NCBI GenBank assembly: GCA_938038445.1
Contig: CALHRZ010000004.1
Span: 1-64,000, forward strand
Direction of reading: 5' to 3'
Length of the DNA: 64,000 bases
Source of the DNA: an uncultured bacterium
GTDB lineage: Bacteria > Verrucomicrobiota > Kiritimatiellia > CAIKKV01
Part shown: in pieces, positions 1 to 64,000 of the stretch
Numbering within the stretch: position 1 is the stretch's first letter
Layout: every line of letters begins with the position of its first letter
Position numbers and translations under genes: made by a program
Notes under the pieces: generated by a model
The model's database searches: none
Seen by the model: only the letters and a program-made list of their open reading frames with translations
Told to the model about the DNA's origin: nothing

Positions 1-417
<417 letters not shown>

Positions 418-481
418 CATTTTTTTCGTTCGGATCCTCGCGCGATTTTTATCGCCTCTTGCTGGCCGATTTCCTTTTTTT

Positions 482-597
482 CCCGGCGCCCATGGCGAGG
501 AGGAAACACCCGTTCCCATCCCGAACACGGAAGTGAAGGGCCTCAGCGGCGATGGTACTGCAGGAGCGAGCCTGTGGGAGAGTAGCACGGTGCCGGG
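482..597 (+). rRNA. rrf: 5S ribosomal RNA
   Basis: A 116-nt segment starts CCCGGCGCC and ends GGTGCCGGG, so its ends pair as 5S helix I. Inside are the conserved loop C/helix III stretch CCCATCCCGAACACGGAAGTG (about 516-536) and GGGAGAGTAG near 576-585. It lies about 65 nt after the 23S 3' end. A T-run (598-604) directly follows the helix I 3' strand, so the last stem plus T-tract probably ends the operon. Confidence 0.95.
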
Positions 598-606
598 TTT
601 TTTTAT

Positions 607-1776
607 TTAACGCGCCCACCGTTCCCGCCGCCATCTCCCCGGTGTGGTGCCACAGACCGTCCGGAAGTGGCGGATCAGCGCGGTCTGATCTCCGAACCCG
701 CATTCATACGCAATTTCCGCCCCGCTTTTCGATGTTTCCTCGAGCAACTCTTGCGCTCGCCGAATCCGGGCCCTCACGATATGTTCGAGGACCGTTCGCC
801 CTGTGTAGACCCGCACCAACCGCGCAAGACGAAAAGGACTAATCCCAGCCGCCTTGGCCACATCCCTCAGCGAAATGGCATCCCCATACCGCCGCGCAAT
901 GAAATCCAACGCCCGATTGACCCGAGGATGTCCCCGCCGCCATCCCTCTCCGCTCAAGCCTTCCACATAATCGTCGAGCGCCTGAGTCAGAACCCTCGAA
1001 ACCCCTTCGAAATCCCGGCTGCGAATCAAATCCCCCATCCGTTCATGATGCCGCTCCAGGAGCCCTTCCCGAGACGGATCGTCTTCCATGGCGGCCCGCG
1101 CCAGCACGCCCATCAATTCCACGGCCCGCGCCCGAAGGACACTCAGGGGGGGCGCGGTCAAGTACATGGCCGCCAGCCTCTCGTTCAAGACACGCCGCGC
1201 ATTCTCCCGATCGCCCGCCTTTAAAAAGGACAACAGCAGCCGCTCACTTTCCCCCTCTTTCAATACCCCTCCCTCCACCATCTGTCGAAAACGCAGGTCC
1301 CTTCGCCGATTTTCCTCCAACAGCGGACATCGCCAACCCGTTCGCCGTTGGAGCCATTTCTCCGCCCTTTCCACCCGTTCTTGCCAATCCGCTTTTTCAA
1401 CGTCCGGAACCCTCCGGATCGCCTCCTCCGTCCATCCGATCGTCTTCAGCCAGCGAACCGCTTCCTCCCCCCTTTCCCCTTTCTCCAAGACCTCCCCCAA
1501 AATCAATCCACCATGCAACACCCGGTCTGATTCCAGAGGAACAACCCCCCCAATCAATCCCGGAACCACTTCGTATACCGCCGCTCCCCCCCTCATCACG
1601 CTCGTATGAACCGCCAACGTTCGCGCCCTGCGAGCGGCTTCCAACTCTCCAAGGCGATCAACCCGCAATTCCCGGCTCTTTCCATCCGGCCCCCAAAAAC
1701 GCGCCCCGATCCCTTTTTTCAACCCCACTTCCCGAACCAGATCTCGTAGTAATCGCTTGGAAAGAAATCGTTCCAT
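607..1776 (-). CDS. AraC-family transcriptional regulator with PocR-like N-terminal domain
   Basis: The protein of 389 aa ends in a two-helix-turn-helix AraC domain over its last 100 residues: 'ISLRDVAKAAGISPFRLARL', then 'RIRRAQELLEETSKSGAEIA', and 'CGFGDQTALIRHFRTVCGTTP', the usual second-helix signature. The N-terminal part (residues 20-100, with 'LIGGVVPLESDRVLHGGLIL') resembles the PocR sensory domain but lacks the cysteines often seen there; this is a weak match. I chose the ATG at 1776 over the upstream TTG at 1812, as it starts a normal globular sequence. It is divergent from the corrinoid protein gene 111 bp away, and PocR-type regulators often control cobamide-dependent pathways, so it may regulate that neighbour. 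The ligand is unknown. Confidence 0.85.
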   Translation of the reverse strand: MERFLSKRLLRDLVREVGLKKGIGARFWGPDGKSRELRVDRLGELEAARRARTLAVHTSVMRGGAAVYEVVPGLIGGVVPLESDRVLHGGLILGEVLEKGERGEEAVRWLKTIGWTEEAIRRVPDVEKADWQERVERAEKWLQRRTGWRCPLLEENRRRDLRFRQMVEGGVLKEGESERLLLSFLKAGDRENARRVLNERLAAMYLTAPPLSVLRARAVELMGVLARAAMEDDPSREGLLERHHERMGDLIRSRDFEGVSRVLTQALDDYVEGLSGEGWRRGHPRVNRALDFIARRYGDAISLRDVAKAAGISPFRLARLVRVYTGRTVLEHIVRARIRRAQELLEETSKSGAEIAYECGFGDQTALIRHFRTVCGTTPGRWRRERWAR

Positions 1777-1887
1777 CCCAACAAAATAGGGCAAGAAAAG
1801 ACAAAATATCAACTATTTATCACTATTTCATGTTGCCAACTTTCGTCATTATTCCGCGAGGTTACCCAACAAAGGGAGTGGAACGGT
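1777..1887. promoter_or_regulatory. Divergent intergenic region between the AraC-type regulator and the corrinoid protein gene
   Basis: This AT-rich 111-bp gap must hold promoters for both divergent genes and is the natural binding place for the AraC-type regulator. A ribosome binding site AAGGGAG (about 1873-1879) lies before the corrinoid protein ATG. I could not assign convincing -35 and -10 boxes. Confidence 0.5.
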
Positions 1888-2526
1888 ATGAGTACGGTTG
1901 CGGATATCAAGGCAATGCTGATGAAGGGGAAGGCGAAAGACGTCGAAGCGCTGGTGACGAAGGCGCTTCAGGAAGGCGTTTCGCCCGCGGTCATTCTCAA
2001 CGAAGGTCTTCTGGCTGGAATGGGAGAGATCGGCGAGAAGTTCAAGAAGAACGAAGTGTACGTGCCGGAAGTTCTCATTGCCGCCCGGGCCATGAAGGCC
2101 GGCATGGCCGTTCTTAAGCCCAAACTGCTCGAAGCCAAGGTTCAGCCGCGAGGCACGGTGGTCATCGGAACGGTGAAGGGCGACCTCCATGACATCGGCA
2201 AGAACCTCGTGGGGATGATGCTGGAAGGCGCCGGCTTCCAGGTCATAGACGCCGGCATCGACGTCCCACCGGAAAAATTTCTCGATCTGGCTCGAACTCA
2301 CAACGCCCAACTGATCGGCTGCTCGGCTCTTCTTACCACGACCATGACCAACATGAAAGCCGTGGTGGACGCGGTAAAGAATTCCGATCTCAAGGGCAAG
2401 GTCAAGATCATGGTCGGCGGCGCTCCTGTCACCCAGGCCTTCTGCGACGAGATCGGAGCGGACGGCTATGCGCCCGATGCGGCCTCGGCGGCCGATCTTG
2501 CCAAGCGGCTTGTGGGAGTGGCCTGA
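1888..2526 (+). CDS. Corrinoid (methyltransferase) protein, B12-binding
   Basis: A 212-aa protein of the MtbC/MtgC type that carries a cobamide and shuttles methyl groups between a substrate methyltransferase and a corrinoid:tetrahydrofolate methyltransferase. Residues 1-85 form the helical B12-binding cap ('LLAGMGEIGEKFKKNEVYVP'), and 90-212 the Rossmann-like B12 domain. The cobalt-ligand motif DxHxxG is present as D99-L-H101-D-I-G104, followed by the conserved 'GVPVT'-like loop 'GGAPVT'. ATG at 1888 has a good Shine-Dalgarno site. A strong terminator follows, so it is monocistronic. No methyltransferase gene is adjacent; a UroD-family protein 54 kb away (56653-57585) is one possible partner, which is inference. 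Confidence 0.92.
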   Translation: MSTVADIKAMLMKGKAKDVEALVTKALQEGVSPAVILNEGLLAGMGEIGEKFKKNEVYVPEVLIAARAMKAGMAVLKPKLLEAKVQPRGTVVIGTVKGDLHDIGKNLVGMMLEGAGFQVIDAGIDVPPEKFLDLARTHNAQLIGCSALLTTTMTNMKAVVDAVKNSDLKGKVKIMVGGAPVTQAFCDEIGADGYAPDAASAADLAKRLVGVA

Positions 2527-2550
2527 ATCGTTCGTTTAAAGACTCTTTCG

Positions 2551-2584
2551 CGGGAAAGCCTTCGAGGCTTTCCCGTTTTTTTTT
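2551..2584 (+). terminator. Rho-independent terminator after the corrinoid protein gene
   Basis: A perfect stem CGGGAAAGCC / GGCTTTCCCG (2551-2560 with 2566-2575; T2561-A2565 can extend it) is followed by nine T residues (2576-2584). Confidence 0.93.
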
Positions 2585-2726
2585 GTTACGATGCCTAACG
2601 AACGGACCGGAGAGGGAAGATCTCCGCCTGGGGGGCAACAGACCGTTTCCCCGTCTCCGCATATTGCTCGATGCTCCGCGTTCCTCCTTGCCTTAAAAGC
2701 CGCGGGATTCAAGGGTTGAGGAGTGC

Positions 2727-4061
2727 TTGCGGCATGGCGCCGTTCCGTTTATCCTTATGGTGTTCAATTTTTCCGGAACCATGCGACCCGAATCGGCCCA
2801 ATTCCTGCAATCCCTTGCTTCCGATGTGGCGAAGGTCTGTCGTGTCGAAAACGGCGGTGCGACCGGTCTCTGGGTAAACATCACGGGCGGGCCCCTCTTC
2901 AAACCCAGCGGCCAGGACGCCTATCCTGCTTTCTGGATTCGCGACCTCGCTCTTTCCGTCGAATCTGGTCTCTTCACCCTTTCGGAACTCTGCCATGCGC
3001 TCGTTTTGATCGCCTCAACCCAAACGGCGGTCCCTCTCCGTTTTCCCAACGGCAGTGTCGTACCCCAGAACGCAATCGCCGATCATATTCTTTTCGATGG
3101 CACGCCGATTTTCTTCCCCGGAACGTTCAATCCTGGCGATCAAGGGGGGGTGTGGGGCGTCCAGCCTCCATTTGACAATGCGTTCTTTTTCATTCTGCTG
3201 GCGGCCCATGCCGTACTGGGGCTCGGCCATGCGCATCTCCTGTCGGAACCCATCGCGGGAGTACCCTTGTTGGACCGGCTTGAAACGGCTTTTTTTTCGG
3301 TCCCGACCGATGCGAAGACAGAACTCGTTTTTTGTACCGATCCGGATCGGGGTGTGAACTTCGGTTTCATGGATGCCGTCTGCCAGACCGGACTTCTCCT
3401 GTTTGCCTCGCTGCTTCGAGCACGCGCGGCGCGTGCCCTGCGGGAGATGGCTGCGCTCGCCGGCGACACCTCCCGCTCCTTCGCCTATCAGTGCCTTTCC
3501 GAGGAGATCGAAACGCGCCTCGGTCCCGTATTTCAGCAGGCCGATGGAGGGCTCCGCGCGTCCACCGGCCGCAGCGGTCAACCCGATCTGTGGGGCACCG
3601 CTTATGCCGTGCATTATGGGCTATTGGATGGGGAACGCGAAACTGCGGCCGCGCAATTTGTCGCACGTTCCTGTCTGCTGGAAGGTGCGGCGTGGAAGGG
3701 TCAGATTCGGCACGTTCCTCCGCGGCAGGATTTCAGCGAACAGAGCGCCTGGGAATCCACCGTCGTTCCCATGCCAGTCGGCACCTACCAGAACGGCGCC
3801 TTCTGGGCCGTGCCCTCCGGCTGGGTCTGCGATGCGATCGCGCGCGTGGACGGGAAGGCTGCGCAAACGCTGGCGGAGGAGTTGATTGCGCATTTCATGG
3901 AGGAAGATTTTCGCCGTGATCCGCCGCAGGGGGCTCCCTGGCAATGCGTTCATCCCCCGGATTATCGTAAGGAAGGGCCCTATCTTGCCGGTGTAATGGC
4001 GCCTCTGGGCGCTTTCCGCCGGATGGGGTGGATCGAACCGTTCCTATCACCCGCCTCTTAA
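2727..4061 (+). CDS. Six-hairpin glycosidase-like protein of unknown function
   Basis: The protein is 444 aa with no signal peptide. I do not recognise a characterised family. The sequence is rich in helices with patterned aromatic and acidic motifs such as 'YPAFWIRDLALSVESGL' (near residue 70), 'FDNAFFFILLAAHAVL' and 'WESTVVPMPVGTYQNGAFWA', typical of (alpha/alpha)6 toroid glycosidases and related hydrolases. The best start seems to be TTG at 2727, with GAGGAG about 5 nt upstream; the ATGs at 2757 and 2781 have no comparable site. The stop is 6 nt before mutS, so the two are probably co-transcribed, though no functional link is evident. A glucan or oligosaccharide substrate is a guess only. 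Confidence 0.7.
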   Translation: MRHGAVPFILMVFNFSGTMRPESAQFLQSLASDVAKVCRVENGGATGLWVNITGGPLFKPSGQDAYPAFWIRDLALSVESGLFTLSELCHALVLIASTQTAVPLRFPNGSVVPQNAIADHILFDGTPIFFPGTFNPGDQGGVWGVQPPFDNAFFFILLAAHAVLGLGHAHLLSEPIAGVPLLDRLETAFFSVPTDAKTELVFCTDPDRGVNFGFMDAVCQTGLLLFASLLRARAARALREMAALAGDTSRSFAYQCLSEEIETRLGPVFQQADGGLRASTGRSGQPDLWGTAYAVHYGLLDGERETAAAQFVARSCLLEGAAWKGQIRHVPPRQDFSEQSAWESTVVPMPVGTYQNGAFWAVPSGWVCDAIARVDGKAAQTLAEELIAHFMEEDFRRDPPQGAPWQCVHPPDYRKEGPYLAGVMAPLGAFRRMGWIEPFLSPAS

Positions 4062-4067
4062 GGGGGA

Positions 4068-6593
4068 ATGCGCGTGAGCCAGGACCTGACCCCCATGATG
4101 AAACAGTACCGGCGCATTCGCGCTGAGCTCCCGCCGGGCACGATTCTTCTCTTTCGACTGGGCGATTTTTACGAGTGTTTCTACGAAGATGCCCGAGAGG
4201 CCGCCGCTCTGCTGGAAATCACCCTCACCCGTCGGCAAGGCGTTCCAATGTGCGGCGTCCCGTTTCATTCGGTTGACGCCTATGTCGCCCGCCTAATTCG
4301 GGCAGGACGCAAGGCGGCCATTTGCGATCAGGTCGAGGATCCCGCGCTTGCCAAAGGGATTGTGAAACGCGAAGTGACGCGGATCGTTACGCCGGGGACG
4401 GCGACGGAGGAAGGGGTACTCCAGGCCAAGGAACACCATTACCTCGCCGCCCTGTGTTGTCGAGAGGACACCTATGCGCTCGCCCTCCTTGATCTTTCCA
4501 CGGGCGATTTTTCCGTCGAGGAGTCCCATAACCCCGCCGATCTGCGTGATGCCTGCCGTCGGGCCCTTCCTGCCGAATGTCTGTTTCCCTCCGATCAGGC
4601 TGCCGCCCCCTGGCTCCAAGCCGTGCTGCAAGGAAGCGACAGTCTCCGCACCGCTCTCGAGGAATGGGTTTTCGAAGCCGATGCAGCGGCCGATCTTCTC
4701 AAGCGTCATTTTGGCGTTCATTCCCTGGACGGCTTCGGCTGCGCGGGCCGGCCGGCGGCCATCGGCGCCGCCGCAGGCGCTCTCTACTATGTCCAGGAGA
4801 CTCTTCGGCGAAAGACCGATCACATTCGGGCCCTTCGGCATGAGCGCCCGGCGGAATATCTGTGGATGGACGAAGCGACGATCCGGAATCTGGACTTGCT
4901 GCCCACCGGACGGAGAGGAATCCGACGGGGAGGCGATCTGTTGAGCGTGTTGGACACGACCTGTACGCCCATGGGGGGGCGGCTTTTGCGCGAGTGGCTT
5001 CTCCGGCCCCTGGCTCAGGCTGATCCCATTGTGGCCCGGCACCAGGCGGTCGAAGAACTGCGTCAGGAAAGGACGTTATTGGCCGATCTGCGCAGCCTGC
5101 TTTCCGACATCCGTGACCTCGAACGACTGATTGCGCGGCTTGCAGCAGGTTCCGGAAACGCCCGCGACCTCAAAGCGCTCGGCCGCTCGTTGGCCATTGT
5201 GCCTGCGGTGCGTGATTTGTTGACGGAGGTCCGCGCGCCCCTTCTTCGCGAATCGGTGGAAGCGCTTTCCAACGAACAAGGACTGGTTGAGGAACTCGAA
5301 CGGGCGCTGGAGGAAGAACTCCCGCTGGCGGTGCGCGAGGGGGGACTGATTCGGGCGGGTTACAACGCCGAGCTGGATGAACTCCGCCGAGCGGCCACGG
5401 AGGGCAAACAGTGGTTGGCCGAATACCAGGCCCGGGAGATCGAACGGACGGGGATCCGGACGCTCAAGGTCCGGCATAATCGGGTATTTGGGTACTACAT
5501 CGAAATCTCAAAAGCCCAGGCGGTCCATGCGCCCTCCGATTACATCCGTCGTCAGACGCTGACCGGAGCGGAACGTTTCGTCACCCCTGTTCTCCAAGAG
5601 TATGAGAAAAAAATTGTGGGGGCGCAGGAGCGGGCGATGGCGCTGGAGTACGAAATCTTCTGCGTCTTGCGGGATCGGGCCGTCGAACGACTCTCTGCGA
5701 TACAGCAGACGGCTGCGGCGTTAGCCCGGCTCGATGTGCTCGCGACGTTCGCCGAACGCGCGATCGCCAACCGTTATGTTCGGCCGTCGATTCGAGGGGA
5801 CGAGCGTATCCGCATCCACGAAGGACGCCATCCGATCGTGGAGGCGCTGCCGGACGCGGAGCGGTTTGTTCCGAACGACACGCTCCTTGATACCGGAGCC
5901 AATCAACTCCTCATCATTACCGGTCCAAACATGGCCGGCAAATCCACCTACATTCGGCAAGTGGCCCTCATCGTGATCCTAGCACAGGCAGGCTCCTTCG
6001 TTCCCGCGACCGAGGCGGAAATCGGCGTAGTGGACCGGCTTTTTACACGGGCGGGAGCGGGGGACGATCTGGCCGGCGGCCGGAGCACCTTTCTGGTGGA
6101 AATGCAGGAAACCGCAAACATTCTGCACCATGCTACGCCGCGGAGCCTGATTGTGCTCGACGAAATCGGCCGGGGTACGAGCACCTTTGACGGAATCAGC
6201 ATTGCGTGGGCCGTTGCGGAGTATCTCCACAACACGCCGGCGGTCAAGGCCAAAACCCTCTTTGCCACCCATTACCATGAGTTGACCGACCTTGCGCTTA
6301 CCCTGCCGGGCGTCAAGAATTACACCTGCCTTGCGCGCGAAACAGGCAAGGGGGTTGTTTTTCTCCGCCGGATTGTTCCCGGCGCCGCGGACAAGAGTTA
6401 CGGCATTCACGTTGCCCGTCTGGCCGGCCTTCCACCACCGGTCATCGAACGGGCCGAGGAGGTTCTCCAGAATCTTGAGGAGGGGGAACTCGAAGAAGCC
6501 GGGAAACCCAAACTGGCTCGGCGGCGCAACGGCTGCCGCAGCAGCCGTTTTCGCGACGCCGGTCAATTGCCTCTTTTTGGGGAAACGCTGTGA
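4068..6593 (+). CDS. mutS: DNA mismatch repair protein MutS
   Basis: The 841-aa protein is of normal MutS length. It recognises mismatches and starts repair in an ATP-dependent way in the cytoplasm. The mismatch-reading Phe-X-Glu is present as F34-Y35-E36 within 'LGDFYECFYEDA'. The Walker A motif is at residues 619-626 (GPNMAGKS, with Ala in place of the usual Gly), followed by 'STFLVEMQETANILHHAT' and the Walker B 'SLIVLDEIGRGTSTFDG', and 'LFATHYHEL'. The C-terminus ends 'QLPLFGETL', a usual MutS tail. ATG at 4068 follows an AAGGGGG site placed just after the previous stop. The end overlaps pdxB by 4 nt. Confidence 0.97.
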   Translation: MRVSQDLTPMMKQYRRIRAELPPGTILLFRLGDFYECFYEDAREAAALLEITLTRRQGVPMCGVPFHSVDAYVARLIRAGRKAAICDQVEDPALAKGIVKREVTRIVTPGTATEEGVLQAKEHHYLAALCCREDTYALALLDLSTGDFSVEESHNPADLRDACRRALPAECLFPSDQAAAPWLQAVLQGSDSLRTALEEWVFEADAAADLLKRHFGVHSLDGFGCAGRPAAIGAAAGALYYVQETLRRKTDHIRALRHERPAEYLWMDEATIRNLDLLPTGRRGIRRGGDLLSVLDTTCTPMGGRLLREWLLRPLAQADPIVARHQAVEELRQERTLLADLRSLLSDIRDLERLIARLAAGSGNARDLKALGRSLAIVPAVRDLLTEVRAPLLRESVEALSNEQGLVEELERALEEELPLAVREGGLIRAGYNAELDELRRAATEGKQWLAEYQAREIERTGIRTLKVRHNRVFGYYIEISKAQAVHAPSDYIRRQTLTGAERFVTPVLQEYEKKIVGAQERAMALEYEIFCVLRDRAVERLSAIQQTAAALARLDVLATFAERAIANRYVRPSIRGDERIRIHEGRHPIVEALPDAERFVPNDTLLDTGANQLLIITGPNMAGKSTYIRQVALIVILAQAGSFVPATEAEIGVVDRLFTRAGAGDDLAGGRSTFLVEMQETANILHHATPRSLIVLDEIGRGTSTFDGISIAWAVAEYLHNTPAVKAKTLFATHYHELTDLALTLPGVKNYTCLARETGKGVVFLRRIVPGAADKSYGIHVARLAGLPPPVIERAEEVLQNLEEGELEEAGKPKLARRRNGCRSSRFRDAGQLPLFGETL

Positions 6594-7744
6594 AAAAGAT
6601 CGTATGCGCGACCAACATGCCGTTCGCCCAAGAGGCGTTTGAAACGCTGGGGCATGTGCGGATTTTGGAAGGACGGCGCATCTGCCGGACCGATCTGGCG
6701 GATACGGAGATTCTGGCCATCCGCTCCACGACGAAAGTGGATCGGGAGCTGCTCGAGGGTACGGGGGTTCGTTTCGTTGGGACGGCTACGATCGGCACCG
6801 ATCATCTGGATATCTCCTGGCTGGAGCAGGCGGGAATTCGATGGTGTTACGCTCCGGGATGTAACGCCAATAGCGTTTCGGAGTATGTCACGGCCGCCCT
6901 GCTTGTGCTCGCCCGCCGCTTCAATTGGAGGCTGGACCAAATGACGTTGGGGGTTGTGGGGGTCGGCCACGTCGGTTCCCGGGTCGTTCAAAAAGCCCAG
7001 GCCCTTGGACTGCGCGTGCTGCAAAACGATCCCCCCCGCCAACGCGCGACGGGCGATCCCACTTTTGTTTCGCTGCAACGGCTGCAGGAGGAGGCCGACA
7101 TCCTCACGCTGCATGTACCCCTGACGAAGGAAGGTCCGGATCCCACGTGGCACATGGTGAATGCGGCCTTTTTTGATCGGTTGGCTCGACCCATTACGCT
7201 GATCAATGCCGCGCGGGGTGCTGTCGTGGACACGGAAGCCCTTAAACGGGCGATTCGTTCCGGCCGGGTCCGCCACGCGATATTGGATACCTGGGAAGGG
7301 GAACCTCTTGTGGATCTCGATCTTCTGGCGGCGGTGGATCTCGGTACGCCTCATATCGCGGGGTATTCCTTTGAAGGAAAGGTTATGGGTACGGTCATGG
7401 TCTATGAAGAGGCCTGCCGATTTCTTGGGGTGTTGCCGGCGTGGCGGCATGAGCCACACATGCCATCGCCAAAGATTTCGGAATGGACGATGGACGCCGC
7501 CGGGCGGCGGGAGGAGGAATGCCTGGAGGAGGCCGTCCGTTCGGTCTATGACATCGAGGCGGACGATCGTCGGTTTCGGGCGATGGCCGCGATTCCCGAC
7601 CCGGGAGGCCGTGCAACGTTCTTTGACCGTCTCCGGCGGGAGTATCCCGAGCGGCGCGAATTTCCTTCCCTGCGGGTGATTCTCCGAAACGGCTCGCCCC
7701 GGTTAGCCGCGTGTTTTTCGGCCTTGGGGTTTCGACGTTCATGA
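6590..7744 (+). CDS. pdxB: Erythronate-4-phosphate dehydrogenase (PdxB)
   Basis: This 384-aa D-2-hydroxyacid dehydrogenase oxidises 4-phosphoerythronate in the DXP-dependent pyridoxal phosphate pathway. The PdxB signature 'APGCNANSVSEYV' (near residues 89-101), the NAD-binding 'GVVGVGHVGS', 'INAARGAVVD' and 'TPHIAGYSFEGK' with the catalytic His are all present, and the C-terminal extension beyond the catalytic core fits PdxB rather than SerA. Its start is GTG at 6590 overlapping the mutS stop (GTGA), so translation is coupled. Its own stop overlaps an ATG of the following broken sulfatase gene (ATGA). Confidence 0.93.
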   Translation: MKKIVCATNMPFAQEAFETLGHVRILEGRRICRTDLADTEILAIRSTTKVDRELLEGTGVRFVGTATIGTDHLDISWLEQAGIRWCYAPGCNANSVSEYVTAALLVLARRFNWRLDQMTLGVVGVGHVGSRVVQKAQALGLRVLQNDPPRQRATGDPTFVSLQRLQEEADILTLHVPLTKEGPDPTWHMVNAAFFDRLARPITLINAARGAVVDTEALKRAIRSGRVRHAILDTWEGEPLVDLDLLAAVDLGTPHIAGYSFEGKVMGTVMVYEEACRFLGVLPAWRHEPHMPSPKISEWTMDAAGRREEECLEEAVRSVYDIEADDRRFRAMAAIPDPGGRATFFDRLRREYPERREFPSLRVILRNGSPRLAACFSALGFRRS

Positions 7745-8128
7745 AAATTCCGAATGGGGTTTTCGTGTGTTCCGACCCTTATCGGGCTCCGGTCGCGGGC
7801 AACCCCATCGGTCCGTATCGCGACTGGGAGGCAACCCGAGGGATCATCGGAAGTTTGTGTTGATCAAAAATCTTCAGGATCACCGGAAGACGCGACCCCT
7901 GCGCCGGCGAATTGGGCGCGGACGATTCGAACGAAACGCTGGCGGGCCACCTTCTATCCGGATCGGAGTTGGGGAGAATTGTACGATTTGGAAAACGATC
8001 CGAACGAAACACGGAATCTTTTCGGGGATTCCGCTGTTCAGGATAGATGGAACGGGTTGCGGGAGCTTCTGGTTGAGCGGTTACTGACTCTCGATTATCC
8101 GCTGCGCCCTATGCCTTTTGCGGTATGA
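7741..8128 (+). pseudogene. Sulfatase gene remnant with internal deletion and frameshift
   Basis: Two ends of a sulfatase survive in different frames. From the ATG at 7741, which overlaps the pdxB stop, the frame reads MKIPNGVFVCSDPYRAP, like the family N-terminus (KPNILFI-SDxxR), followed by GNPIGP, and ends at a TGA at 7861-7863. In another frame, about 7889-8128 encodes a normal sulfatase C-terminus: 'RTIRTKRWRATFYPD', then 'GELYDLENDPNETRNL'. The whole middle, including the C/S-x-P-x-R formylglycine site, is missing; about 1 kb was lost if the parent was of usual size (400-500 aa). A functional product is very unlikely. Confidence 0.75.
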
Positions 8129-8138
8129 GGGGGGCGCA

Positions 8139-9059
8139 TTAGGAGCGCTCCGCCGGGAGGAGATCGCGCGAGACGGTTTCTCCGGGTCGGGTCGTTGTTC
8201 CCGGCCACAGCTTGCGGCCGGGATAAAGGCTGGTGTGAATACCCGTGTGCACTCCATCGCCAAGCACCGCTCCACATTTCCGCCGGCCAGTGCTGACGAG
8301 GCGGCCTGCCAGGTGCGTAGGAACGGGTTGGTTGTCGTGCCGCAAGTTGGCGATGATGGTTCCGCCGCCGAGATTGACCCGCTCGCCAAGAATTGAATCG
8401 CCGCAATAGCTCAGGTGAGCAATGGTGGTGCCGGCCATGACGATCGAATTTTTGACCTCCACGGCCTGGCCGATCCGGCAGTTGTCCCCAATCGTGGTAT
8501 AGCCCCGAAGAAAAGCGTTTGGGCCAATGCGGGTGTTACGACCGACGAGGACCACCCCCTCCACATAAACACCCGGCAGCACAACCGAGTGCTCGCCAAG
8601 CACAAGGGTTCCCTCCACGTGTGCGGCGGGGCTGAGCGTTCCTTCGATCCGGCTCCTTTCGATTTGCCGGAGCAGGAATTCGTTGACGCGAAGCAGGTCC
8701 CAGGGATGACGGAGGAGAAAGCAATCCTCGCCGATCAGATCATCTGATGTCGGCGGTGGGGGGTGCGCCGCTATGCCGATCCAGGCCAGCGGTGTGCCGT
8801 CGGCCTTGTCGCGTATCGCGCCCCGCGTTCTTTCGCGGAGAAGAGTCAACGACTTGGCGTCACACCAGGCATCCCCGCGAAGAACAGCCGAGACTTCGTC
8901 GGAGCGGGGATGTGCGAGTGAAAAACCTGCCCGGCAAAGTTCCTGCTCTTGGGCTTCGCGCAAGGAGATATTCGCGACGGGGCAGGTGGCCAGTGGGCGG
9001 TTGACCGTGAGGGGTTCAAACGAGACCGGCTGCCCGGCGTTCAGTAGGTGGGCGTTCAT
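8139..9059 (-). CDS. GlmU-like left-handed beta-helix acyltransferase / sugar nucleotidyltransferase-like protein
   Basis: The protein is 306 aa. The C-terminal two thirds carry hexapeptide repeats ('VEGTLVLGEHSVVLPGVYVE', 'TRIGPNAFLRGYTTIGDNCR') and the GlmU-type loop 'NLGGGTIIANLRHDNQPV', so it should form a left-handed beta-helix that binds a nucleotide sugar. The N-terminal part ('NRPLATCPVANISLREAQEQ') resembles the middle of a nucleotidyltransferase domain but is far too short for a complete GlmU pyrophosphorylase domain, and no G-x-G-T-R-x nucleotide loop is seen. ATG at 9059 overlaps the glmM stop (ATGA), so it is translationally coupled to glmM. A role in UDP-GlcNAc supply fits the context; the reaction is inferred. 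Confidence 0.82.
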   Translation of the reverse strand: MNAHLLNAGQPVSFEPLTVNRPLATCPVANISLREAQEQELCRAGFSLAHPRSDEVSAVLRGDAWCDAKSLTLLRERTRGAIRDKADGTPLAWIGIAAHPPPPTSDDLIGEDCFLLRHPWDLLRVNEFLLRQIERSRIEGTLSPAAHVEGTLVLGEHSVVLPGVYVEGVVLVGRNTRIGPNAFLRGYTTIGDNCRIGQAVEVKNSIVMAGTTIAHLSYCGDSILGERVNLGGGTIIANLRHDNQPVPTHLAGRLVSTGRRKCGAVLGDGVHTGIHTSLYPGRKLWPGTTTRPGETVSRDLLPAERS

Positions 9060-10438
9060 GGGGACAGATCGTTTCGTGCGGCTTCGGCCAGTTTTTCGGA
9101 CCATTCCTGAACGGCAGCCTCGTCCCGCGCTTCGACAAGAATGCGCAACATGTTTTCCGTGCCCGAGTAGCGAATGACCGTCCGACCCGAGGTGCCGAGG
9201 ATGGCGTGGCATTCGCCGAGGGCCGCCTGCAAATGGGGCATCTGTTCGAGGGGAATCCGTCGTGGGGCGGGAACGTTGACCAGACGCTGGGGATACTCCC
9301 GAAGGCATTGGGCGAGTTCCGCCAACGTAGCGCCCTGTTCCTTCATCAGCCGCAACACTTGAAGAGCGGTCAAAATCCCGTCGCCGGTTGTGGCATAGTC
9401 GAGAAAGATCACATGGCCGCTTTTTTCTCCGCCGAGATTTCCGCCGATGGCGCGAAGCCGTTCGATGACGAGCCGGTCTCCCACGTCGGTCGTTTCCACC
9501 GTTATTCCCGCCTGCTGCAACGCTTGGTGAAGCCCCAGATTGCTCATCGTGGTGACCACACAGGTCTTTCGAGCCAGACGGCCCCGGGAGTGCAGATCAA
9601 GGGCGCACATGGCGATGATACGGTCCCCGTCCACCGTTCGCCCTTCGGCGTCGCAGAATACAATCCGGTCGGCGTCTCCGTCGAGGGCAACCCCCACGTC
9701 GGCCCCGTGCCGGCGGACCAATGCAGCGACGGCCTGGGGATGGAGGGCGCCGCAGTTGTTGTTAATGTTATAGCCATCGGGTTCTGAGGAGGCGCGGATG
9801 ACGCGGGCGCCGAGTTCCCGAAAGATGAGGGGGGCAATTGCGTAAGCGGCGCCGTTCGCGCAATCGAGCGCGAGAGTCAGACCATGGAATCGGCAGGAAT
9901 CAACGGAGGATTTCACATGTTCGATATAACGGCCAGGCGCGTCGTCGAGACGGTAGACCTTGCCGATTTGATCGCTTCGGATATGCGCACTGCTGAGGTC
10001 ACCGGTTTGAACATGCGCCGAGATCGTTGCTTCCATCTCGTCGGAAATCTTAAATCCATCCGACCCAAAGATCTTGATCCCGTTGTCATCGAAAGGATTA
10101 TGGGAGGCGGTCAGCATGATGCCGACGTCGGCGGCCATTGAACGAGTCAGGTGAGCGACCGCCGGCGTTGGCATGGGACCGACGAGCAGGACATCCATTC
10201 CCATTGAGACGAGACCGCTGGTCAGGGCGGTTTCGAGCATATAACCGGATAGGCGGGTATCCTTTCCGATGATGGCCTTGCGCGATCCTGGTCCAGACGC
10301 GCCGCAGAGCAGCGCAATGGCTTTGCCGACGAGCAGGGCGGCCTCGGGCGTAATCGGAAATTCATTGGCACGTCCCCGAATGCCGTCGGTTCCGAATAAG
10401 GAATGTCGGGACGCATTGATGGCGCTCTCGTTTTTCAT
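9056..10438 (-). CDS. glmM: Phosphoglucosamine mutase
   Basis: The 460-aa protein converts glucosamine-6-phosphate to glucosamine-1-phosphate on the way to UDP-GlcNAc for peptidoglycan and LPS. 'LFGTDGIRG' opens the protein; the phosphoserine loop 'TASHNPFDDNGIKIFG' places the catalytic Ser at residue 112; 'LDGDADR' is the metal-binding loop; 'GGEKSGHVIF' is the sugar loop; and 'RYSGTENMLRI' the phosphate loop. GlmM is favoured over other mutases by length and these motifs. I chose ATG at 10438; the frame stays open upstream into the repeat array, which is not expected to be coding. No clear Shine-Dalgarno site is seen at this ATG. It heads a two-gene unit with the GlmU-like gene. Confidence 0.95.
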   Translation of the reverse strand: MKNESAINASRHSLFGTDGIRGRANEFPITPEAALLVGKAIALLCGASGPGSRKAIIGKDTRLSGYMLETALTSGLVSMGMDVLLVGPMPTPAVAHLTRSMAADVGIMLTASHNPFDDNGIKIFGSDGFKISDEMEATISAHVQTGDLSSAHIRSDQIGKVYRLDDAPGRYIEHVKSSVDSCRFHGLTLALDCANGAAYAIAPLIFRELGARVIRASSEPDGYNINNNCGALHPQAVAALVRRHGADVGVALDGDADRIVFCDAEGRTVDGDRIIAMCALDLHSRGRLARKTCVVTTMSNLGLHQALQQAGITVETTDVGDRLVIERLRAIGGNLGGEKSGHVIFLDYATTGDGILTALQVLRLMKEQGATLAELAQCLREYPQRLVNVPAPRRIPLEQMPHLQAALGECHAILGTSGRTVIRYSGTENMLRILVEARDEAAVQEWSEKLAEAARNDLSP

Positions 10439-10553
10439 ACGGGAAGGATTGTCAAGAATCCTTTTCTCGCCGTCAATTGGCTTTTTCGAGGGCCGTTTCA
10501 ACACTTTTCTTCTGGGAGGCATTTGTGCCCTTGAAAGGGAATGCGGAAAAGGC

Positions 10554-10990
10554 AAGGCTTCCGGGGCTGTAGTTCCGCCACTCTGTGGCGGAAAGGGAAA
10601 AAGGCTTCCGGCACTGTAGTTCCGCCACTCTGTGGCGGAAAGGAAAAAGGCTTCCGGCACTGTAGTTCCGCCACTCTGTGGCGGAAAGGAAAAAGGCTTC
10701 CGGCAGGGGACTGCCGGAACTACAGGAAGAAAGGGATAAGGCTTCCGGCAGGGGACTGCCGGAACTACAGGAAGAAAGGGAAAAGGCTTCCGGCAGGGGA
10801 GTGCCGGAACTACAGGAAGAAAGGAAATGCGGCTTCCGGCAGGGGAGTGCCGGAACTACAGGAAGAAAGGGAAAAGGCTTCCGTCAGGGGACTGCCGGAA
10901 CTACAGGAAGAAAGGGATAAGGCTTCCGGCAGGGGAGTGCCGGAACTACAGGAAGAAAGGGAAAAGGCTTCCGGCAGGGGACTGCCGGCG
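10554..10990. repeat. Tandem array of about 45-bp hairpin-forming repeats (ten units, two types)
   Basis: Ten units start with GGCTTCCG at 10556, 10603, 10649, 10695, 10740, 10785, 10831, 10876, 10921 and 10966, a period of 45-47 bp. The first three (type A) hold TGTAGTTCCG and the palindrome TCCGCCACTCTGTGGCGGA. The last seven (type B) hold a palindrome CCGGCAGGGGACTGCCGG (one variant has GTCAGG, some have GAGTGCC) followed by GGAACTACAGGAAGAAAGG. The arm GTAGTTCC of type A appears as its reverse complement GGAACTAC in type B. The last unit is truncated. There are no unique spacers, so it is not a CRISPR. The array lies between the divergent glmM and uvrA. Confidence 0.93.
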
Positions 10991-11092
10991 CCTGGGATTG
11001 GCGGTAGGATTCAAAATCCCCCCCAATGACGTCGAATTTCTCCCCGCTTTACCGATTGCGCGGGGAAGGGACAGAATGGTTAAATAAGGGGA

Positions 11093-13939
11093 ATGAACCA
11101 ACGCGAGTGGATTGTCGTCTCCGGCGCCCGCCAACATAACCTGAAAAACATCACGGTTCGAATTCCGCGGAATTCCCTGACAGTGGTGACCGGTTTGAGC
11201 GGATCAGGGAAATCCTCACTTGTTTTCGACACGCTCTATGCCGAGGGCCGGCGGCGATATGTCGAAAGCCTCTCCGCCTATGCCCGACAGTTTTTGGACC
11301 GGTTCCAAAAACCCGATGTGGACGCGATTGAAGGGCTTTCGCCCGCTCTCGCCATCGAACAGCGAAGCGGGGCTCACAATCCCCGCTCAACCGTAGCGAC
11401 CGTCACGGAAATCCACGACTATCTCCGGTTGGTCTTCGCCGCCCTCGGCACCCGCCATTGCCCCCAATGCGGCAAGCCGCTTACGCGACAAACGGCGGAA
11501 CAGATGGCCGATTGTCTGATGGCCCTTCCCCCCGGCACGCGGTTTCATCTTCTGGCGCCAGTGCCGGAAGCCGCGAGCGGCGACGGTCCTCGTGCCTTAG
11601 AGGCTATTCGCCGCCGCGGATATCTCCGCATCCGGGTGGATGGCCGAATCGGAGAGCTGGAGCAATTTTCCCCGGCCGAAACAGCCGCCGCCCGCCGACT
11701 GGAGGTGGTGGTGGATCGTTTAAAGATGGAACCGAACCTTCGTTCTCGGCTGACCGACTCCATCGAGCTATCGCTTCGGGAGGGCAGCGGGCGTATGACC
11801 GCCCTCGTGGAACTCGAGGGGTTGCCGACCGAGGAGATTTTCTTTTCCGAAAAGAATGAGTGCACGGCCTGCAATCTTCAGTTTGAAGAACTTACACCTT
11901 CCCACTTCTCGTTCAACAGCCCCCGCGGAGCTTGTCCGTCCTGCCTCGGGTTAGGCGTTCGGTTGGTCTTTGATGAGGGATGCGCGGTTCCCGACCCGTC
12001 CCGCTCGCTTCGAAAAGGAGCGATCGAACCATGGCGAAGGGGCGGTCGCCGGCTGATTCTTTATTACAACAGTCTTTTGAGAGGACTGGCCAACCAGTTT
12101 GATTTTTCTCTTGATGTGCCTTATCAGGACTTGCCCGATACGATCCGCCGCATGCTCATGCACGGAACGGGGGAAGAACCGGTGGAAACGATTCGGTGGA
12201 GCCGGGGTGCCTGGCGTCGGAGCCGAAAGCCCTTCGAGGGAGTTTTACCCAATTTGGAACGGCGTTTGAAAGAGACCGAAAGCGAAGCGGTGCGTCAGAT
12301 GCTCCGCCGCTACATGACGCGCCGGCATTGCGAGGCATGCGGCGGGTTACGACTGCGGCCGGAACCCTTAGCCTGTCGCCTTCGGGAGCGGAATATCGCC
12401 GAGATAACCGCTCTTTCCGTTCGGGATGCGTTGGCCTTTCTAACGGCGGCGAATTGGACGGCGGAAGAGGAACGCCGGGCCGGCGAGGCTCTTCGGGAAG
12501 TCGAGAAACGGATTCGTCTATTGGCCGAAGTGGGGCTTGACTATCTGACTTTGGATCGGGAAAGCCATACCCTGTCAGGAGGAGAAGCCCAGCGGGTTCG
12601 GCTGGCCAGCCAGATCGGTTCCCGGCTTTGCGGAGTGCTCTATGTGCTGGACGAACCGAGTGTGGGGCTTCATCCGCGGGACCAGGAGCGGCTATTGCAC
12701 GTCTTGGAGGGTCTGCGCGATCTGGGCAACACGGTCCTTGTGGTCGAGCACGACGAAATGACTATCCGGCAGGCGGACTGGGTGGTGGACCTCGGCCCCG
12801 GAGCCGGCCGACAGGGGGGGCAAGTCGTGGCCGGCGGGGCGCCGGAGGAGGTGTTGGCTCACCCAGATTCGTTGACCGCGAACTATCTGAACGGCATCCG
12901 AAAGATCCCTGTCCCGAAAGATCGGCATGCGCCGGGGGGCGATTGGCTCACTGTTGAAGGGGCGGCCGAACACAATTTGAAGGCGATTGACGTTCATATC
13001 CCGCTTGGTCTTTTTGTTTGCGTCACAGGCGTTTCGGGAAGCGGAAAGAGCACGCTGGTGGAGGATATCCTCTGCCGGGCACTGGCCCGGCGATTGCACG
13101 GCGGGCAGGAAATTCCGGGCCGCCATCGGGCCCTGCGGGGCGCGGAACGGATCGACCGGCTGATCCGAATTGATCAGACCCCTGTTGGACGAACCCCTCG
13201 CAGCAACCCGGCAACCTATACGGGGGCGTGGGAGGATATACGGTCCCTTTTTGCAACTCTTCCGGCCTCCCGGGTACGGGGGTTCGGTTCTGGGCGGTTC
13301 AGCTTCAACGTCAAGGGCGGGCGCTGCGAAGTATGCAAAGGCGACGGGCTGTTGAGGATCGAAATGCAATTTTTGCCCGATGTATATGTGCCGTGCGAGG
13401 CATGCAACGGCCGTCGTTTCAACCGTGAGACTCTGGAGATCCGCTATCGGGGTCGGACCATTTCCGATGTGCTGGAGATGACGGTCGAAGAGGCGCTGGA
13501 GTTTTTCGCGGCCGTTCCTGCCTTGGCACGAAAACTCCGGACGTTGACCGAAGCCGGCCTTGGGTATCTTCAATTGGGACAGCCGGCGACGACTCTTTCC
13601 GGCGGAGAAGCCCAGCGGATCAAAATTTCAGCCGAGTTGTCGCGCCGAGCGACGGGCCGGACGCTCTACGTGCTGGACGAGCCAACCACGGGGTTGCACG
13701 CGGCCGATGTAGCCCGCCTTTTGGCGGTTCTGTTCCGGCTGCGGGATGGGGGCAATACCGTTCTTGTGATCGAACATCATCTCGACGTCATCAAGTCCGC
13801 CGACTATATTATTGACTTGGGTCCGGAGGGAGGGGAAGCCGGGGGATGGATTGTGGCGGAGGGGACGCCGGAGGAGGTGGCGAATTGCCCCGCCTCGCAC
13901 ACGGGGAACTGGTTGAAAAAGGTGTTAAACAACCGATGA
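11093..13939 (+). CDS. uvrA: Excinuclease ABC subunit A
   Basis: A 948-aa protein of normal UvrA length; it is the damage-scanning ATPase of nucleotide excision repair. Both ABC modules are complete: Walker A at residues 34-41 (GLSGSGKS) and 646-653 (GVSGSGKS), signature motifs '[18 protein letters not shown]' and '[18 protein letters not shown]', and Walker B '[13 protein letters not shown]' and '[16 protein letters not shown]'. Zinc-finger cysteine pairs are seen at 'HCPQCG', 'CTACNLQ...CPSC' and 'CEVCKGDG...CEAC'. ATG at 11093 has AAGGGG a few bases upstream. The stop overlaps the next gene (ATGA), so it leads a long co-directional run. Confidence 0.97.
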
Positions 13940-16461
13940 AGGGCGGGTTTTTCATCGTAATCGCGAGTGTGGCGGCAGCAGGGGGAACGTTGCTTTCCGC
14001 TGAGCCGGCAAGCGGATTGGATCCATTGCGAGCGGGTCAGGCTGCATTGGAGGATGCTCAATACGGCATTTCGGAATCCTTTTTTCGGGCGGCGTTGGCT
14101 GGAGCGAAGGGAAAGGAGATCGAAACGGCGGCGCGGATTGGTTTATCCCGTGCGCTTCAAGGGCGCGGAGCCTTTCGCGAGGCATTGGACGTGTTGCCTG
14201 CAGAGCGTTCTCCTCAAAAAGGAGAACGGGGTGCCGGTCCATGGCGGTACGAACGCGCGCAGGCCCTTGTTGCGTTGGGAACGTATGACGAAGCGATGGC
14301 CGAATTGGAGGAAGCCGACGCGATGGATGCCGGCGAGTTGCCTCCGGGGGAGACGGCCCGGCTTCGGGCCTGGCTGTTTTTGAAACAAGCCAAATGGCCG
14401 GAAAGCGATCGAGCGTATGCCGAGTGGGAATCGGCGGTGAACCTTTCGAATCGTCTCGACTGGGTGGAGAGTTGGGCCGGCGCTCTTCTGGCTGCGGGGC
14501 AGCCGAGCCGGGCCGCTCAGGCGGTGCGGCGCGCGTTGGAACGAACGGCGGGGGGTGGAGCGGCGGAAGCAAGAGGGCGGTTGAGAGTGTTTTTGGGGCG
14601 CGTGCTGTTTGTGCAGGGCATGGAGACGGAAGCAGAACAAGAGTGGCGTGCGGTCGTTACGAGTGCCGTTCCGCCTGCGGTTCAATGGCAGGCCTGGCTG
14701 GGCATTGCGGCGTTGGAGGAACGCCGAACGAACCTAACGGAAGCCATCGGGGCTGCTTCGAATGCCTTGGCATTGGCGGGCGGACCTTTGGAGCGGAGGA
14801 CGGCTCGCAAGACCCTGGGTCTTCTTCAGCTTCAACGTTCCGATCCTTCGGAGGGTGTTGCTCTTTTGAAAGGCGTGATTGCCGAGGATCCGACCCAGCC
14901 CGATTGTGCGGATCTCCAATTGAGTGTAGGCCGTGCGTTGCTCAATGCCGGCCGATACGGGGAAGCGGAAAAGCAATTTCGGATTTTCCTGGAGAGTTTT
15001 CCCGAACATGCGCGGATCGGGGAGGCGATGGAGGGGAGGGGTTGGGCGCTGGAGAAACTGGAGCGGCACAGCGAAGCGGCCGAAGCGTTTGAGAAAGCTG
15101 CCGAGAGAGCCGAACGGGCGGAAGTCCGGCGTCGCCTGCTTCTTCAGGCGGCGGGTGCCTATTTTGCAAACCGTCAATACAAAACGGCAGCGGAGCGCTA
15201 TCGGGCGGCAGCGGAGGGGCCGGCCGAAGAGGAGGGGGTTCGCGAGGCATTGTTTCAAGAGGCGGAATGCCTTGCCCGGCAGAACCGGCCGGCGGAGGGG
15301 CGGGCTCGGTTTCAGGAGTTGGCGACGGCGTGGGGCGATACCGTCTGGGGAGAACGGGCGGCGCTTCGCGTGGCGGAACTGATGCAGGAGGAAGGGGATC
15401 TTGTTGGGGCACGGCAGGTGTTGGACCGTTTTCTCGAGAAGGCCGTTTCGGTTTCTCTTCGTGCGCGGGCGCTTTATGTTCGGGGTCTGATTTTGTTTCA
15501 ACAGTATGCGTTTGATGCGGCGTTTCAAGATTTTTCGGAAGCCGTCGAACGGAGCGAAGACCCCGCACTGGTCGAGCGGGCTTTCTACATGCAGGTCTGC
15601 GCTGCTTTCGAACGGGATCAGGATTTCCCTGCCCAGTCTTTGGCTCGGGAGTTTCTCGCCCGCTGGCCGGAGAGCCTTTGGGGAGACGCCGTTCGATTTC
15701 GCCTGGCGGAATCGGCCTATAACCGCGGGAGGTTCGAGGAGGCCGAACAATCCTTTGCGGCACTGGCCGCCCGGACGAACGCCGCTTCCCCGTTGGCCGG
15801 CGACGCGCTTTTCTGGGCGGCTCGATCCGCGGCGGCCCGGAAGGAGTTCGCCCGTGCGGTGGAATACGACAGCCGCTTGCTTCGTGAATATCCCCAGCAT
15901 GGCCGTGCGGGAGAGGCTCTTTTTTTTCAGGCGGAAGCCCTGTTCGAATTGGGCAATTACGAAGGGGCGGCGGCTTTGTTTGACGAAACGATCCGTCGTC
16001 TCCCCGGCACCTATCTGGCGGATGCCGCGTTGGGTCGAAAGGGGGATTGTTTCGCCAGTTTAGGGACCGACCGGCCGGAGCGGCTCGAGGAAGCGATTCG
16101 AATTTACGATGAACTGGCCTCTCATACAAATGCAGTGCTGGAACTGCGGCTACAGGCGGCCTTCAAAAGCGGGCGGACACGGCAAAGAGTGCAGCGAAAC
16201 GACGAGGCTTTCGAACGCTACTACGCCGGGGTAATCCTTCCGTTTCTCGAAGCGCGGCGCAGGGGCCAACCGTTGAACGAGCCCAGTGTCGCCTGGTTTA
16301 CCCGGGCGGCGTTTGAAGCCGCTTCTCTTCTCGAGGCCAAAGGCCGGTGGCGAGAAGCCATCCGATTGTATGAGCGGGTAGCGGACGCTGGAGTGCCCGC
16401 CGCTCCGGAAGCCCGCCGCCGGAGCGACACGCTCCGACGGGAACATTGGCAGTGGCGATGA
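13936..16461 (+). CDS. Secreted tetratricopeptide-repeat protein
   Basis: The 841-aa protein begins with a likely signal peptide ([22 protein letters not shown], cleavage near residue 21) and consists of TPR-type helical repeats, for example 'AGRYGEAEKQFRIFLESFP', 'RGRFEEAEQSFAALAAR' and 'LGNYEGAAALFDETIRR'. Several of the repeats have the P or L/Y pattern of YbgF/BamD-like periplasmic TPRs. ATG at 13936 overlaps the uvrA stop; the longer frame from 13846 lies inside uvrA and is not credible. The exbB gene follows 14 nt later. Together with exbB, exbD and the TonB-like gene it may form a periplasmic energy-transduction system; which substrate is handled cannot be seen. Confidence 0.88.
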   Translation: MKGGFFIVIASVAAAGGTLLSAEPASGLDPLRAGQAALEDAQYGISESFFRAALAGAKGKEIETAARIGLSRALQGRGAFREALDVLPAERSPQKGERGAGPWRYERAQALVALGTYDEAMAELEEADAMDAGELPPGETARLRAWLFLKQAKWPESDRAYAEWESAVNLSNRLDWVESWAGALLAAGQPSRAAQAVRRALERTAGGGAAEARGRLRVFLGRVLFVQGMETEAEQEWRAVVTSAVPPAVQWQAWLGIAALEERRTNLTEAIGAASNALALAGGPLERRTARKTLGLLQLQRSDPSEGVALLKGVIAEDPTQPDCADLQLSVGRALLNAGRYGEAEKQFRIFLESFPEHARIGEAMEGRGWALEKLERHSEAAEAFEKAAERAERAEVRRRLLLQAAGAYFANRQYKTAAERYRAAAEGPAEEEGVREALFQEAECLARQNRPAEGRARFQELATAWGDTVWGERAALRVAELMQEEGDLVGARQVLDRFLEKAVSVSLRARALYVRGLILFQQYAFDAAFQDFSEAVERSEDPALVERAFYMQVCAAFERDQDFPAQSLAREFLARWPESLWGDAVRFRLAESAYNRGRFEEAEQSFAALAARTNAASPLAGDALFWAARSAAARKEFARAVEYDSRLLREYPQHGRAGEALFFQAEALFELGNYEGAAALFDETIRRLPGTYLADAALGRKGDCFASLGTDRPERLEEAIRIYDELASHTNAVLELRLQAAFKSGRTRQRVQRNDEAFERYYAGVILPFLEARRRGQPLNEPSVAWFTRAAFEAASLLEAKGRWREAIRLYERVADAGVPAAPEARRRSDTLRREHWQWR

Positions 16462-16474
16462 AGGAATCCCTCCC

Positions 16475-17104
16475 ATGATGCAACTCATCCTCAACGGCGG
16501 CCCGCTGATGGGACTTCTTTTGGCCGTAGGTGCGGTCGGGTTACTGGTCTTTTTGGAACGGCTTTGGCATCTCCACCGCGCCCGGATCCGGTATGAAGAT
16601 TTTCTCCAGGGGCTTTTCCGGAATCTGGAACAGCAGGATATCCAGGAGGCCCTTACGATCTGCGAGGAGACACCCGGCCCTGTGGCGTACCTGGCCAAGG
16701 TCGCCATTCTCCACCGTCGGCATTCCTTGCCGGAGTTGAAGGAGGCGTTGGACAACGCCGGGCATTCGGAAATATCGCGGATGGAGCGGCGGCTTTCCCT
16801 GCTGGCAACCGTTGCCCAACTTGCGCCTCTCATCGGCCTTCTGGGAACCGTGACGGCGATGATTCAGGCACTATGGAATTTTGAGAGCCGTGGCCCACTC
16901 GTTCATTTTCAGGATCTCTCCGTTTGGCTGATGCAGGCTTTGGCTACCACGGCCATGGGGCTCTTAATTGCCATTGTGGCGCATGCAGGGTATGTTTTTT
17001 TGGCCAATAAAGTCCAGAAGATTGTATTGGATATGGAACGCGCGGCCTCTGAACTCTCGGCGTTTCTTCGTACCCATCCGGAGGAGGGCATGAGAGCGTC
17101 ATGA
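16475..17104 (+). CDS. exbB: MotA/TolQ/ExbB-family proton channel protein
   Basis: The 209-aa inner-membrane protein has a first transmembrane helix at about residues 8-28 (LNGGPLMGLLLAVGAVGLLVF), a cytoplasmic segment, and two further helices in the C-terminal half, of which 'TVAQLAPLIGLLGTVTAMIQ' and 'ALATTAMGLLIAIVAHAGYV' are typical of the ExbB/TolQ channel. It should form the proton channel with the ExbD-like protein encoded next, whose ATG overlaps its stop. Assignment to ExbB rather than TolQ is not secure. There is no pal, tolB or ybgF gene here. Confidence 0.92.
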   Translation: MMQLILNGGPLMGLLLAVGAVGLLVFLERLWHLHRARIRYEDFLQGLFRNLEQQDIQEALTICEETPGPVAYLAKVAILHRRHSLPELKEALDNAGHSEISRMERRLSLLATVAQLAPLIGLLGTVTAMIQALWNFESRGPLVHFQDLSVWLMQALATTAMGLLIAIVAHAGYVFLANKVQKIVLDMERAASELSAFLRTHPEEGMRAS

Positions 17105-17613
17105 ACGATGGATCCTCCACGTTTCGATGGACGGCCCGCTTCCCCGCTCTTTCCCGTCCGGCCGAGCGGCTCAATCGCGGATTGCTGGCGATGGCTCCCT
17201 GGCTCGATGCCGCTCTGTTGCTCCTTTTTTTTCTCTTTGCCGTCTCGCGATTCGTGCTTCAACCCGGGATCAGAATTTCCCTTCCGCAAGGTCCTTTCCG
17301 CGACGGTCTGAACCCTTACCAAACGGCCGTTGCGGTTGTGGTCGCCCATGGGGAGACTGAACCGCCGGGTGAGGGGCGCGAAGTGGCATACGTTGAAGAC
17401 GAGCGGTTTATCCTTTCCCGCCCGGACCATCTGAAAAAACTTCAGGAGACCTGGACGAGCGCTGTGCGACAGTCTCCCGACCGCTCGTTGCTGTTGCAGG
17501 CCGATCCCTCCGTGCGGCACGGAACGTTGGCTCTTCTGCTCCAGGTAGCGGCCGAGGCCGGATTTAAGGAAGCCCTCATCGCCACCCGTCCTTCGGAGTC
17601 TGCAAGGCCGTGA
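17101..17613 (+). CDS. exbD: ExbD/TolR-family protein
   Basis: A 170-aa protein with one membrane helix ('LDAALLLLFFLFAVSRFV', residues 35-52) that contains the conserved essential Asp, D36, and a periplasmic domain afterwards. The ~30-residue N-terminal tail is longer than usual. The C-terminal part ('LLLQADPSVRHGTLALLLQV' then 'EAGFKEALIAT') matches the ExbD pattern for the periplasmic fold. It couples the proton gradient to a periplasmic partner with ExbB. Its start overlaps exbB by 4 nt, and its stop overlaps the GTG of the next gene. Confidence 0.9.
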   Translation: MNDGSSTFRWTARFPALSRPAERLNRGLLAMAPWLDAALLLLFFLFAVSRFVLQPGIRISLPQGPFRDGLNPYQTAVAVVVAHGETEPPGEGREVAYVEDERFILSRPDHLKKLQETWTSAVRQSPDRSLLLQADPSVRHGTLALLLQVAAEAGFKEALIATRPSESARP

Positions 17614-18341
17614 AGCGGAGTCGGACACGTTATTGGGATCGCCGTGTTGCCCAAGATTTTCTGGCGGCGGGCGTCGGGATCCTGGTGTTCGGGATGGTGT
17701 TGGGCTGGGCCGCCCTGCCGATCCGGCGTCCGATGGAGTTCCAGCGACCGACCGTGTTCCGCGTGGTGTTTTTGAGTCCGGACCGTCATCCGGAAGCGTT
17801 CAAGCCCGTTTATTTTTCGTTGCCTTCGCTTTTGGGTTGGAGTCGGCCGGTTCTCAATGGGCAGTTCTCCTCCACGGCCTTTTCTCTTCTGCTTATCAAG
17901 CCGGAGCGTTTTTCCCATCTCCTTGTGCCGCAGTTTCCGATTTTTTCCGAATCGGTCGGAGTTGGGTATTCCTATGGGATTTCGAATGCGCCGCGTCTTG
18001 AGGTTCCACCCGTTTATCGTTTTGAGGGGAAGGCGGGCGAATGGCGATGGGCGGCGGCGATGCCCTCCGGCGGATTGTTCCAGGCTCCCGATGGGTGGGA
18101 ACAGGCGATCGCGGAATTGTTACCCCGGGGCGAAACCCTTTGGCTGCTTTTGGAAGCCGATGAAACAGGGCACGTGACCCGTGTGCTTCCGCTTCCGCCT
18201 TTTGATCCGGCATGGGCCGGGCCATTGAAAGCGGTCTGGCGCAAGGCCCGATTGCCGGCGGGACAAAAATCGGCGTGGATTCAGATCGTCCGGCAGTTAG
18301 AATGGGTGACCTTGCCATCGGAAGGAGATCGGACGAAATGA
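17610..18341 (+). CDS. TonB-like inner-membrane protein, divergent
   Basis: The 243-aa protein has a single N-terminal membrane helix ('FLAAGVGILVFGMVLGWAALPI', residues 17-38) and a periplasmic remainder. Its place after exbB/exbD suggests a TonB- or TolA-like partner, and the C-terminal stretch ('TLWLLLEADETGHVTRVLPL') has the pattern of a TonB C-terminal strand, but the Pro-rich linker and the YP motif of TonB are absent. I therefore treat the family as unproven. The GTG start at 17610 overlaps the exbD stop (GTGA), and the stop overlaps the hisD ATG. Confidence 0.7.
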   Translation: MKRSRTRYWDRRVAQDFLAAGVGILVFGMVLGWAALPIRRPMEFQRPTVFRVVFLSPDRHPEAFKPVYFSLPSLLGWSRPVLNGQFSSTAFSLLLIKPERFSHLLVPQFPIFSESVGVGYSYGISNAPRLEVPPVYRFEGKAGEWRWAAAMPSGGLFQAPDGWEQAIAELLPRGETLWLLLEADETGHVTRVLPLPPFDPAWAGPLKAVWRKARLPAGQKSAWIQIVRQLEWVTLPSEGDRTK

Positions 18342-19645
18342 ATCGCGCGACCATTGTCACCTGGTCCAGCCGCTGTCCTGATCCGCGGGTAGAGTCCTTT
18401 TTGCGCCGGCCGGCGGTGGATTCGGAGGCGGAGCGTGCGGCCCGGACTGTTTTGGAGGAAATTCGGCGGGAAGGAGATGGCGCAGTCCGTCGCGCCGCGA
18501 TGCGGTTCGACGGCTGCGATTTGAGTCGGGCAGGGCTGCGGGTAACGGGCGAGGAATTTGAGAAAGCGCATCGGGTCTTGGATGCACAATTCAAGCGGGT
18601 TTGTCGGCAGGCGCAGGGGCGGATTGTCCGTTTCGCCAGGGCCGGTTTGCGGCGTTCTTGGCGGTTGCGGGATTCCGCCGGCGCGGACATGGGGGAACGG
18701 TTTGTGCCGTTCGATCGTGTCGGGGTTTATATCCCGGGGGGAGCGGCGCCGCTTGTTTCCACCGTGCTCATGACCGTTCCGTTGGCGCGGGTGGCCGGGG
18801 TTCCCGAAATTGTGGCTTGTACGCCGGCGAATCGTGAAGGGCGCGTGGATCCGCATCTGTTGTTTGCGCTGGAAACGGCCGGCGCGACCGAAGTGTACCG
18901 CATCGGAGGCGTGCAAGCGATCGGTCTGATGGCGTTCGGAACCGAAAGCGTCCGGCGCGTTCAGAAGATTGTCGGACCGGGGGGTCCGTTCGTCACGGCG
19001 GCCAAGCGGCTGGTATATGGGGAGGTTGCGGTGGACATGGTGGCGGGACCCAGCGAAATTGCAGTGCTGGCCGATGAGTCGGCGCGGCCCGATTTTGTCG
19101 CGGCGGATTTGCTTTCGCAAGTCGAGCATGGATCGGGGCATGAGAAGGGGTTGCTGGTGACGGACAGCCGGAAGCTGGCGGAGGCGGTTCGGGACGCGCT
19201 CGAGGGAGTGCTCGAGCGCCTTCCCCGGGCGGAAGCCGTTCGGACCGTTCTTTCCAGGGAAGGGGTGCTTCTTGTCGTGGTCCCTTCCCTGGAAGAGGGT
19301 GTGACGCTTTGCGAGGCTTTTGCGCCGGAGCATCTTGAAATCATGGTTCGGAATGCCCGCCGATGGGCGGCACGTATCCGCCGTGCCGGGGCGGTTTTTA
19401 TCGGGCCCTGGACTCCGGAGTGTGTGGGCGATTATGCCGCCGGCCCGAGTCATGTGTTGCCCACCGGCGGGACGGCCGCATTTTTCTCCGGCTTGACGGC
19501 GAACGATTTTCTGCGGCGGATCAGCGTTCTGGAATTCGGACGGACCGCTTTTGGACGGGTATGGCCGATCGTCGAAACGTTCAGTCGGATCGAAGGGCTT
19601 GGGGCTCATGGACTTTCGGGCCGGATTCGTCGGGAGTGCTCATGA
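18338..19645 (+). CDS. hisD: Histidinol dehydrogenase
   Basis: The 435-aa zinc enzyme carries out the last two steps of histidine synthesis, histidinol to histidine. 'VPFDRVGVYIPGG' and 'VDMVAGPSEIAVLADE' are family signatures. Residues in the zinc site are present: Q261 and H264 (SQVEHG), D365 (GDYAAGPSH) and H424 (GAHG), with catalytic E331-H332 (FAPEHLE); they sit five residues or less from the positions in the E. coli enzyme. ATG at 18338 overlaps the previous stop (ATGA). The longer frame from 18212 is inside the TonB-like gene. hisC follows with a further overlap. Confidence 0.96.
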   Translation: MNRATIVTWSSRCPDPRVESFLRRPAVDSEAERAARTVLEEIRREGDGAVRRAAMRFDGCDLSRAGLRVTGEEFEKAHRVLDAQFKRVCRQAQGRIVRFARAGLRRSWRLRDSAGADMGERFVPFDRVGVYIPGGAAPLVSTVLMTVPLARVAGVPEIVACTPANREGRVDPHLLFALETAGATEVYRIGGVQAIGLMAFGTESVRRVQKIVGPGGPFVTAAKRLVYGEVAVDMVAGPSEIAVLADESARPDFVAADLLSQVEHGSGHEKGLLVTDSRKLAEAVRDALEGVLERLPRAEAVRTVLSREGVLLVVVPSLEEGVTLCEAFAPEHLEIMVRNARRWAARIRRAGAVFIGPWTPECVGDYAAGPSHVLPTGGTAAFFSGLTANDFLRRISVLEFGRTAFGRVWPIVETFSRIEGLGAHGLSGRIRRECS

Positions 19646-20691
19646 ACCTATGGATTCGCAAGGCGGTTCGGCGGATGAAGGGGTACACGCCGGGCGAGCA
19701 GCGGGCGGGGCGTGGGATACTTAAACTGAACACGAACGAGAATCCCTATCCTCCCTCGCCGCGTGTAACGGCTGCCCTCCGGCAATTTTCCGTCTCTTCG
19801 CTTCGTCTTTATCCGGATCCTTCGAGTCGAATGCTTCGGGAGGCCTTGGCCCGGCTGCATGGCGTGAGTCCCGAGCAGATTCTGGTGGGGAATGGGTCGG
19901 ATGAGATTCTGCGCTTGATCACGCTGGCGTTTGTGGAGGATGACGGGGCGATTGCGCGTTTTGATCCTTCGTACAGTTTGTACGATGTACTGGCCCAATG
20001 CCGGGGAGTTCCGCTCCGGCGGGTGGCCTTAGGTCCTGGGTTCGGGTGGCGGATGCCGCCGGCCGGATTGCGCGCGTCGGTATTTTTTTTGACGATGCCG
20101 AACAGCCCGACCGGCCGAAGTTATCCGGGGGCGGAAATCGGGCGGTTTTGCGCGCGGTTCGAGGGCATTGTGATTTTGGACGAAGCGTATGCGGAATTCG
20201 CGCGCTGGGATGGAATGGAACTGGCCCGAACGCGCCCGAACGTTTTGGCGGTTCGGACCCTTTCGAAGGCGTATGGTCTGGCCGGCGCCCGTCTGGGATA
20301 TGCCGTTGGCCCCGCGGAACTCATTGCCGCGTTGAACAAGGTCAAGGACTCGTACAACGTCAATCGCCTCACGCAGGAGATCGCACGGGCGGCGGTGGAG
20401 GATCAGGAGTATCTAGGGCGCGTGGTGAGCCGCATCCGGCGGACGCGGGAAAGGTTATCCAAACGGCTGGAAGCGCTGGGTTTTACCGTCATTCCTTCCG
20501 AGGCGAATTTCGTTTGGGCTTCGCCGGGGCGAATGAAGGCGCATCGGCTGACGGAGGCATTGGGCGCGCAGGGAATTCTGGTCCGGTATAATGCGGAAGA
20601 GTGGCATCCGGATTTCGTACGCATCACCGTAGGAACGGAGACGCAGATGCGCCGGTTGATTCAGGCGATTCAGACCATTCAAGGGAGCTGA
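19642..20691 (+). CDS. hisC: Histidinol-phosphate aminotransferase
   Basis: A 349-aa fold-type I PLP enzyme that transaminates imidazole acetol phosphate in histidine synthesis. '[17 protein letters not shown]' near the N-terminus, '[12 protein letters not shown]', '[15 protein letters not shown]' and '[11 protein letters not shown]' are HisC motifs; the PLP lysine is K209 in '[15 protein letters not shown]'. ATG at 19642 overlaps the hisD stop; the ORF continues open upstream within hisD, which is not the real start. hisD and hisC are next to each other but the other his genes are absent from the window. Confidence 0.95.
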
Positions 20692-20692
20692 G

Positions 20693-21502
20693 ATGCGATT
20701 GATTCGGTATGAAGATGGATATGGGAAGCGGGGTTGGGGGATTGAGGAAGCGGACGGCACGGTTCGGGAATTGGGGGGTTCGCCGCTTGTGATGCGCCCT
20801 TTGCCCGGCCGAACGGTTCAGGGGGTCAAGCGCTTGGCGCCGGTCGAGCAGCCGCCGGCGATTCTGTGCATCGGAGCGAACTATCGCAAACACATCGAGG
20901 AATCGAATGCCGCGATTCCGTCCCATCCGGTGCTTTTCATGAAGGGGCCGAACGCGGTTCAGGATCCGGGGGGGCCGATTCGGCTTCCGCGGTATTTACG
21001 CAGCGAGAGCGTGGATTATGAAGCGGAACTGGCGGTGGTGATCGGGCGGCCTTGCCGCAATGTCCGCCCTGAAGAGGCGCTGGATTATGTCATGGGATAT
21101 ACGGCGGCCAACGATGTGAGTGCACGGGATTGGCAGCGGAACGGCGGGGGAGGCCAATGGTGCCGCGGTAAAACATTCGACACCTTCTTGCCGCTGGGGC
21201 CCTGCCTTGTGACCCCGGAAGAGATTCCCGATCCGCAGCAACTGAAGATTCGGGGGTTGCTGAATGGACAGGTGGTGCAAGAGAGCCACACATCGAATAT
21301 GTTGTTCGATGTTCGGACGCTGATTGCTTTTTTGAGCGGGAGCACAACGCTGTATCCCGGAACCGTGATTTTGACGGGCACACCCGAAGGGGTAGGAATG
21401 GCCAGAACGCCCCCTGTGTGGCTCAAGCCGGGGGATGTGTTTACGGTGGAAATCGAGCGGATCGGCGCGTTATCCAACCCTGTGGAAGAGGAGGGCGTAT
21501 GA
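20693..21502 (+). CDS. Fumarylacetoacetate hydrolase-family protein
   Basis: The 269-aa protein belongs to the FAH/HpcE fold of metal-dependent hydrolases and isomerases. '[12 protein letters not shown]' and '[11 protein letters not shown]' start the domain, the metal-binding acidic set is '[12 protein letters not shown]' (two Glu) and '[14 protein letters not shown]' (Asp), and '[14 protein letters not shown]' is the conserved end. The substrate cannot be told from sequence: 2-hydroxyhepta-2,4-diene-1,7-dioate isomerase, acylpyruvase and 2,4-diketo-3-deoxy-sugar-acid hydrolase are all in this family. ATG lies 1 nt after the hisC stop, so it is the last gene of the plus-strand run. The next gene converges on it, 19 nt away. 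Confidence 0.9.
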
Positions 21503-21521
21503 ACGGGGTGATGGGGATTAT

Positions 21522-22676
21522 TCATTGGGCGAGCAATTCTTCGACATGACGGCGAAGCGTTGAGCCGATCGCTTCGATGGTTCCCACCTCGCGGAAGCGC
21601 GTGAGTCCTTCTTCCGCCAATTTTTGACGAAGGAGGGGATGGCGATGGAGGTGGCGGATTGCATCGGCGAGTGAGTCGGGATTGGCCCGGGGACAGAGCC
21701 AGAGATGGCGACCGTGTTCGAAAACGCTTCGGATGGCCGGGCTATCGCCCGTCACGACCGGCAAGCCCATGGCGAGTGCTTCGTAGATTTTATTCTGAAT
21801 GGTCATAAGGGATTGGGGAGTGGTTCCGAAGGCGCCGAGTGCGAGATCGGCTTCTGCCAGGCAGTCCGGCACTCGATCAGAAGGAACGGGGGGGTCGAAG
21901 CGGACGTTGAGGAGGCCGTTCTGCCGGGCGAACCGTTCTGCGTTTGGCCGATCGGGTCCATCCCCGACGAACCGGAAGCGGATGTCGGACCGATCTCGAA
22001 GGAGGGCGGCGGTGCGGATCATCGTTTCGACGCCATGGTTGGGGATGAAAGTTCCGACATACACAATCCGGAAGGTATTGTCGGCGGAAGGCCGAGGGGA
22101 GCGTGGTAAGAACAGGGTGGTATCCGCGCCGGTGGGGACCAGTCGGACGCGTTCGGGGGGGACGCCGAACTCCCGGCGGGTCCACGCGGCATATTCTGAA
22201 GTGTCTTGGAGGATTCGGTTGGGTTTTCGAAGGGCCATCTGTTCCATGGCATGGAGCAGTTTTCCTGTGAGGGGGGCGCGTTGGGTGAGGCCTCTTTCTA
22301 CGGCGATCAGCCAGGGCGACATGAAGGCGTCGAGAACGTATGGGTGCCGGTGCCGGCGTGCTATATGGTGGGCGAGAGGCACATCGAAAATTCCGGGGTA
22401 GCCGAGGACCAGAAGGTCCCAGGGGCCGGTTTTCCGAATGCCGGCGATCAGGCGGGTCCAGGCTTGGATGAGGCGAAATCCGAAAAAGGGGTTTCGCCAT
22501 CCGCCGCGGGCGAGGCGAACACGGTCTTCAACATCGCCCCAGAGGGGGGCGTGGCATTCGAGCACTTCGAGACCGGCCTGGCGGGCGCCGGCGATCAGGA
22601 TCCGATTTCGGGAATATTCCCGACGCCAAGTTCCGAACCAGCAGATGCGGAGGGGTCTATCGATCGTGCGGGTCAT
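21522..22676 (-). CDS. Glycosyltransferase, GT4-like
   Basis: The 384-aa protein has the GT-B layout: N-terminal 'LRICWFGTWRREYSRNRILI', a linker, and a C-terminal domain starting 'FRIVYVGTFIPNHGVETMI' with 'FRFVGDGPDRP' and the nucleotide-sugar site 'IYEALAMGLPVVTGDSPA' (the usual E(x7)E of GT4 is approximated here). It probably transfers a sugar from a nucleotide donor to a cell-envelope acceptor. ATG at 22676 overlaps the rluD stop (ATGA). Its acceptor is unknown. Confidence 0.88.
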   Translation of the reverse strand: MTRTIDRPLRICWFGTWRREYSRNRILIAGARQAGLEVLECHAPLWGDVEDRVRLARGGWRNPFFGFRLIQAWTRLIAGIRKTGPWDLLVLGYPGIFDVPLAHHIARRHRHPYVLDAFMSPWLIAVERGLTQRAPLTGKLLHAMEQMALRKPNRILQDTSEYAAWTRREFGVPPERVRLVPTGADTTLFLPRSPRPSADNTFRIVYVGTFIPNHGVETMIRTAALLRDRSDIRFRFVGDGPDRPNAERFARQNGLLNVRFDPPVPSDRVPDCLAEADLALGAFGTTPQSLMTIQNKIYEALAMGLPVVTGDSPAIRSVFEHGRHLWLCPRANPDSLADAIRHLHRHPLLRQKLAEEGLTRFREVGTIEAIGSTLRRHVEELLAQ

Positions 22677-23632
22677 GAACGATATCTAGCCGCAGCGTGC
22701 CCGCTGGGAGGCGATGCGATCTCGAGCCTTTTCAACAACTCGGCCATATCGGGCGGCGGTTGGACTTCAAAGTGGAGAGGCCGGCAAGTAGCGGGATGGC
22801 GAAAGGCCAGTTTAAATGCGTGAAGCATTTGGCGGGAGATTGGGATGGGGAGGGGGGGCATATGGCGGCGGGCGTAGAGGGGATCGCCGGCGACGGGATG
22901 CCCGATATGGGCGAGATGGACGCGAATTTGGTGAGTTCGCCCGGTTTCGAGCCGAAGCTTGAGGAGGGACCACTGAGCGAAGACGCGAAGAGTTTCATAA
23001 TGGGTCACGGCCGGTTTTCCGCTTGGAGGTGTGGCGCTCATTTTTTTGCGGTCGGCCATGGCGCGGCCGATGGGGGCTTCGATGCGGCCTGCAGAGGGTG
23101 AAGGGTGGCCGGCGGCCAGGGCGAGGTAGATTTTCTCCACTTGACGGCTTTTGAATTGGGATTGAAGAGAGCGGAGCGCGGCCTCGGTTTTCGCAACGAC
23201 CATCAGGCCGCTGGTGTCCTTATCGAGGCGGTGGACGATTCCGGGTCGTTGTTCGCCGCCGATGCCCCGGAGAGAGGGGCAGTGGTGGAGGAGGGCGTGG
23301 ACCAAGGTTCCGGTGGGATGGCCGGCGGCCGGATGCACCACGAGGCCGGGGGGTTTGTTCAGGACGAGAAGCGAGACGTCTTCGAATAGGATGTCGAGCG
23401 GAATGGGTTCGGCTTCGAGGGTGGAAGAGCGTGGGGGAGGAAGAACGATGCGGACGCGGAGTCCCGCGGAGATCCGAAGGCTGGGCTTCAGCGTACGGTT
23501 TCCGATCGTGATATAGCCTTGCGCGATTAGGGATTGAATCCGGGCGCGCGAGAGATCGGGCCGTTGTCGCGCGAGCCAGGCGTCGAGCCGCTGTCCCTGG
23601 GCTTCAGGCGGGACGATCAGTTCGTCGGTCAT
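22673..23632 (-). CDS. rluD: 23S rRNA pseudouridine synthase, RluD family
   Basis: A 319-aa enzyme with an N-terminal S4 RNA-binding domain ('QRLDAWLARQRPDLSRARIQ') and a pseudouridine synthase catalytic domain. The motif HRLD at residues 134-137, followed by KDTSGL, holds the catalytic aspartate, and 'LETGRTHQIRVHLAHIGHPV' is the usual C-terminal RluD-family block. The start ATG at 23632 lies 29 nt inside the lgt gene; the frame open further upstream to 24262 is a shadow of lgt. RluD rather than RluC is chosen from its length and the S4 domain. Confidence 0.92.
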   Translation of the reverse strand: MTDELIVPPEAQGQRLDAWLARQRPDLSRARIQSLIAQGYITIGNRTLKPSLRISAGLRVRIVLPPPRSSTLEAEPIPLDILFEDVSLLVLNKPPGLVVHPAAGHPTGTLVHALLHHCPSLRGIGGEQRPGIVHRLDKDTSGLMVVAKTEAALRSLQSQFKSRQVEKIYLALAAGHPSPSAGRIEAPIGRAMADRKKMSATPPSGKPAVTHYETLRVFAQWSLLKLRLETGRTHQIRVHLAHIGHPVAGDPLYARRHMPPLPIPISRQMLHAFKLAFRHPATCRPLHFEVQPPPDMAELLKRLEIASPPSGHAAARYRS

Positions 23633-24440
23633 AGGCGTGACGGGAAAGGCGATAAAAGGCAAAGGCCGAAGCGGCGAGGAGTCCGAGGCTGATCCATTGG
23701 GCGGAAGTGAGACCGAGCCAAACGAGCCGTTCCGCCTTGTCTCCGCGGAGGAACTCGAGAAAAAAACGGGCCATGGGATAGAGGGCGAAATAGAGGGCCG
23801 TGATTGCGCCATCCCGGTGGGGTCGGCGGTAGGCGATGTTAAGGATGAGATAGATTCCGACATTAGCGAGAGCTTCCAAGGGTTGGACGGGAAAGAGGGG
23901 ATGGGCATGGAGAGCAGAGGGGGGAAGGGTTTTGAGGTATTCGACCTGGTACCACCATGCGGTGGAGTGGGCGGGGTAGGTGAAGGCGAAGGGGCCGTTG
24001 TAGGGAAAACCGTGGCAGCAGCTATTGAGGGTGCAACCGATCCGTCCAAGCGCATGGCCGAGGGGCAAGGCGGTGAGGGTGAAATCGAAGAGATGCCAAG
24101 GGGGGACGCGGCGTGCTTTGGCGAAACGCCAGATCGTGAATGCGGCTCCGAAAAAGCCGCCATAGAAGACGAGCCCGCCCTGGTCAATTCGGATGACTTG
24201 AATGGGGTCGGCCAGGAATTCGCGGGGATTGGAGAGGACGTAGGCGAGGCGGGCGCCGGCAATGCCGCCGATCAGAATCCAGAAGACGAGATCGGAGACA
24301 AAGGCGGAATCGCGTCCTTCCCTTCGGCCCAGGAGCGTCAGATGAAAAAGGCCGGCCGCGAAACCGAGGGCCATCAGGACGCCATACCAGTGGACAGGGC
24401 GTCCTAGGAGTTCGGCGCAGATGGGATCGGGCATTAACAT
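23604..24440 (-). CDS. lgt: Prolipoprotein diacylglyceryl transferase
   Basis: The 278-aa inner-membrane enzyme adds diacylglycerol to the lipobox cysteine of prolipoproteins; the lipoprotein-type gene at 45309-48494 would be a substrate. 'RPVHWYGVLMALGF', 'VFYGGFFGAAFTIWRFA' and the signature 'LGRIGCTLNSCCHG' are present, with at least five hydrophobic segments. ATG at 24440 (or 24434) is preferred to the upstream ATG at 24491, since the family starts shortly before the 'HWYG' block; no clear Shine-Dalgarno site supports either. It starts an lgt-rluD-glycosyltransferase unit. Confidence 0.93.
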   Translation of the reverse strand: MLMPDPICAELLGRPVHWYGVLMALGFAAGLFHLTLLGRREGRDSAFVSDLVFWILIGGIAGARLAYVLSNPREFLADPIQVIRIDQGGLVFYGGFFGAAFTIWRFAKARRVPPWHLFDFTLTALPLGHALGRIGCTLNSCCHGFPYNGPFAFTYPAHSTAWWYQVEYLKTLPPSALHAHPLFPVQPLEALANVGIYLILNIAYRRPHRDGAITALYFALYPMARFFLEFLRGDKAERLVWLGLTSAQWISLGLLAASAFAFYRLSRHAYDRRTDRPA

Positions 24441-24600
24441 AAAGAGAGGATACCGTTCGATTGGGGGTGGGAACAAGCGCTTTTTGTCCACGGAACAGGA
24501 CCGCAGGTTATGGGGAACTGGCGAAGAAACGTCCTTATTGCGGAAGCCGGAACTTGAGGGATGCCACGCGAGCGTTTTACCGGAGCGTCCTGCGGCCTCC

Positions 24601-25437
24601 TCAAAACCGCAAGAGCGCGTGAATCATCTGATCCTGTTGGTGTTCGAGAACGATGGTTCCCGGAATTTGAGCGCGCAGCACGCGGTTGTTATCCGTGATG
24701 ATGCAATGCCCCTGATGGCAGGTTCTTGGACCGATTGGGCCGAGCGCGTTGGCCGAGGTGAAGCCGGTGAAGGGGCATTGGCGGCGGGCGAGGATCGGCT
24801 CGCGCAAAAAGACACGCGGCTGGTTGAGGAGGTAACGCCGGCGTCCCGCCGGGGTCTGGAGATCCTCTTCGTGCAGAAACTCCTCGATTCTGCCGCCACC
24901 TCCAGTTGGGCAAAAACGATACATCACTCCTTTTTCGCGGATCTGCCGACCGAGGTTCCGGATTCCGCCATCGGCGCAGATGGCGATAATGGCGCGGACG
25001 CCGTGGAAGTCGAATACGGTACGTTCGGCGGGACCCGGCTCAAGTCCCGCTTGCTGTTCGGCTGGGGTTAGAACGTGTTTGCGCTGGACGGTTCGCGTCC
25101 CGTCGGGGCGGGCGACCAGGCAACTGTTGTAAAACCGGCCGGCTTCGCGCTCGAGGAATCCGGCGAGGATGGTCAATCCGTAACGTCGTGCCAGGGCCGA
25201 CACCTGACGGCAGGTTGGTCCGTTAACGGGCTCTGCAACGGCGTGGAGGAAATCGGGCGTCATCTCAGGGTCATAGCCGTGGAGAACTCCTTCTGCGAAG
25301 AGGATTACCTGGACCCCGACGGCCGCGGCGGCAGCGACTTGGCGTTCGAGTCGTTGCAAAATATCGGGGGTTCCTCCGCCCGCATGAATTTGGGCGGCGG
25401 CGACATGCAACAGGAGGGGTTTGCGCAAGGTGTTCAT
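24601..25437 (-). CDS. Carbon-nitrogen hydrolase (nitrilase superfamily)
   Basis: The 278-aa protein has the Glu-Lys-Cys triad of the superfamily: E49 in 'VILFAEG', K120 in 'VQRKHVLTP', and C154 in 'IIAICADGGIR'. Nitrilase, amidase and carbamoylase branches are all possible; the substrate is not evident. Its ATG is 4 nt after the stop of the Gfo/Idh/MocA gene, with TAAGGG between, so the two form an operon and may act on the same carbohydrate or amide. 160 bp separate it from lgt. Confidence 0.88.
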   Translation of the reverse strand: MNTLRKPLLLHVAAAQIHAGGGTPDILQRLERQVAAAAAVGVQVILFAEGVLHGYDPEMTPDFLHAVAEPVNGPTCRQVSALARRYGLTILAGFLEREAGRFYNSCLVARPDGTRTVQRKHVLTPAEQQAGLEPGPAERTVFDFHGVRAIIAICADGGIRNLGRQIREKGVMYRFCPTGGGGRIEEFLHEEDLQTPAGRRRYLLNQPRVFLREPILARRQCPFTGFTSANALGPIGPRTCHQGHCIITDNNRVLRAQIPGTIVLEHQQDQMIHALLRF

Positions 25438-25440
25438 CCC

Positions 25441-26475
25441 TTAGGAGCCGGGGAGTTCGTTGCGATCGAGGCGGATTTCACGGCCTTCCCGCGCGGCCAT
25501 TTCGGCGGCAAACACGGGCGATACGGCGCGGATGCCCTCCTCGAGGTTTGGGTGATGGGAGCGGCCCTGGCGGATGGCGCGATACCATTCGATGAGGTTT
25601 GCGCGGTCGTGTTCCGGGTCATTGGGGGGGACGGCGATGGGTTCGCGGGGCTCCGGTTCATTGCGGCGTCGGGGTTGGAACCAGGCTTGGCGCGAGTGGG
25701 TGTTAAGGTACAGGTTTCCCTTTGTTCCGAACAGACGAAGTTCGTGACAATATGCGGTGACGTGATAGCAGTTGAGGGTGCCGACCAGACCGTCCTTGTG
25801 GCGCAGAAGCACATTAGAGGCATCGGCGGTTTGGGTATTTGGATTGGCGTCGTAACGCATCATGGCTTGAACCGCTGCCACGGGGCCAAAGAGGAACTGG
25901 AGGGCATGCAGCATGTGGACGCCGCATTGAAAAAGCATGCCGCCCGGGTTGCGATCGGCCAAGCCGCGCCAGTCGCCGGGTCGGATTTCAAGACCACCCG
26001 AATGGGAGGAGTTGGCTTCATAGGCCACCAGGGTGCCGAGGCGGCCGTTTTCCCAATATTCCTTAGCCAGCCGCAACAGTCCATCGGAGGGGCAATGGTT
26101 ATGGCCGACTCCGACGACTCGTCCTGTTTGACGTTGAGCCTGGCGGAGCTGGCTGCACTCGGCGGGGCTGGCGCAGAGGGGTTTTTCGACGAACACATGG
26201 AGCCCGGCGTGCATCGCCGCGAGGGCCAATCGGGCGTGGGAATCGGCACCCGTGCTGATGACCACCGCTTCGAGACCGGGGTGGCGCAACATTTCGGAGT
26301 AATCGGCAAAGGTGGGGGGGCCGTTTTCTTCGGAGGCGGCGGCCGCCAACCATTCCGGGTTGCGGTCGCAGAGCGCTGCAATTTCGAACAGTCCGGTCTC
26401 CCGCATTCGATCCCGGCGGTATTTGCCGAAGTTCCAGACACCGACCATAGCGACTTTGAGTTTAGAATCATTCAT
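25441..26475 (-). CDS. Gfo/Idh/MocA-family oxidoreductase
   Basis: A 344-aa NAD(P)-dependent sugar or inositol dehydrogenase-type protein. The N-terminal Rossmann domain has 'KVAMVGVWNFGKYRRDRM' and 'ALCDRNPEWL'; the family's E-K-P motif is E97-K98-P99 in 'HVFVEKPL', and 'HNHCPSDG' and 'PGGMLFQCGVHMLHALQFLFG' follow in the C-terminal domain, where the His serves as catalytic base in related enzymes. It has no signal peptide, so acts in the cytoplasm. The sequence is next to the GH42-like gene and could oxidise a released sugar; substrate unknown. Confidence 0.9.
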   Translation of the reverse strand: MNDSKLKVAMVGVWNFGKYRRDRMRETGLFEIAALCDRNPEWLAAAASEENGPPTFADYSEMLRHPGLEAVVISTGADSHARLALAAMHAGLHVFVEKPLCASPAECSQLRQAQRQTGRVVGVGHNHCPSDGLLRLAKEYWENGRLGTLVAYEANSSHSGGLEIRPGDWRGLADRNPGGMLFQCGVHMLHALQFLFGPVAAVQAMMRYDANPNTQTADASNVLLRHKDGLVGTLNCYHVTAYCHELRLFGTKGNLYLNTHSRQAWFQPRRRNEPEPREPIAVPPNDPEHDRANLIEWYRAIRQGRSHHPNLEEGIRAVSPVFAAEMAAREGREIRLDRNELPGS

Positions 26476-26550
26476 GCTGCGATAGTCCTATTTGGTTATC
26501 GGGGTGATGTTATGGGAAACTCTGTTGCCGCGAGACAAAGGGCGGGAGCT

Positions 26551-28995
26551 TTATTGCAAACGCCACCATTTTGTGACCGGACCGTCCGCCGTGAAAGACA
26601 ATTCGCGGATTTCCTCGCCCAGTTTTTCACCGCTTATGACCTCCCACACCGCAGAAGGGCGCGGTAGACGGATTTGCCGTGGACCGGGTTTGACCGTGTG
26701 AACGGCGACCATTCTGGAGTCGGCGTAAACGACATCGTCCTCATCGGTATAGACGTGGGTACCGCTGAATCGCGCGAGGTTGCGCAGCAGGGGAGCGGGC
26801 AGAGGGACGGCGGTGGTGAAGACGATGGCGTAGTCGCCGGGGCCTCGTTCGCCTGGTGTTCCGTTGCCCGCGGCGCCGCGGCCGAACTCCTTGACCACCA
26901 ATCCGGGTCGACGCTTGCCGTAGTCGAGTGCGATGGTTCCCAGCCTCACGAATGGTCGGTCATCCTTCGCGAGCGCCACGCGGGGTTTACGGCCCTCGGT
27001 GCAAGGAGGGGCGTGTCGGTCATGGGGGACCAACACGGGTCCGTAGCGGTGGGAGTCTCCGTAGACCTCGGTTGCGCCGAAGCCGGCGGTGATGGGGTGT
27101 GCCCAGTGGTCAATGGTTACGAACCGGGGGTACTCGTAGTCGTAAAGTTCGAAATCCATGCCGAGCATTTCGGCGGCGAATTCGGGGCTGACGGTTTTTC
27201 CGTCGGTGATTCCACTGCCGGGGCCGAACACGATGACGTTGCCGTCACGGAACAGGTATTGGCGTAGCCGGTTCAGGTTGCGCGCATCGGCGCGGAACGT
27301 GTGGGGGAGCAGGAAGAGCTTGTGGACGCGTGGAAAATTGTCCCGCTCGATATCGTCCCAGAGGAACGTTCGGGTGGGGACGCCGCAGTGGTTCATGGCC
27401 CAGATGCGTTGGCGGATAACGGCGAGATCGTTATAGGCGCAGGAGAAATCGGTATCGAATGCCGCCCAGTCGTCCACCAGCATCACGACGCTGGGCACGT
27501 CGGCGCGGGGGATGTTCAGGAACTCGGCTTCAATTTGCCGTCGGCGGGCGAGGATACGCTGGATGGGCTTGGACTGGAAGTATCCGACGGTGACGTCCAT
27601 GGGATAGGTGTGGTGTCCGCGCGACAGGCTGGCGGCGAGGTTTCGGTAGAGGACGGCTTCTTCCTCGCCGGGCTCGATGGAGCCGAACAAACCGCGTTCG
27701 CTGTTGGCATAGGTACGCTGATCTTCCTCGACCATCATGGATTTGCCGCGGAGTTGTATGGAATCGCCGATCCCTTCGGGGTCATAGCCGAACCCGATCC
27801 AGCGGCAGCGGTAATCGTGCGGGGTGGCGACAATATGGAACTCCGGCCAATCGAGCATTTCGGCCATTCCGATCGAGCCGCTTGCGATCAGGTTTTCCCC
27901 GTAATGGGTTTTCCATTTGCCGCCGATGAAGATGGGGTGGCACATCCAGCCCATCATGTTGCCCTTGAAGGCGTCGATGCCGATCAGGCGGTTGGGTCCG
28001 GCTGCATCGCGAAACCCGGCAAAAATGGACTTAAGACTTTCGCGGAACAGGCGCATTTGCAACTCAAAGTAGTCGCGTTCGGGTTGCACTTGCCGTGCTT
28101 CGGGCCAGAACAGAACTCCGCCGGGATTTCGCTTCCGGAACTCGTCGTCGCGCGGTACGGTCACGGTATCAAACGTTACCGAGGGATTTCCCCAGGCGGC
28201 TTGCAAGGCCTCGTTGTTTTGGTATTTGTCTCGCAGAAACTGTCGGTAGGCTTCCTGCATGACCGGCGAGTGATCGAACAGGAATCCTTCCATTGCCAAC
28301 GGGGTGCCCCCTTCGCCCATCGGGTAGAAGACGTAGGCGATAATGCGGTCGGCCCAGGGCTGCCGCTCGCAGTAGGCGGTGAAGGTGCGAATGAACTGCT
28401 GCAATTCCTTTCGATATTGAACCGAGGCCAGGGAACCGAAGTTCCGTGTTTGGCCGAGGTAATCGCGCATCAGATCGTCGGGGTGGGCTTTGGCCCACGA
28501 CTCGGGTGGAGAATCCCCGAGTCGGATGAAAAACTTGGCATCGGGTGCGGCCTCCAAAATTGTTTTCAATTGGCGTTCGATGGACCAGTAGGAATCTCCA
28601 GGAATGGGGGTCCAAAAGTTGTTTGTCATTGGCATCGGTTCGTCATGGATTTGGCCGGGTCCGGTCCAGAAGGGAGAGGTTCCCCATTCGTTGTTGTATC
28701 CTCCCGCCAACATCAGCCAGAAATAGTTGCAGCCGTGTTCGGCAAAGAGCCGGATTGATTCGACGTAACCGGGGAAGTAGGGTCCGCAGCAGCAATAGCT
28801 TTGGAGGGCGATGGGAGTTCCGTTTTCGAAGAACTCCGGTTTTCCCAGGTGCCATCCCACCGTATAGCGTGGGGGGTGCTTGGGAGGGGGGGGATGTGGG
28901 GCATCCTCCATGCTTCGTGCAGGTCTGGTCCATTCGGAGCCGAGCACAATGAACCAGCCGATGGTTGCGATGGCGGGGTGGGGATATCGCATCAT
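26551..28995 (-). CDS. Secreted GH42-like (beta-galactosidase-type) protein
   Basis: The 814-aa protein starts with a likely signal peptide (MMRYPHPAIATIGWFIVLGS). The core is a TIM-barrel glycosidase type of clan GH-A with 'CNYFWLMLAGGYNNEWGTSPFWTG' early and 'YVFYPMGEGGTPLAMEGFLF' where the acid/base of GH42 enzymes lies. A central region ('VPSVVMLVDDWAAFDTDFSC'... 'YLFRDGNVIVFGPGSG') looks like the beta-galactosidase trimerisation (glutamine-amidotransferase-like) domain. I am not sure it is catalytically active, since the usual Asn-Glu pair is not visible in the ordinary form. The frame is open to an ATG at 29043, but the signal peptide starts at 28995. The promoter at 29085-29113 lies upstream. 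Confidence 0.72.
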   Translation of the reverse strand: MMRYPHPAIATIGWFIVLGSEWTRPARSMEDAPHPPPPKHPPRYTVGWHLGKPEFFENGTPIALQSYCCCGPYFPGYVESIRLFAEHGCNYFWLMLAGGYNNEWGTSPFWTGPGQIHDEPMPMTNNFWTPIPGDSYWSIERQLKTILEAAPDAKFFIRLGDSPPESWAKAHPDDLMRDYLGQTRNFGSLASVQYRKELQQFIRTFTAYCERQPWADRIIAYVFYPMGEGGTPLAMEGFLFDHSPVMQEAYRQFLRDKYQNNEALQAAWGNPSVTFDTVTVPRDDEFRKRNPGGVLFWPEARQVQPERDYFELQMRLFRESLKSIFAGFRDAAGPNRLIGIDAFKGNMMGWMCHPIFIGGKWKTHYGENLIASGSIGMAEMLDWPEFHIVATPHDYRCRWIGFGYDPEGIGDSIQLRGKSMMVEEDQRTYANSERGLFGSIEPGEEEAVLYRNLAASLSRGHHTYPMDVTVGYFQSKPIQRILARRRQIEAEFLNIPRADVPSVVMLVDDWAAFDTDFSCAYNDLAVIRQRIWAMNHCGVPTRTFLWDDIERDNFPRVHKLFLLPHTFRADARNLNRLRQYLFRDGNVIVFGPGSGITDGKTVSPEFAAEMLGMDFELYDYEYPRFVTIDHWAHPITAGFGATEVYGDSHRYGPVLVPHDRHAPPCTEGRKPRVALAKDDRPFVRLGTIALDYGKRRPGLVVKEFGRGAAGNGTPGERGPGDYAIVFTTAVPLPAPLLRNLARFSGTHVYTDEDDVVYADSRMVAVHTVKPGPRQIRLPRPSAVWEVISGEKLGEEIRELSFTADGPVTKWWRLQ

Positions 28996-29084
28996 GGGTG
29001 TTTTTCTTTCTTCTTGAGGTATTGCTGGACTGGGGTTTTCCATGAGGTCGGGCGTCCAAACCTGGACCCGATCATCAAGATTTC

Positions 29085-29113
29085 ATAGTACCCCCAATAC
29101 ACTTATAATTCAA
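29085..29113 (-). promoter_or_regulatory. Sigma70-type promoter with GTATTG element (site 1)
   Basis: Read on the minus strand: -35 TTGAAT (29113-29108), 17-bp spacer, -10 TACTAT (29090-29085). The spacer holds GTGTATTGGGGG, shared with the promoters at 48502-48530 and 62815-62842. It precedes the GH42-like gene start by about 90 nt. Confidence 0.6.
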
Positions 29114-29156
29114 ACCTTATCGTAGGGGAGGCGAACGACCGGCGCACATGCTCCGT

Positions 29157-32100
29157 TTACCATTTGACTCCATTTCGGAAGATTGGAGGAGGGTCAATGG
29201 CGCGGACTTCGAATTCATGCCGGCCGGGCATGATCGGCACGATCAAGGTGTTGCCGATCGTCCCGGGGGCGTAGGTTTGGCCGTCGAGGACCAAAACGGG
29301 CAAGGTGTCGAGTGCCGGGGGAAACGACAGGTAAAGCAGACGGCCTTTGCCCTGGCTGGTTCCGACGACGCGATTGGAGTAGAAGGTCAGGTCAACGACG
29401 CCGGCGTCCGCGGCGGCCCCGATGGTTGCAGCCCATAGTCCATTGTGTTCGGCCCGTTGATCGCCGTGCAGCCGCATGCGGACGCGAGTGTCTTGTGGAT
29501 CCGCGTGGCATTCCGCGGGAGGTATTTTTGGATCGGCCAGGGGGTCGCAGACCACTTTTTTTCTATCTTGAACGAACCCTGCCAGACCTTGGAACGTCGG
29601 TTCCCGAATGGGATCAGGGCTCAGGAAGAGAGTTCGGGTTTCTTTTCCGCAGGTCACCCGTACACTGTCAGGCCCGACTTGTTCCGCGATTAATTCCGGG
29701 CTGTCGGCCCGTCGGGGATAGAGGATCACGAACAAGTCTTGTTGGACGGGTCCGACCGCATTGACGGTGAGAGTTTCTTCGACCGTAATGTAATCCGCGT
29801 GTTGCGAGTGGAGGATGGGGGAACCCGCTGCGGCCCAGCATCGGGCCGAAGCGTGGTAAAGGGGTGAGGGGTAGGTGACATCGCGGGACTCCAGCGTCGG
29901 CTGCGTCAGCCCAGGGAAGCGCACTTCCAGTGTGACGTTGCTATAGGCGGAGGCATAACGGAAACCGTCAGCCATGGGTTGAACTTGCTCTTTTGGGCCG
30001 AGGGTGCGCATGTTCCACCATATATCCGGGATTTTGTCGGGCGCACGGAAACTGTCCCGCAGCACGAAGTAGGTGTTTTCGCCTTTGACCATCAGGATCT
30101 GTCGGGTCCAGCGGACGCCGTTGTAATCGCCCCATGCGCGGAGGTAGTCTGCTTGGTCCGAGAAGTGATAGGCGGGGATGCCGCCATAGGCGCCTCCACC
30201 GGGCCAGCCACCATCACTGGCTTGACTTCCGAAGCGGGGGCGGTTGTGCCAGCCGAAGCGGCTATACAACTCGTTGATGACCTTTACCTGGTCCAGCGGG
30301 TATGCGTGCAAGCTCATGGTCACCAGGGGCGCGCCGTAGGCATAGAGAACGAAATCGCCTTGGTTTGCATCAGAGTGACTCACCAGGTAGCCATTGCGCA
30401 GCGTAAAGAAGATTTCCTTCGCAGTACCCGGCTTATCGCGTAGTGTGGCGCCGAACCCGGGCATCCATGTGCTGGAAAAGTTTGGGGGGAGGTAGTTTTT
30501 CGGAAGATTTTCCAAGAGATCGGCGTGGATTACCGTGTAGGGACTAAAGCCGTGGTCTTGGTGACTGGCCATGGGACGGCCCGTTTGGTCCCAAGCCCAG
30601 GCGAAGGCTTTGGCCAGTTCCGGATCTCGTCGGCGGTTCAGCGCGGCGGCGGACATCCAATGGGTGTTTTGAACGGCGCCTTCATGCCCCCAGCCTGGCA
30701 CGATTCGGGTGTTAAAACGGGGATCGGGCGAGCTTAAAAGGTCGAGGGTGAAGCGGGCAGGCAAGGTTGCCAGGCGAGCGAGGTTTTCATCGCGACGGCC
30801 GGCGTGTTCCAGAACCAACGCTCCGCGCACCAGACTTGGCGCGCTGGCCCCATAGTAGGAAATCAATTCGCTCCAAGCGCCCCCTGGAGCCGTATTCATC
30901 GCCAGCTTGTAGCCGATATAGATGCGGCTCAAATCCAGCCAGCGATCGGCGTGGGGATGATCCGGAATCAAAGCGGCGACCAGGGGAAGGACCATGAAGC
31001 GATTGATCGGCATGTTGGGGTTTCCCAAATGGACCATGCTGCCTCTGGGATTCGCATCGGGCTCGACGGCAGCGCTTGCAAGGGCGGCGAGCCAGGTCCG
31101 CAATTGGTCGCGGCGTTCCGGTTCGAGCTCTTTAAAAGCAAGCAGTTCGTCGGCTGTTGGGGCCCAGCCGGCCATATCCCCTTGAAGGAAATGCAAGAAG
31201 AGCCAGTTATTCCCTGAACCGCGTAACAGATTGAGGAGCTGACCCCGGGGTCCGTACCAAGGACTTGCTCCCATGAGGGAGTTCCAAAGGAGCTCTCTGC
31301 GTTTTGCGGACTCCTCAAAGAAACCCAGATCCTTGATTTGGTTGTAAGCGGGATGTTTTTGCAAGTTCTTTGAGACGGCGTTTATGTTTTCCGGCAGCAA
31401 AGCCAGGCGGGGGTGTTGCACGGACGGATCAGGCGGCCAATGTAGGATCCAATCCTTGTAATTGTCGAGATTGACGAACCCACGGTGGTTTCGGACGTCG
31501 TGGAGGGGTTGCTCATATCCGAAGGGTTTAGCCGGTTCATCCTTCAAAATCGCCATGGCGGACTCCTCGGGCGTGAGGATTTGTTTCGAACCGAAGGGTC
31601 CGAGGACCAGACCCCAACGCCGGCGCATGAAGGTTAAGGGGAGCATGGGATCGTATTCGCCGGTATGCAACAAGTTGCGGGGGTGGGGGGATGCCATCAG
31701 CATCCAATGCAAGGCCACATCGTCCGCTTGATGCGTGAAGAGCATGGCGGAGTGGGTGGCGGAATCGCCGCGCCAACTTCCTTGGTTCAACGGCACGACC
31801 GCAACGGCATTGGGGGTAAGGGAGACGAATTGTTCCACGTCGGCCAAACGGACCAGGCCGAAATACCAGGCCGTTTCATTGTTCCAAGGATACCAGGAGG
31901 CAAGGTTGCAGACCCATCGGTGGGGTTGGTCATAGGCCAATGAGATGGAGAACGGATTGCGAGGCGACGTGAATCCTGCCGCCTCGAGTGCCATCAGAAA
32001 GGGGGTGTGTTGGTGTTTCATCCTGTTTTCGGGGGAGACGCCGTAGACGACATCCGGCTTCCAACCCTGTTCACGCCAACCCGACGAGAGGGAAACCACC

Positions 32101-33005
32101 AGCCGCTGGGACCATCCATTACCGGTTCGTTTGAAATCGAACTGCTCGTCAATCTCGATCACGGAATCATCGGCGCAGAGGCGGACGGTCATTTCATACC
32201 AGCTCGTGGGCTGAAAGTCGTATCTTACGCGAGCTTCGACGAACAGGAGGCCTTGTTCGATGGCATCACACCGCATGCGCGTGAGGACCGGATTATCGTT
32301 GGTTTTCGAGCTCCAAAAGTAGCTACCGCCGGCCCATTGGCCGTCGGCCAGGCGGAAGCCCTTAATGGGGCCTGGGATAAACCCCGCGGCCAAAGGGTCG
32401 GTGTAAGAAGCGACCATGGTTTTGTGATTCTGTCCCCAGGCGAGAGGCTGGTGAAATTCCTGCTCACCCACCGGGGGCAGTCGAATGGCGGTTCGCCCAT
32501 TCTCAAGAATCAAACCGCTGCTGTCGGAAAGAACCGCAGGAGGAACGGGTGGGGCGGCAGAGGATTGGCCTCGGTGCAACTCGTAGCGAAAACGGCTGTT
32601 TGCTTTTAGATCAGTGAAAAAGGAGAGACGGGCCGATTCCACGGTTCCGTCCTTGGCCAGGCGAACACGCCACAATTGATAGGGGATCTCCTGACCATTT
32701 AGGGCATTGACCAAGCGCGCCTCGCCTGGCCTTATTCCCTCGGACAGTTCAATGCGCTTAGGGCCGATCGAAAACGAGCGGTCATCAAAGTTCGACTGAT
32801 CCGGCTGTTTTTCCTTGCCCTGCCTTGCGTGTTTTGCGCGGTGTAATTCATAGGTGATCAGCGTTTGCGGCCAGTTAATGCCGGTGATCTCTTGCGCTTC
32901 GAAGATGGCGAGGGGTTCTTCGGCGGCCATTCTCCCGCATGCAAAGATCAGCGCAGCCAGTCCAGTCCTCATCTGTTTGATATAGTTCTGTCTCATATAG
33001 CTCAT
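29157..33005 (-). CDS. Secreted heparinase II/III-like protein (first of four)
   Basis: A 1282-aa protein. It has a signal peptide region ('MRTGLAALIFACGRMAAEE', residues 12-30). An N-terminal domain ('PQTLITYELHRAKHARQ' with 'LSEGIRPGEARLVNALNGQE') is followed by beta-rich stretches; a helical toroid with 'HLGNPNMPINRFMV' near residue 655; and a C-terminal sandwich with 'HSDANQGDFVLYAYGAPLV' near residue 875, the heparinase II/III C-terminal pattern. This spacing of about 220 residues between the two motifs is the same in its paralogues. Family members cleave uronic-acid polysaccharides by beta-elimination; no substrate can be given. Start: the frame begins at GTG 33056 overlapping the previous stop (GTGA), with ATG at 33005, 32996 and 32972; a signal peptide favours one of the last three. 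Confidence 0.72.
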   Translation of the reverse strand: MSYMRQNYIKQMRTGLAALIFACGRMAAEEPLAIFEAQEITGINWPQTLITYELHRAKHARQGKEKQPDQSNFDDRSFSIGPKRIELSEGIRPGEARLVNALNGQEIPYQLWRVRLAKDGTVESARLSFFTDLKANSRFRYELHRGQSSAAPPVPPAVLSDSSGLILENGRTAIRLPPVGEQEFHQPLAWGQNHKTMVASYTDPLAAGFIPGPIKGFRLADGQWAGGSYFWSSKTNDNPVLTRMRCDAIEQGLLFVEARVRYDFQPTSWYEMTVRLCADDSVIEIDEQFDFKRTGNGWSQRLVVSLSSGWREQGWKPDVVYGVSPENRMKHQHTPFLMALEAAGFTSPRNPFSISLAYDQPHRWVCNLASWYPWNNETAWYFGLVRLADVEQFVSLTPNAVAVVPLNQGSWRGDSATHSAMLFTHQADDVALHWMLMASPHPRNLLHTGEYDPMLPLTFMRRRWGLVLGPFGSKQILTPEESAMAILKDEPAKPFGYEQPLHDVRNHRGFVNLDNYKDWILHWPPDPSVQHPRLALLPENINAVSKNLQKHPAYNQIKDLGFFEESAKRRELLWNSLMGASPWYGPRGQLLNLLRGSGNNWLFLHFLQGDMAGWAPTADELLAFKELEPERRDQLRTWLAALASAAVEPDANPRGSMVHLGNPNMPINRFMVLPLVAALIPDHPHADRWLDLSRIYIGYKLAMNTAPGGAWSELISYYGASAPSLVRGALVLEHAGRRDENLARLATLPARFTLDLLSSPDPRFNTRIVPGWGHEGAVQNTHWMSAAALNRRRDPELAKAFAWAWDQTGRPMASHQDHGFSPYTVIHADLLENLPKNYLPPNFSSTWMPGFGATLRDKPGTAKEIFFTLRNGYLVSHSDANQGDFVLYAYGAPLVTMSLHAYPLDQVKVINELYSRFGWHNRPRFGSQASDGGWPGGGAYGGIPAYHFSDQADYLRAWGDYNGVRWTRQILMVKGENTYFVLRDSFRAPDKIPDIWWNMRTLGPKEQVQPMADGFRYASAYSNVTLEVRFPGLTQPTLESRDVTYPSPLYHASARCWAAAGSPILHSQHADYITVEETLTVNAVGPVQQDLFVILYPRRADSPELIAEQVGPDSVRVTCGKETRTLFLSPDPIREPTFQGLAGFVQDRKKVVCDPLADPKIPPAECHADPQDTRVRMRLHGDQRAEHNGLWAATIGAAADAGVVDLTFYSNRVVGTSQGKGRLLYLSFPPALDTLPVLVLDGQTYAPGTIGNTLIVPIMPGRHEFEVRAIDPPPIFRNGVKW

Positions 33006-33052
33006 ATAGTTTTCATTGGTTTTTGAATTCGGGTGTTGAGAACAGGCCGTGA

Positions 33053-35155
33053 TCACCGGAGCATGATTACGGTTCCTTTTGGCGCATTTTCGCCCCAGAA
33101 GACTGTCCCGGCCGCGCCGGCTTGGTATCCGGTGCCACCATCGACACTCGTTCCGTTGTTTCCTGGCTGAGGCGTTCCCTCAAACGCGTGAATGGAACGA
33201 AATACCGCAATGCGACCCCCACCGCCACCGCCACCTAAGCTCCGTCCATTTCCTCCCCGCGCCTGCAGAACTCCGGACGCATTGCCCATGAACCGTTTGC
33301 ATTGGATGAAAATTCCACCGCCGGATCCTCCCCCATCCTGGTTATATAATCCTGACTCTCCATTAGCCGACAACGTGCCGTCAATTCGCACTTCTTGAGC
33401 CGCTATGATACGGATGGATCCTCCTCCGCTCCAGCCACGCAACGACTGTCCGCGTGCGGAGGCGCTGCCACATTCCACCGGGGCATTGGAAACTCCGTAT
33501 GCCGGCCCGCCGATGCCGCCTTCGCCCGACGCTGCCGAATTTCCCCCTTTCCCTCCATATCCTGCGCCTGCTATCCACCCATTGCCATTCCACGGACTTC
33601 CGCCGGGACCAAGACCTCTCGAAGTGTTCGTGGTGCCTGCATAACCTTTAGCATCGGCGTCAACCATGCCGTTTGTCAGAACAAAAAAGTTGCCTGCCGT
33701 AAAAAGAAGGGTGCCGCCATTGGTGGGATGCGCGTATGGATAAAGAATGGTGTTGGAGGAGACAACGAAATCTCCTTGCACTGCCACAAGTCCGGCGTCG
33801 GTCACCGCCTCGTTCGTAACTCCTCCGAAAACATGCATCCGAGCGTTGTTTCCTTCCAGGAGAATCGCGCCTGCGTCCATCCGTCTCAAGGAAGGATTCG
33901 GGCCGACATTCTGCCAATTCAGATCGAATCGGTCATTCAAGACGAAACTGTTTCCGACCGTGAGCCGTCCCGTGTACGTCAACCGAGTCCGCTCTTGACC
34001 GATTTGAATGGTCATATTGTTTTCCACCACCAGGTTGGTGAGTGACGTAAAGCGAAACCAGCCACTGCCCAAGGTCAAGTTACTTACCGACCATGACGTG
34101 AAACCAGGAATTACCACGTCTCCTCCTCCGTACATAGTGGCGCGTGGCCAGATCAACGAGTCGGGCAGCCAGATCGTGCCCGGTTCGCCCGACTCTGCCG
34201 CCCCGGCTTTAAACGTATCAAATCTGCCGGCTGCAATTTGGATTGAGGGAATCTCGAGCAGAGCTTGAGCGGCAGAATTGTATTCGATTGCCACTCGACC
34301 TCCGCCTCCCCCTCCGCCATAACCGCCACCATATCCACCGACAACACTGATCGTTCCGGTTCCGCCGATTGTATTGCAGGTAATCCATACCCCGCCACCC
34401 GCTCCGCCGCCGCTTTGGTTGCCAACGGATCCACCATCTGCTCGGATCGTTCCTTCCAGCCGCACATGTCCGCTTGCTTCGATTCGAATGGCTCCGCCAC
34501 CCGCTCCGCCGTTCGCCTGACCGAAGGCGCCGCCACTGCCAGGATCAACAGGATTGTTTGTTGATCCGTAGGTGCCTCCTCCAACGGCTCCTGTGCCGTT
34601 GCCGTTTCCCCCACGCCCTCCGTAGCCGCCGCCCGCGCTCCAGCCGCCGCTGCCAGGGTTTCCACCTCCAGGGCCCTTACCCGTTTGAGAATTCGATATC
34701 CCACCCACGTATCCCTTTCCATTCGCATCAATGATTTTTCCGGCAATAACTGTCAGGTTTGAACAGATGATCCACACGCGGTTGTCTGGCACCCACATGC
34801 CGAATTCGTTGGTGCTTGTTGCGGTTTGTGCGTTGTGCGTCATCGTAGCGTTGACGGTCACCTCTGTTGCCCGAAGCGCCGTGTTGGTGCCGAGGAAAGT
34901 CAAAGTTGCGTTATTTGAAAAAGCCGCCAGTTCAGGCGTGGTTTCATCGAGTGTCACGGCGTGGCTGATAATCACCTGGTCACCGGTCTGCGGCAGTCCC
35001 AACGTCCCGCCATCCGTCCATGTTGCTGTGTTGGTCCAATACCCGCTTTGTGCCGTGGTGCGTGTTGCCGCATGTGCTCCCCCTCTCCAGCCCAGCAGTG
35101 TGGCGACCGCCACTCCCAGAATCAACGTTTGGTTCAGAGTTATGGGATTGTTCAT
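33053..35155 (-). CDS. Secreted Gly-rich beta-structure surface protein with duplicated domain
   Basis: A 700-aa protein with a signal peptide ending near 'GGAHA' (residues 26-30). Two Gly-rich blocks of about 145 residues are similar: 'GPGGGNPGSGGWSAGGGYGG' (near 160) and 'GPGGSPWNGNGWIAGAGYGG' (near 520), each followed by 'GGGAIRIEA / GGSIRIIAA' and an all-Gly run. Between them lie beta-strand segments. The protein ends GTVIMLR, a tail also seen in the two other complete-ended paralogues. It has a strong AGGAGG before the ATG. It is probably exposed on the surface, perhaps to hold polysaccharide or the enzyme encoded downstream; this is inference. It is followed at once by a heparinase-like gene. 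Confidence 0.75.
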   Translation of the reverse strand: MNNPITLNQTLILGVAVATLLGWRGGAHAATRTTAQSGYWTNTATWTDGGTLGLPQTGDQVIISHAVTLDETTPELAAFSNNATLTFLGTNTALRATEVTVNATMTHNAQTATSTNEFGMWVPDNRVWIICSNLTVIAGKIIDANGKGYVGGISNSQTGKGPGGGNPGSGGWSAGGGYGGRGGNGNGTGAVGGGTYGSTNNPVDPGSGGAFGQANGGAGGGAIRIEASGHVRLEGTIRADGGSVGNQSGGGAGGGVWITCNTIGGTGTISVVGGYGGGYGGGGGGGRVAIEYNSAAQALLEIPSIQIAAGRFDTFKAGAAESGEPGTIWLPDSLIWPRATMYGGGDVVIPGFTSWSVSNLTLGSGWFRFTSLTNLVVENNMTIQIGQERTRLTYTGRLTVGNSFVLNDRFDLNWQNVGPNPSLRRMDAGAILLEGNNARMHVFGGVTNEAVTDAGLVAVQGDFVVSSNTILYPYAHPTNGGTLLFTAGNFFVLTNGMVDADAKGYAGTTNTSRGLGPGGSPWNGNGWIAGAGYGGKGGNSAASGEGGIGGPAYGVSNAPVECGSASARGQSLRGWSGGGSIRIIAAQEVRIDGTLSANGESGLYNQDGGGSGGGIFIQCKRFMGNASGVLQARGGNGRSLGGGGGGGRIAVFRSIHAFEGTPQPGNNGTSVDGGTGYQAGAAGTVFWGENAPKGTVIMLR

Positions 35156-35218
35156 GGATACCCTCCTTTTGTCTTTTCGATGAGTTGGGGTTCAGGTAAT
35201 TTCATTGTGGTTTCCTGT

Positions 35219-36265
35219 TCATGGTGGTACGAAGCGATAGACGGGTTGCTGGTCCTCTCGAAGTGACGGCTCTCCGAGCGCCTTGGCCAGTGTTTTTTCC
35301 ACAACCACACCCCAGTCGATCTGGATTTGCGGGCAGCGGCTGTCGATGTGAAGCGAGGAACCCCTGTTGGTCATCACCACAATTCGCGTCGGGTCGAGCC
35401 GGTCATGGGGGCCGAGTTCTTGAAGCAAACCATAACCGACCATATCGTCCATGATCACCAAGCCGTCGGGTCGGTCGTTCTTATCCATGAGTTGGCGATA
35501 GACCGTCTTGCCGAAGGCGATGCGGCTGGGGGCGTTCCGCACGATTCGATCGGGTGCCAGGGGCATGCGAAAGGCGGAGCATGCGGCCGAAAAAGCGGCC
35601 TCGATGAACGGCGCGCGATCGGCGGCCTCGAGGACGATGGCCGGCCGCTGCACATTGAGTCGCCAAAGCCACCGAGCGGCGTCTTCCAGGCTCTCTGCAA
35701 GACCGCTCTCATCAGGGGTGAGATGGTAGACCGGGATTGTTGGAGGGACATAAGGGAAAGCGATTTCCTGGTAAACGGCGCCGACGAGGAGGACGTCGAG
35801 GGTGAGGCTTTTTAGGTCATGGATCAGATTTTCCGGCAAGGCGGGTTGCCCCGAGGAATCGATTCGTACCAAATAGTGACGAAAGCGGTAGTCGCGTTGC
35901 TCAATACTATGCATAAAGGTTTGCGCAATAATCCAGCCGGGGTTTGCCAGGGGAGGGATTGAGGGGTCCACGGCGGTCAGCAGACCGAGGATGCGGGTAG
36001 GGGTTCGGCCGATCACCACCGTTCCCGCGCGCCGTTTGCGTTCGACGCGCCCCCTCTCGCTCAGCCGCGTACAGGCTTCCTGCGCCACCTGAACGCTGAC
36101 GCCCGTCAGTTCGGCGAGCCGTCGGGTTGGGGGCAAGAGGGTGCCCGACTGGAGCACGCCGGAATCAATGAGACGCTCCACGGCCTCGGCCAGGCAGAGG
36201 GAGAGTGGCTTATTTTCCGCCGATTCCATTTCGATTGTCCGGACGAGCTGTTCTACTTCCTGCAT
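35219..36265 (-). CDS. GntR-type / LacI-like hybrid transcriptional regulator
   Basis: The 348-aa protein begins with a GntR-type winged helix ('VERLIDSGVLQSGTLLPPTR', 'LAELTGVSVQVAQEACTRLSERGRVER') and continues with a LacI/periplasmic-binding type effector domain ('ILGLLTAVDPSI' ... 'PDGLVIMDDMVGYGLLQELG'). Such hybrids sense sugars. It lies directly upstream and in the same direction as the Gly-rich protein gene, so it may regulate that operon. ATG at 36265 has only a poor Shine-Dalgarno site. The AT-rich region before it (36280-36355) probably holds its promoter. Confidence 0.85.
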   Translation of the reverse strand: MQEVEQLVRTIEMESAENKPLSLCLAEAVERLIDSGVLQSGTLLPPTRRLAELTGVSVQVAQEACTRLSERGRVERKRRAGTVVIGRTPTRILGLLTAVDPSIPPLANPGWIIAQTFMHSIEQRDYRFRHYLVRIDSSGQPALPENLIHDLKSLTLDVLLVGAVYQEIAFPYVPPTIPVYHLTPDESGLAESLEDAARWLWRLNVQRPAIVLEAADRAPFIEAAFSAACSAFRMPLAPDRIVRNAPSRIAFGKTVYRQLMDKNDRPDGLVIMDDMVGYGLLQELGPHDRLDPTRIVVMTNRGSSLHIDSRCPQIQIDWGVVVEKTLAKALGEPSLREDQQPVYRFVPP

Positions 36266-36874
36266 AACAAGTTGCTTCTTTTTTATTTTTCAACACGCAA
36301 GTTAATCGAATAAAACATTATAGTCAACGAAAAAAACAGTTTTTTAAAAAACGGCTTTTCCCCTTCAGCACGAGGGATTTATTGAATGAGGAGGATGTGA
36401 TTAAGGAGGAGTGCGATTCGACGCCTTCTGAGACGAATGGCCTCTTGAGATGCTCCCCTGAAACGCGGTTTTGAATGGTGTAGTTTGTGGGCAAGTTGGG
36501 GGTGGCCGGTTGCGGAACGCGTGCCGTTGCTGTGAGAGCAGGGCAAAGTTGCGCTCTTGAGCGTTGTCGTTCGTCATCGTTAATGTTCCAGCGTTTCCGA
36601 TCTGTTCGTTCGTGACAGGGAGTTGCCGGCTTGGCTCCACCCGATGGCCGTGAACACGCGCGGGTGTGGACTGTCGGCGGGGTTTTTCTTATGGCGCATT
36701 TTGGCTCGTCGAGAGGGGAAAGAAGGGTCGTGCGTCAAGGGGAAGGGATGGAGTTCTATGCGGCAAGCGCGGTCAAGGGCGCTCGATGTTTTGCGCCGGA
36801 CAGTCGGTTGGCAGGAGAGGAGGTATCGGCGGATCGTTGCAACCGTTGTGCAAAGGCAAACGGGCGATTGCAGG
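36266..36874. other. Intergenic region without a recognised gene
   Basis: Most of this 609-bp stretch holds no credible gene; ORFs in it are short and have no family resemblance. 36280-36355 is AT-rich with a palindrome GTTTTTTAAAAAAC (36339-36352). On the minus strand TTGACT and TATAAT-like boxes occur near 36325-36340, a likely promoter for the regulator. The remaining 36360-36870 shows no repeat or hairpin that I can defend. It separates the two lyase modules. Confidence 0.6.
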
Positions 36875-38908
36875 TTATTGAGCTTGAGAGAGCAAGCGTT
36901 TGATGGCGGCGTGTCTCTCGAAGAAGAAGGGTTTCTGGGATTTACACGACGTAAAGGTTGTCCACAAGGCTGTGCCTTCTTGGGTGAGCGATTCCAGTTC
37001 TGTGCGGGCCCATTTACGGAACGGCCGATTGAGACATTTGTTTTCAACTTGCCATGACGTTTCGGTTTGAAGCCGCATAAGTCGGGCGGAATAGGCGAAT
37101 TCTTTCATGATCGTGCGCGTCGGTCCGTGCCCTTCGTATGCATCGCTTGCATGCCGGGCTTCCTCCGCCACTTGACGTGCCGCCACGACGTCGATGGACG
37201 AGATCCAAGGGGGCTTATGGCCACGCCGGCTGAGTTGGTTTGTGCATGCCAATGCGCGGCCAAGGCGTTCGACGCCGAAAAACCGTTCGGCCGCTTGTTC
37301 GTACCAGGCGCCGATTTGATCGTCGGGTGGGGCGGGGGAATGCGCCGCCCATGAGGTGGCGGCCAGGTGCGGCCAGTAATGGCCCAACGGCAGGCTGTGG
37401 CTTTCCCAGAGTGTGTTGATGAGGCCCAAGGCGCCGCGCGCCGCCCCGTAATCGGCGAACCAGAACGCGTTTTGGACCCTGTACATTCCGGGGCAGACGA
37501 CGACGTCAAAACCCATGGCACGCCAAACATCCACGGAGGGATATTTGCGGTGGAGGGCGTAATGCCAATCCAGCAAGATGATATCGCGGGGCAGGTCCTC
37601 TGTGGCGTCGGGGAAAGTCCACAACATGTCGTCCCACATCATCATGCGTTTTCCGTATGATTTCAGCACGTCATACAGACGCAGGATGTGATGGCGAAAG
37701 ATTCTACCGCGCGACCATCCAGGAAAGGTGCGGCGGCATCGTGGGCAAAGGCCGAGGTAGGCGGATTCGTCCGCATTGATATTGACGTAGGGCGAAAGAG
37801 ACGCTTGGCACAGTTCGGAAAAAACATTTTCCAGTAATGAGGCGGTTTCGGTATGCGCAACGCAGAGCTGGTATCCTCCCGAACCTTTCTCAGCAAGGTG
37901 GGTGTATTTCGGGTGGTTGAGAATACCTGGGCAGTGGCCGAGAGAGGTTTGGGAAGGGATCACGTCAATGCCCAATTTTGAGGCGGCGTGTTGAAGGCGG
38001 ACCAGATCCTTAAGTGTCCATGAGCCCGGCGGCGCGAATTCGGGGTGAGAGGGATAGGTCAAATGGTTTTCGAAATACATGAGAACGGTATTGAGCCCTT
38101 GAGCGGCGAGGAGCGGGAGCATTTTTTCCCAGTAGTCGGCGGTGAGAACGATGGCGCCGCGGCTGGTGTCATACATCATTCCGCGGAGATCGAACCTGGG
38201 GCAACTGGGCCACGGGCGGTTGGGCGCGATTGCGCGTCGGGAGGTTGGGCGTCGGACGGGCACGGATTGCCTGGAAAAGCGGAGATGAGGATAGAGCGGC
38301 TTGGAGTCATAGGCATACCGTGGCTTCTTTTCCAAAGCCCAATACGACCACTGAAAGCCCAGTTTGTCGTTGCGGCAGAGATTGCCGCGCCAAACATCTC
38401 CCGCTTCAGGGGCGGGAAGGTCGAGTGCCTCGAATGGAATTGCCAGTTCAAACTGCCAGCCGTGGAATGTGAGCCTGGCTGCGGCGTGCGTTCCGTTTAG
38501 GGGCATAAATCTGAGCGTGCCCCAACCTGGGTTATCGATGACCCGTCGAGCCAGACCGATTGCGCCGGCTGGGTTGACGGCGATTACAAAGGCTTCGATG
38601 TCGGGAATACCGGGGTCCAGATAGATCTCGACGCAGTCATCATTCCCAACCTGATCGGGAGATTGGGCGTCGGATTTGAGGAGGGCAAGGCGCTCGTCCT
38701 GGCACCGAAATGCGGCATACAGGTACCGTCGGTCCCACAGCATGGCGGATGATGTGGGTTGGTGGGTTTCCCGTTCCGTTTCCACGGATATAAAGCGATC
38801 CACCCACACGGCGTCATGCCAGGCTGGGCTTTCGATCCAGCCATCCATCGCGGGAGGGACTCGGGTGAAACGGATTTCATAGATCGGCAATTTAAAGGGT
38901 ATTTTCAT
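36875..38908 (-). CDS. GH20-like glycoside hydrolase with N-terminal CBM9-like domain
   Basis: A 677-aa protein with no signal peptide. Residues 1-200 resemble a CBM9-like fold ('DGWIESPAWHDAVWV', 'AAFRCQDERLALLKSDAQSP', 'DDCVEIYLDPGIPDIEAFVI'). Residues 230-580 form a TIM barrel with 'DLRGMMYDTSRGAIVLTADY' and 'YVNINADESAYLGLCPRC', where D380-E381 correspond to the conserved Asp-Glu pair of GH20 hexosaminidases. The C-terminal part is helical. The start at 38908 is chosen from TAGGGAAAT placed about 8 nt before it. A poor GTATTG element at 38936-38944 is upstream. An N-acetylhexosaminide substrate is possible, and being cytoplasmic it would act on imported oligosaccharides. Confidence 0.72.
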   Translation of the reverse strand: MKIPFKLPIYEIRFTRVPPAMDGWIESPAWHDAVWVDRFISVETERETHQPTSSAMLWDRRYLYAAFRCQDERLALLKSDAQSPDQVGNDDCVEIYLDPGIPDIEAFVIAVNPAGAIGLARRVIDNPGWGTLRFMPLNGTHAAARLTFHGWQFELAIPFEALDLPAPEAGDVWRGNLCRNDKLGFQWSYWALEKKPRYAYDSKPLYPHLRFSRQSVPVRRPTSRRAIAPNRPWPSCPRFDLRGMMYDTSRGAIVLTADYWEKMLPLLAAQGLNTVLMYFENHLTYPSHPEFAPPGSWTLKDLVRLQHAASKLGIDVIPSQTSLGHCPGILNHPKYTHLAEKGSGGYQLCVAHTETASLLENVFSELCQASLSPYVNINADESAYLGLCPRCRRTFPGWSRGRIFRHHILRLYDVLKSYGKRMMMWDDMLWTFPDATEDLPRDIILLDWHYALHRKYPSVDVWRAMGFDVVVCPGMYRVQNAFWFADYGAARGALGLINTLWESHSLPLGHYWPHLAATSWAAHSPAPPDDQIGAWYEQAAERFFGVERLGRALACTNQLSRRGHKPPWISSIDVVAARQVAEEARHASDAYEGHGPTRTIMKEFAYSARLMRLQTETSWQVENKCLNRPFRKWARTELESLTQEGTALWTTFTSCKSQKPFFFERHAAIKRLLSQAQ

Positions 38909-39031
38909 ATTCATTTCCCTATTCGAGCAGGTTTTCCAATACACGACGAAGAATTGTCGGAGCGTTCCAAAGCTTGATCCATTGTTTCACGCGGGGCGGG
39001 GATAACCTGTTTCACGAAGGCGCCGAGCGTC

Positions 39032-42000
39032 TTAGTTATGGGGGTGGGTCAGGGGGGCCAACCGGGTTGGCCACGGGTGCGGATAAACCATGTTGCGCAC
39101 GACGATCTCGCGGGGTCCGGCCGGCACGGCGATTCCGATCAGCCATGTCTGGTCGTAACTTCCCCAGCCGCTGGCCGGATAATCGGTCCAGCAGGCCATC
39201 CACTCTTGGCCGTCGATCCAAAGCCGGGGGCGGATGATCCACGGGGGTTGCGTCATATGGAGCACTCGGGCGCGGCCGTCGGTTCGGAGGACCACGGCGT
39301 CGTCTTTCAATTCGGCTTGGAAGGGACCTTCGCCTTTGACCACCACCCCACGCCCGAGGTCAAGGGACGGACGCGGTTTTGCCGCAACCGTCAGCAGGGG
39401 GGTGGGGGCGGCGGTTTTCGTGCGGCGAACGACGCCCGCCTGTCCGGAAAAGGAGATGCCGTTGCCCGCGAACTCCACCGGCGCGTCCGCCATGACGATA
39501 TAGTCGGTGGTTGAGGGGGTGGCGATGCGCACCACGTCGGGGGCGACCAATCGGCAGTCTGGGACAGGCTCACCCTCCCGTCGGGGCCAGACCACATAGA
39601 AGAAGTCCTCACCGGCGGCGGCTGGGATCTCGACAATGGTTTTGGTTTCCGCGCCGCCGAGGCCGTCTTGTCGTGGATAACCGAAGGTCATTCGCAGTCG
39701 CACCTCGACAGGGCGCGAGAACCAGAACCAGGTCGAGGCGCCGTACCGGGTTTTCATTTCGACGATCTGACCACGGCGGGCCGGCATTTCAGCCTCGGAG
39801 ACCGCCTGGTTGTAGGGCGCCTTAGCGGCATCGAAGGGTTGTCCTTCCACTTCAATCAAATCGGCGCCGTCGAGATTCAGCCAATTCCACCATTTGGGGC
39901 GATTTTCGCCGTCTGGGAAGGTGTCGCGCATGACGAAGTAGTCCGTGGCGTTCGGCGTTTCGTTTTTCACGAAAGCCACATGGCGGCGCCAGCGCATAGC
40001 GCCTTGCTTGTCGGCGAACAGTTGCGACGGGTAAAAACGCTCGGCGACCGCATAGTCGGCCAGCGGTGCGAAGCTGTAATCGGCGATTGTGCAATCAACC
40101 CGGCCGAAGACCTCTTGCAGATCGCGCTGGCCGACCTTGACCCGGTTGTGATAGATGCCATTGTCCTGCTGGGGGGCGGGATTGGGGAGATATTGGTAGG
40201 CGGTACCGGGCGACAAGGGGGCGCCTTTGCCGTAAAGAATGACGTTCAGCGCATCGGTATCCCAGTGCGACCAATTCATGCCGGCTCGCAGGAGCATCGC
40301 CGTTTCATCGGGGGTATTGAACCGTGAACGGAACACCACCCCGTAGGTCGGCATGAAGTGAGTGCCCAGGGATCGGGGTTGAGCGGGGATATCCGGGCGA
40401 TACCATGCGATGTAGGGAATTGCTTCATGGGTGTGGATCCACACGCCTTTGAAATCGGGCGGGCGCATTCCGTATCCCTTGCTCAGGCTGTGCATGAACC
40501 GCAAGAAGCCGGCTGCCTTTGGCTCAGCAATTGCCGCCATACTGATTCCGAAAATCTCTTCGAGCCGATTGGCGGAGTTGCCCATGCCGGGGATGATGCG
40601 GCGATTCTCGAACCGCGGATCGGGCATGGTCAGGTGGGCCAGATACTCCAGGGTGCGCCAGTGGTAATCGGCCGCTTCGGCCCCCACGCGTCCAAGGTTG
40701 CGCAGGGCGTTGAGCGTCACGTTGAGAGTTCGCGCGGGGGAATAGAGCTGGTAGGTCGGGCACTCGATGAACGGACCGTCCACGGCTGTTTGGGAAGCGA
40801 TTTTGAAGAGAAAGTGGCGGGTCACTCCCTCCATCCATTCCTCGTAGCGGGGGTGATCTGGGAGAAGGGCGGCGAAGTAAGTCAGCGCGAAACTGCGGTT
40901 GAAGGTCATGTTGTTGTTGCCGAGGTGGACACCGGCGCCTCGGGGGTTGAAGTCCGGCTCGCTGTTCAGGTTGGCATACAGTGCGAGCCGGCGGCGCAGT
41001 TCGCGGCGGAGGTCTGTGGGCAATTCGGGGCAAGCCAGCGCGTCTTCGGCCAGCAGAGTGTTCACGCGGCTTTCCGACTGTCGGTAGTGGGTCAAGCCGG
41101 AGACGTAGAAGCTGTTTTCGCCATAGGAGGATTTCAGCCCGTTGAGGACGGTTTGGGCGTTGCGGATGGCATCTTCCGGTCGACCGCTGAACAAATACCA
41201 TTGGCGCAGGAGCCAGCCGTCCGGGTGTTGATCCAGGAGGGGTTTTACCGCCTCGACCAGGGCAGGCGGATAGAAGGGGCGCGGGGATTGGGTTTGGGGC
41301 GTTGGGTCGGGCAGATTGATGATCCAATCTTTGTAGCGGTCCAGCCCGATATAGCCGAATCGGGCTTGCGCTTCCTCGATTCGATCGCCGACATACAGAC
41401 CCCAGAGCCGGCGGCCGTAGGTCTCGGGCAGGGCGGGGTCATGTTCGTGTGTTGAGAAGGGGGAGAAGTCGTCGGCCATATCGAGTGACCATCGCGCGCG
41501 TCGCACCCCGATTGGCAATGCGAGGATCATTCCGGTTCCCTCGCGGTACCAGGCGTCGAGCGCCATGGCGCGCCGCCAGGCGCCGACAAACAGGGGCGCG
41601 AAGCCCAAGCGGCGAACGCTTGCAGGGTTCGACTCTTCGCCCTCGACCAAGCATGCTCCGCCCACAAAACCGCCCCATCGGCCGGCCGGTACGGTCCGGT
41701 CGAGAAGAACCAACTCCTTTTCGGGCATGAACGGGGTGGGGGCGCGCCCCATCCCGCCAACCGGCGGTGAAGTCGTATCCGCCTTTCGTTTCTCCTCGAT
41801 GTATTGGCTGAAGGGTTTTCGGGAAATGGGCGCAATTCCTCTGCTCTCGGCTTGCATTCCGACCCAGAGGATCGTTTCCGGCGTCCAGCCGCGGTGCAAT
41901 TCGAGCAGGAGAACGTCCTGTCCTTCTCCGATTTCGCCCAGGTCGAAATCCTCGCGGATGATGGCGATGGGCATGCCGTCGGCCAGGGAGATACGGAAGA

Positions 42001-42631
42001 CGTATTCGCCTTTTGGGGCGAAGTGGTAGCGGGCTTCGAACTCGCACTCGACCGGCCCTTGGCGGAGCAGTCGGAACTCGAAGGAAGCGACTCGTCGTGC
42101 AGTGGTGAAACGGCTTCCTCCAAGCCATTCGGTAAAGCCGCCCGGGCGCCAGCCCGATAGCGGGCCTGGAACCTGGGAGACATCCACTGGCTCGGCGAAC
42201 TCCCGCTTGCCGAGCGGCGGCAACCGCAAGGCCAGTAGGGCATTGGAGATTTCCAGGCCGTTCTCGCGGGCGAGAACGGTCAATGAGCTTCCCTCTGCCG
42301 AACGGTCCCGGTCGGCCGCCGTCAGCGTGTATGTCACGGATGTTCCTCTCGCCACGGAGGCCACAAACGAGAGGGTATTGCCCTCGAGCTGAAACGGTTG
42401 CGCGTGTCCTTCGGCATTGAGCAACGCCAATCGGACGGGAGAAAAGCGATTGGTGTTGAGCGTATAGCGTACGACTTCAGGACCCCAGTCACGGATTTCG
42501 TAATCGGTCAATACGATTTGTCCGTTTTCGGGCACTGCCGCGCGTGAGAGGCCGCGTTCCTCACCGTCCGCCTGGGACAACCCGAATACGGATAGAGCCA
42601 ATGCCGTCGAAGCGTACCGTAAGATAACCAT
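39032..42631 (-). CDS. Secreted heparinase II/III-like protein (second of four)
   Basis: 1199 aa with a signal peptide (MVILRYASTALALSVFGLSQA, cleavage near residue 21). An N-terminal domain ('LTDYEIRDWGPEVVRYTLNT') is shared with its paralogues. 'HLGNNNMTFNRSFAL' lies near residue 572 and 'HWDTDALNVILYGKGAPLSP' near 789, the 217-residue spacing found in the other copies. Between them is the helical toroid typical of heparinase II/III and PL21-like lyases. ATG at 42631 has AAGGGA upstream. A GC-rich hairpin and a DUF4338 remnant separate it from the beta-repeat gene upstream. The GH20-like gene follows 120 nt downstream. Confidence 0.75.
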   Translation of the reverse strand: MVILRYASTALALSVFGLSQADGEERGLSRAAVPENGQIVLTDYEIRDWGPEVVRYTLNTNRFSPVRLALLNAEGHAQPFQLEGNTLSFVASVARGTSVTYTLTAADRDRSAEGSSLTVLARENGLEISNALLALRLPPLGKREFAEPVDVSQVPGPLSGWRPGGFTEWLGGSRFTTARRVASFEFRLLRQGPVECEFEARYHFAPKGEYVFRISLADGMPIAIIREDFDLGEIGEGQDVLLLELHRGWTPETILWVGMQAESRGIAPISRKPFSQYIEEKRKADTTSPPVGGMGRAPTPFMPEKELVLLDRTVPAGRWGGFVGGACLVEGEESNPASVRRLGFAPLFVGAWRRAMALDAWYREGTGMILALPIGVRRARWSLDMADDFSPFSTHEHDPALPETYGRRLWGLYVGDRIEEAQARFGYIGLDRYKDWIINLPDPTPQTQSPRPFYPPALVEAVKPLLDQHPDGWLLRQWYLFSGRPEDAIRNAQTVLNGLKSSYGENSFYVSGLTHYRQSESRVNTLLAEDALACPELPTDLRRELRRRLALYANLNSEPDFNPRGAGVHLGNNNMTFNRSFALTYFAALLPDHPRYEEWMEGVTRHFLFKIASQTAVDGPFIECPTYQLYSPARTLNVTLNALRNLGRVGAEAADYHWRTLEYLAHLTMPDPRFENRRIIPGMGNSANRLEEIFGISMAAIAEPKAAGFLRFMHSLSKGYGMRPPDFKGVWIHTHEAIPYIAWYRPDIPAQPRSLGTHFMPTYGVVFRSRFNTPDETAMLLRAGMNWSHWDTDALNVILYGKGAPLSPGTAYQYLPNPAPQQDNGIYHNRVKVGQRDLQEVFGRVDCTIADYSFAPLADYAVAERFYPSQLFADKQGAMRWRRHVAFVKNETPNATDYFVMRDTFPDGENRPKWWNWLNLDGADLIEVEGQPFDAAKAPYNQAVSEAEMPARRGQIVEMKTRYGASTWFWFSRPVEVRLRMTFGYPRQDGLGGAETKTIVEIPAAAGEDFFYVVWPRREGEPVPDCRLVAPDVVRIATPSTTDYIVMADAPVEFAGNGISFSGQAGVVRRTKTAAPTPLLTVAAKPRPSLDLGRGVVVKGEGPFQAELKDDAVVLRTDGRARVLHMTQPPWIIRPRLWIDGQEWMACWTDYPASGWGSYDQTWLIGIAVPAGPREIVVRNMVYPHPWPTRLAPLTHPHN

Positions 42632-42664
42632 GGGATTCCCTTTTTGTTTATCGGGGCGTAACAG

Positions 42665-42694
42665 CTCAGGCGCCGCCCGCGGCGGGCGCCTGAG
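42665..42694. repeat. GC-rich hairpin upstream of the second lyase-like gene
   Basis: Ten-base arms CTCAGGCGCC (42665-42674) and GGCGCCTGAG (42685-42694) can pair. No T-tract follows on either strand, so it is not a typical terminator. It lies 34 nt upstream of the gene starting at 42631 and could be a 5'-UTR structure or a relic of a mobile element. Confidence 0.5.
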
Positions 42695-42760
42695 TGAATC
42701 GGCCCCAGCCAGTCACTTCTTTGCAAAGTAGAGTCTACCCCACCCCTCCCTCCGAAATGC

Positions 42761-42785
42761 AACCCCCAAAAACCTTTTTGGGGTT
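42761..42785. repeat. Inverted repeat beside the DUF4338 remnant
   Basis: AACCCC and AAAAA (separated by one C) pair with TTTTT and GGGGTT, with only two bases between the arms, so in the cell the structure would need to open a pair or two. It is about 33 nt before the DUF4338-like frame and might mark an old element end, or be a bidirectional terminator. Confidence 0.4.
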
Positions 42786-42817
42786 GGACTCACGCGGGAT
42801 GCATGTCGTCGTAATTC

Positions 42818-43354
42818 TTGGGCATGGCAGGCGTCAGGGTCATGCAGGGGCGGCGGATTGGAGAAGAAGAGTTCGACCTAATTCGCGGCCTCCTGCGCGA
42901 TCTGCGTCCGCTGCGCATGAGGGTCGGCGCACCGGGTTCGGACGACGTGCGGATGTTCCACGGCCTGATCGCCCACGAGCGCCACCTCGGCCATCGCCAC
43001 ACGGTTGGCGAAAAGATCCGCGCCATCGCGCGGGACCGGCACGGCCGAGCGGTGCGCCCTGTTTGGTTCGGCGGCGTGGACGCGCGCGGTCCGCGACGCG
43101 TTCTTGGGCTGGGGCCGCGTCCCACCCGGGGACGCAACCTGCAATGCCTGACGAACAACACGCGCTTTCTCATTCCTGGCTGGGTCCAGGTCCCGAACTT
43201 GGCCAGTCATATGCCGGGTCGGGTCTCCCGGCGTATCCGCGCCGACTGGCAAGCGAAGTATGGACAACCCGTCCACGCGCTGGAGACGTTCGTGGACGGC
43301 TTGCGGGTCAAGGGCATGTGCTATCGCGCCTCCAATCTCAGCGAACAACGATAA
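42818..43354 (+). pseudogene. Truncated DUF4338 (DruA-like) gene remnant
   Basis: On the plus strand, opposite to all neighbours, a frame of 178 aa matches the DUF4338 core: 'MFHGLIAHERHLGHRHTVGE' (Asp/His-type 'YHYLGY' of the family), 'RNLQCLTNNTRFLIPGWVQV' with the conserved 'NN.RFLI..WV.V', 'NLASHMPGRVSRRI' and 'WQAKYGQPVHALETFVD', then 'GMCYRASN'. The family continues for at least 50 more residues with a Gly/Arg-rich part, but here the frame stops after LSEQR at the end of the neighbouring beta-repeat gene, so the C-terminus is lost. It lacks a plausible ATG with a ribosome site. DUF4338 proteins occur in Druantia defence loci and in mobile elements; here only a fragment remains, so a working system is unlikely. 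Confidence 0.6.
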
Positions 43355-45158
43355 CGGTTCCTGGGGGAGTGGAGGTGAGTCCTTCCAGGTAGATTGTCTT
43401 GCTGTCACTGTCATGGCCGAGGTGCGGAGCGGCTAGCCGATAGAGGTTACTTTCCTGCTGCATCGTCACCACCCAGGCGTCGGGGTCGAAACCGGTTATG
43501 GTTCCGGTGTAGGTGAAGAGGGGCAGACGGCTTTGCGCGGCGAGTTTCCTCGTGGTGCCTGGGGCAATACGGATCTTAAATGTCCCAGCTGTGAGCGCTG
43601 AAAAGTCGAGATGGGCGGAATTCAGAACGTCGTTGGTCGTCTCGTCGAAATCCCAGTCATAGGTTACCGTCCCGTTAAAGGTTACGGTCCCGTTGTTGAC
43701 GGTCAGCGTGCCGGCGTCGGTTCCCACGCCCGGCGATAGGGTCGAGCCGTTGTCCAGCGTCAAGGTGTTTGTAGCGCCGAGGTTCAGGGTGCCGGTGCCG
43801 CCGAGCGTTGCGCCGGTCTGCACGGTCACATTACTCACGCCATTCAGCGTGCCTGTGACGTTTAACCGCCCCCCCCGCACCTGCAAAGGGCCGAAATTGT
43901 TGTTGGCGGTATTGGCCAGAGTGAGAGTACCCGCGCCCTCTTTGCGAAAACCGCCGCGATAGGCTAGGTGGCCACGAACCGGGGAGAGCAACGTCACATC
44001 GGCGTTGGAGGATGGCGCATCCAGGTACAGCCAGGAGCTTGAATTCAGAGGGCCAACAAAGTCGTAGTTCTTGGTAATCGGAAAAGAGGCATCACCCACC
44101 AGATCGCCAAGGAAACGGATGGTTACGCCGCCCGATCCACCTGAGTCCGGGCCGGCAGATCCACTGGCTGGGAGAAAACCGAACTCTACCGTGCCCCCCT
44201 GAGGCCGAAGAGTTCTAACCGAGCTGTCCGAATTGTTAAAGCGCACTGTAAACACAACACCGGCAGCAATCGCCTCGTTCGTTGTCGGTCCATTGAAAAT
44301 CAGAGGGCTGCCGCCCAAATACGGATAAGAGCCTAGAATCATCACCGGCCGATTCAGGGAAACACTCCCGTCTGTTTCGAGCCCGCCCACGATGTAGAGC
44401 ACGTTGTTGGAGTCTCCAAAGTGATTGTCGCTGAGTCCTTCGTATAGAATACGGCTTCGACTATAAAAACTGCCGACAAAGGAGGAGGGACTCAGTCTTA
44501 CTCTCCCCAGCGAAACCGCATGATAAAGATTGACGGTGATGGGGTTCCCCATGCTGCCGCCGCTGATGGGCGCGAGTGTGGGGAGAGATGTGACAATGTT
44601 ATTGGGGTTATGTTGATATACATTTAGGGTTACGCCATCCGCCACGTTGATTACCGAGTTGGTCATATAGGCCGGCGACGTTGTCTTGGTGCTGCGAAGG
44701 GTCGCGTTCCCCGTGACATTGATCGGACCGCCACCCAACCTTCCCGTGTCGCTCCACCGCAGTTCGCCATCCGCCAGGGTGATCGAGGAAAAGCTGTTGG
44801 GGGCGTTACTGAGCGCGAGGATTCCTGCACCGGCCTTTTGCAGAGTACCGGCGGTAATGCTGCTGCCGAGGAAGACATAGGCGCCTGAGGTGTTGCTGAC
44901 GATGATGGAAGCGGGGGCGACTGAAGTGGAGAGAGAGATCTCTCCTCCCACGCCTGTGTCGTTGAAGATGACGGTATCGCCGTCCGCATAGAGATTATCG
45001 TTTCGCCCTCCGGGGTCCGCAGTCCAATTCGGCGTTGTGGTATCCCACACGCCGCCGGTGGTCACGTTCCACGTGATCGTATCCGCCCGTGTGACGGGCA
45101 TCCACGAGGTCAGGGCGAGGACGATTCCGGCTGCGTTGTTTAGTATGAATCGGTTCAT
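43338..45158 (-). CDS. Autotransporter-associated beta-strand repeat protein
   Basis: A 606-aa protein with a signal peptide (MNRFILNNAAGIVLALTSWMPVTRA, cleavage before DTITW). The mature part has parallel-beta repeats of the PATR type ('AGTLQKAGAGILALSNAPNS' near 125 and 'RKEGAGTLTLANTANNNFG' near 420, with 'RGGRLNVTGTLNG'). No C-terminal outer-membrane barrel is visible; the chain instead ends GTVIVVR. It should be secreted and cell-associated. Two good ribosome sites compete: AAGGAG before 45158 and AGGAGG before ATG 45239. I chose 45158, which starts directly with the signal peptide. The 3' end is 16 bp inside the DUF4338 remnant on the other strand. Confidence 0.78.
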   Translation of the reverse strand: MNRFILNNAAGIVLALTSWMPVTRADTITWNVTTGGVWDTTTPNWTADPGGRNDNLYADGDTVIFNDTGVGGEISLSTSVAPASIIVSNTSGAYVFLGSSITAGTLQKAGAGILALSNAPNSFSSITLADGELRWSDTGRLGGGPINVTGNATLRSTKTTSPAYMTNSVINVADGVTLNVYQHNPNNIVTSLPTLAPISGGSMGNPITVNLYHAVSLGRVRLSPSSFVGSFYSRSRILYEGLSDNHFGDSNNVLYIVGGLETDGSVSLNRPVMILGSYPYLGGSPLIFNGPTTNEAIAAGVVFTVRFNNSDSSVRTLRPQGGTVEFGFLPASGSAGPDSGGSGGVTIRFLGDLVGDASFPITKNYDFVGPLNSSSWLYLDAPSSNADVTLLSPVRGHLAYRGGFRKEGAGTLTLANTANNNFGPLQVRGGRLNVTGTLNGVSNVTVQTGATLGGTGTLNLGATNTLTLDNGSTLSPGVGTDAGTLTVNNGTVTFNGTVTYDWDFDETTNDVLNSAHLDFSALTAGTFKIRIAPGTTRKLAAQSRLPLFTYTGTITGFDPDAWVVTMQQESNLYRLAAPHLGHDSDSKTIYLEGLTSTPPGTVIVVR

Positions 45159-45308
45159 TGCGGGGCTCCTTCCATTTTTCCGGCCGACTTCCAAGCGGGA
45201 GTGAGTTTTTTCTTTTAGTCCGATCCATTGGTGTTGCATTTTCTGACCTCCTGTTATTTCAAGTTGAAGCGGTACTATTCTGTTCGATCCAAGATCCTTT
45301 CGATGGTT

Positions 45309-48300
45309 TCAGGGTTCCTCCAAGGCGAAGGATACTTCTCTACTGCCATCCGTGATGCGAAGGGCACCGTTCTCGGCCGTGATGTGATCGTAGCGGTCCG
45401 GCTCATTTTTGCGATGGGGCAGGAGGATGGTGGTGAAGGCGCCCGCGCTCCGGATGCGGAGGATATGCTGGCGTTCCTCAGATTCTGTGACGTGACTGCC
45501 CCAAGCGGATACGGCCCAGTTTCCCAGCAAAGCCTGCGCGGGTTTTTCCACATGAACGTAAACCTCGACATCCACGTCGTAACGGCCATGAAAGTCGAAC
45601 CGGTGCATACCCGGGGCCAAATCGAAGGGAGGCGTTGCGGAGGGCAAGTCGGTTGGCGGAGCGCCTTGCCGATATTCGACGGTGGGATGGCGGTGTTCGG
45701 GGGGTGTGATAGGGCCGTGCGCAGTATTGACTGCGCCAGTCGCCATGAGGAACCACGAGGCGATCTTGGGAAAGGCCGCATCCGGCCCGTCGAAGGTATC
45801 CCGTATAACGATGATGGGTCGGGCGGAATTCGACCGGTCCACAATCGCTCGACGCTTCCAGGTGAGCCCGTCACGTTCGAAGACGGAAACCACACCGGCC
45901 CGATTGGCGGTGCTTAGAAAATTTGTTTGGCTTGATCGCGCCCATACGCGGGATCCACTCAAGGGGACGCCGTTCTGATCCCACGGGTGATCAAGGGCCG
46001 CTTCTGGGACCACGGTGCTGTGGAGATAGGGGCTGGGGGTATAGGGGGTGTAGATGGCCGACCAGGAGACGGAGATCGGACGACCCAGTGCGTAAAGCAC
46101 GAACATGCCATGATCGTGGTGACGGTGGTCGCGGTAGTGGTCTCCGTTGACGATCCACAATGCGGTTTCATGGGAAGTTCCCCAACCGTGACGCAGCACG
46201 GTATAATACCCTTGGAACGTTGCGTCGCCCAACTGGGGATCTGTAGCGGGAAGGCGGTCGTCGATCATCAGCAAGGTGCTTCCGAAGAAAGAGGAGTGTG
46301 GACGTCCTCCGGCGTGCCAGGCGCCCATCAATCGGGCGGACAAGGAGGGGTTGGCGTCGCGAAACCCTGTTCCGAGCACACCATAAATTTCCGACGGTTC
46401 GGTTCCGCTGTCGCCCAGAGCGATGAAACAGCGTTTCCCTCCCACTCGGGGTTCGGGTGGAGTGAGCAGGTTCAAGAAGAATTCTGCAAATTTTGCCAGT
46501 TTTGGCCATTCAACAAAAGGATCGAGTTCGCCCAGTTGCTTGACCTGCATGAGGTTGTTGAGCGTAGGGAGAAACGAGGCGCCCACGTAATGAGGGCATC
46601 CGATATGGGCACCATACTCGTTGATCTGTTGCTCAACGGCTGCACGTAAACCTTGCACAACCTGCGGCACACGTTCTCGCATGGTGGGATGCCGTCCCAT
46701 GAAGAGAGCATAAAAACGTCGATACCCCCACTGCTGGAGGGGCATATTCTCCGTGCCAAGATTCAGCCCATGCTCCGTGAAGCCGACCGGCGCGTGATCA
46801 TCGTCCCATACGAGATTGGCGAAGAGCACCGCGGCTGCTTTGAGGGCGGCCCGTTGGTCGTTTGGCAGATCCGGCTCGGCTAACAGTTGGTCAATCCACA
46901 CCCCGTACCGTTGCGCAGTCAGTCCTCCGTGCCAGTAGTGGCTGCCGAACTCATAAATGCCACCCCGATTTACCAGGTTTTCAAGAATGTTGCGGGCCGC
47001 GGCGACAACCTGCGTGACGGCCGCGTCCCGTTTGCCGGTCGGGTCGAGCCAGGCATCGAACAAGGGGCGGGTATATGGGTCGGCGTTATAGAGCCATCCG
47101 TAATAGGCTGGATCAGACCGCACGCGTTCTCGGACGGCGGCCATTGCGTCGGCATGCATAAATGCCCCGCCGTAACCACCTGACGGATCTGGAAAATCCA
47201 TAGACCATCTGTGCACTTTGTTGAGGTTAATACCACCATGAATATTCATCTGGCGGTTGATCGGTTGAAGTTCAGTCTGCTCACGCAAGTCCGCCTTTGT
47301 GCTTACGAATAATCCCCATTCAAAGCGGGAACGATGGAAGACGCGGGCATCGGGTCCCCGACGGAAGCTGGCACTGGCGATTCCGGCAGCGGGCGGACTT
47401 CCCCCGCGGTGAAAGACGCCCGGTCCGCTCATGTGGGCACCCAGCAACCGGGAAGCATGCCCCGCAAAGATGCCGATGAGCGGCGCCGATTCTCCGGCGT
47501 CGCGGTTGAATAGCTGCCAATACCAGCCGGTGTCGAAGCACCACGGGTCCCACAGGGCCATGCGGCGCCAGTTCGCCTCCGGTTTGGCGCCGGCGGGCGT
47601 TTGGGGATAGTCCAGATCCACTTGTGCATCCATTGGAGGACGGGAATGGGTCATTCGGTATACTTGTCCATCGGGCTCATAGCCGGCCTTTTGCGACCGC
47701 GCATGATGACCGCGGTATCGTCCATGAGTCGGACGCAAGGGCTCATAGAAGTTCAGCGACCAGTACACATCCATGTCGGTTTCTTCTTCGAAGAGGATCG
47801 AAGGTTGGCCGGCCTGGAGGGTGATCGTGCAGCGGTAGAAGCCGGGACCTTCCGGTGCGAGGGTTTGGGTGCCATACCGGTATTCGGGCCGGTCGAACTG
47901 GTGGTGCACCTCGGCCACAACCATGAGGGGGCCCCGTTCCAGAAGGCGCGTGCTCCCTTCGCGCCATTCTCCCCAGACGGACAACTCATTGGGTCCGGTG
48001 GCCGTCCAGGCGCCGTCGGCGAGGCGGATTCCCTGGACGGGGGCGAGAAGTCGTAGAAAGCTTTCCGTGGGCGAATATTTCGGCACGCGCACTGCGGTCC
48101 GGTTGTTTGCGATCTCGTAATGGGTGTCTGTTTCATGGACCGTAACGGTATCCGGGTTGGCGGGGAGCATTTCGCCTGGTGTGGAGGGATGAATCAGGGT
48201 CCAGGATTTTGTGGTGCCGGCGGGCAAGTCCGTTCGAACGGCGAGTTTCTTACCGTTGTCGAGAAATTGGAAGGGCACGGGTTCTCCGGCGTCGTTTACG

Positions 48301-48494
48301 ACCGCGGCATTTTGCGTGGGGGTACTGGGTGGCAGATCGAAGTCAATGATCTGGTCCGGGTGAGAGACGCCGAACCGTTCGACAATTTCGAAACGCAGGG
48401 GCAAAGCGTGGGGGATCGAATCGGGCTCGATTTTTCTTCCTGGGACGCATCCTGTCAGTGTGATTCCAGCCATGGCTACACATAATACTTTCAT
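45309..48494 (-). CDS. Heparinase II/III-like lipoprotein (third of four)
   Basis: 1061 aa from ATG 48494. The N-terminus MKVLCVAMAGITLTGC is a lipoprotein signal with lipobox LTGC (C16), unlike its paralogues, which have plain signal peptides. An N-terminal beta domain ('PHALPLRFEIVERFGVSHPD') is followed by the toroid with 'GTENMPLQQWGYRRFY' near residue 581 and 'HHDHGMFVLYALGRPISV' near 791. It would be anchored in the outer membrane facing the periplasm or outside. Start codons at 48503 and 48530 are possible; the -10 box of the promoter at 48502-48530 overlaps them, which argues for 48494 with a nearly leaderless message. The next gene is the beta-repeat protein, 150 nt on. Confidence 0.78.
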   Translation of the reverse strand: MKVLCVAMAGITLTGCVPGRKIEPDSIPHALPLRFEIVERFGVSHPDQIIDFDLPPSTPTQNAAVVNDAGEPVPFQFLDNGKKLAVRTDLPAGTTKSWTLIHPSTPGEMLPANPDTVTVHETDTHYEIANNRTAVRVPKYSPTESFLRLLAPVQGIRLADGAWTATGPNELSVWGEWREGSTRLLERGPLMVVAEVHHQFDRPEYRYGTQTLAPEGPGFYRCTITLQAGQPSILFEEETDMDVYWSLNFYEPLRPTHGRYRGHHARSQKAGYEPDGQVYRMTHSRPPMDAQVDLDYPQTPAGAKPEANWRRMALWDPWCFDTGWYWQLFNRDAGESAPLIGIFAGHASRLLGAHMSGPGVFHRGGSPPAAGIASASFRRGPDARVFHRSRFEWGLFVSTKADLREQTELQPINRQMNIHGGINLNKVHRWSMDFPDPSGGYGGAFMHADAMAAVRERVRSDPAYYGWLYNADPYTRPLFDAWLDPTGKRDAAVTQVVAAARNILENLVNRGGIYEFGSHYWHGGLTAQRYGVWIDQLLAEPDLPNDQRAALKAAAVLFANLVWDDDHAPVGFTEHGLNLGTENMPLQQWGYRRFYALFMGRHPTMRERVPQVVQGLRAAVEQQINEYGAHIGCPHYVGASFLPTLNNLMQVKQLGELDPFVEWPKLAKFAEFFLNLLTPPEPRVGGKRCFIALGDSGTEPSEIYGVLGTGFRDANPSLSARLMGAWHAGGRPHSSFFGSTLLMIDDRLPATDPQLGDATFQGYYTVLRHGWGTSHETALWIVNGDHYRDHRHHDHGMFVLYALGRPISVSWSAIYTPYTPSPYLHSTVVPEAALDHPWDQNGVPLSGSRVWARSSQTNFLSTANRAGVVSVFERDGLTWKRRAIVDRSNSARPIIVIRDTFDGPDAAFPKIASWFLMATGAVNTAHGPITPPEHRHPTVEYRQGAPPTDLPSATPPFDLAPGMHRFDFHGRYDVDVEVYVHVEKPAQALLGNWAVSAWGSHVTESEERQHILRIRSAGAFTTILLPHRKNEPDRYDHITAENGALRITDGSREVSFALEEP

Positions 48495-48501
48495 ACTTGC
48501 C

Positions 48502-48530
48502 ATACTACACTCAATACACCCATTAGACAA
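48502..48530 (-). promoter_or_regulatory. Sigma70-type promoter with GTATTG element (site 2)
   Basis: Minus-strand reading: -35 TTGTCT (48530-48525), 17-bp spacer, -10 TAGTAT (48507-48502). The spacer holds GTGTATTGAGTG, matching sites 1 and 3. An A/T tract (48533-48550) lies just upstream, as at site 3. The predicted transcription start is at or next to the ATG at 48494. Confidence 0.62.
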
Positions 48531-48614
48531 GAATTATTAATTTTTTTATGTGAACAGGGGACAGAGAGGATCCATCGGTTTTGGGGCAACGAGGGGCGAA
48601 TTCTCAGGTTGCCC

Positions 48615-51600
48615 TTAAAAATGGCCCCGCTCGCGGCGTTCGGCTTCGGTTTCAAACTCCTCGCTCATGCGTTTGGCGATCCCTCGCAGGAGGGGGACGC
48701 CCAAGTTGGTCAGCAGGCATCGAATGAAGCGCCGGGCCCGCTCCGGTTCGTCGAGGTCGGTAAGGTGCCAACGGAGGTTGTCCAGGACCAAGGTTCCTGG
48801 GCCGACCCGATAGACTGTGAGGGCTCCGCGCCGCGTGAGGGAAGCGGCGTTTTCGGTTTGGGGGGGCAGACGGATGAGGGCGCTGGCCGGTTCGGGGTGA
48901 AGGGAGGCCAGGCTCCAAGGAGCCGATTTTGCCTTTTGCACTATCCAGTAGAGGTAGTTATTGGTCATACCGTTGGTCAGGGGGTGGGTATGCCGGAAGA
49001 CGTCCCATTCGCCGGGCTTAGCGGTTCCCGGGAGGACCTCGCCGGGAAGGTGGAGCGTCTGGAGCAGTTGGCGGGTTTGGGTGACGTTCAGCGCATGGAG
49101 GCAGACGGTTCGGCCGTTATGGAGGGTCTCCGCAAGGGGCGCCGTATTGGATTCGTCTATGCAGCGTCCATCGAGGAGGGCGATTTCGGCTTCGAGCGCC
49201 TTTTCCCAAGCTTCATTATTTCCCAGCCAACCGACCTCGAGCACCCTCTGCCATGCGTCGTCCTGGAGGCAAACTCCCACGGAACGGTCATTCCACGCGG
49301 GGCGGTATGTGGCGAGCGAGGCCAGGAGCTGCGCGGGGATGGGTGACTGTTCGAAGGCGGGGACCACTTCGAGGGTACTCACCAGAATGCTTCCTTTGCC
49401 GTAGCGCATTTCAAGCAACGGCGTGCAGGTCAGGCCGGCGCGATCGGTTCCCGCGGCCAACAGGGGGATTACGTTGCCCTCCTGGGGAATGTCGAGGCAG
49501 CGGCGGGCCACATAATAGGACTCTCCCCAGAGGGCGAAATCCTTGTTCTGGAAGCCTTTCAGCACAGGGTGGAAAGGGGCGACCGCATACGCAAAGGTGA
49601 TTTCCAGCCGGTTTTCCGGGGCGTATCCTTTTCCATTCGAGAGGGGGATGGGCAAATCGGCGAGCACGCAGAGGGGAGGGCGGTCGAGGATCAGGCACCC
49701 GCCTTCTTTGACGAAGGAGTCGAGTGCGCGACGCAGGCGGCGCCAATCGCCGGCATTCGCCCCATCGGCATCGAATCCGATCCAGAGGGCGCGAAGCGGG
49801 GCGAGCGATTCCTCGGACAAGTCGGAAATCAATCCGGGGCATTGGATGCCGCGCCGGTCGAGACGAAGGGACCATTGGCGGTTTGGATCGAACAGGCCGA
49901 AATCGTCGGGCAGAGCGATCCCGCATGACCGGGGATGGACGGTGATCGTCTTTTCCCAATAATCCACGACCGTGCCATCCTGCAACAGGGTGACGCGATA
50001 GAGAAGGGGGGTGGGTTCCGAGACATTGGGCGCGAGGAATCGGTTTTCGAAGGCGACGGATTCCCCGGGTTTCATCGTTCGCCGGGGCATTCGGTGGAGG
50101 GTGAGGGAGGCGCCATTTATCCGGGCTTCGCAGACGAGTTCGAGATTCGTCTCCTGTCGCGTATCGTTGTGCATCGAAAGGGGGAAGGCGATCTCTTCAT
50201 CGGCCAGGCATTCGGTACGGTAGTTGTGGTCGAGCACGGCCAGCGGGCGAATGGCGCGAACATAGACCGCTGCTTCTGGCTGGGCCAACAGTTTGCGGCA
50301 ATCGGTTTCGTTTCCCAGCAGGAACGACCACGCGCAAAAGCCGGAGACATCCTGCCGGCGGTAGGCTTGGGCTTCCATTCCCCAGAGTTTTTCCTGCACC
50401 TTGGCGGTTCCGAAGTCGGCTTCTTCGAAGGCGACATCCCCAATGATGCTGGCCTGATTATCCGGAGTGGCGCCGAATACGCAGGTGTACTCTCCGAAAT
50501 AGAGCGGTTTGTCTTTGCGCCAGACCCACGAGGGCATATGGGAATAACCGACACCGTACCAGGGGAACTTGAAGGGATGATCCAGCCAATAGGCCGTATG
50601 GGGATAATCGGGGAATGCTTGCCAGTTTTTCGGGTAATGGAGATTGTACATGGCGAGATGGCCGAGGAAATCCATGGCGGAGGACATTTGGATCACTCGG
50701 CTGTCGTCTTCGGCGGCCGCCTCGGCCAGGATGCGTTTAAAAACGCGGGTCATGGCCGCCATTTTGGCGGCATTCTTATCCTCGGTCAGATCCCAGGGGG
50801 TGATGGGGGACATTTCGTTGGAAAGGGACCAGATCACCACCGAGGGATTATTGCGGTCGCGTCGGACCAGGGCTTCGAAGAAATGATTCCGCACGTTTTC
50901 ATAGCAGGCGTCTTCGCTTCCCGCCCAGTCGAAGCTGTGGAAACCGGTTGTCCACAAGGCCGTTTCCGTGGTGATCAACATTCCGGCGCGATCGGCGGCG
51001 ATGACCCAATCCTTCGGCATCGGCCTGGCATGGAGACGGACGTGGTTGATGTGGCCTTCCACCTTAGCGATTCGGAAGAATTCGATCTTCTCCTCGAGGG
51101 ACATCGCGTGTTGTTTGGGGCCGATATGGCCGCTTTGGCCGAAGAGGTGGATTTTGCGCCCGTTGAGCAAAAAATCGTGGCCATTGATGGTGAATTCTCG
51201 GAAGCCGAACGTGTCGCGATGGAGGTCGAGACGGCGGGAGGCGATATGGGAATTTGCGGGGGGGACGGAGGGGGATCGTTCCGTTAGGGTTGTGCACAGA
51301 TCGTACAGGAAGGGGTCGTCGGTATCCCACCATCGGGCGTCAGGCCAAGGGATCTCTTCCTTGACCTGGATTGTGGTTTTGGCGGGCAGCACGACGTCGC
51401 GGTCGAGCAAGCGCTTGGGGGAGGGGAGGTTCCCTGCCTTGATCAAGCCGGGTTGGTTGAATCGGCTGGGCCGGGCGATGCTTCGGAGGCGGACCGTTGT
51501 TTCCCGATTCGTGTCGTTACTCAAGGCGACCGTGTAGTGGAGAGTTCCACTGGACACGGAAGGTTTGGCAAAGACGTACTCGACTCGGATGGGGGGCGCC

Positions 51601-52244
51601 GCTTCCAGGCGGACTTCATCCACTGCGCGGCCATCGATCCCGCCGTAATGGACGGGATGAACGAGGTTATTTTCGATTTCTTTGCAGGTGGGCAAGCGGG
51701 TGCCGGTAAACCGGTGCGGATCGAAGGGGCGATGTCCGCTGACGCCCACATCGCCGACTGTGATGACGATTTCGTTTTCTTCGCCGGGGCGGATGGCCTC
51801 GGTTACGTCCACGCGATGGGGTTCCAATCCGCCAACATAGTGTGTCACCTGGACGCCGTTGATTTCCGCTGTGACATGATAGCGGGCGTTGTTCAGGTGA
51901 AGAAGAACCGAATGGTTACGCCACGCGGGGGGGATTTTGACGCGTTGGGCATAGGTGAGAAAATGGGAGGGCAACCGTTTTGTCGGGGTCGAAGAACCTG
52001 CATTGCCGGCCTCGGTGGGAGTGGGAGTTTGGTCGCTGTGTGGTTTTTCCCCGTGTGCGCCTTCCAAGGGCCGCAAACCGTATTGCCATCCGCCCGGCAG
52101 GCTAATTTGGCGGGGGTGGTTTTCGGGGTCGTGAGCGAGTTCAAGTTCTTCGATCTTCAGGGGGCCGGGTTGGGCGGACCGCCGCGCATCGTGCTTCGAG
52201 GTCGAAACCCACCATCGGTTCTTCAAGTCGAGTCGGTTTCTCAT
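48615..52244 (-). CDS. Glycoside hydrolase family 2 enzyme
   Basis: 1209 aa, no signal peptide. The layout is a GH2 sugar-binding domain ('QRVKIPPAWRNHSVLLHLNNARYHVTAEINGV' region near 95-130), an immunoglobulin-like domain, and a TIM barrel starting about 365 ('FGFREFTINGHDFLLNGRKI'). The acid/base is E477 in 'VVIWSLSNEMSP' and the likely nucleophile is E585 in 'PLYFGEYTC'. About 600 further residues include a glutamine-amidotransferase-like or beta-sandwich region. Beta-galactosidase, beta-glucuronidase and beta-mannosidase are all possible; sequence alone does not tell. ATG at 52244 has AAGGAAA upstream. Lacking a signal peptide, it is probably cytoplasmic and works on imported oligosaccharides. 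Confidence 0.85.
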   Translation of the reverse strand: MRNRLDLKNRWWVSTSKHDARRSAQPGPLKIEELELAHDPENHPRQISLPGGWQYGLRPLEGAHGEKPHSDQTPTPTEAGNAGSSTPTKRLPSHFLTYAQRVKIPPAWRNHSVLLHLNNARYHVTAEINGVQVTHYVGGLEPHRVDVTEAIRPGEENEIVITVGDVGVSGHRPFDPHRFTGTRLPTCKEIENNLVHPVHYGGIDGRAVDEVRLEAAPPIRVEYVFAKPSVSSGTLHYTVALSNDTNRETTVRLRSIARPSRFNQPGLIKAGNLPSPKRLLDRDVVLPAKTTIQVKEEIPWPDARWWDTDDPFLYDLCTTLTERSPSVPPANSHIASRRLDLHRDTFGFREFTINGHDFLLNGRKIHLFGQSGHIGPKQHAMSLEEKIEFFRIAKVEGHINHVRLHARPMPKDWVIAADRAGMLITTETALWTTGFHSFDWAGSEDACYENVRNHFFEALVRRDRNNPSVVIWSLSNEMSPITPWDLTEDKNAAKMAAMTRVFKRILAEAAAEDDSRVIQMSSAMDFLGHLAMYNLHYPKNWQAFPDYPHTAYWLDHPFKFPWYGVGYSHMPSWVWRKDKPLYFGEYTCVFGATPDNQASIIGDVAFEEADFGTAKVQEKLWGMEAQAYRRQDVSGFCAWSFLLGNETDCRKLLAQPEAAVYVRAIRPLAVLDHNYRTECLADEEIAFPLSMHNDTRQETNLELVCEARINGASLTLHRMPRRTMKPGESVAFENRFLAPNVSEPTPLLYRVTLLQDGTVVDYWEKTITVHPRSCGIALPDDFGLFDPNRQWSLRLDRRGIQCPGLISDLSEESLAPLRALWIGFDADGANAGDWRRLRRALDSFVKEGGCLILDRPPLCVLADLPIPLSNGKGYAPENRLEITFAYAVAPFHPVLKGFQNKDFALWGESYYVARRCLDIPQEGNVIPLLAAGTDRAGLTCTPLLEMRYGKGSILVSTLEVVPAFEQSPIPAQLLASLATYRPAWNDRSVGVCLQDDAWQRVLEVGWLGNNEAWEKALEAEIALLDGRCIDESNTAPLAETLHNGRTVCLHALNVTQTRQLLQTLHLPGEVLPGTAKPGEWDVFRHTHPLTNGMTNNYLYWIVQKAKSAPWSLASLHPEPASALIRLPPQTENAASLTRRGALTVYRVGPGTLVLDNLRWHLTDLDEPERARRFIRCLLTNLGVPLLRGIAKRMSEEFETEAERRERGHF

Positions 52245-52292
52245 AATTTCATTTTCCTTTTCGGGTTCGGATACGATGAAGCGTTCGAGGGT

Positions 52293-55200
52293 TTACGGTT
52301 GGGGGTGTAGCCGTGCCAAGTAGAAATGGCGCAATGCGGGCAATGTTGCGTTTTTCAGCGCTTCGAGATCGCGCAAGTGTTCGGGAGGGGTTTCCCGAAC
52401 GTAGGCCAGAGCGAGGGGGAGGGATTTGCGAGAGTCGGCTTCGGCCAATGCGCGGGCGATGGCGCGTCGGATCACAGGCGTTGTCCCAAGGTGTTGCGGC
52501 CTGAACCACGGGCGAATGTCCCGGATGGCCTGGGCGAGGTCCAGGATGGCTCGTTCGCAGTGTTGGAGCGCTTGCCGCTGCTCGTGGCCATCTCCGCCAA
52601 ACCGGAGGGCTTGAGCGAGCGCTGCCTGGCGATTGGCGAGCACCCAATGTTGACGCCAGTGGTAGTAGGGAAGGTCGAGACACGCCTTTGCCAGCAGGTA
52701 GGCGGTGTGCTCATCCTGCCTGCCGCAACGCCACAGGGCCCACAGGATGTAGGGACGGTACAAGCGGGTGGTATAGAAATCCGGAACGTTGCGGTAGTGG
52801 ACGGCGGCCCATTGGGCTTCCTGCGCGTCGAGTTCGGCATTGCGTTGTTGGAGGAACGGAATGGCGGCCGGGTCTCCCACAGTTGCCAGGCAGCGCAAAC
52901 GGGAGAGATCGGAGAGAGACCAATTCAGGATATTCTGGGCCGCAACCGTTGGGAGGGCTGTCGCCGCCAGTTCGCCTACCAGGTCATTCAACTGATGCGG
53001 AGGCGCAGCGACGAATCGCGCGGCCAATGTTTTCCACGGGGCGCTTTTTCCCAAACGGGGACGGGCGAGACGGACGAGTTCGGGATATGCCAACGGATCA
53101 ATCCGTCCGGCATGTTCGAGCCAATAGGTCACGGCGTTCAAGGCATCGGAATCGGATCCGTCGGCGAGAAGGATCCGCAGTCGCTCGGCGACCTCCATCT
53201 GTTGTTTTCGATCCCTCTCCCTTTCCTCAAGCAACGCCGTGAGTGCCGTCTCTTGGAGCCAGGCGCGGGCGTCATCCACCCGCTTTGTTCTCGCTGGGTC
53301 GGGGGGGGTTACGGTGTTCGCCCCTTGGGCCAGGTGTTGCAGGCAGTGCTGAGCCACTTTGGGCCACCAGGCGCTCTGCCACCAAGGGGATTCCGGTTGC
53401 CCCGAATTGGAAGCGGCCCATACGATGGCGCGTCCTTGGCCATAGGGTCCGGCGACGAGAAGCGGCACGCCGGAACGGGTTTCCATCAGCACCTGGCTGC
53501 CGGGTCGGGGTTCGATGTGGCTGATCCATTCGACGGAGGGTTTGTCGCCAAAATCGGGGGGCGTTGTGCCAAGCACTTGAGTGAACGCCGCTGTGGCTCG
53601 CACGGTTCCATCCATGGGGCGTACGCGGCGCAGGTAGGTCTGTTGGCGGGTGCGGACGGGCAACGCCTCCTCGAGGAACGATCCTTCGTATTGGCCTTTG
53701 GAGAGGGAGTACCAACTGCCGATGGCAAACACCCCCCCACCGCCGGCTACGAAATCCCGCAGGTCTCGGCGTTGGGCCAAAGAGAAGGCGGGGGCGGGCA
53801 CCGCGTCGAGCAACACGATGTCATAGCGCGCCAATTCGGCACGATCGGGCCAGGGGTGCATGGAGCCGGGATTTTGAGGAGAAAGGTCGGATAATCCGGA
53901 GATGCCCCGCATGATCGCTTCCTGTGCGACGGCTCCTTCCAGCATTGCATACGCTTCTTCCAACCGATGGCGATGGGAAAACGCGCCCCGCGCGTGCAAA
54001 ACGTCCGGATGTCCGTTTCGCGCGAGGGGCAGCGGCTCCGCCGGCTTTGGGTCCCATCCGGAATCGCGACCGCTTCGATGCGTCTCGAAGGAAACGGGTT
54101 CGTAGAGGACATCCCCGGGGGCGGTATCCGGGGGCAATCCCAGCGCGAGCGCTTTGTCGAGCACCTCGGGGGTAATCGGGATCCGGCCTTCGTTGATCGC
54201 GCGGATGGTGTTCTCGTCCAAATCCCCTTCGATCCGAAGAGCATCCATTTGGACGGGATCGGGGCACAGGGTATGCAACGGAGGCGCTTCGGGAGGATGG
54301 TCCAGCTCGATCACGACCATCGTCCAGAGATTGAGTTCGGGGATCGTGAGGCGGCCGTTTTCGAAGCGGGAAGGTTGCGGTTGAAAATCGTCTCGATCGC
54401 CCACGGCGAAGAGGTTTGCCACCGTGCAGCCCGGAGGCAGGGAGAGTTCGAAGGGGATTTGAGTCTGCGGGGGATTGAGATGGGTTGGGGGAGTCGAGGG
54501 GGTGCCGAACGTCGTGGCGTCGTTGAGATTGACCAGTTGAAGAATGAGTTGAAGGCGGGTGGGAGAGACCGACCGTTCGTACACGAAGGCATCCCATCGG
54601 AACGGCAAGTCGCCGACCGGTTTCAGAAAGTGGGCGGGATTCAAAAGGCGGCGCAGGGCGGGATCCAGAATAAACCGGGAGAACCGGGTGGCGAATCGGC
54701 GCAACGCGGGGGATCCGCCACCCATCGGGCGACTTCCTGCCGCGAAGAGGAGCGCTTCATTCCACGGGGTCTGATCGTCGAAAACACACAGGTAATAACC
54801 GCCATGGAGGCGGATGAAATCGCCCACATTTTGGAGGTGCCTGATGTTGTGGCTTGCGGGACCTGGCAGGTTCCGGTAGTACTCATCCATGCACAGACCG
54901 CCGCCGCGCGCTCGGGCGGCCAGGCACACGTCGGTGAACGCGCCTTTCCGCTCGCTATGCCGGGAGTCGATGGCGTTGTAGCCGAAGGCGAACTGAGGGA
55001 CCTGTTTGCGGATATGATCCTCGGCGATCTTGATGAGGCAAGCTGAAGAAATCGGGGTCAGGGACGACCATTCGCCATCGTAGCGCACGCCGTTCCAACC
55101 GAGCAATTGGGCGGAGCGGGCGATTTCGTCGCACCCGTAGAACGTCGTGGCGTGATTGCCAGGATGGGTCCAACACGAGATCCACATCTGCCAGAAATCC

Positions 55201-56648
55201 TCGTCTTGGCCGTGACTCCGGTAACGGCCTTCCAGCATTCGGTCGATCACGTCGACATCGAAAGCCTCATGGGCGAAGCCGGCATGGCCGAAGACATGCA
55301 TCCGTTCAGGAAAGGCGTGACTGTACTCGAGTCCCGCCAAGCCGCCGCCACAGGCTTTCCCATAGGTGATGGCGGCGATTCCGTAGCGGGAGAAGACGCG
55401 ATGAAGAATCTGGTAGGCGGAACGTTTCGAGGTGTATTGGGTCTGGCCCGAATAAATGGTCGAATCGTCTTTGGGCGTCATTTCGGAATAGTCGCAGGCG
55501 GCCCAGGCAAACTTCTCATACACATTGCAATAGCGTTCCATATTCTCGCGGGCGATCCGCTCGGCCTCGGCCACCGCCTGTTCTTCGGTCCATGATTCCG
55601 AGCCGAACATGGGGACGCCTCTTCCGTGAATCGCGACCATCCAGGGGTTGGTGACCACGCTCACCGCATGGGTTCCGATGTCTCGGCCGCGCGCTGTTGT
55701 GACGTGGGCTTCAAATCCCCGCCCCCACAAGGGTTCCCCGACGGCGAATGGGGCGGTTCGGCGCACCCGGCTCCGCGGGGGCAAGGCGAGCGATTCCACC
55801 AAGAGAGGGTGGCGATTGGTCAATTCCGTCATCATCATCGTTGTAAGTCGGGCGGCTTGATCCTGATCGGACAAGTTCTCCAGTTCGACTGTTAAGGTGC
55901 CGTGGCTTCCTGGCGAATAGGTGATGCGATCGCTCGAAACGTGGGTCACAATGACCGGCCCGGATAGAGGGATGACGCGGAGGGTCTCGAGAAGAATCAT
56001 GGGGATCTTTCTTCCGGAGATATCCGTCACGGTCGCCTCTTTGACATGTGCCAGGAGCGACTCCAACTCCTTGTCTTTTTCGGTGGTCTCGTGTCCATCG
56101 TGTGGAGGGGCGAGGGAATGCCAGGGGTCTCCGAGATCGAGGGCCGTGAGGCGATTCCATTCGTTTTGCATTTCCGGAGAACGGCTGGCGGAGGGCATGA
56201 TTTCAAGAGTGAGCGTTTTTTCTCGGTTGACGATGTCGATCGCGAGGGGGCGGCCCTGGTCGAGGGTTTCGATGGTTTGGCTATCCCGAACATTCTTGGC
56301 GTTCAGAGCAACGGTTCTTTTTCGGAGGTGGACGCCTTGCCTGTTGGAACGGAGGGTTGCTTCGATTCGGTAGCGCCCGGGGTGGAGGTCCAAGCGCATG
56401 GACCAGCCCTTGTCTTCGACGAGGACGCCTTCCGGTCCGGCGGTTCCGATTCGTGCCGGATGACCGGGCAATGATTTGCCGCGCCATTCGGTCTCTTCTG
56501 CAAGTCCGGCCTGGAAAGCAAGCCATGCGGCGGCGAGTGGGAGGGCCATGCAAAGGTTCCGGAGGCGGAGGTGTTTGGGGTTTGCTTTCCGTGGGGTGGG
56601 CGTTTCGGCTGTCGGCGGTAAGGAGAACGGGGTGATCCTTCTCATCAT
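52293..56648 (-). CDS. Large secreted multidomain protein with GH66-like barrel
   Basis: 1451 aa. A hydrophobic segment ('MALPLAAAWLAFQAGLA', residues 34-50) should be the signal, preceded by a 33-residue tail if the ATG at 56648 is used; the ATG at 56549 gives a standard signal peptide instead. After beta-sandwich regions ('HPGRYRIEATLRSNRQGVHL') a barrel-like part has 'VYEKFAWAACDYSEMTPKDD' near 385 and 'LGWNGVRYDGEWSSLTP' near 535, recalling GH66 dextranase-type enzymes. A glutamine-amidotransferase-like domain follows ('RRDLRDFVAGGGGVFAIGSW' near 960, 'GPYGQGRAIVWAASNSG'), then helical repeats to the end. I do not recognise the whole architecture; the substrate is unknown. It follows the UroD-like gene by 4 nt. 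Confidence 0.6.
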   Translation of the reverse strand: MMRRITPFSLPPTAETPTPRKANPKHLRLRNLCMALPLAAAWLAFQAGLAEETEWRGKSLPGHPARIGTAGPEGVLVEDKGWSMRLDLHPGRYRIEATLRSNRQGVHLRKRTVALNAKNVRDSQTIETLDQGRPLAIDIVNREKTLTLEIMPSASRSPEMQNEWNRLTALDLGDPWHSLAPPHDGHETTEKDKELESLLAHVKEATVTDISGRKIPMILLETLRVIPLSGPVIVTHVSSDRITYSPGSHGTLTVELENLSDQDQAARLTTMMMTELTNRHPLLVESLALPPRSRVRRTAPFAVGEPLWGRGFEAHVTTARGRDIGTHAVSVVTNPWMVAIHGRGVPMFGSESWTEEQAVAEAERIARENMERYCNVYEKFAWAACDYSEMTPKDDSTIYSGQTQYTSKRSAYQILHRVFSRYGIAAITYGKACGGGLAGLEYSHAFPERMHVFGHAGFAHEAFDVDVIDRMLEGRYRSHGQDEDFWQMWISCWTHPGNHATTFYGCDEIARSAQLLGWNGVRYDGEWSSLTPISSACLIKIAEDHIRKQVPQFAFGYNAIDSRHSERKGAFTDVCLAARARGGGLCMDEYYRNLPGPASHNIRHLQNVGDFIRLHGGYYLCVFDDQTPWNEALLFAAGSRPMGGGSPALRRFATRFSRFILDPALRRLLNPAHFLKPVGDLPFRWDAFVYERSVSPTRLQLILQLVNLNDATTFGTPSTPPTHLNPPQTQIPFELSLPPGCTVANLFAVGDRDDFQPQPSRFENGRLTIPELNLWTMVVIELDHPPEAPPLHTLCPDPVQMDALRIEGDLDENTIRAINEGRIPITPEVLDKALALGLPPDTAPGDVLYEPVSFETHRSGRDSGWDPKPAEPLPLARNGHPDVLHARGAFSHRHRLEEAYAMLEGAVAQEAIMRGISGLSDLSPQNPGSMHPWPDRAELARYDIVLLDAVPAPAFSLAQRRDLRDFVAGGGGVFAIGSWYSLSKGQYEGSFLEEALPVRTRQQTYLRRVRPMDGTVRATAAFTQVLGTTPPDFGDKPSVEWISHIEPRPGSQVLMETRSGVPLLVAGPYGQGRAIVWAASNSGQPESPWWQSAWWPKVAQHCLQHLAQGANTVTPPDPARTKRVDDARAWLQETALTALLEERERDRKQQMEVAERLRILLADGSDSDALNAVTYWLEHAGRIDPLAYPELVRLARPRLGKSAPWKTLAARFVAAPPHQLNDLVGELAATALPTVAAQNILNWSLSDLSRLRCLATVGDPAAIPFLQQRNAELDAQEAQWAAVHYRNVPDFYTTRLYRPYILWALWRCGRQDEHTAYLLAKACLDLPYYHWRQHWVLANRQAALAQALRFGGDGHEQRQALQHCERAILDLAQAIRDIRPWFRPQHLGTTPVIRRAIARALAEADSRKSLPLALAYVRETPPEHLRDLEALKNATLPALRHFYLARLHPQP

Positions 56649-56652
56649 GGCG

Positions 56653-57585
56653 TCAATATCCGGCGTTTTTCCAACATTCATCCCAAAAAGCGCGTTCATT
56701 CGCTTTTGGGGCGCCAATGAGCAGTTGGTCAGGGGCTGCAATCCAGCCGCCGCCGGGTGCCCAAACCGCGAAAGCGGCGCGGACTTCCGCCGACACCTTC
56801 TCCGGCGTTCCGGTATGGACGATCCGCGAATCGATTCCGCCCAGAACGGCCATTTTGCCGCGGACCTGCTCCTTGACGCGGCGGCGGTCATTGGCCGTGA
56901 CCTGGACTGGGTTCAGAATGTTCACTCCCACAGCCATGAGGTCGGGAATGATCCGTTCGATCGCACCGCAGGAGTGAAAATCAATCAGCACTCCTCGGCG
57001 TTTGGGTTCTTCGAAACAGGCTTCATAGGCGGGGAGCAAAAACCGGCGGAAGAGTTCCGGTGAAAGCATCAGATCGTGCTGGGTGCCCAAATCTTCACTT
57101 ACGTGCAGAACATCAATGCCTAAATCCAAGAGGCGATGGATGCAGACGCGGTTATAGTCGACGATGCCGTTGATCAAGCGCTGCAACCGATCGGGATCTT
57201 CATAGAGGGCCAGCATAAAATTCTCCATTCCCATGAGGCAGCAGAGGCGTTCGCACACAAACTTGATGTGGCTGCCGCCCACGAGGATATCCCGTTGTTT
57301 TAGCGCTTCGAGATGACGCTGGTCTTCGTCGGTCCATGTCAACGCCCAGGGGTCGGGGAGCGCATAGTGGTCGAAGTCGGCGAGATTGGCCAAAGGGTGT
57401 CCCACGTCGATCGGGACCATTCCGGGCTGTTCGGCCTGCCAGACGACGCCCCAGGGATCGGTCCAGGATTCGTATCTGAAGTTGCCGCCGAGTTGGACAG
57501 CCTCCCACACGGTTCCGTCGAAGACGGGGACTCGGGCGGAAGGATTGAAATGGAGGGCGGCAAGCGTGTTGGCTCGGGTGTTCAT
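56653..57585 (-). CDS. Uroporphyrinogen decarboxylase-family protein (methyltransferase-like)
   Basis: The 310-aa protein has the URO-D barrel fold seen in both HemE and the corrinoid methyltransferases MtaA/MtbA. The block 'GVLIDFHSCGAIERIIPDLM' carries the H-x-C zinc-type ligands of the methyltransferase branch, and 'VGVNILNPVQVTANDRRRVK' and 'MAVLGGIDSRIV' follow. This pattern and the sugar-degradation context point to a cobamide-dependent methyltransferase or an uncharacterised branch rather than haem synthesis. The corrinoid protein at 1888-2526 would be a natural partner. ATG at 57585 has no strong ribosome site. The next gene starts 4 nt beyond its stop. Confidence 0.82.
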   Translation of the reverse strand: MNTRANTLAALHFNPSARVPVFDGTVWEAVQLGGNFRYESWTDPWGVVWQAEQPGMVPIDVGHPLANLADFDHYALPDPWALTWTDEDQRHLEALKQRDILVGGSHIKFVCERLCCLMGMENFMLALYEDPDRLQRLINGIVDYNRVCIHRLLDLGIDVLHVSEDLGTQHDLMLSPELFRRFLLPAYEACFEEPKRRGVLIDFHSCGAIERIIPDLMAVGVNILNPVQVTANDRRRVKEQVRGKMAVLGGIDSRIVHTGTPEKVSAEVRAAFAVWAPGGGWIAAPDQLLIGAPKANERAFWDECWKNAGY

Positions 57586-57667
57586 GGATGCGATGATCTC
57601 AGGAAAAGTGCAGGGTTAATTTGATTACGGTTGAGGGAAACCCTTTCAATGTGTCAGGTGTTGCCGG

Positions 57668-60600
57668 CTACAATTCCGTTGAAGTTTCCAAGGGGGTGAA
57701 GGTGACTTTTCCGTCGGGCGATCGGCTGAATACAGCCGCGGCGCCCGTGACGGGTTGGCCTTCGATGGAGTATTGACCTGGAGTTGGCGCCAACAGCACG
57801 GTGTCCACCCGACCGTTTGCGAACGTCACCCGGATGGCGTTACCCTGGAGCAGAGTCTCGAATTGGGGGGGCGGTTCCTCTGTTTTTCGAGGGGCCAGAA
57901 CGGTGAAGAAACCTTCCCCGGGCTTTTGAAGGATTTGCAGCAGGATTTGTTCTTCGCGGAACGGTTTTCCGAAGGTTTTTTGGTAGTGGCTTCCGAATGG
58001 GCCTGGGCCGGCGTTGGAGTGACCGACCTTATGGGTGACCGGTGCGAAGGATGCCGGCTCAGCCACATAGAGATCCAGATCAACGCCATGCTGACCCATC
58101 CAGGTGGCACGGGGTCCTTCCACCTTTACGTCATCGGCCAGACACCAGTAGTTGAGCGCAGGGGTAAGCGAGGGGTTGCCCGTGAGAGTGTCGCGAATGA
58201 CCAAATAGTGAGGACCTTGGACATCCGGGCTTTTGACGAAGGCGACCTGCCGGCGCCACTCGATTGGGGAATCGAGCCAAACGGATTCAGGCTCGCCGCG
58301 GCCGAGGAATTGGCCGTGGGAGGGTGCGAGCATGTAAGGAACGCGGTCGAGATAGCGCGTGCGGCGGCGCATGGCGGCGTAGTCGGCCTGTGGGGACGAC
58401 ACGAAGGAGTCGGCCCGGCCGAACACTTCATCCAGATCGGTTGCATCGGGGGGCCAGCCTATTTCGAGGCAGGTGAACGGTTCCGTTTTGTGTTCGACCC
58501 AGACCTTTCCGGTGAAATAGCAGCCTGGCGAGTCGCGGCCGGGGCAGGGACGGACTTCCTCGCGGTGGTCGAAAGTCACCATGCCGTTGTGCAGCCAGGA
58601 TTGGCTGATGCTTGGGGAATATTGGCTGGCGAAATCGAGCATCAGCGGGGCGCCTTTGGCGTAGAGGATGAATCCGTGCCGATCCGAGTGGCCGTGGCCG
58701 ATGGCGAAACCGCCGCAGTTGAGGTTGACGTAAGTTTCTTCGGGATGAGGGAATCCGCTGCGGAGGACGAAACCGCTGCCGGCGAAATGCGTGGAGCGCA
58801 GGTCGGGCGTTTTGGGTTCAAGGTCGGTCGGCACCAGCAATCCCGGAGGGGTGCCATGCGAGGCGAGCGAGGCGGCATTTTCTAGAATGCCCCACATGAG
58901 GGTTGCAGCCAATTCCCGATCTCGTGAGGCGAGGGCACCGACAAGAAATGGGAAAGCAAGCTCGACGGCGAGCGGGGAGTCGCCAATCGGGGCGGCAGGG
59001 CGGATGCCGCCGCGCACATCGGGCGGAGTCAAGTAGGACAATCTGTAACGTGCGGCGGCCTGCCAAAGCGGGAGCAGATCGGAGAAATCCAGGGTGGGGT
59101 CGGCGTCGGCCAGCATTATGGTAGGAACGGTAGCGAACTCAATCGCCATCACCCCATAGGCGCCGATCTCGAGTGTGGCACCGGCGGGATTGATCTTTTC
59201 GTGTGCGTTGAGTTTGATGAAGCGGGCCAGAAAGTTGCGCCAGAGTGGTCCGTTGGGGTGATTGGGCAGGAGGGCGACCATCGGCGTGGCCCCGCGCAGG
59301 CGAAGGGCTTCCATCATGTTGGCCGAGCCCCAGCCGTAACCGGCCTCGCGCGGCGGCACGTAGTCAGGCGACAGCGCGTTGTAGGCGCAAGCGGCGGCGT
59401 AGCGACGAATCCGGCTCGCCTCCTCGGGGGCGCACTCTGGCGCGGCAAGCGCCACGTCGGCCAGCCAGGCCAGCCGCGGCAGGTTCATGGCGTAACCGTT
59501 GTGATCGAGCCCGACGGTCGCCATGCGGCGGCACATATCGCCCAGAGAGCCGATTGCCGAGGCGACGACCCTTTGGCCGGCAGCGGGATCACTGCTGTTC
59601 AAATAGCTGGAGGCCGGGTGGATATCTCCGACCAGCCATTTCCGGGCGCGCTGACGCAACTCCTCCCGATTTCCAGGGTCTCCGTGAAGGCGGGGGTAAA
59701 GGGCAGTTTCCGGATATTCGAGCACCCAATCCTTGATTTCATCGAGTTGTTGGCGGCCGTGGCGGATGTGCTTGAGCATCAACCGGCTTGGAGGGAGGTC
59801 TTCTGCATTATAAGTTCCTTCGAGAGCCGCAATGGCATAGACTCTTCGACCCAGCATGACAGGCGCGCGGAGGAAGAGATCAGACCTGGCCTGCCGTTCG
59901 ATCCAGAGGTTGTTGGTCTGAGTCCATTGTTTGATCGTCTTGATCGGCTTGGGATCCAGGTCAGGGTTGATCCATTGGGAAGGGCGCAATCCGATGATAG
60001 CCACTTCCCGTCCCTTTTGGGGATTGTAGGCGCCGAAGAAAAGCGCCTCGTCCGAACCCCAGTTCAGAAAAGCGTTGATGCTGACGATGCGGCTGTCCTT
60101 GTCCATGGGCAGGGGTCGCCAGACGGTTCTGTGAGGAGTTCCGTGGGAGTCCACTCCGGGGAAGAGGTGGAACATGCGGCCACTCCACTGGCAATGGGTG
60201 GGTTCGAGTCCGTCGTGGAAAGCGAAGAAGTAGGCGTTGGGTGAAGGGACTTTCCCTCCCGTGCCGCTCCACCAGTCCCACAGCAGCCCGCGGTCGGGTG
60301 GGTCGAACTTTGGAAGAACGAAACGATATGTTTCTCCAGGTTCTCCTGGCAGTTCGGGCATTTCGTACGCGCGGCCATCGCCCAGGTTGAACTCTTCGCG
60401 AACGATGGCCAGGTCTTGGCCTGCATTGAGTTCAATTGTTGCCGCGTAGCCGGTGTTGTCTTCGAAGTCATACCGCAGTTTGACGCGGGCGAAGACCGGC
60501 CCGCGTTCTTCGATCGTGACCGTGTAGCCTCGGCACGCGCGTTCCGTCTGCCACCATCCTCGCCCGATCCATGTGCCGTCTGGGAACCGGATGGCTTGGA

Positions 60601-61105
60601 TCGGGGCGGGGATATGGGCAGGGGAAGCGGGCGGGTCGAAGCGGTGAGAGCCGCCGGGCAAGCGAATGCCGAACCGGGAGGTGGTCAACTCGACCGTGCG
60701 CTCGTGTTCGGCGACATTCAAGTCGGAGGCGACTGGTGCCGTGGCTGTTTTTTCGGCCTGCAGCGTCCAGGATGCGGTTTCGTCGGGCTTTAGGCTCGCC
60801 ATAAAAGAGATCGTGGCGGATCGGATCGTCTGGCCATCAGGCCAGAGCACGACGTCCGAAAGTTGCACGGGAGCGGACGTTTCCTCCGCGGTTGTCAATC
60901 GTGCCCCATTGCGCCTCATTACGCCCTCAGGAAACTCGACGCGATAATTGACGCGGTCCGGACCCCAAGCGATTCCAAACGGCTCGTGAATCGTGAACGT
61001 TTTCTCAAATGCTACCGTCTGAAGGGTTCCAGCCAGGGTCAGGGCGAGAACGGGACCTGCCCATGTGTTGATTTTCCAGTTGAGCGACGATGGAAATATC
61101 GGCAA
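57668..61105 (-). CDS. Secreted heparinase II/III-like protein (fourth of four)
   Basis: 1145 aa from a TTG at 61105 with AAAGGAAAG 7 nt upstream; the signal peptide runs to about residue 33 (cleavage near TVA). Near residue 593 'WGSANMMEALRLRG' and near 803 'GHGHSDRHGFILYAKGAPLM' occupy the places of the two conserved motifs; the second is the best match in the window to the H-x-H-x-D type of the heparinase II/III C-terminal sandwich. 'IGHGHSDRHG' with the following 'LDFASQYSPS' is the most canonical version. The gene follows the broken beta-protein gene, just as the first copy follows the intact one. Substrate unknown. Confidence 0.78.
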   Translation of the reverse strand: MPIFPSSLNWKINTWAGPVLALTLAGTLQTVAFEKTFTIHEPFGIAWGPDRVNYRVEFPEGVMRRNGARLTTAEETSAPVQLSDVVLWPDGQTIRSATISFMASLKPDETASWTLQAEKTATAPVASDLNVAEHERTVELTTSRFGIRLPGGSHRFDPPASPAHIPAPIQAIRFPDGTWIGRGWWQTERACRGYTVTIEERGPVFARVKLRYDFEDNTGYAATIELNAGQDLAIVREEFNLGDGRAYEMPELPGEPGETYRFVLPKFDPPDRGLLWDWWSGTGGKVPSPNAYFFAFHDGLEPTHCQWSGRMFHLFPGVDSHGTPHRTVWRPLPMDKDSRIVSINAFLNWGSDEALFFGAYNPQKGREVAIIGLRPSQWINPDLDPKPIKTIKQWTQTNNLWIERQARSDLFLRAPVMLGRRVYAIAALEGTYNAEDLPPSRLMLKHIRHGRQQLDEIKDWVLEYPETALYPRLHGDPGNREELRQRARKWLVGDIHPASSYLNSSDPAAGQRVVASAIGSLGDMCRRMATVGLDHNGYAMNLPRLAWLADVALAAPECAPEEASRIRRYAAACAYNALSPDYVPPREAGYGWGSANMMEALRLRGATPMVALLPNHPNGPLWRNFLARFIKLNAHEKINPAGATLEIGAYGVMAIEFATVPTIMLADADPTLDFSDLLPLWQAAARYRLSYLTPPDVRGGIRPAAPIGDSPLAVELAFPFLVGALASRDRELAATLMWGILENAASLASHGTPPGLLVPTDLEPKTPDLRSTHFAGSGFVLRSGFPHPEETYVNLNCGGFAIGHGHSDRHGFILYAKGAPLMLDFASQYSPSISQSWLHNGMVTFDHREEVRPCPGRDSPGCYFTGKVWVEHKTEPFTCLEIGWPPDATDLDEVFGRADSFVSSPQADYAAMRRRTRYLDRVPYMLAPSHGQFLGRGEPESVWLDSPIEWRRQVAFVKSPDVQGPHYLVIRDTLTGNPSLTPALNYWCLADDVKVEGPRATWMGQHGVDLDLYVAEPASFAPVTHKVGHSNAGPGPFGSHYQKTFGKPFREEQILLQILQKPGEGFFTVLAPRKTEEPPPQFETLLQGNAIRVTFANGRVDTVLLAPTPGQYSIEGQPVTGAAAVFSRSPDGKVTFTPLETSTEL

Positions 61106-61120
61106 TTTTCTTTCCTTTCA

Positions 61121-61540
61121 TTACTGGCTGACGTCTATCTTGCCTCCGGACGCGACCGTGAGATTGCTGCATGCTATTTGAACACGGTTATCCGGGGCCC
61201 ACTCGCCAGAGGCGTTTGTGCTTGTTGTCGACTGCGGCAGGTGCGTAACCGTGCCGTTGATTTGGACAACAGTGGAAGTGAGCACGGTGTTTCACCCGAC
61301 AAAAACGAGCGTCCCGTTATTTGTGAAGCTATTGAGGGCAACGGTGGAAACGGATACGGTCACAGTGATTCCTGAGTTGATCGTCACATCATCGCCCGCT
61401 TCGGGGGCGCCATTATTCCAGATTGCGTCGGTCCAGTAGCCGTTTGCGGTAGCTGCCGTCGTCTTTGCCCATCCATGCGGCACACAGGCACCGAGCGCCA
61501 CAATTATTATTATTGCGAGTCTAGAGGTGTTGAGTTTCAT
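61121..61540 (-). pseudogene. Beta-strand surface protein gene broken by in-frame TGA
   Basis: ATG 61540 has GAGGT upstream and encodes a signal peptide (MKLNTSRLAIIIIVALGACV...GWA) then 'ATANGYWTDAIWNNGAPEAG', which aligns with the N-terminus of the 33053-35155 protein ('QSGYWTNTATWTDGGTLGLP'). The frame meets TGA at 61294-61292 after 'FTNNGTLVFVG'. Reading on in the same frame gives 56 more residues that continue the alignment ('NTVLTSTVVQINGTVTH', 'WAPDNRVQIACSNLTV') up to a TAA at 61123-61121. So a nonsense codon and loss of the distal half broke it. The fourth lyase-like gene starts 16 nt later. Confidence 0.75.
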
Positions 61541-61641
61541 GTCTGAACCTCTTTGTTGTATGAAGCTGTCTGCCACTTGCGTTGCCTCCAAAGTCTATCG
61601 AATAACAGCCTCTTATTTTGAAGATATGCCGTATACAATAT

Positions 61642-62808
61642 TCAGTTTTTTCGTTTCCGCGTCGTTTCTCCCACAATAAACTCCGGCTCCAAAACCACCG
61701 GGGTCTTGCCGTTCCATCCCTCCAGAACACTCAGCACGACATCGGCCACGATCACTCCGTGCGCCACCGGATCCATTTCAATACGTGTCAACGGCTTGGA
61801 GAAGACCGGTCCCAGACCCCGGTTGGCCCAGGTGGCAACCTGGACGTCCTCAGGAATACGGATCCCATGCTGAACCAGGGCGAGGAGGGCGCCTCGCGCG
61901 ATAAAATCGTCGCTAAAGTAAAACAGATCGGGCCGATCGTGTTTTTCGGCCAACCAGGTCTGCATTGCAGACAGCCCGCCCCGTTCCGTCGCCTCCGGAT
62001 TCCGGAACCCGGAGGGTTGTTGCACGTCGAGCCAGGCGCATTGGACGCCCGTAGCCCGCAGGGCAGCCGCCAACATGGCCACCCGTTGGGAAATCGGATC
62101 GCCGGGGGCGCGCATGACGGCGATGCCGACCGTTCGGATCCCGCATTGTCGGCAATGGTGCGCCAAGGCGCGGTACGCATGGATCACCGAGAGCACAATA
62201 TCGGCTTGCCTGTTGCGAGCTGTTGCCGATGTGGCATCGTCCAGGCAGATGTAGGGGGCTCTGAAATCGGCCAGTACATCTAGAAGCGAGGGGCCCGATC
62301 CGCCGAACGTTATCCCCTGGCCTCCTTCGGCGAGCACAAGGTCCACCGAGCGGGTTTCAAGGATGGCCCGCAGTTCGGCGTATCGGTTCATGTGGGAGGC
62401 GGCGTTCAGATGGAGATCGGTCACCAGATAGCGCTGGGCGTGGAGGCGGCGGGTGATCTCAGCGGCCTGCACCGTGTGGTAATACATATCGGGGCCAGAC
62501 CAGGCGCAGAAGAGGACATGCCCGCGCCAGGAATGGCGTGCTCGGTCACAGACGAGGATGCCGCGGCGCGGTTTAGGCGCCACGAAGCCCTCCTGTTTGA
62601 GTTGCGCCAAGGCACGCCGGATCGTGATGTCGTTGACGCCGAGTTCGGCGGCCATCTCGAGTTTGGTGGGCAGCCGATCTCCGGGCTTGAAGTGCCCGGT
62701 GATGATGGCATGGCGCAACCCCTCGGCCACCTGGTCGGTGAGAGTTTTGCAAGACTGCCGCTCGATGCGGAATGGCAACCCTCGTCTCGCGGTCGCGGTG
62801 ACTTTCAT
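61642..62808 (-). CDS. GntR-type / LacI-like hybrid transcriptional regulator (second)
   Basis: 388 aa. Residues 15-75 form a GntR winged helix ('LTDQVAEGLRHAIITGHFKP' ... 'LPTKLEMAAELGVNDITIRRAL') and residues 95-385 a LacI-type sugar sensor ending with 'GIRIPEDVQVATWANRGLGP' and 'PLTRIEMDPVAHGVIVADVV', which is the usual LacI-family C-terminal pattern. ATG at 62808 sits within a few nt of a promoter carrying the shared GTATTG element, which suggests it represses its own gene. The upstream GTG at 62823 would overlap the -10 box. It is the best candidate regulator of the other two GTATTG promoters. Confidence 0.85.
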   Translation of the reverse strand: MKVTATARRGLPFRIERQSCKTLTDQVAEGLRHAIITGHFKPGDRLPTKLEMAAELGVNDITIRRALAQLKQEGFVAPKPRRGILVCDRARHSWRGHVLFCAWSGPDMYYHTVQAAEITRRLHAQRYLVTDLHLNAASHMNRYAELRAILETRSVDLVLAEGGQGITFGGSGPSLLDVLADFRAPYICLDDATSATARNRQADIVLSVIHAYRALAHHCRQCGIRTVGIAVMRAPGDPISQRVAMLAAALRATGVQCAWLDVQQPSGFRNPEATERGGLSAMQTWLAEKHDRPDLFYFSDDFIARGALLALVQHGIRIPEDVQVATWANRGLGPVFSKPLTRIEMDPVAHGVIVADVVLSVLEGWNGKTPVVLEPEFIVGETTRKRKN

Positions 62809-62814
62809 ACCGAT

Positions 62815-62842
62815 ACAATACACCCAATACGCTTTTTTGCAA
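62815..62842 (-). promoter_or_regulatory. Sigma70-type promoter with GTATTG element (site 3)
   Basis: Minus-strand reading: -35 TTGCAA (62842-62837), 16-bp spacer, -10 TATTGT (62820-62815). The spacer holds GCGTATTGGGTG as in sites 1 and 2. An A/T tract (62845-62860) is just upstream. The ATG of the regulator (62808) lies at the predicted transcript start. Confidence 0.62.
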
Positions 62843-62910
62843 CCTATTAAATTTTTTTAAGCCGGCGGAGGGACGATAGAACCGGAAGGAAACGTTACCG
62901 AAGGGGAGGA

Positions 62911-64000
62911 TTAGCGGATCAGGATTAAGGCTCCCGCCTTGGCGTAACGGAACCCGATGTAGGAGAAATTCTCCTGCGCATCGTAGTGAATGCCCAGCGC
63001 CGCCTGTTGTTCCGGCGGTAACGCAGAGTCATCCCAAGTGATTTTGCCGTTGTTGACCAGCGTGGACAGGGCATTTGTTCGGTTTCCGCTCCATCGCAAT
63101 CCCCAATAGATTCCTTGACGGGTCGGAGGAGTGAACTGCATATGATAGAAACCGTTTATTGTAAGCGTATTGCCGGTTAAGTCGAGTCCACTGGAGTATC
63201 CTGGAACGAGGTTTGTAATCCACCCGGTGGCGCCGATTTCGACCACCTCCGAGACTCGGATGACGCCGCCTTGAAAGAGGATGCCCCCCTCCGCAGACCC
63301 CATGGTCCTGGTCGCCACCCGCATGGTGGAGACATTGATCACATCGTCTTCATTCAGTTCAAGGAAACCGGCCCCTTTTCCGGTCCAAACGCATCGTCCG
63401 ACCAGGAGAGTCGAAAGGTGGGCGTTCAACTTCCATGTCAAGGCGCTGACCTTTCCGGTGCCATGGCCGTCACCTGACGCGAAGCCGATTGCCATCAGGC
63501 CGACAGGTTCCGACGCGGACCCAAGAAATACTTTGCCGTCGGCAACCGCATCCAGTTGGCCGAAGGTTCTTCCACTATATCCCCATCCGTGCCCGACGAA
63601 AAGGTTGTGCGCATAAATTTGGTTGGTCGGGCCCAAACGTAGGTAGCCGTATTGGCTGCCTCCACGAGCCGAATAGCCGACAAGCAAATTGGTCAAGAAG
63701 GCCTGAAAAACGCCGTTAGCGATTTCCAGTCGCCCCGACGAGGAGCCATAATTGGCGTTGGTCGAGTACGCGACGTAAAGGTTTCCTCGATCGGAAAGGT
63801 TTTGTCCGAGCCGAAGGGCCGACCCATCCTGAAGGAGGAAAACACCGAATCCGCTGATGTTGGTGAATCCCCCCACGAACAAAGAATCGGCGTAAAATTC
63901 GTCGTCCCCATCCAGTTCAACAAACCCATACCCATTTGGGTAACTGAGTTGGTTTCCGCAACCGAGGGTCGCATTTCTGAAATGGCCCACCAAGGACCAG
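62911..64000 (-). CDS. Beta-solenoid surface protein, C-terminal part (5' end outside window)
   Basis: The frame is open to the window edge; at least 362 residues are visible. It repeats a unit holding 'L-x-VG' about every 30-50 residues: 'DSLFVGGFTN', 'TNLLVGYSAR', 'HNLFVGHGWG', 'STLLVGRCVW', with Gly/Asn-rich turns. This indicates a parallel beta-solenoid and PATR-like passenger. It ends 'YAKAGALILIR', the same kind of C-terminal tail as the proteins ending GTVIMLR and GTVIVVR. The N-terminal signal cannot be seen. It sits upstream of and is co-directional with the second GntR-LacI regulator. Confidence 0.75.
   Translation of the reverse strand, partial: WSLVGHFRNATLGCGNQLSYPNGYGFVELDGDDEFYADSLFVGGFTNISGFGVFLLQDGSALRLGQNLSDRGNLYVAYSTNANYGSSSGRLEIANGVFQAFLTNLLVGYSARGGSQYGYLRLGPTNQIYAHNLFVGHGWGYSGRTFGQLDAVADGKVFLGSASEPVGLMAIGFASGDGHGTGKVSALTWKLNAHLSTLLVGRCVWTGKGAGFLELNEDDVINVSTMRVATRTMGSAEGGILFQGGVIRVSEVVEIGATGWITNLVPGYSSGLDLTGNTLTINGFYHMQFTPPTRQGIYWGLRWSGNRTNALSTLVNNGKITWDDSALPPEQQAALGIHYDAQENFSYIGFRYAKAGALILIR

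Follow-up and report, generated by a model that had tools for sequence, protein, structure and literature searches.

Direct-repeat operators have been described in the GntR family as exceptions, namely for NanR, FarR and NagQ (PMC4494728, PMC8012715) and also for MocR (PMC5320631). E. coli NanR, a GntR regulator of the FadR subfamily, recognizes a (GGTATA)3 operator, of which at least two closely spaced repeats are required, and its repression is relieved by sialic acid (PMC8012715). This operator is described as lying downstream of the polymerase-binding site, and NanR carries an N-terminal extension for cooperativity and a helical FadR-type effector domain (PMC8012715). FarR (TGTATTAWTT repeats) and NagQ (TGGTATT repeats) belong to the HutC subfamily and are exceptions among palindrome binders (PMC4494728), and the MocR regulators, often present as several paralogues per genome, have many direct-repeat operators (PMC5320631). 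AraR of B. subtilis, the characterised GntR-LacI chimera, recognizes palindromic sites, At(T/A)tGTaCGTAcaa(A/T)T, which frequently occur in spaced pairs and form loops; the araR gene carries its own operator, and AraR controls polysaccharide and sugar genes (PMC4218819). The literature searched yielded no account of GntR-LacI regulators with direct-repeat operators and nothing relevant on regulators in Kiritimatiellae.

Within the window (the whole stretch of 64,000 nucleotides analysed here), positions 61642-62808 of the minus strand encode a regulator of 388 aa, P0001, with a GntR winged helix near the N terminus and a C-terminal LacI-type sugar-binding domain (Peripla_BP_3). The former matched Pfam PF00392 (E = 1.3e-17; 63.6 bits against a cut-off of 27) and the latter PF13377 (E = 1.2e-18; 68.2 bits against a cut-off of 26.5), which places P0001 in the GntR family with an effector domain of the LacI/GalR type. 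A sequence search of the PDB matched LacI and PurR structures among 31 sequences at E ≤ 0.001; the AraR DNA-binding-domain entries 4EGY, 4EGZ and 4H0E (cited in PMC4494728) were absent from these 31. The NCBIfam NanR model matched the helix-turn-helix of P0001 only (28.6 bits against a cut-off of 260), and the effector domain is not of the helical FCD type. The same cluster holds a second GntR-type regulator, P0002 (35219-36265, minus strand), recognized by its Pfam GntR domain.

Three minus-strand promoters, singled out in a first-pass annotation as sharing an element, were recovered with the coordinates, hexamers and spacers of 17, 17 and 16 bp that it had given. Site 1 (29085-29113; -35 TTGAAT, 17-bp spacer TATAAGTGTATTGGGGG, -10 TACTAT) precedes a GH42-like gene (26551-29043, minus strand; PF02449, E = 1.3e-6), site 2 (48502-48530; -35 TTGTCT, 17-bp spacer AATGGGTGTATTGAGTG, -10 TAGTAT) precedes the gene of a large lipoprotein of 1061 aa (45309-48494, minus strand), and site 3 (62815-62842; -35 TTGCAA, 16-bp spacer AAAAGCGTATTGGGTG, -10 TATTGT) is the promoter of the P0001 gene itself. 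The product of the site 2 gene had been called a lyase-like lipoprotein; its lipoprotein signal, MKVLCVAMAGITLTGC, upholds the second word, whereas the first is unbacked by Pfam and NCBIfam, which gave no family match, and by the PDB, which gave no meaningful one, and it is by eye that the protein is judged a possible polysaccharide lyase. The start codon (ATG) lies 7 nt after the -10 at site 2 and 6 nt after it at site 3; these two transcripts would start on the ATG or directly beside it, and both mRNAs are probably leaderless. At one relative (L044) the start codon is likewise close to the -10 (6-7 nt), and that mRNA, too, is probably leaderless.

The cluster also holds, on the minus strand, a GH20-like gene (36875-38944; PF00728, 5.6e-10), a GH2-like glycoside hydrolase gene (48615-52244; PF02836, 6.4e-12), a gene for a 1532-aa protein with a GATase1-like domain (52293-56891; PF07090, 1.9e-7) and, next after the regulator, one for a 1145-aa protein (57668-61105) whose C-terminal heparinase II/III-like match is very weak (PF07940, E = 0.15, below cut-off). 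Three of the cluster's proteins are very large (1061 to 1299 aa; 45309-48494, 39032-42631 and 29157-33056), matched no Pfam family above cut-off and are possibly undescribed polysaccharide-active enzymes.

Across the three sites the element has the consensus GYGTATTGR/GKGTAHTRT (first half, G[CT]GTATTGR), an 18-bp direct repeat with a period of 9 bp, in which copy 1 lies in the spacer between -35 and -10 and copy 2 overlaps the -10, giving most of its bases. The element had been placed immediately before the -10; it is indeed present there at all three sites, but its extent was drawn too short, since the repeated unit continues into the -10. The putative operators, on the minus strand, occupy 62815-62832 at site 3 (GCGTATTGG followed by GTGTATTGT, a 9-bp repeat in the register of the family), 48502-48519 at site 2 (GTGTATTGA followed by GTGTAGTAT) and 29085-29102 at site 1 (GTGTATTGG followed by GGGTACTAT), where the second copy is the weakest of the three sites (repeat match 5/9). 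Directly upstream at site 2 (48520-48528) stands a degenerate third 9-bp copy, GTCTAATGG, with the period kept. The 9-bp repeats were not reported by an automated repeat search, because the copies are short and imperfect.

When the genome (34 contigs, 3.07 Mb, 92% complete) was scanned with the 18-mer GYGTATTGRGKGTAHTRT, matches with 0 or 1 mismatches were confined to the three window sites, all in this cluster. At up to 3 mismatches there were 32 matches in the whole genome, compared with 31 for a reversed-pattern control, so the weaker matches are background; two matches with 2 mismatches apparently fall within coding sequence. The common core GTATTGRGKGTA occurred four times in the genome (the three sites and once, apparently, inside a coding frame) and four times in the control, a count not above chance, and significance thus rests on placement. 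Placement was assessed by comparing the 18-mer of the P0001 promoter with the 100 bp upstream of each of the other 15 minus-strand genes. The genes of site 1 and site 2 scored 4 and 4 mismatches, and the remaining genes all scored 8 to 10; the number of such genes expected in shuffled sequence was 0.004, and two were reached in 0 of 3,000 shuffles. An independent scan for a promoter plus repeat recovered only sites 2 and 3 within the window; over 18 neighbourhoods and the window its matches were mostly known regulator operators, and shuffled sequence gave 0.5 matches per 100 kb. A partial match, GTGTATTGG, previously proposed at 38936-38944 before the GH20-like gene, was rejected as a site: the second copy is absent, and the upstream region scores 8 mismatches, which is background.

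Of 288 genomes sampled from the same class, 45 contained homologues of P0001, the best of them 30 to 38% identical, and many paralogues per genome were common. Close orthologues were sought in the family, order and class, where the best sequence was at most 38% identical and none was found; the nearest homologues (48% and 42% identity) come from one genome of another class in the phylum. The exact spelling GYGTATTGRGKG is not conserved elsewhere in these data, P0001 having no close orthologue. The regions upstream of the homologues contained about 40 strong promoters resembling TTGACA-N16-18-TATAAT, with -35 boxes stronger than those of the three window promoters, and in most of them a direct repeat of 9-bp units extends across spacer and -10, in register with the three sites of the window. 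Examples are TTGGGTATT with TTGGGTATA, GTGGCTATA with GTGGCTATA and TTTGTTATA with TTTGTTATA; the nearest homologues have TTGCGGCTA with TTGCGTATA (48% identity) and CTGGTATGC with CTGGTATAT (42%). The spelling varies among paralogues while both copies in a promoter covary, and one subgroup, whose recognition helix differs, has the repeat displaced by one base. Identity between repeat copies at an offset of 9 was 0.579, compared with 0.468 after column shuffling (z = 6.2; all other offsets ≤ 2.2), and mutual information in these promoters was enriched at column pairs 9 bp apart. No signal of an inverted repeat was found in the homologue promoters at any of the range of centres scanned. Many family members lack a recognizable promoter of their own, and some have a promoter without the repeat.

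We compared operators with recognition helices in 27 non-redundant regulators selected as repeat-bearing. Operator distance correlated with recognition-helix distance (r = 0.64, P = 0.0002); the correlation was lower for the remainder of the winged helix (0.49) and for the effector domain (0.37). P = 0.0002 is the floor of the permutation test, and the P values are indicative only, because the regulators are related and hence not independent data points, and because having a repeat was the condition for entering the set. The partial correlation between helix and operator given the effector domain was 0.58 (P = 0.0002), and among 301 pairs with effector identity under 40% the helix retained r = 0.63 (P = 0.0002), against 0.12 for the effector domain. 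Such covariation is the pattern that would be expected if each regulator reads its own repeat. It also bears on the possibility that the sites are read by P0002 or some other factor instead of P0001, which we consider improbable. P0002 has a GntR domain and lies inside the cluster, and a regulator may control genes without autoregulation; however, the element was not found in its upstream region (9 mismatches to the P0001 18-mer), whereas one of the three sites is P0001's own promoter, and the homologues of P0001 share the layout, the register and a spelling matched to the helix. P0001 is the likely reader because the promoter of P0002 itself is without the element.

The restriction of the repeat to this family was assessed in five homologue-bearing genomes, where every promoter with both hexamers perfect (-35 and -10) was taken as the control set, 41 in total. 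The 12 regulator promoters (one with a truncated gene) averaged 8.1 of 11 repeat matches, compared with 3.0 in 28 others (Mann-Whitney P = 1e-6), and among the 41 a strong repeat (≥ 7/11) always stood before genes of P0001's family. The 41st promoter, at locus L153 (TGTCCCATT followed by TGTCATATA), fronts a gene adjoining a family regulator, and its spelling fits the regulators of that helix type; on this basis it is a putative target-gene operator and not a case of autoregulation. At L153 the regulator (about 1561-2632) has no promoter of its own, and the next gene (2674-4653) is, by eye, probably glycoside-hydrolase-like. In the relatives' neighbourhoods that were scanned, L153 was the sole target-gene operator and the remainder were autoregulatory; beyond each regulator's own operator, further copies there were essentially nil (extra cognate matches, 1.4 vs. 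1.0 per 100 kb). Of the four such matches, three belong to the window and the fourth is an overlapping shift. At another locus (L152, 2961-3125) a family regulator gene is truncated with its direct-repeat promoter (TTGAGTATG followed by TTGAGTATA) still intact.

These controls also speak to a reading without any regulator, in which the element would be a promoter feature of the extended -10 type for RNA polymerase or an alternative sigma factor. Its constant placement, directly before the -10 and reaching into it, would suit such a feature; yet the spelling differs with each family member, the two copies changing together, other perfect promoters of the same genomes have no repeat, and this genome has the element just three times, so that this reading is very improbable. 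Sites 2 and 3 (48480-48545 and 62800-62870, minus strand) have flanks in common, with TAAAAAAATT preceding the -35 and TATGAAAGT where the gene starts, which suggests promoter copying or an UP-like element; given these flanking bases the two sites may not be independent, one possibly having been copied from the other. That they are merely one duplicated promoter, with the element inherited without function, is hardly to be expected, since site 1 has the element without those flanks, the repeat positions fit the family-wide register, and common ancestry is compatible with function.

We consider it most likely, with a probability of roughly 0.8, that the three sites are operators of P0001, through which the regulator would repress itself and the two other cluster promoters over the -10. 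The repeats before the homologues, their restriction to the family and their covariation with the recognition helix point to this reading, and they make the first-pass proposal of a repressor site the best explanation. We propose repression and not activation on account of the position over the -10, which likewise implies that P0001 is an autoregulated repressor. In the mechanism that we propose, P0001 without ligand would bind the two 9-bp half-sites, which have the same orientation, via its two winged-helix domains, with one dimer bending round to both copies, or else as a pair of adjacent dimers, the arrangement known from NanR. Occupation of both half-sites would sterically block RNA polymerase from the -10 at P0001's own promoter and at those of the GH42-like and lipoprotein genes in a polysaccharide-degradation cluster. 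The repression would be lifted when a sugar released by the cluster enzymes binds to the LacI-type domain. Each member of the large paralogous family would have its own spelling of the head-to-tail operator.

With some reserve, we lean towards a wider interpretation: P0001 would belong to a lineage-specific, large family of GntR-LacI repressors that recognize 9-bp head-to-tail repeats incorporated into the -10 and not palindromes, diversified among paralogues such that residues of the recognition helix predict the spelling of the operator. Each genome would thereby possess many private switches for sugar clusters, written in a natural code that can be read. If this is right, an operator type could be assigned to a large and little-studied family of sugar-responsive regulators of polysaccharide degraders, and the gene targets of P0001's family would become predictable from sequence. 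The family would exemplify a normally symmetric type of regulator that reads asymmetric, head-to-tail DNA, and the covariation of helix and operator would offer many natural variants for probing base choice by GntR winged helices.

Compared with the described systems, the organization of NanR, FarR and NagQ (at least two head-to-tail half-sites at a fixed short spacing) is found both at the window sites and in the homologues. P0001 resembles NanR in its GntR winged helix and in head-to-tail repeats of the GGTATA type at the promoter, but has a LacI-type effector domain and sites whose second repeat extends over the -10. The direct repeats of FarR and NagQ are very similar even in their letters (TGTATT and TGGTATT, compared with GTGTATTG and TGGGTATA here), whereas their effector domain is of the HutC type. 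The MocR regulators differ in having an aminotransferase-like effector domain, and their head-to-tail dimers are thought to be suited to wider-spaced repeats. With AraR, P0001 shares the GntR winged helix, the LacI-type sugar-binding domain and, putatively, an operator at its own gene and the control of polysaccharide and sugar genes; in place of the AraR palindromes, we find here a 9-bp direct repeat (z = 6.2). P0001 thus combines an operator geometry like that of NanR with the architecture of AraR and, with direct-repeat operators as opposed to AraR palindromes, is as tested a member of neither group.

Follow-up and report, generated by a model that had tools for sequence, protein, structure and literature searches.

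The largest protein encoded in the window, the 64,000-nucleotide stretch of DNA analysed here, is probably (at a probability of about 0.7) a secreted retaining glycosidase, or else a transglycosidase, from an unnamed GH66-related clade in which an amidotransferase-like (GATase) fold serves as assembly or active-site partner. In this family the barrel is almost always fused or adjacent to an inactive-looking GATase fold, a pattern that points to a novel type of glycan-degrading enzyme built from two parts. In the open-access literature searched we found nothing on GH66 in planctomycetes or on GH66 with a GATase-like domain.

Uninterrupted translation of the gene (Table 1) and the list of open reading frames confirmed that its 1451-aa product is the longest among the proteins of the window. 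The reading frame stays open as far as position 56891 (1532 aa), but the stop codon of a UroD-like gene is followed after 4 nt by the ATG at 56648. The most hydrophobic 13-residue stretch of the whole protein, aa 32–44, is consistent with a signal peptide and agrees with the initial annotation, made from the sequence alone, which had called the product secreted. That annotation had also proposed a GH66-like barrel, an amidotransferase-like domain and a helical C-terminus, and each part was borne out by Pfam, profiles or structure models. In the Pfam search GATase1_like alone passed its cut-off, an NCBIfam search of the protein gave no match, and promoter and terminator scans performed no better than chance.

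Table 1. Coordinates of the barrel gene, its predicted domains and residues, and its neighbours in the window
Feature	Position	Strand	Evidence
GH66-like barrel, GATase-fold and helical-tail protein, 1451 aa	52293..56648	-	translation, Pfam, model
N-terminus, aa 1-50, with signal-peptide-like hydrophobic stretch	56499..56648	-	hydrophobicity
N-terminal beta domain, aa ~75-155 (low to moderate confidence)	56184..56426	-	model residues 35-115
Ig-like domain N-terminal of GH66, aa 218-331	55656..55997	-	profile and model
GH66-like (beta/alpha)8 barrel, aa ~332-670	54639..55655	-	model, structure matches, hhalign
C-terminal beta domain of GH66 module, aa 675-783	54300..54626	-	profile against PDB, model
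GATase1_like (PF07090) fold, aa 880-1109, elbow without Cys	53322..54011	-	Pfam and model
Alpha-helical (HEAT-like) tail, aa 1110-1451	52293..53321	-	model
Codon of E378, after barrel strand 1 (30/30 in family)	55515..55517	-	A3 conservation
Codon of D524, predicted nucleophile, end of strand 4 (29/30)	55077..55079	-	model, A3, hhalign
Codon of E589, predicted acid/base, end of strand 6 (30/30)	54882..54884	-	model, A3
UroD/MtaA-like gene, ending 4 nt before the ATG of the barrel gene	56653..57585	-	Pfam, NCBIfam
Lyase-like gene (alginate lyase/heparinase III-related profile)	57668..61105	-	Pfam, profile
GH2-like gene, 48 nt downstream of the barrel gene	48615..52244	-	Pfam, NCBIfam
Second lyase-like gene, same lyase-like family	45309..48530	-	profile

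Both profiles and structure prediction place the first module near GH66. A profile built from relatives in the same genome and phylum (A1) matched the CITase 5x7g in the PDB with an E-value of 1.1e-9, along with other GH66 structures, and a 30-row family alignment (A3), used for the barrel model and for residue conservation, gave a GH66 match with an E-value of 1.4e-14. The AlphaFold model of the barrel part (from A3; m7a8461502ee2) had a pLDDT of 80.7 and a pTM of 0.81. Its best 18 Foldseek matches in the PDB were all GH66 (5axg, E 3e-25, TM 0.69 by target), followed by a beta-glucuronidase (E 1.4e-12), and the first 15 VIA-align matches were likewise all GH66, with Z-scores from 26.6 down to 23.1 (best match 3wno, Z 26.6, rmsd 3.1, 490 residues aligned). 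The glycosidase-like barrel on which the initial annotation hinged was present in the prediction, and it is GH66-like. With hhalign, the family profile aligned over 481 columns both with one canonical GH66 protein (E 9.6e-8) and with a set of nine (probability 99.7, E 2.5e-25, 15% identity), the GH66 ORF of L123 having been left out of the ten canonical loci. Profile, model and hhalign agree on the GH66 domain order of an Ig-like N-terminal domain, a barrel and a C-terminal beta domain. Identity of the module to solved GH66 enzymes is about 12–16%; the Pfam family of GH66, PF13199, did not match the barrel of the window protein even at E ≤ 1, and at E ≤ 0.01 it matched 12 of the 30 members of A3.

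The barrel and the GATase fold stayed linked despite at least five switches between fused and split arrangements. For the survey of relatives, A1 was too divergent for a pattern scan and a closer set (A2) was used instead. A genome scan with barrel motifs yielded 29 loci labelled as Planctomycetota, Armatimonadota, Verrucomicrobiota, Lentisphaerae, Omnitrophota, uncultured bacterium and, in one case, Proteobacteria. Barrel matches occurred in 7 of 58 close genomes, and a single genome (G391) held 22 of them in about 20 genes; a barrel-GATase profile at E ≤ 1e-20 matched 17 of the 387 genomes of the phylum, some matches covering the GATase part only. No plasmid relatives were found. Once eight ORFs on duplicate contigs had been dropped, 54 distinct barrel ORFs remained, both halves of one broken gene being counted; of these, 33 were fused to a GATase part and 21 had one within 3 kb. 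These counts carry a bias from loci L031–L035, which came from a whole-protein query; the remaining barrel loci were found by queries with the barrel alone or by its motifs. The 21 split pairs mostly overlap or abut on the same strand. Two loci scored as split are L089, whose overlapping genes are probably a broken fusion, and L030 (C7:92500-112000 of the window's own genome), a second family member whose barrel and GATase-tail genes are divergently oriented and separated by 1.4 kb. A GATase part was also present in seven of ten further barrel loci, six of which had been found with a profile that includes this part; in L129, L135 and L136, two of them at contig ends, none was found in the available DNA, relaxed search included. 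At canonical GH66 loci it was found in 0 of 10, with 9–19.5 kb examined per locus.

A tree of 62 barrels, from which the eight duplicate-contig ORFs and both halves of the broken gene of L034 were left out, comprised 20 proteins fused with a tail, 13 fused without a tail, 26 split and 3 without a partner. The split label required eight changes on this tree, at least five of them forced by well supported branches. All 20 fused-with-tail proteins, that of the window included, fall within one 24-row group, whose support (92/96) is under the starred level of the tree; the window protein itself sits on a long branch (1.38), with a best identity of 30%. The initial annotation knew of no named family with this domain order; the family is indeed unnamed, but the order is not unique to the window, since the search for homologues with the same order returned these 20 distinct proteins. 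In four split loci (L035, L069, L076 and L128) the barrel is flanked by, or lies next to, two genes that carry a GATase part, and some have a beta domain at the N-terminus that weakly resembles DUF5107/GH38C.

The fold of the amidotransferase-like domain is real, being supported by Pfam (PF07090, aa 962–1084, 31.5 bits against a cut-off of 27) and by a second model, built from a 26-row alignment of the GATase-tail part (A4; pLDDT 82.1, pTM 0.81); a nucleophile Cys is missing from it, however, and it resembles the oligomerisation domains of the GH42/GH164 type more than an amidotransferase. The elbow of the window protein reads GSW, with Trp where class I glutamine amidotransferases have Cys. 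Weak matches to Glyco_hydro_42M and LBP_M occur in some relatives, and GATase domains were found also without a barrel. We consider it unlikely that this domain is itself an enzyme, for instance an amidase or esterase, and the protein a bifunctional glycan processor. Such a role would accord with the conservation of the domain, seven positions being invariant in the 26 rows of A4 (G91, G92, P118, P183, G191, G193 and G204), and with its closest fold matches, the stand-alone GATase1-like proteins 2gk3, 3soz and 3rht (Z 20–23). However, 21 of 22 domain-bearing rows, that of the window included, lack the elbow Cys and have W, E, Q, S, Y, H, G, M or P at this position, Cys occurring in L094 only. 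Moreover, the next matches of the model were Op5Man5, GH42, GH112 and GH164 (7bob among the structures), and published accounts of GH42, GH164 and Op5Man5 assign this fold to trimerisation (PMC7105311, PMC8233224). According to these accounts the domain contacts the barrel of the neighbouring subunit in GH164 and Op5Man5, and it seems to have a part in positioning the active-site residues of GH164.

The catalytic pair of PsCITase, Asp309 and Glu381, is described at the ends of barrel strands 4 and 6 (PMC5408701). D524 and E589 occupy these places in the model of the window protein. D524 also aligned with the GH66 Asp in hhalign; the Glu did not align cleanly in either the one- or the nine-protein comparison, and E589 is placed as the putative acid/base by strand order. 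W382, like E378 located after strand 1, is invariant in the 30 rows of A3. The two active-site elements proposed in the initial annotation fared differently: the Asp of 'YDGEW' is D524, the predicted nucleophile, but its Glu is not conserved and is His in most relatives, and 'DYSEMTPKDD' proved to be a partly conserved loop after strand 1, non-catalytic by position. The FYD motif on strand 1 was present in all nine canonical GH66 proteins examined, whereas its Asp occurs in none of the 30 family rows, and the -1 site may therefore differ from that of dextranases.

The likely unit that had been proposed for the barrel gene, the UroD-like gene and the lyase-like gene upstream of it was confirmed, the gaps being 82 nt from lyase to UroD and 4 nt from UroD to the barrel gene; the GH2-like gene follows after 48 nt. 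The window encodes four paralogous lyase-like proteins on the minus strand (29157-33056, 39032-42631, 45309-48530 and 57668-61105), which are 1070–1300 aa long and almost devoid of Pfam signal; their joint profile matched the alginate lyase 6jpn with an E-value of 8.1e-11. All copies of this family found in the genome are these four. Elsewhere the family occurs near barrel genes in L060/L083, L066, L084, L085, L087, L091 and L095, is abundant in G391 (27 match rows) and G379 (30 match rows), and was detected in two of eight canonical-GH66 genomes searched. In L091, a homologue of the second lyase-like gene of Table 1 stops immediately ahead of the barrel gene, and the close homologue of the GH2 gene (E 0) lies near the relative in L031, a locus that ends at its contig end. 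GH42-like and GH20-like genes are also present in the window, and several barrel relatives sit in non-glycan contexts. UroD/MtaA-like genes were observed near barrel relatives in L032, L035, L059, L071, L085 and L104; within the glycan run of the window, this gene, a member of the methyltransferase family, perhaps serves in the removal of methyl groups.

From the lyase-like, GH2, GH20 and GH42 neighbours, the substrate is probably a complex glycan and not dextran, for which the gene context gives no support; this context hints that the glycan perhaps contains uronic acids. It is quite improbable that the protein is a conventional dextranase or CITase that carries accessory domains: the GH66 domain set and catalytic pair would fit such an enzyme, but the low identity, the missing PF13199 match, the loss of the FYD Asp in 30 of 30 rows, the lyase-like and GH2 neighbours and a genome in which no canonical GH66 was found all argue against it.

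The tail of about 342 residues is all helix in the A4 model, in agreement with the helical C-terminus proposed earlier, and its helix pattern can be read as HEAT-like; HEAT_PBS was matched in one relative only, and weakly (L100, E 0.035). The VIA matches of the A4 model were taken up by GATase structures, and the tail fold had no match of its own among them. Tails of at least 250 aa occur in 30 distinct GATase-bearing proteins, that of the window included. A single-sequence search with the window tail did not match other tails, and a tail profile built without the window detected it weakly (hmmsearch E 0.0046; hhalign E 1.3e-6), the best of 201 shuffled or reversed control sequences in hmmsearch reaching E 13; homology of the window tail to the others is thus weakly indicated, yet above controls. 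Although this tail suggests protein contacts and many copies occur in one genome, a dead barrel acting as a non-catalytic glycan-binding or scaffold protein is very improbable, given an Asp/Glu pair that is nearly invariant across several phyla.

For the retaining glycosidase or transglycosidase that we favour, we propose that Asp524 would attack the anomeric carbon and that Glu589 would act as acid/base, with retaining hydrolysis or transglycosylation as the outcome. The GATase-fold domain would pack against a barrel, either that of its own subunit or that of a neighbour, in the manner of the GH42, GH164 and Op5Man5 trimerisation domains, and may help to shape the active site, while the helical tail may hold a partner or anchor the enzyme. 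A fixed arrangement of the GATase fold relative to the barrel is plausible from the pTM of 0.81. More tentatively, and with the odds somewhat against it, these proteins could constitute a new GH family, in which a barrel with a GH66-type Asp/Glu pair and an independently recruited, obligate GATase fold, needed to complete or gate the active site, in one chain or as two subunits, would act on a uronic-acid glycan, with an expansion to about 20 copies in G391. If our interpretation is correct, the GH66 fold extends beyond alpha-1,6-glucans, the GATase fold gains another case as glycosidase partner, here of a barrel whose catalytic layout differs, and a function can be assigned to a large family in the little-studied Verrucomicrobiota, Planctomycetota and Armatimonadota, whose barrel mostly carries no Pfam label.

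The closest known relatives of the barrel are the GH66 dextranases and CITases (PF13199; 5axg, 5x7g, 3vmn and 8iu8), which share with it the Ig-like N-terminal domain, the (beta/alpha)8 barrel, the beta C-terminal domain, the Asp at the end of strand 4 and the Glu at the end of strand 6. The window protein differs from them in its 12–16% identity, the lack of the FYD Asp in its family and the addition of a GATase-fold partner and a helical tail. The stand-alone GATase1_like proteins (2gk3, 3soz and 3rht) have the same fold, and the domain passes their Pfam cut-off; they are short, whereas the domain described here is coupled to a barrel and in many cases also to a helical tail. GH42 beta-galactosidase, GH164 and Op5Man5 likewise combine a TIM barrel with a following GATase-fold domain, a likeness of fold only. 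Their catalytic Glu pair is described on strands 4 and 7 (PMC7105311, PMC8233224), in contrast to the predicted Asp/Glu pair on strands 4 and 6 in the present family, in which the GATase-fold domain can moreover be encoded by a separate gene.
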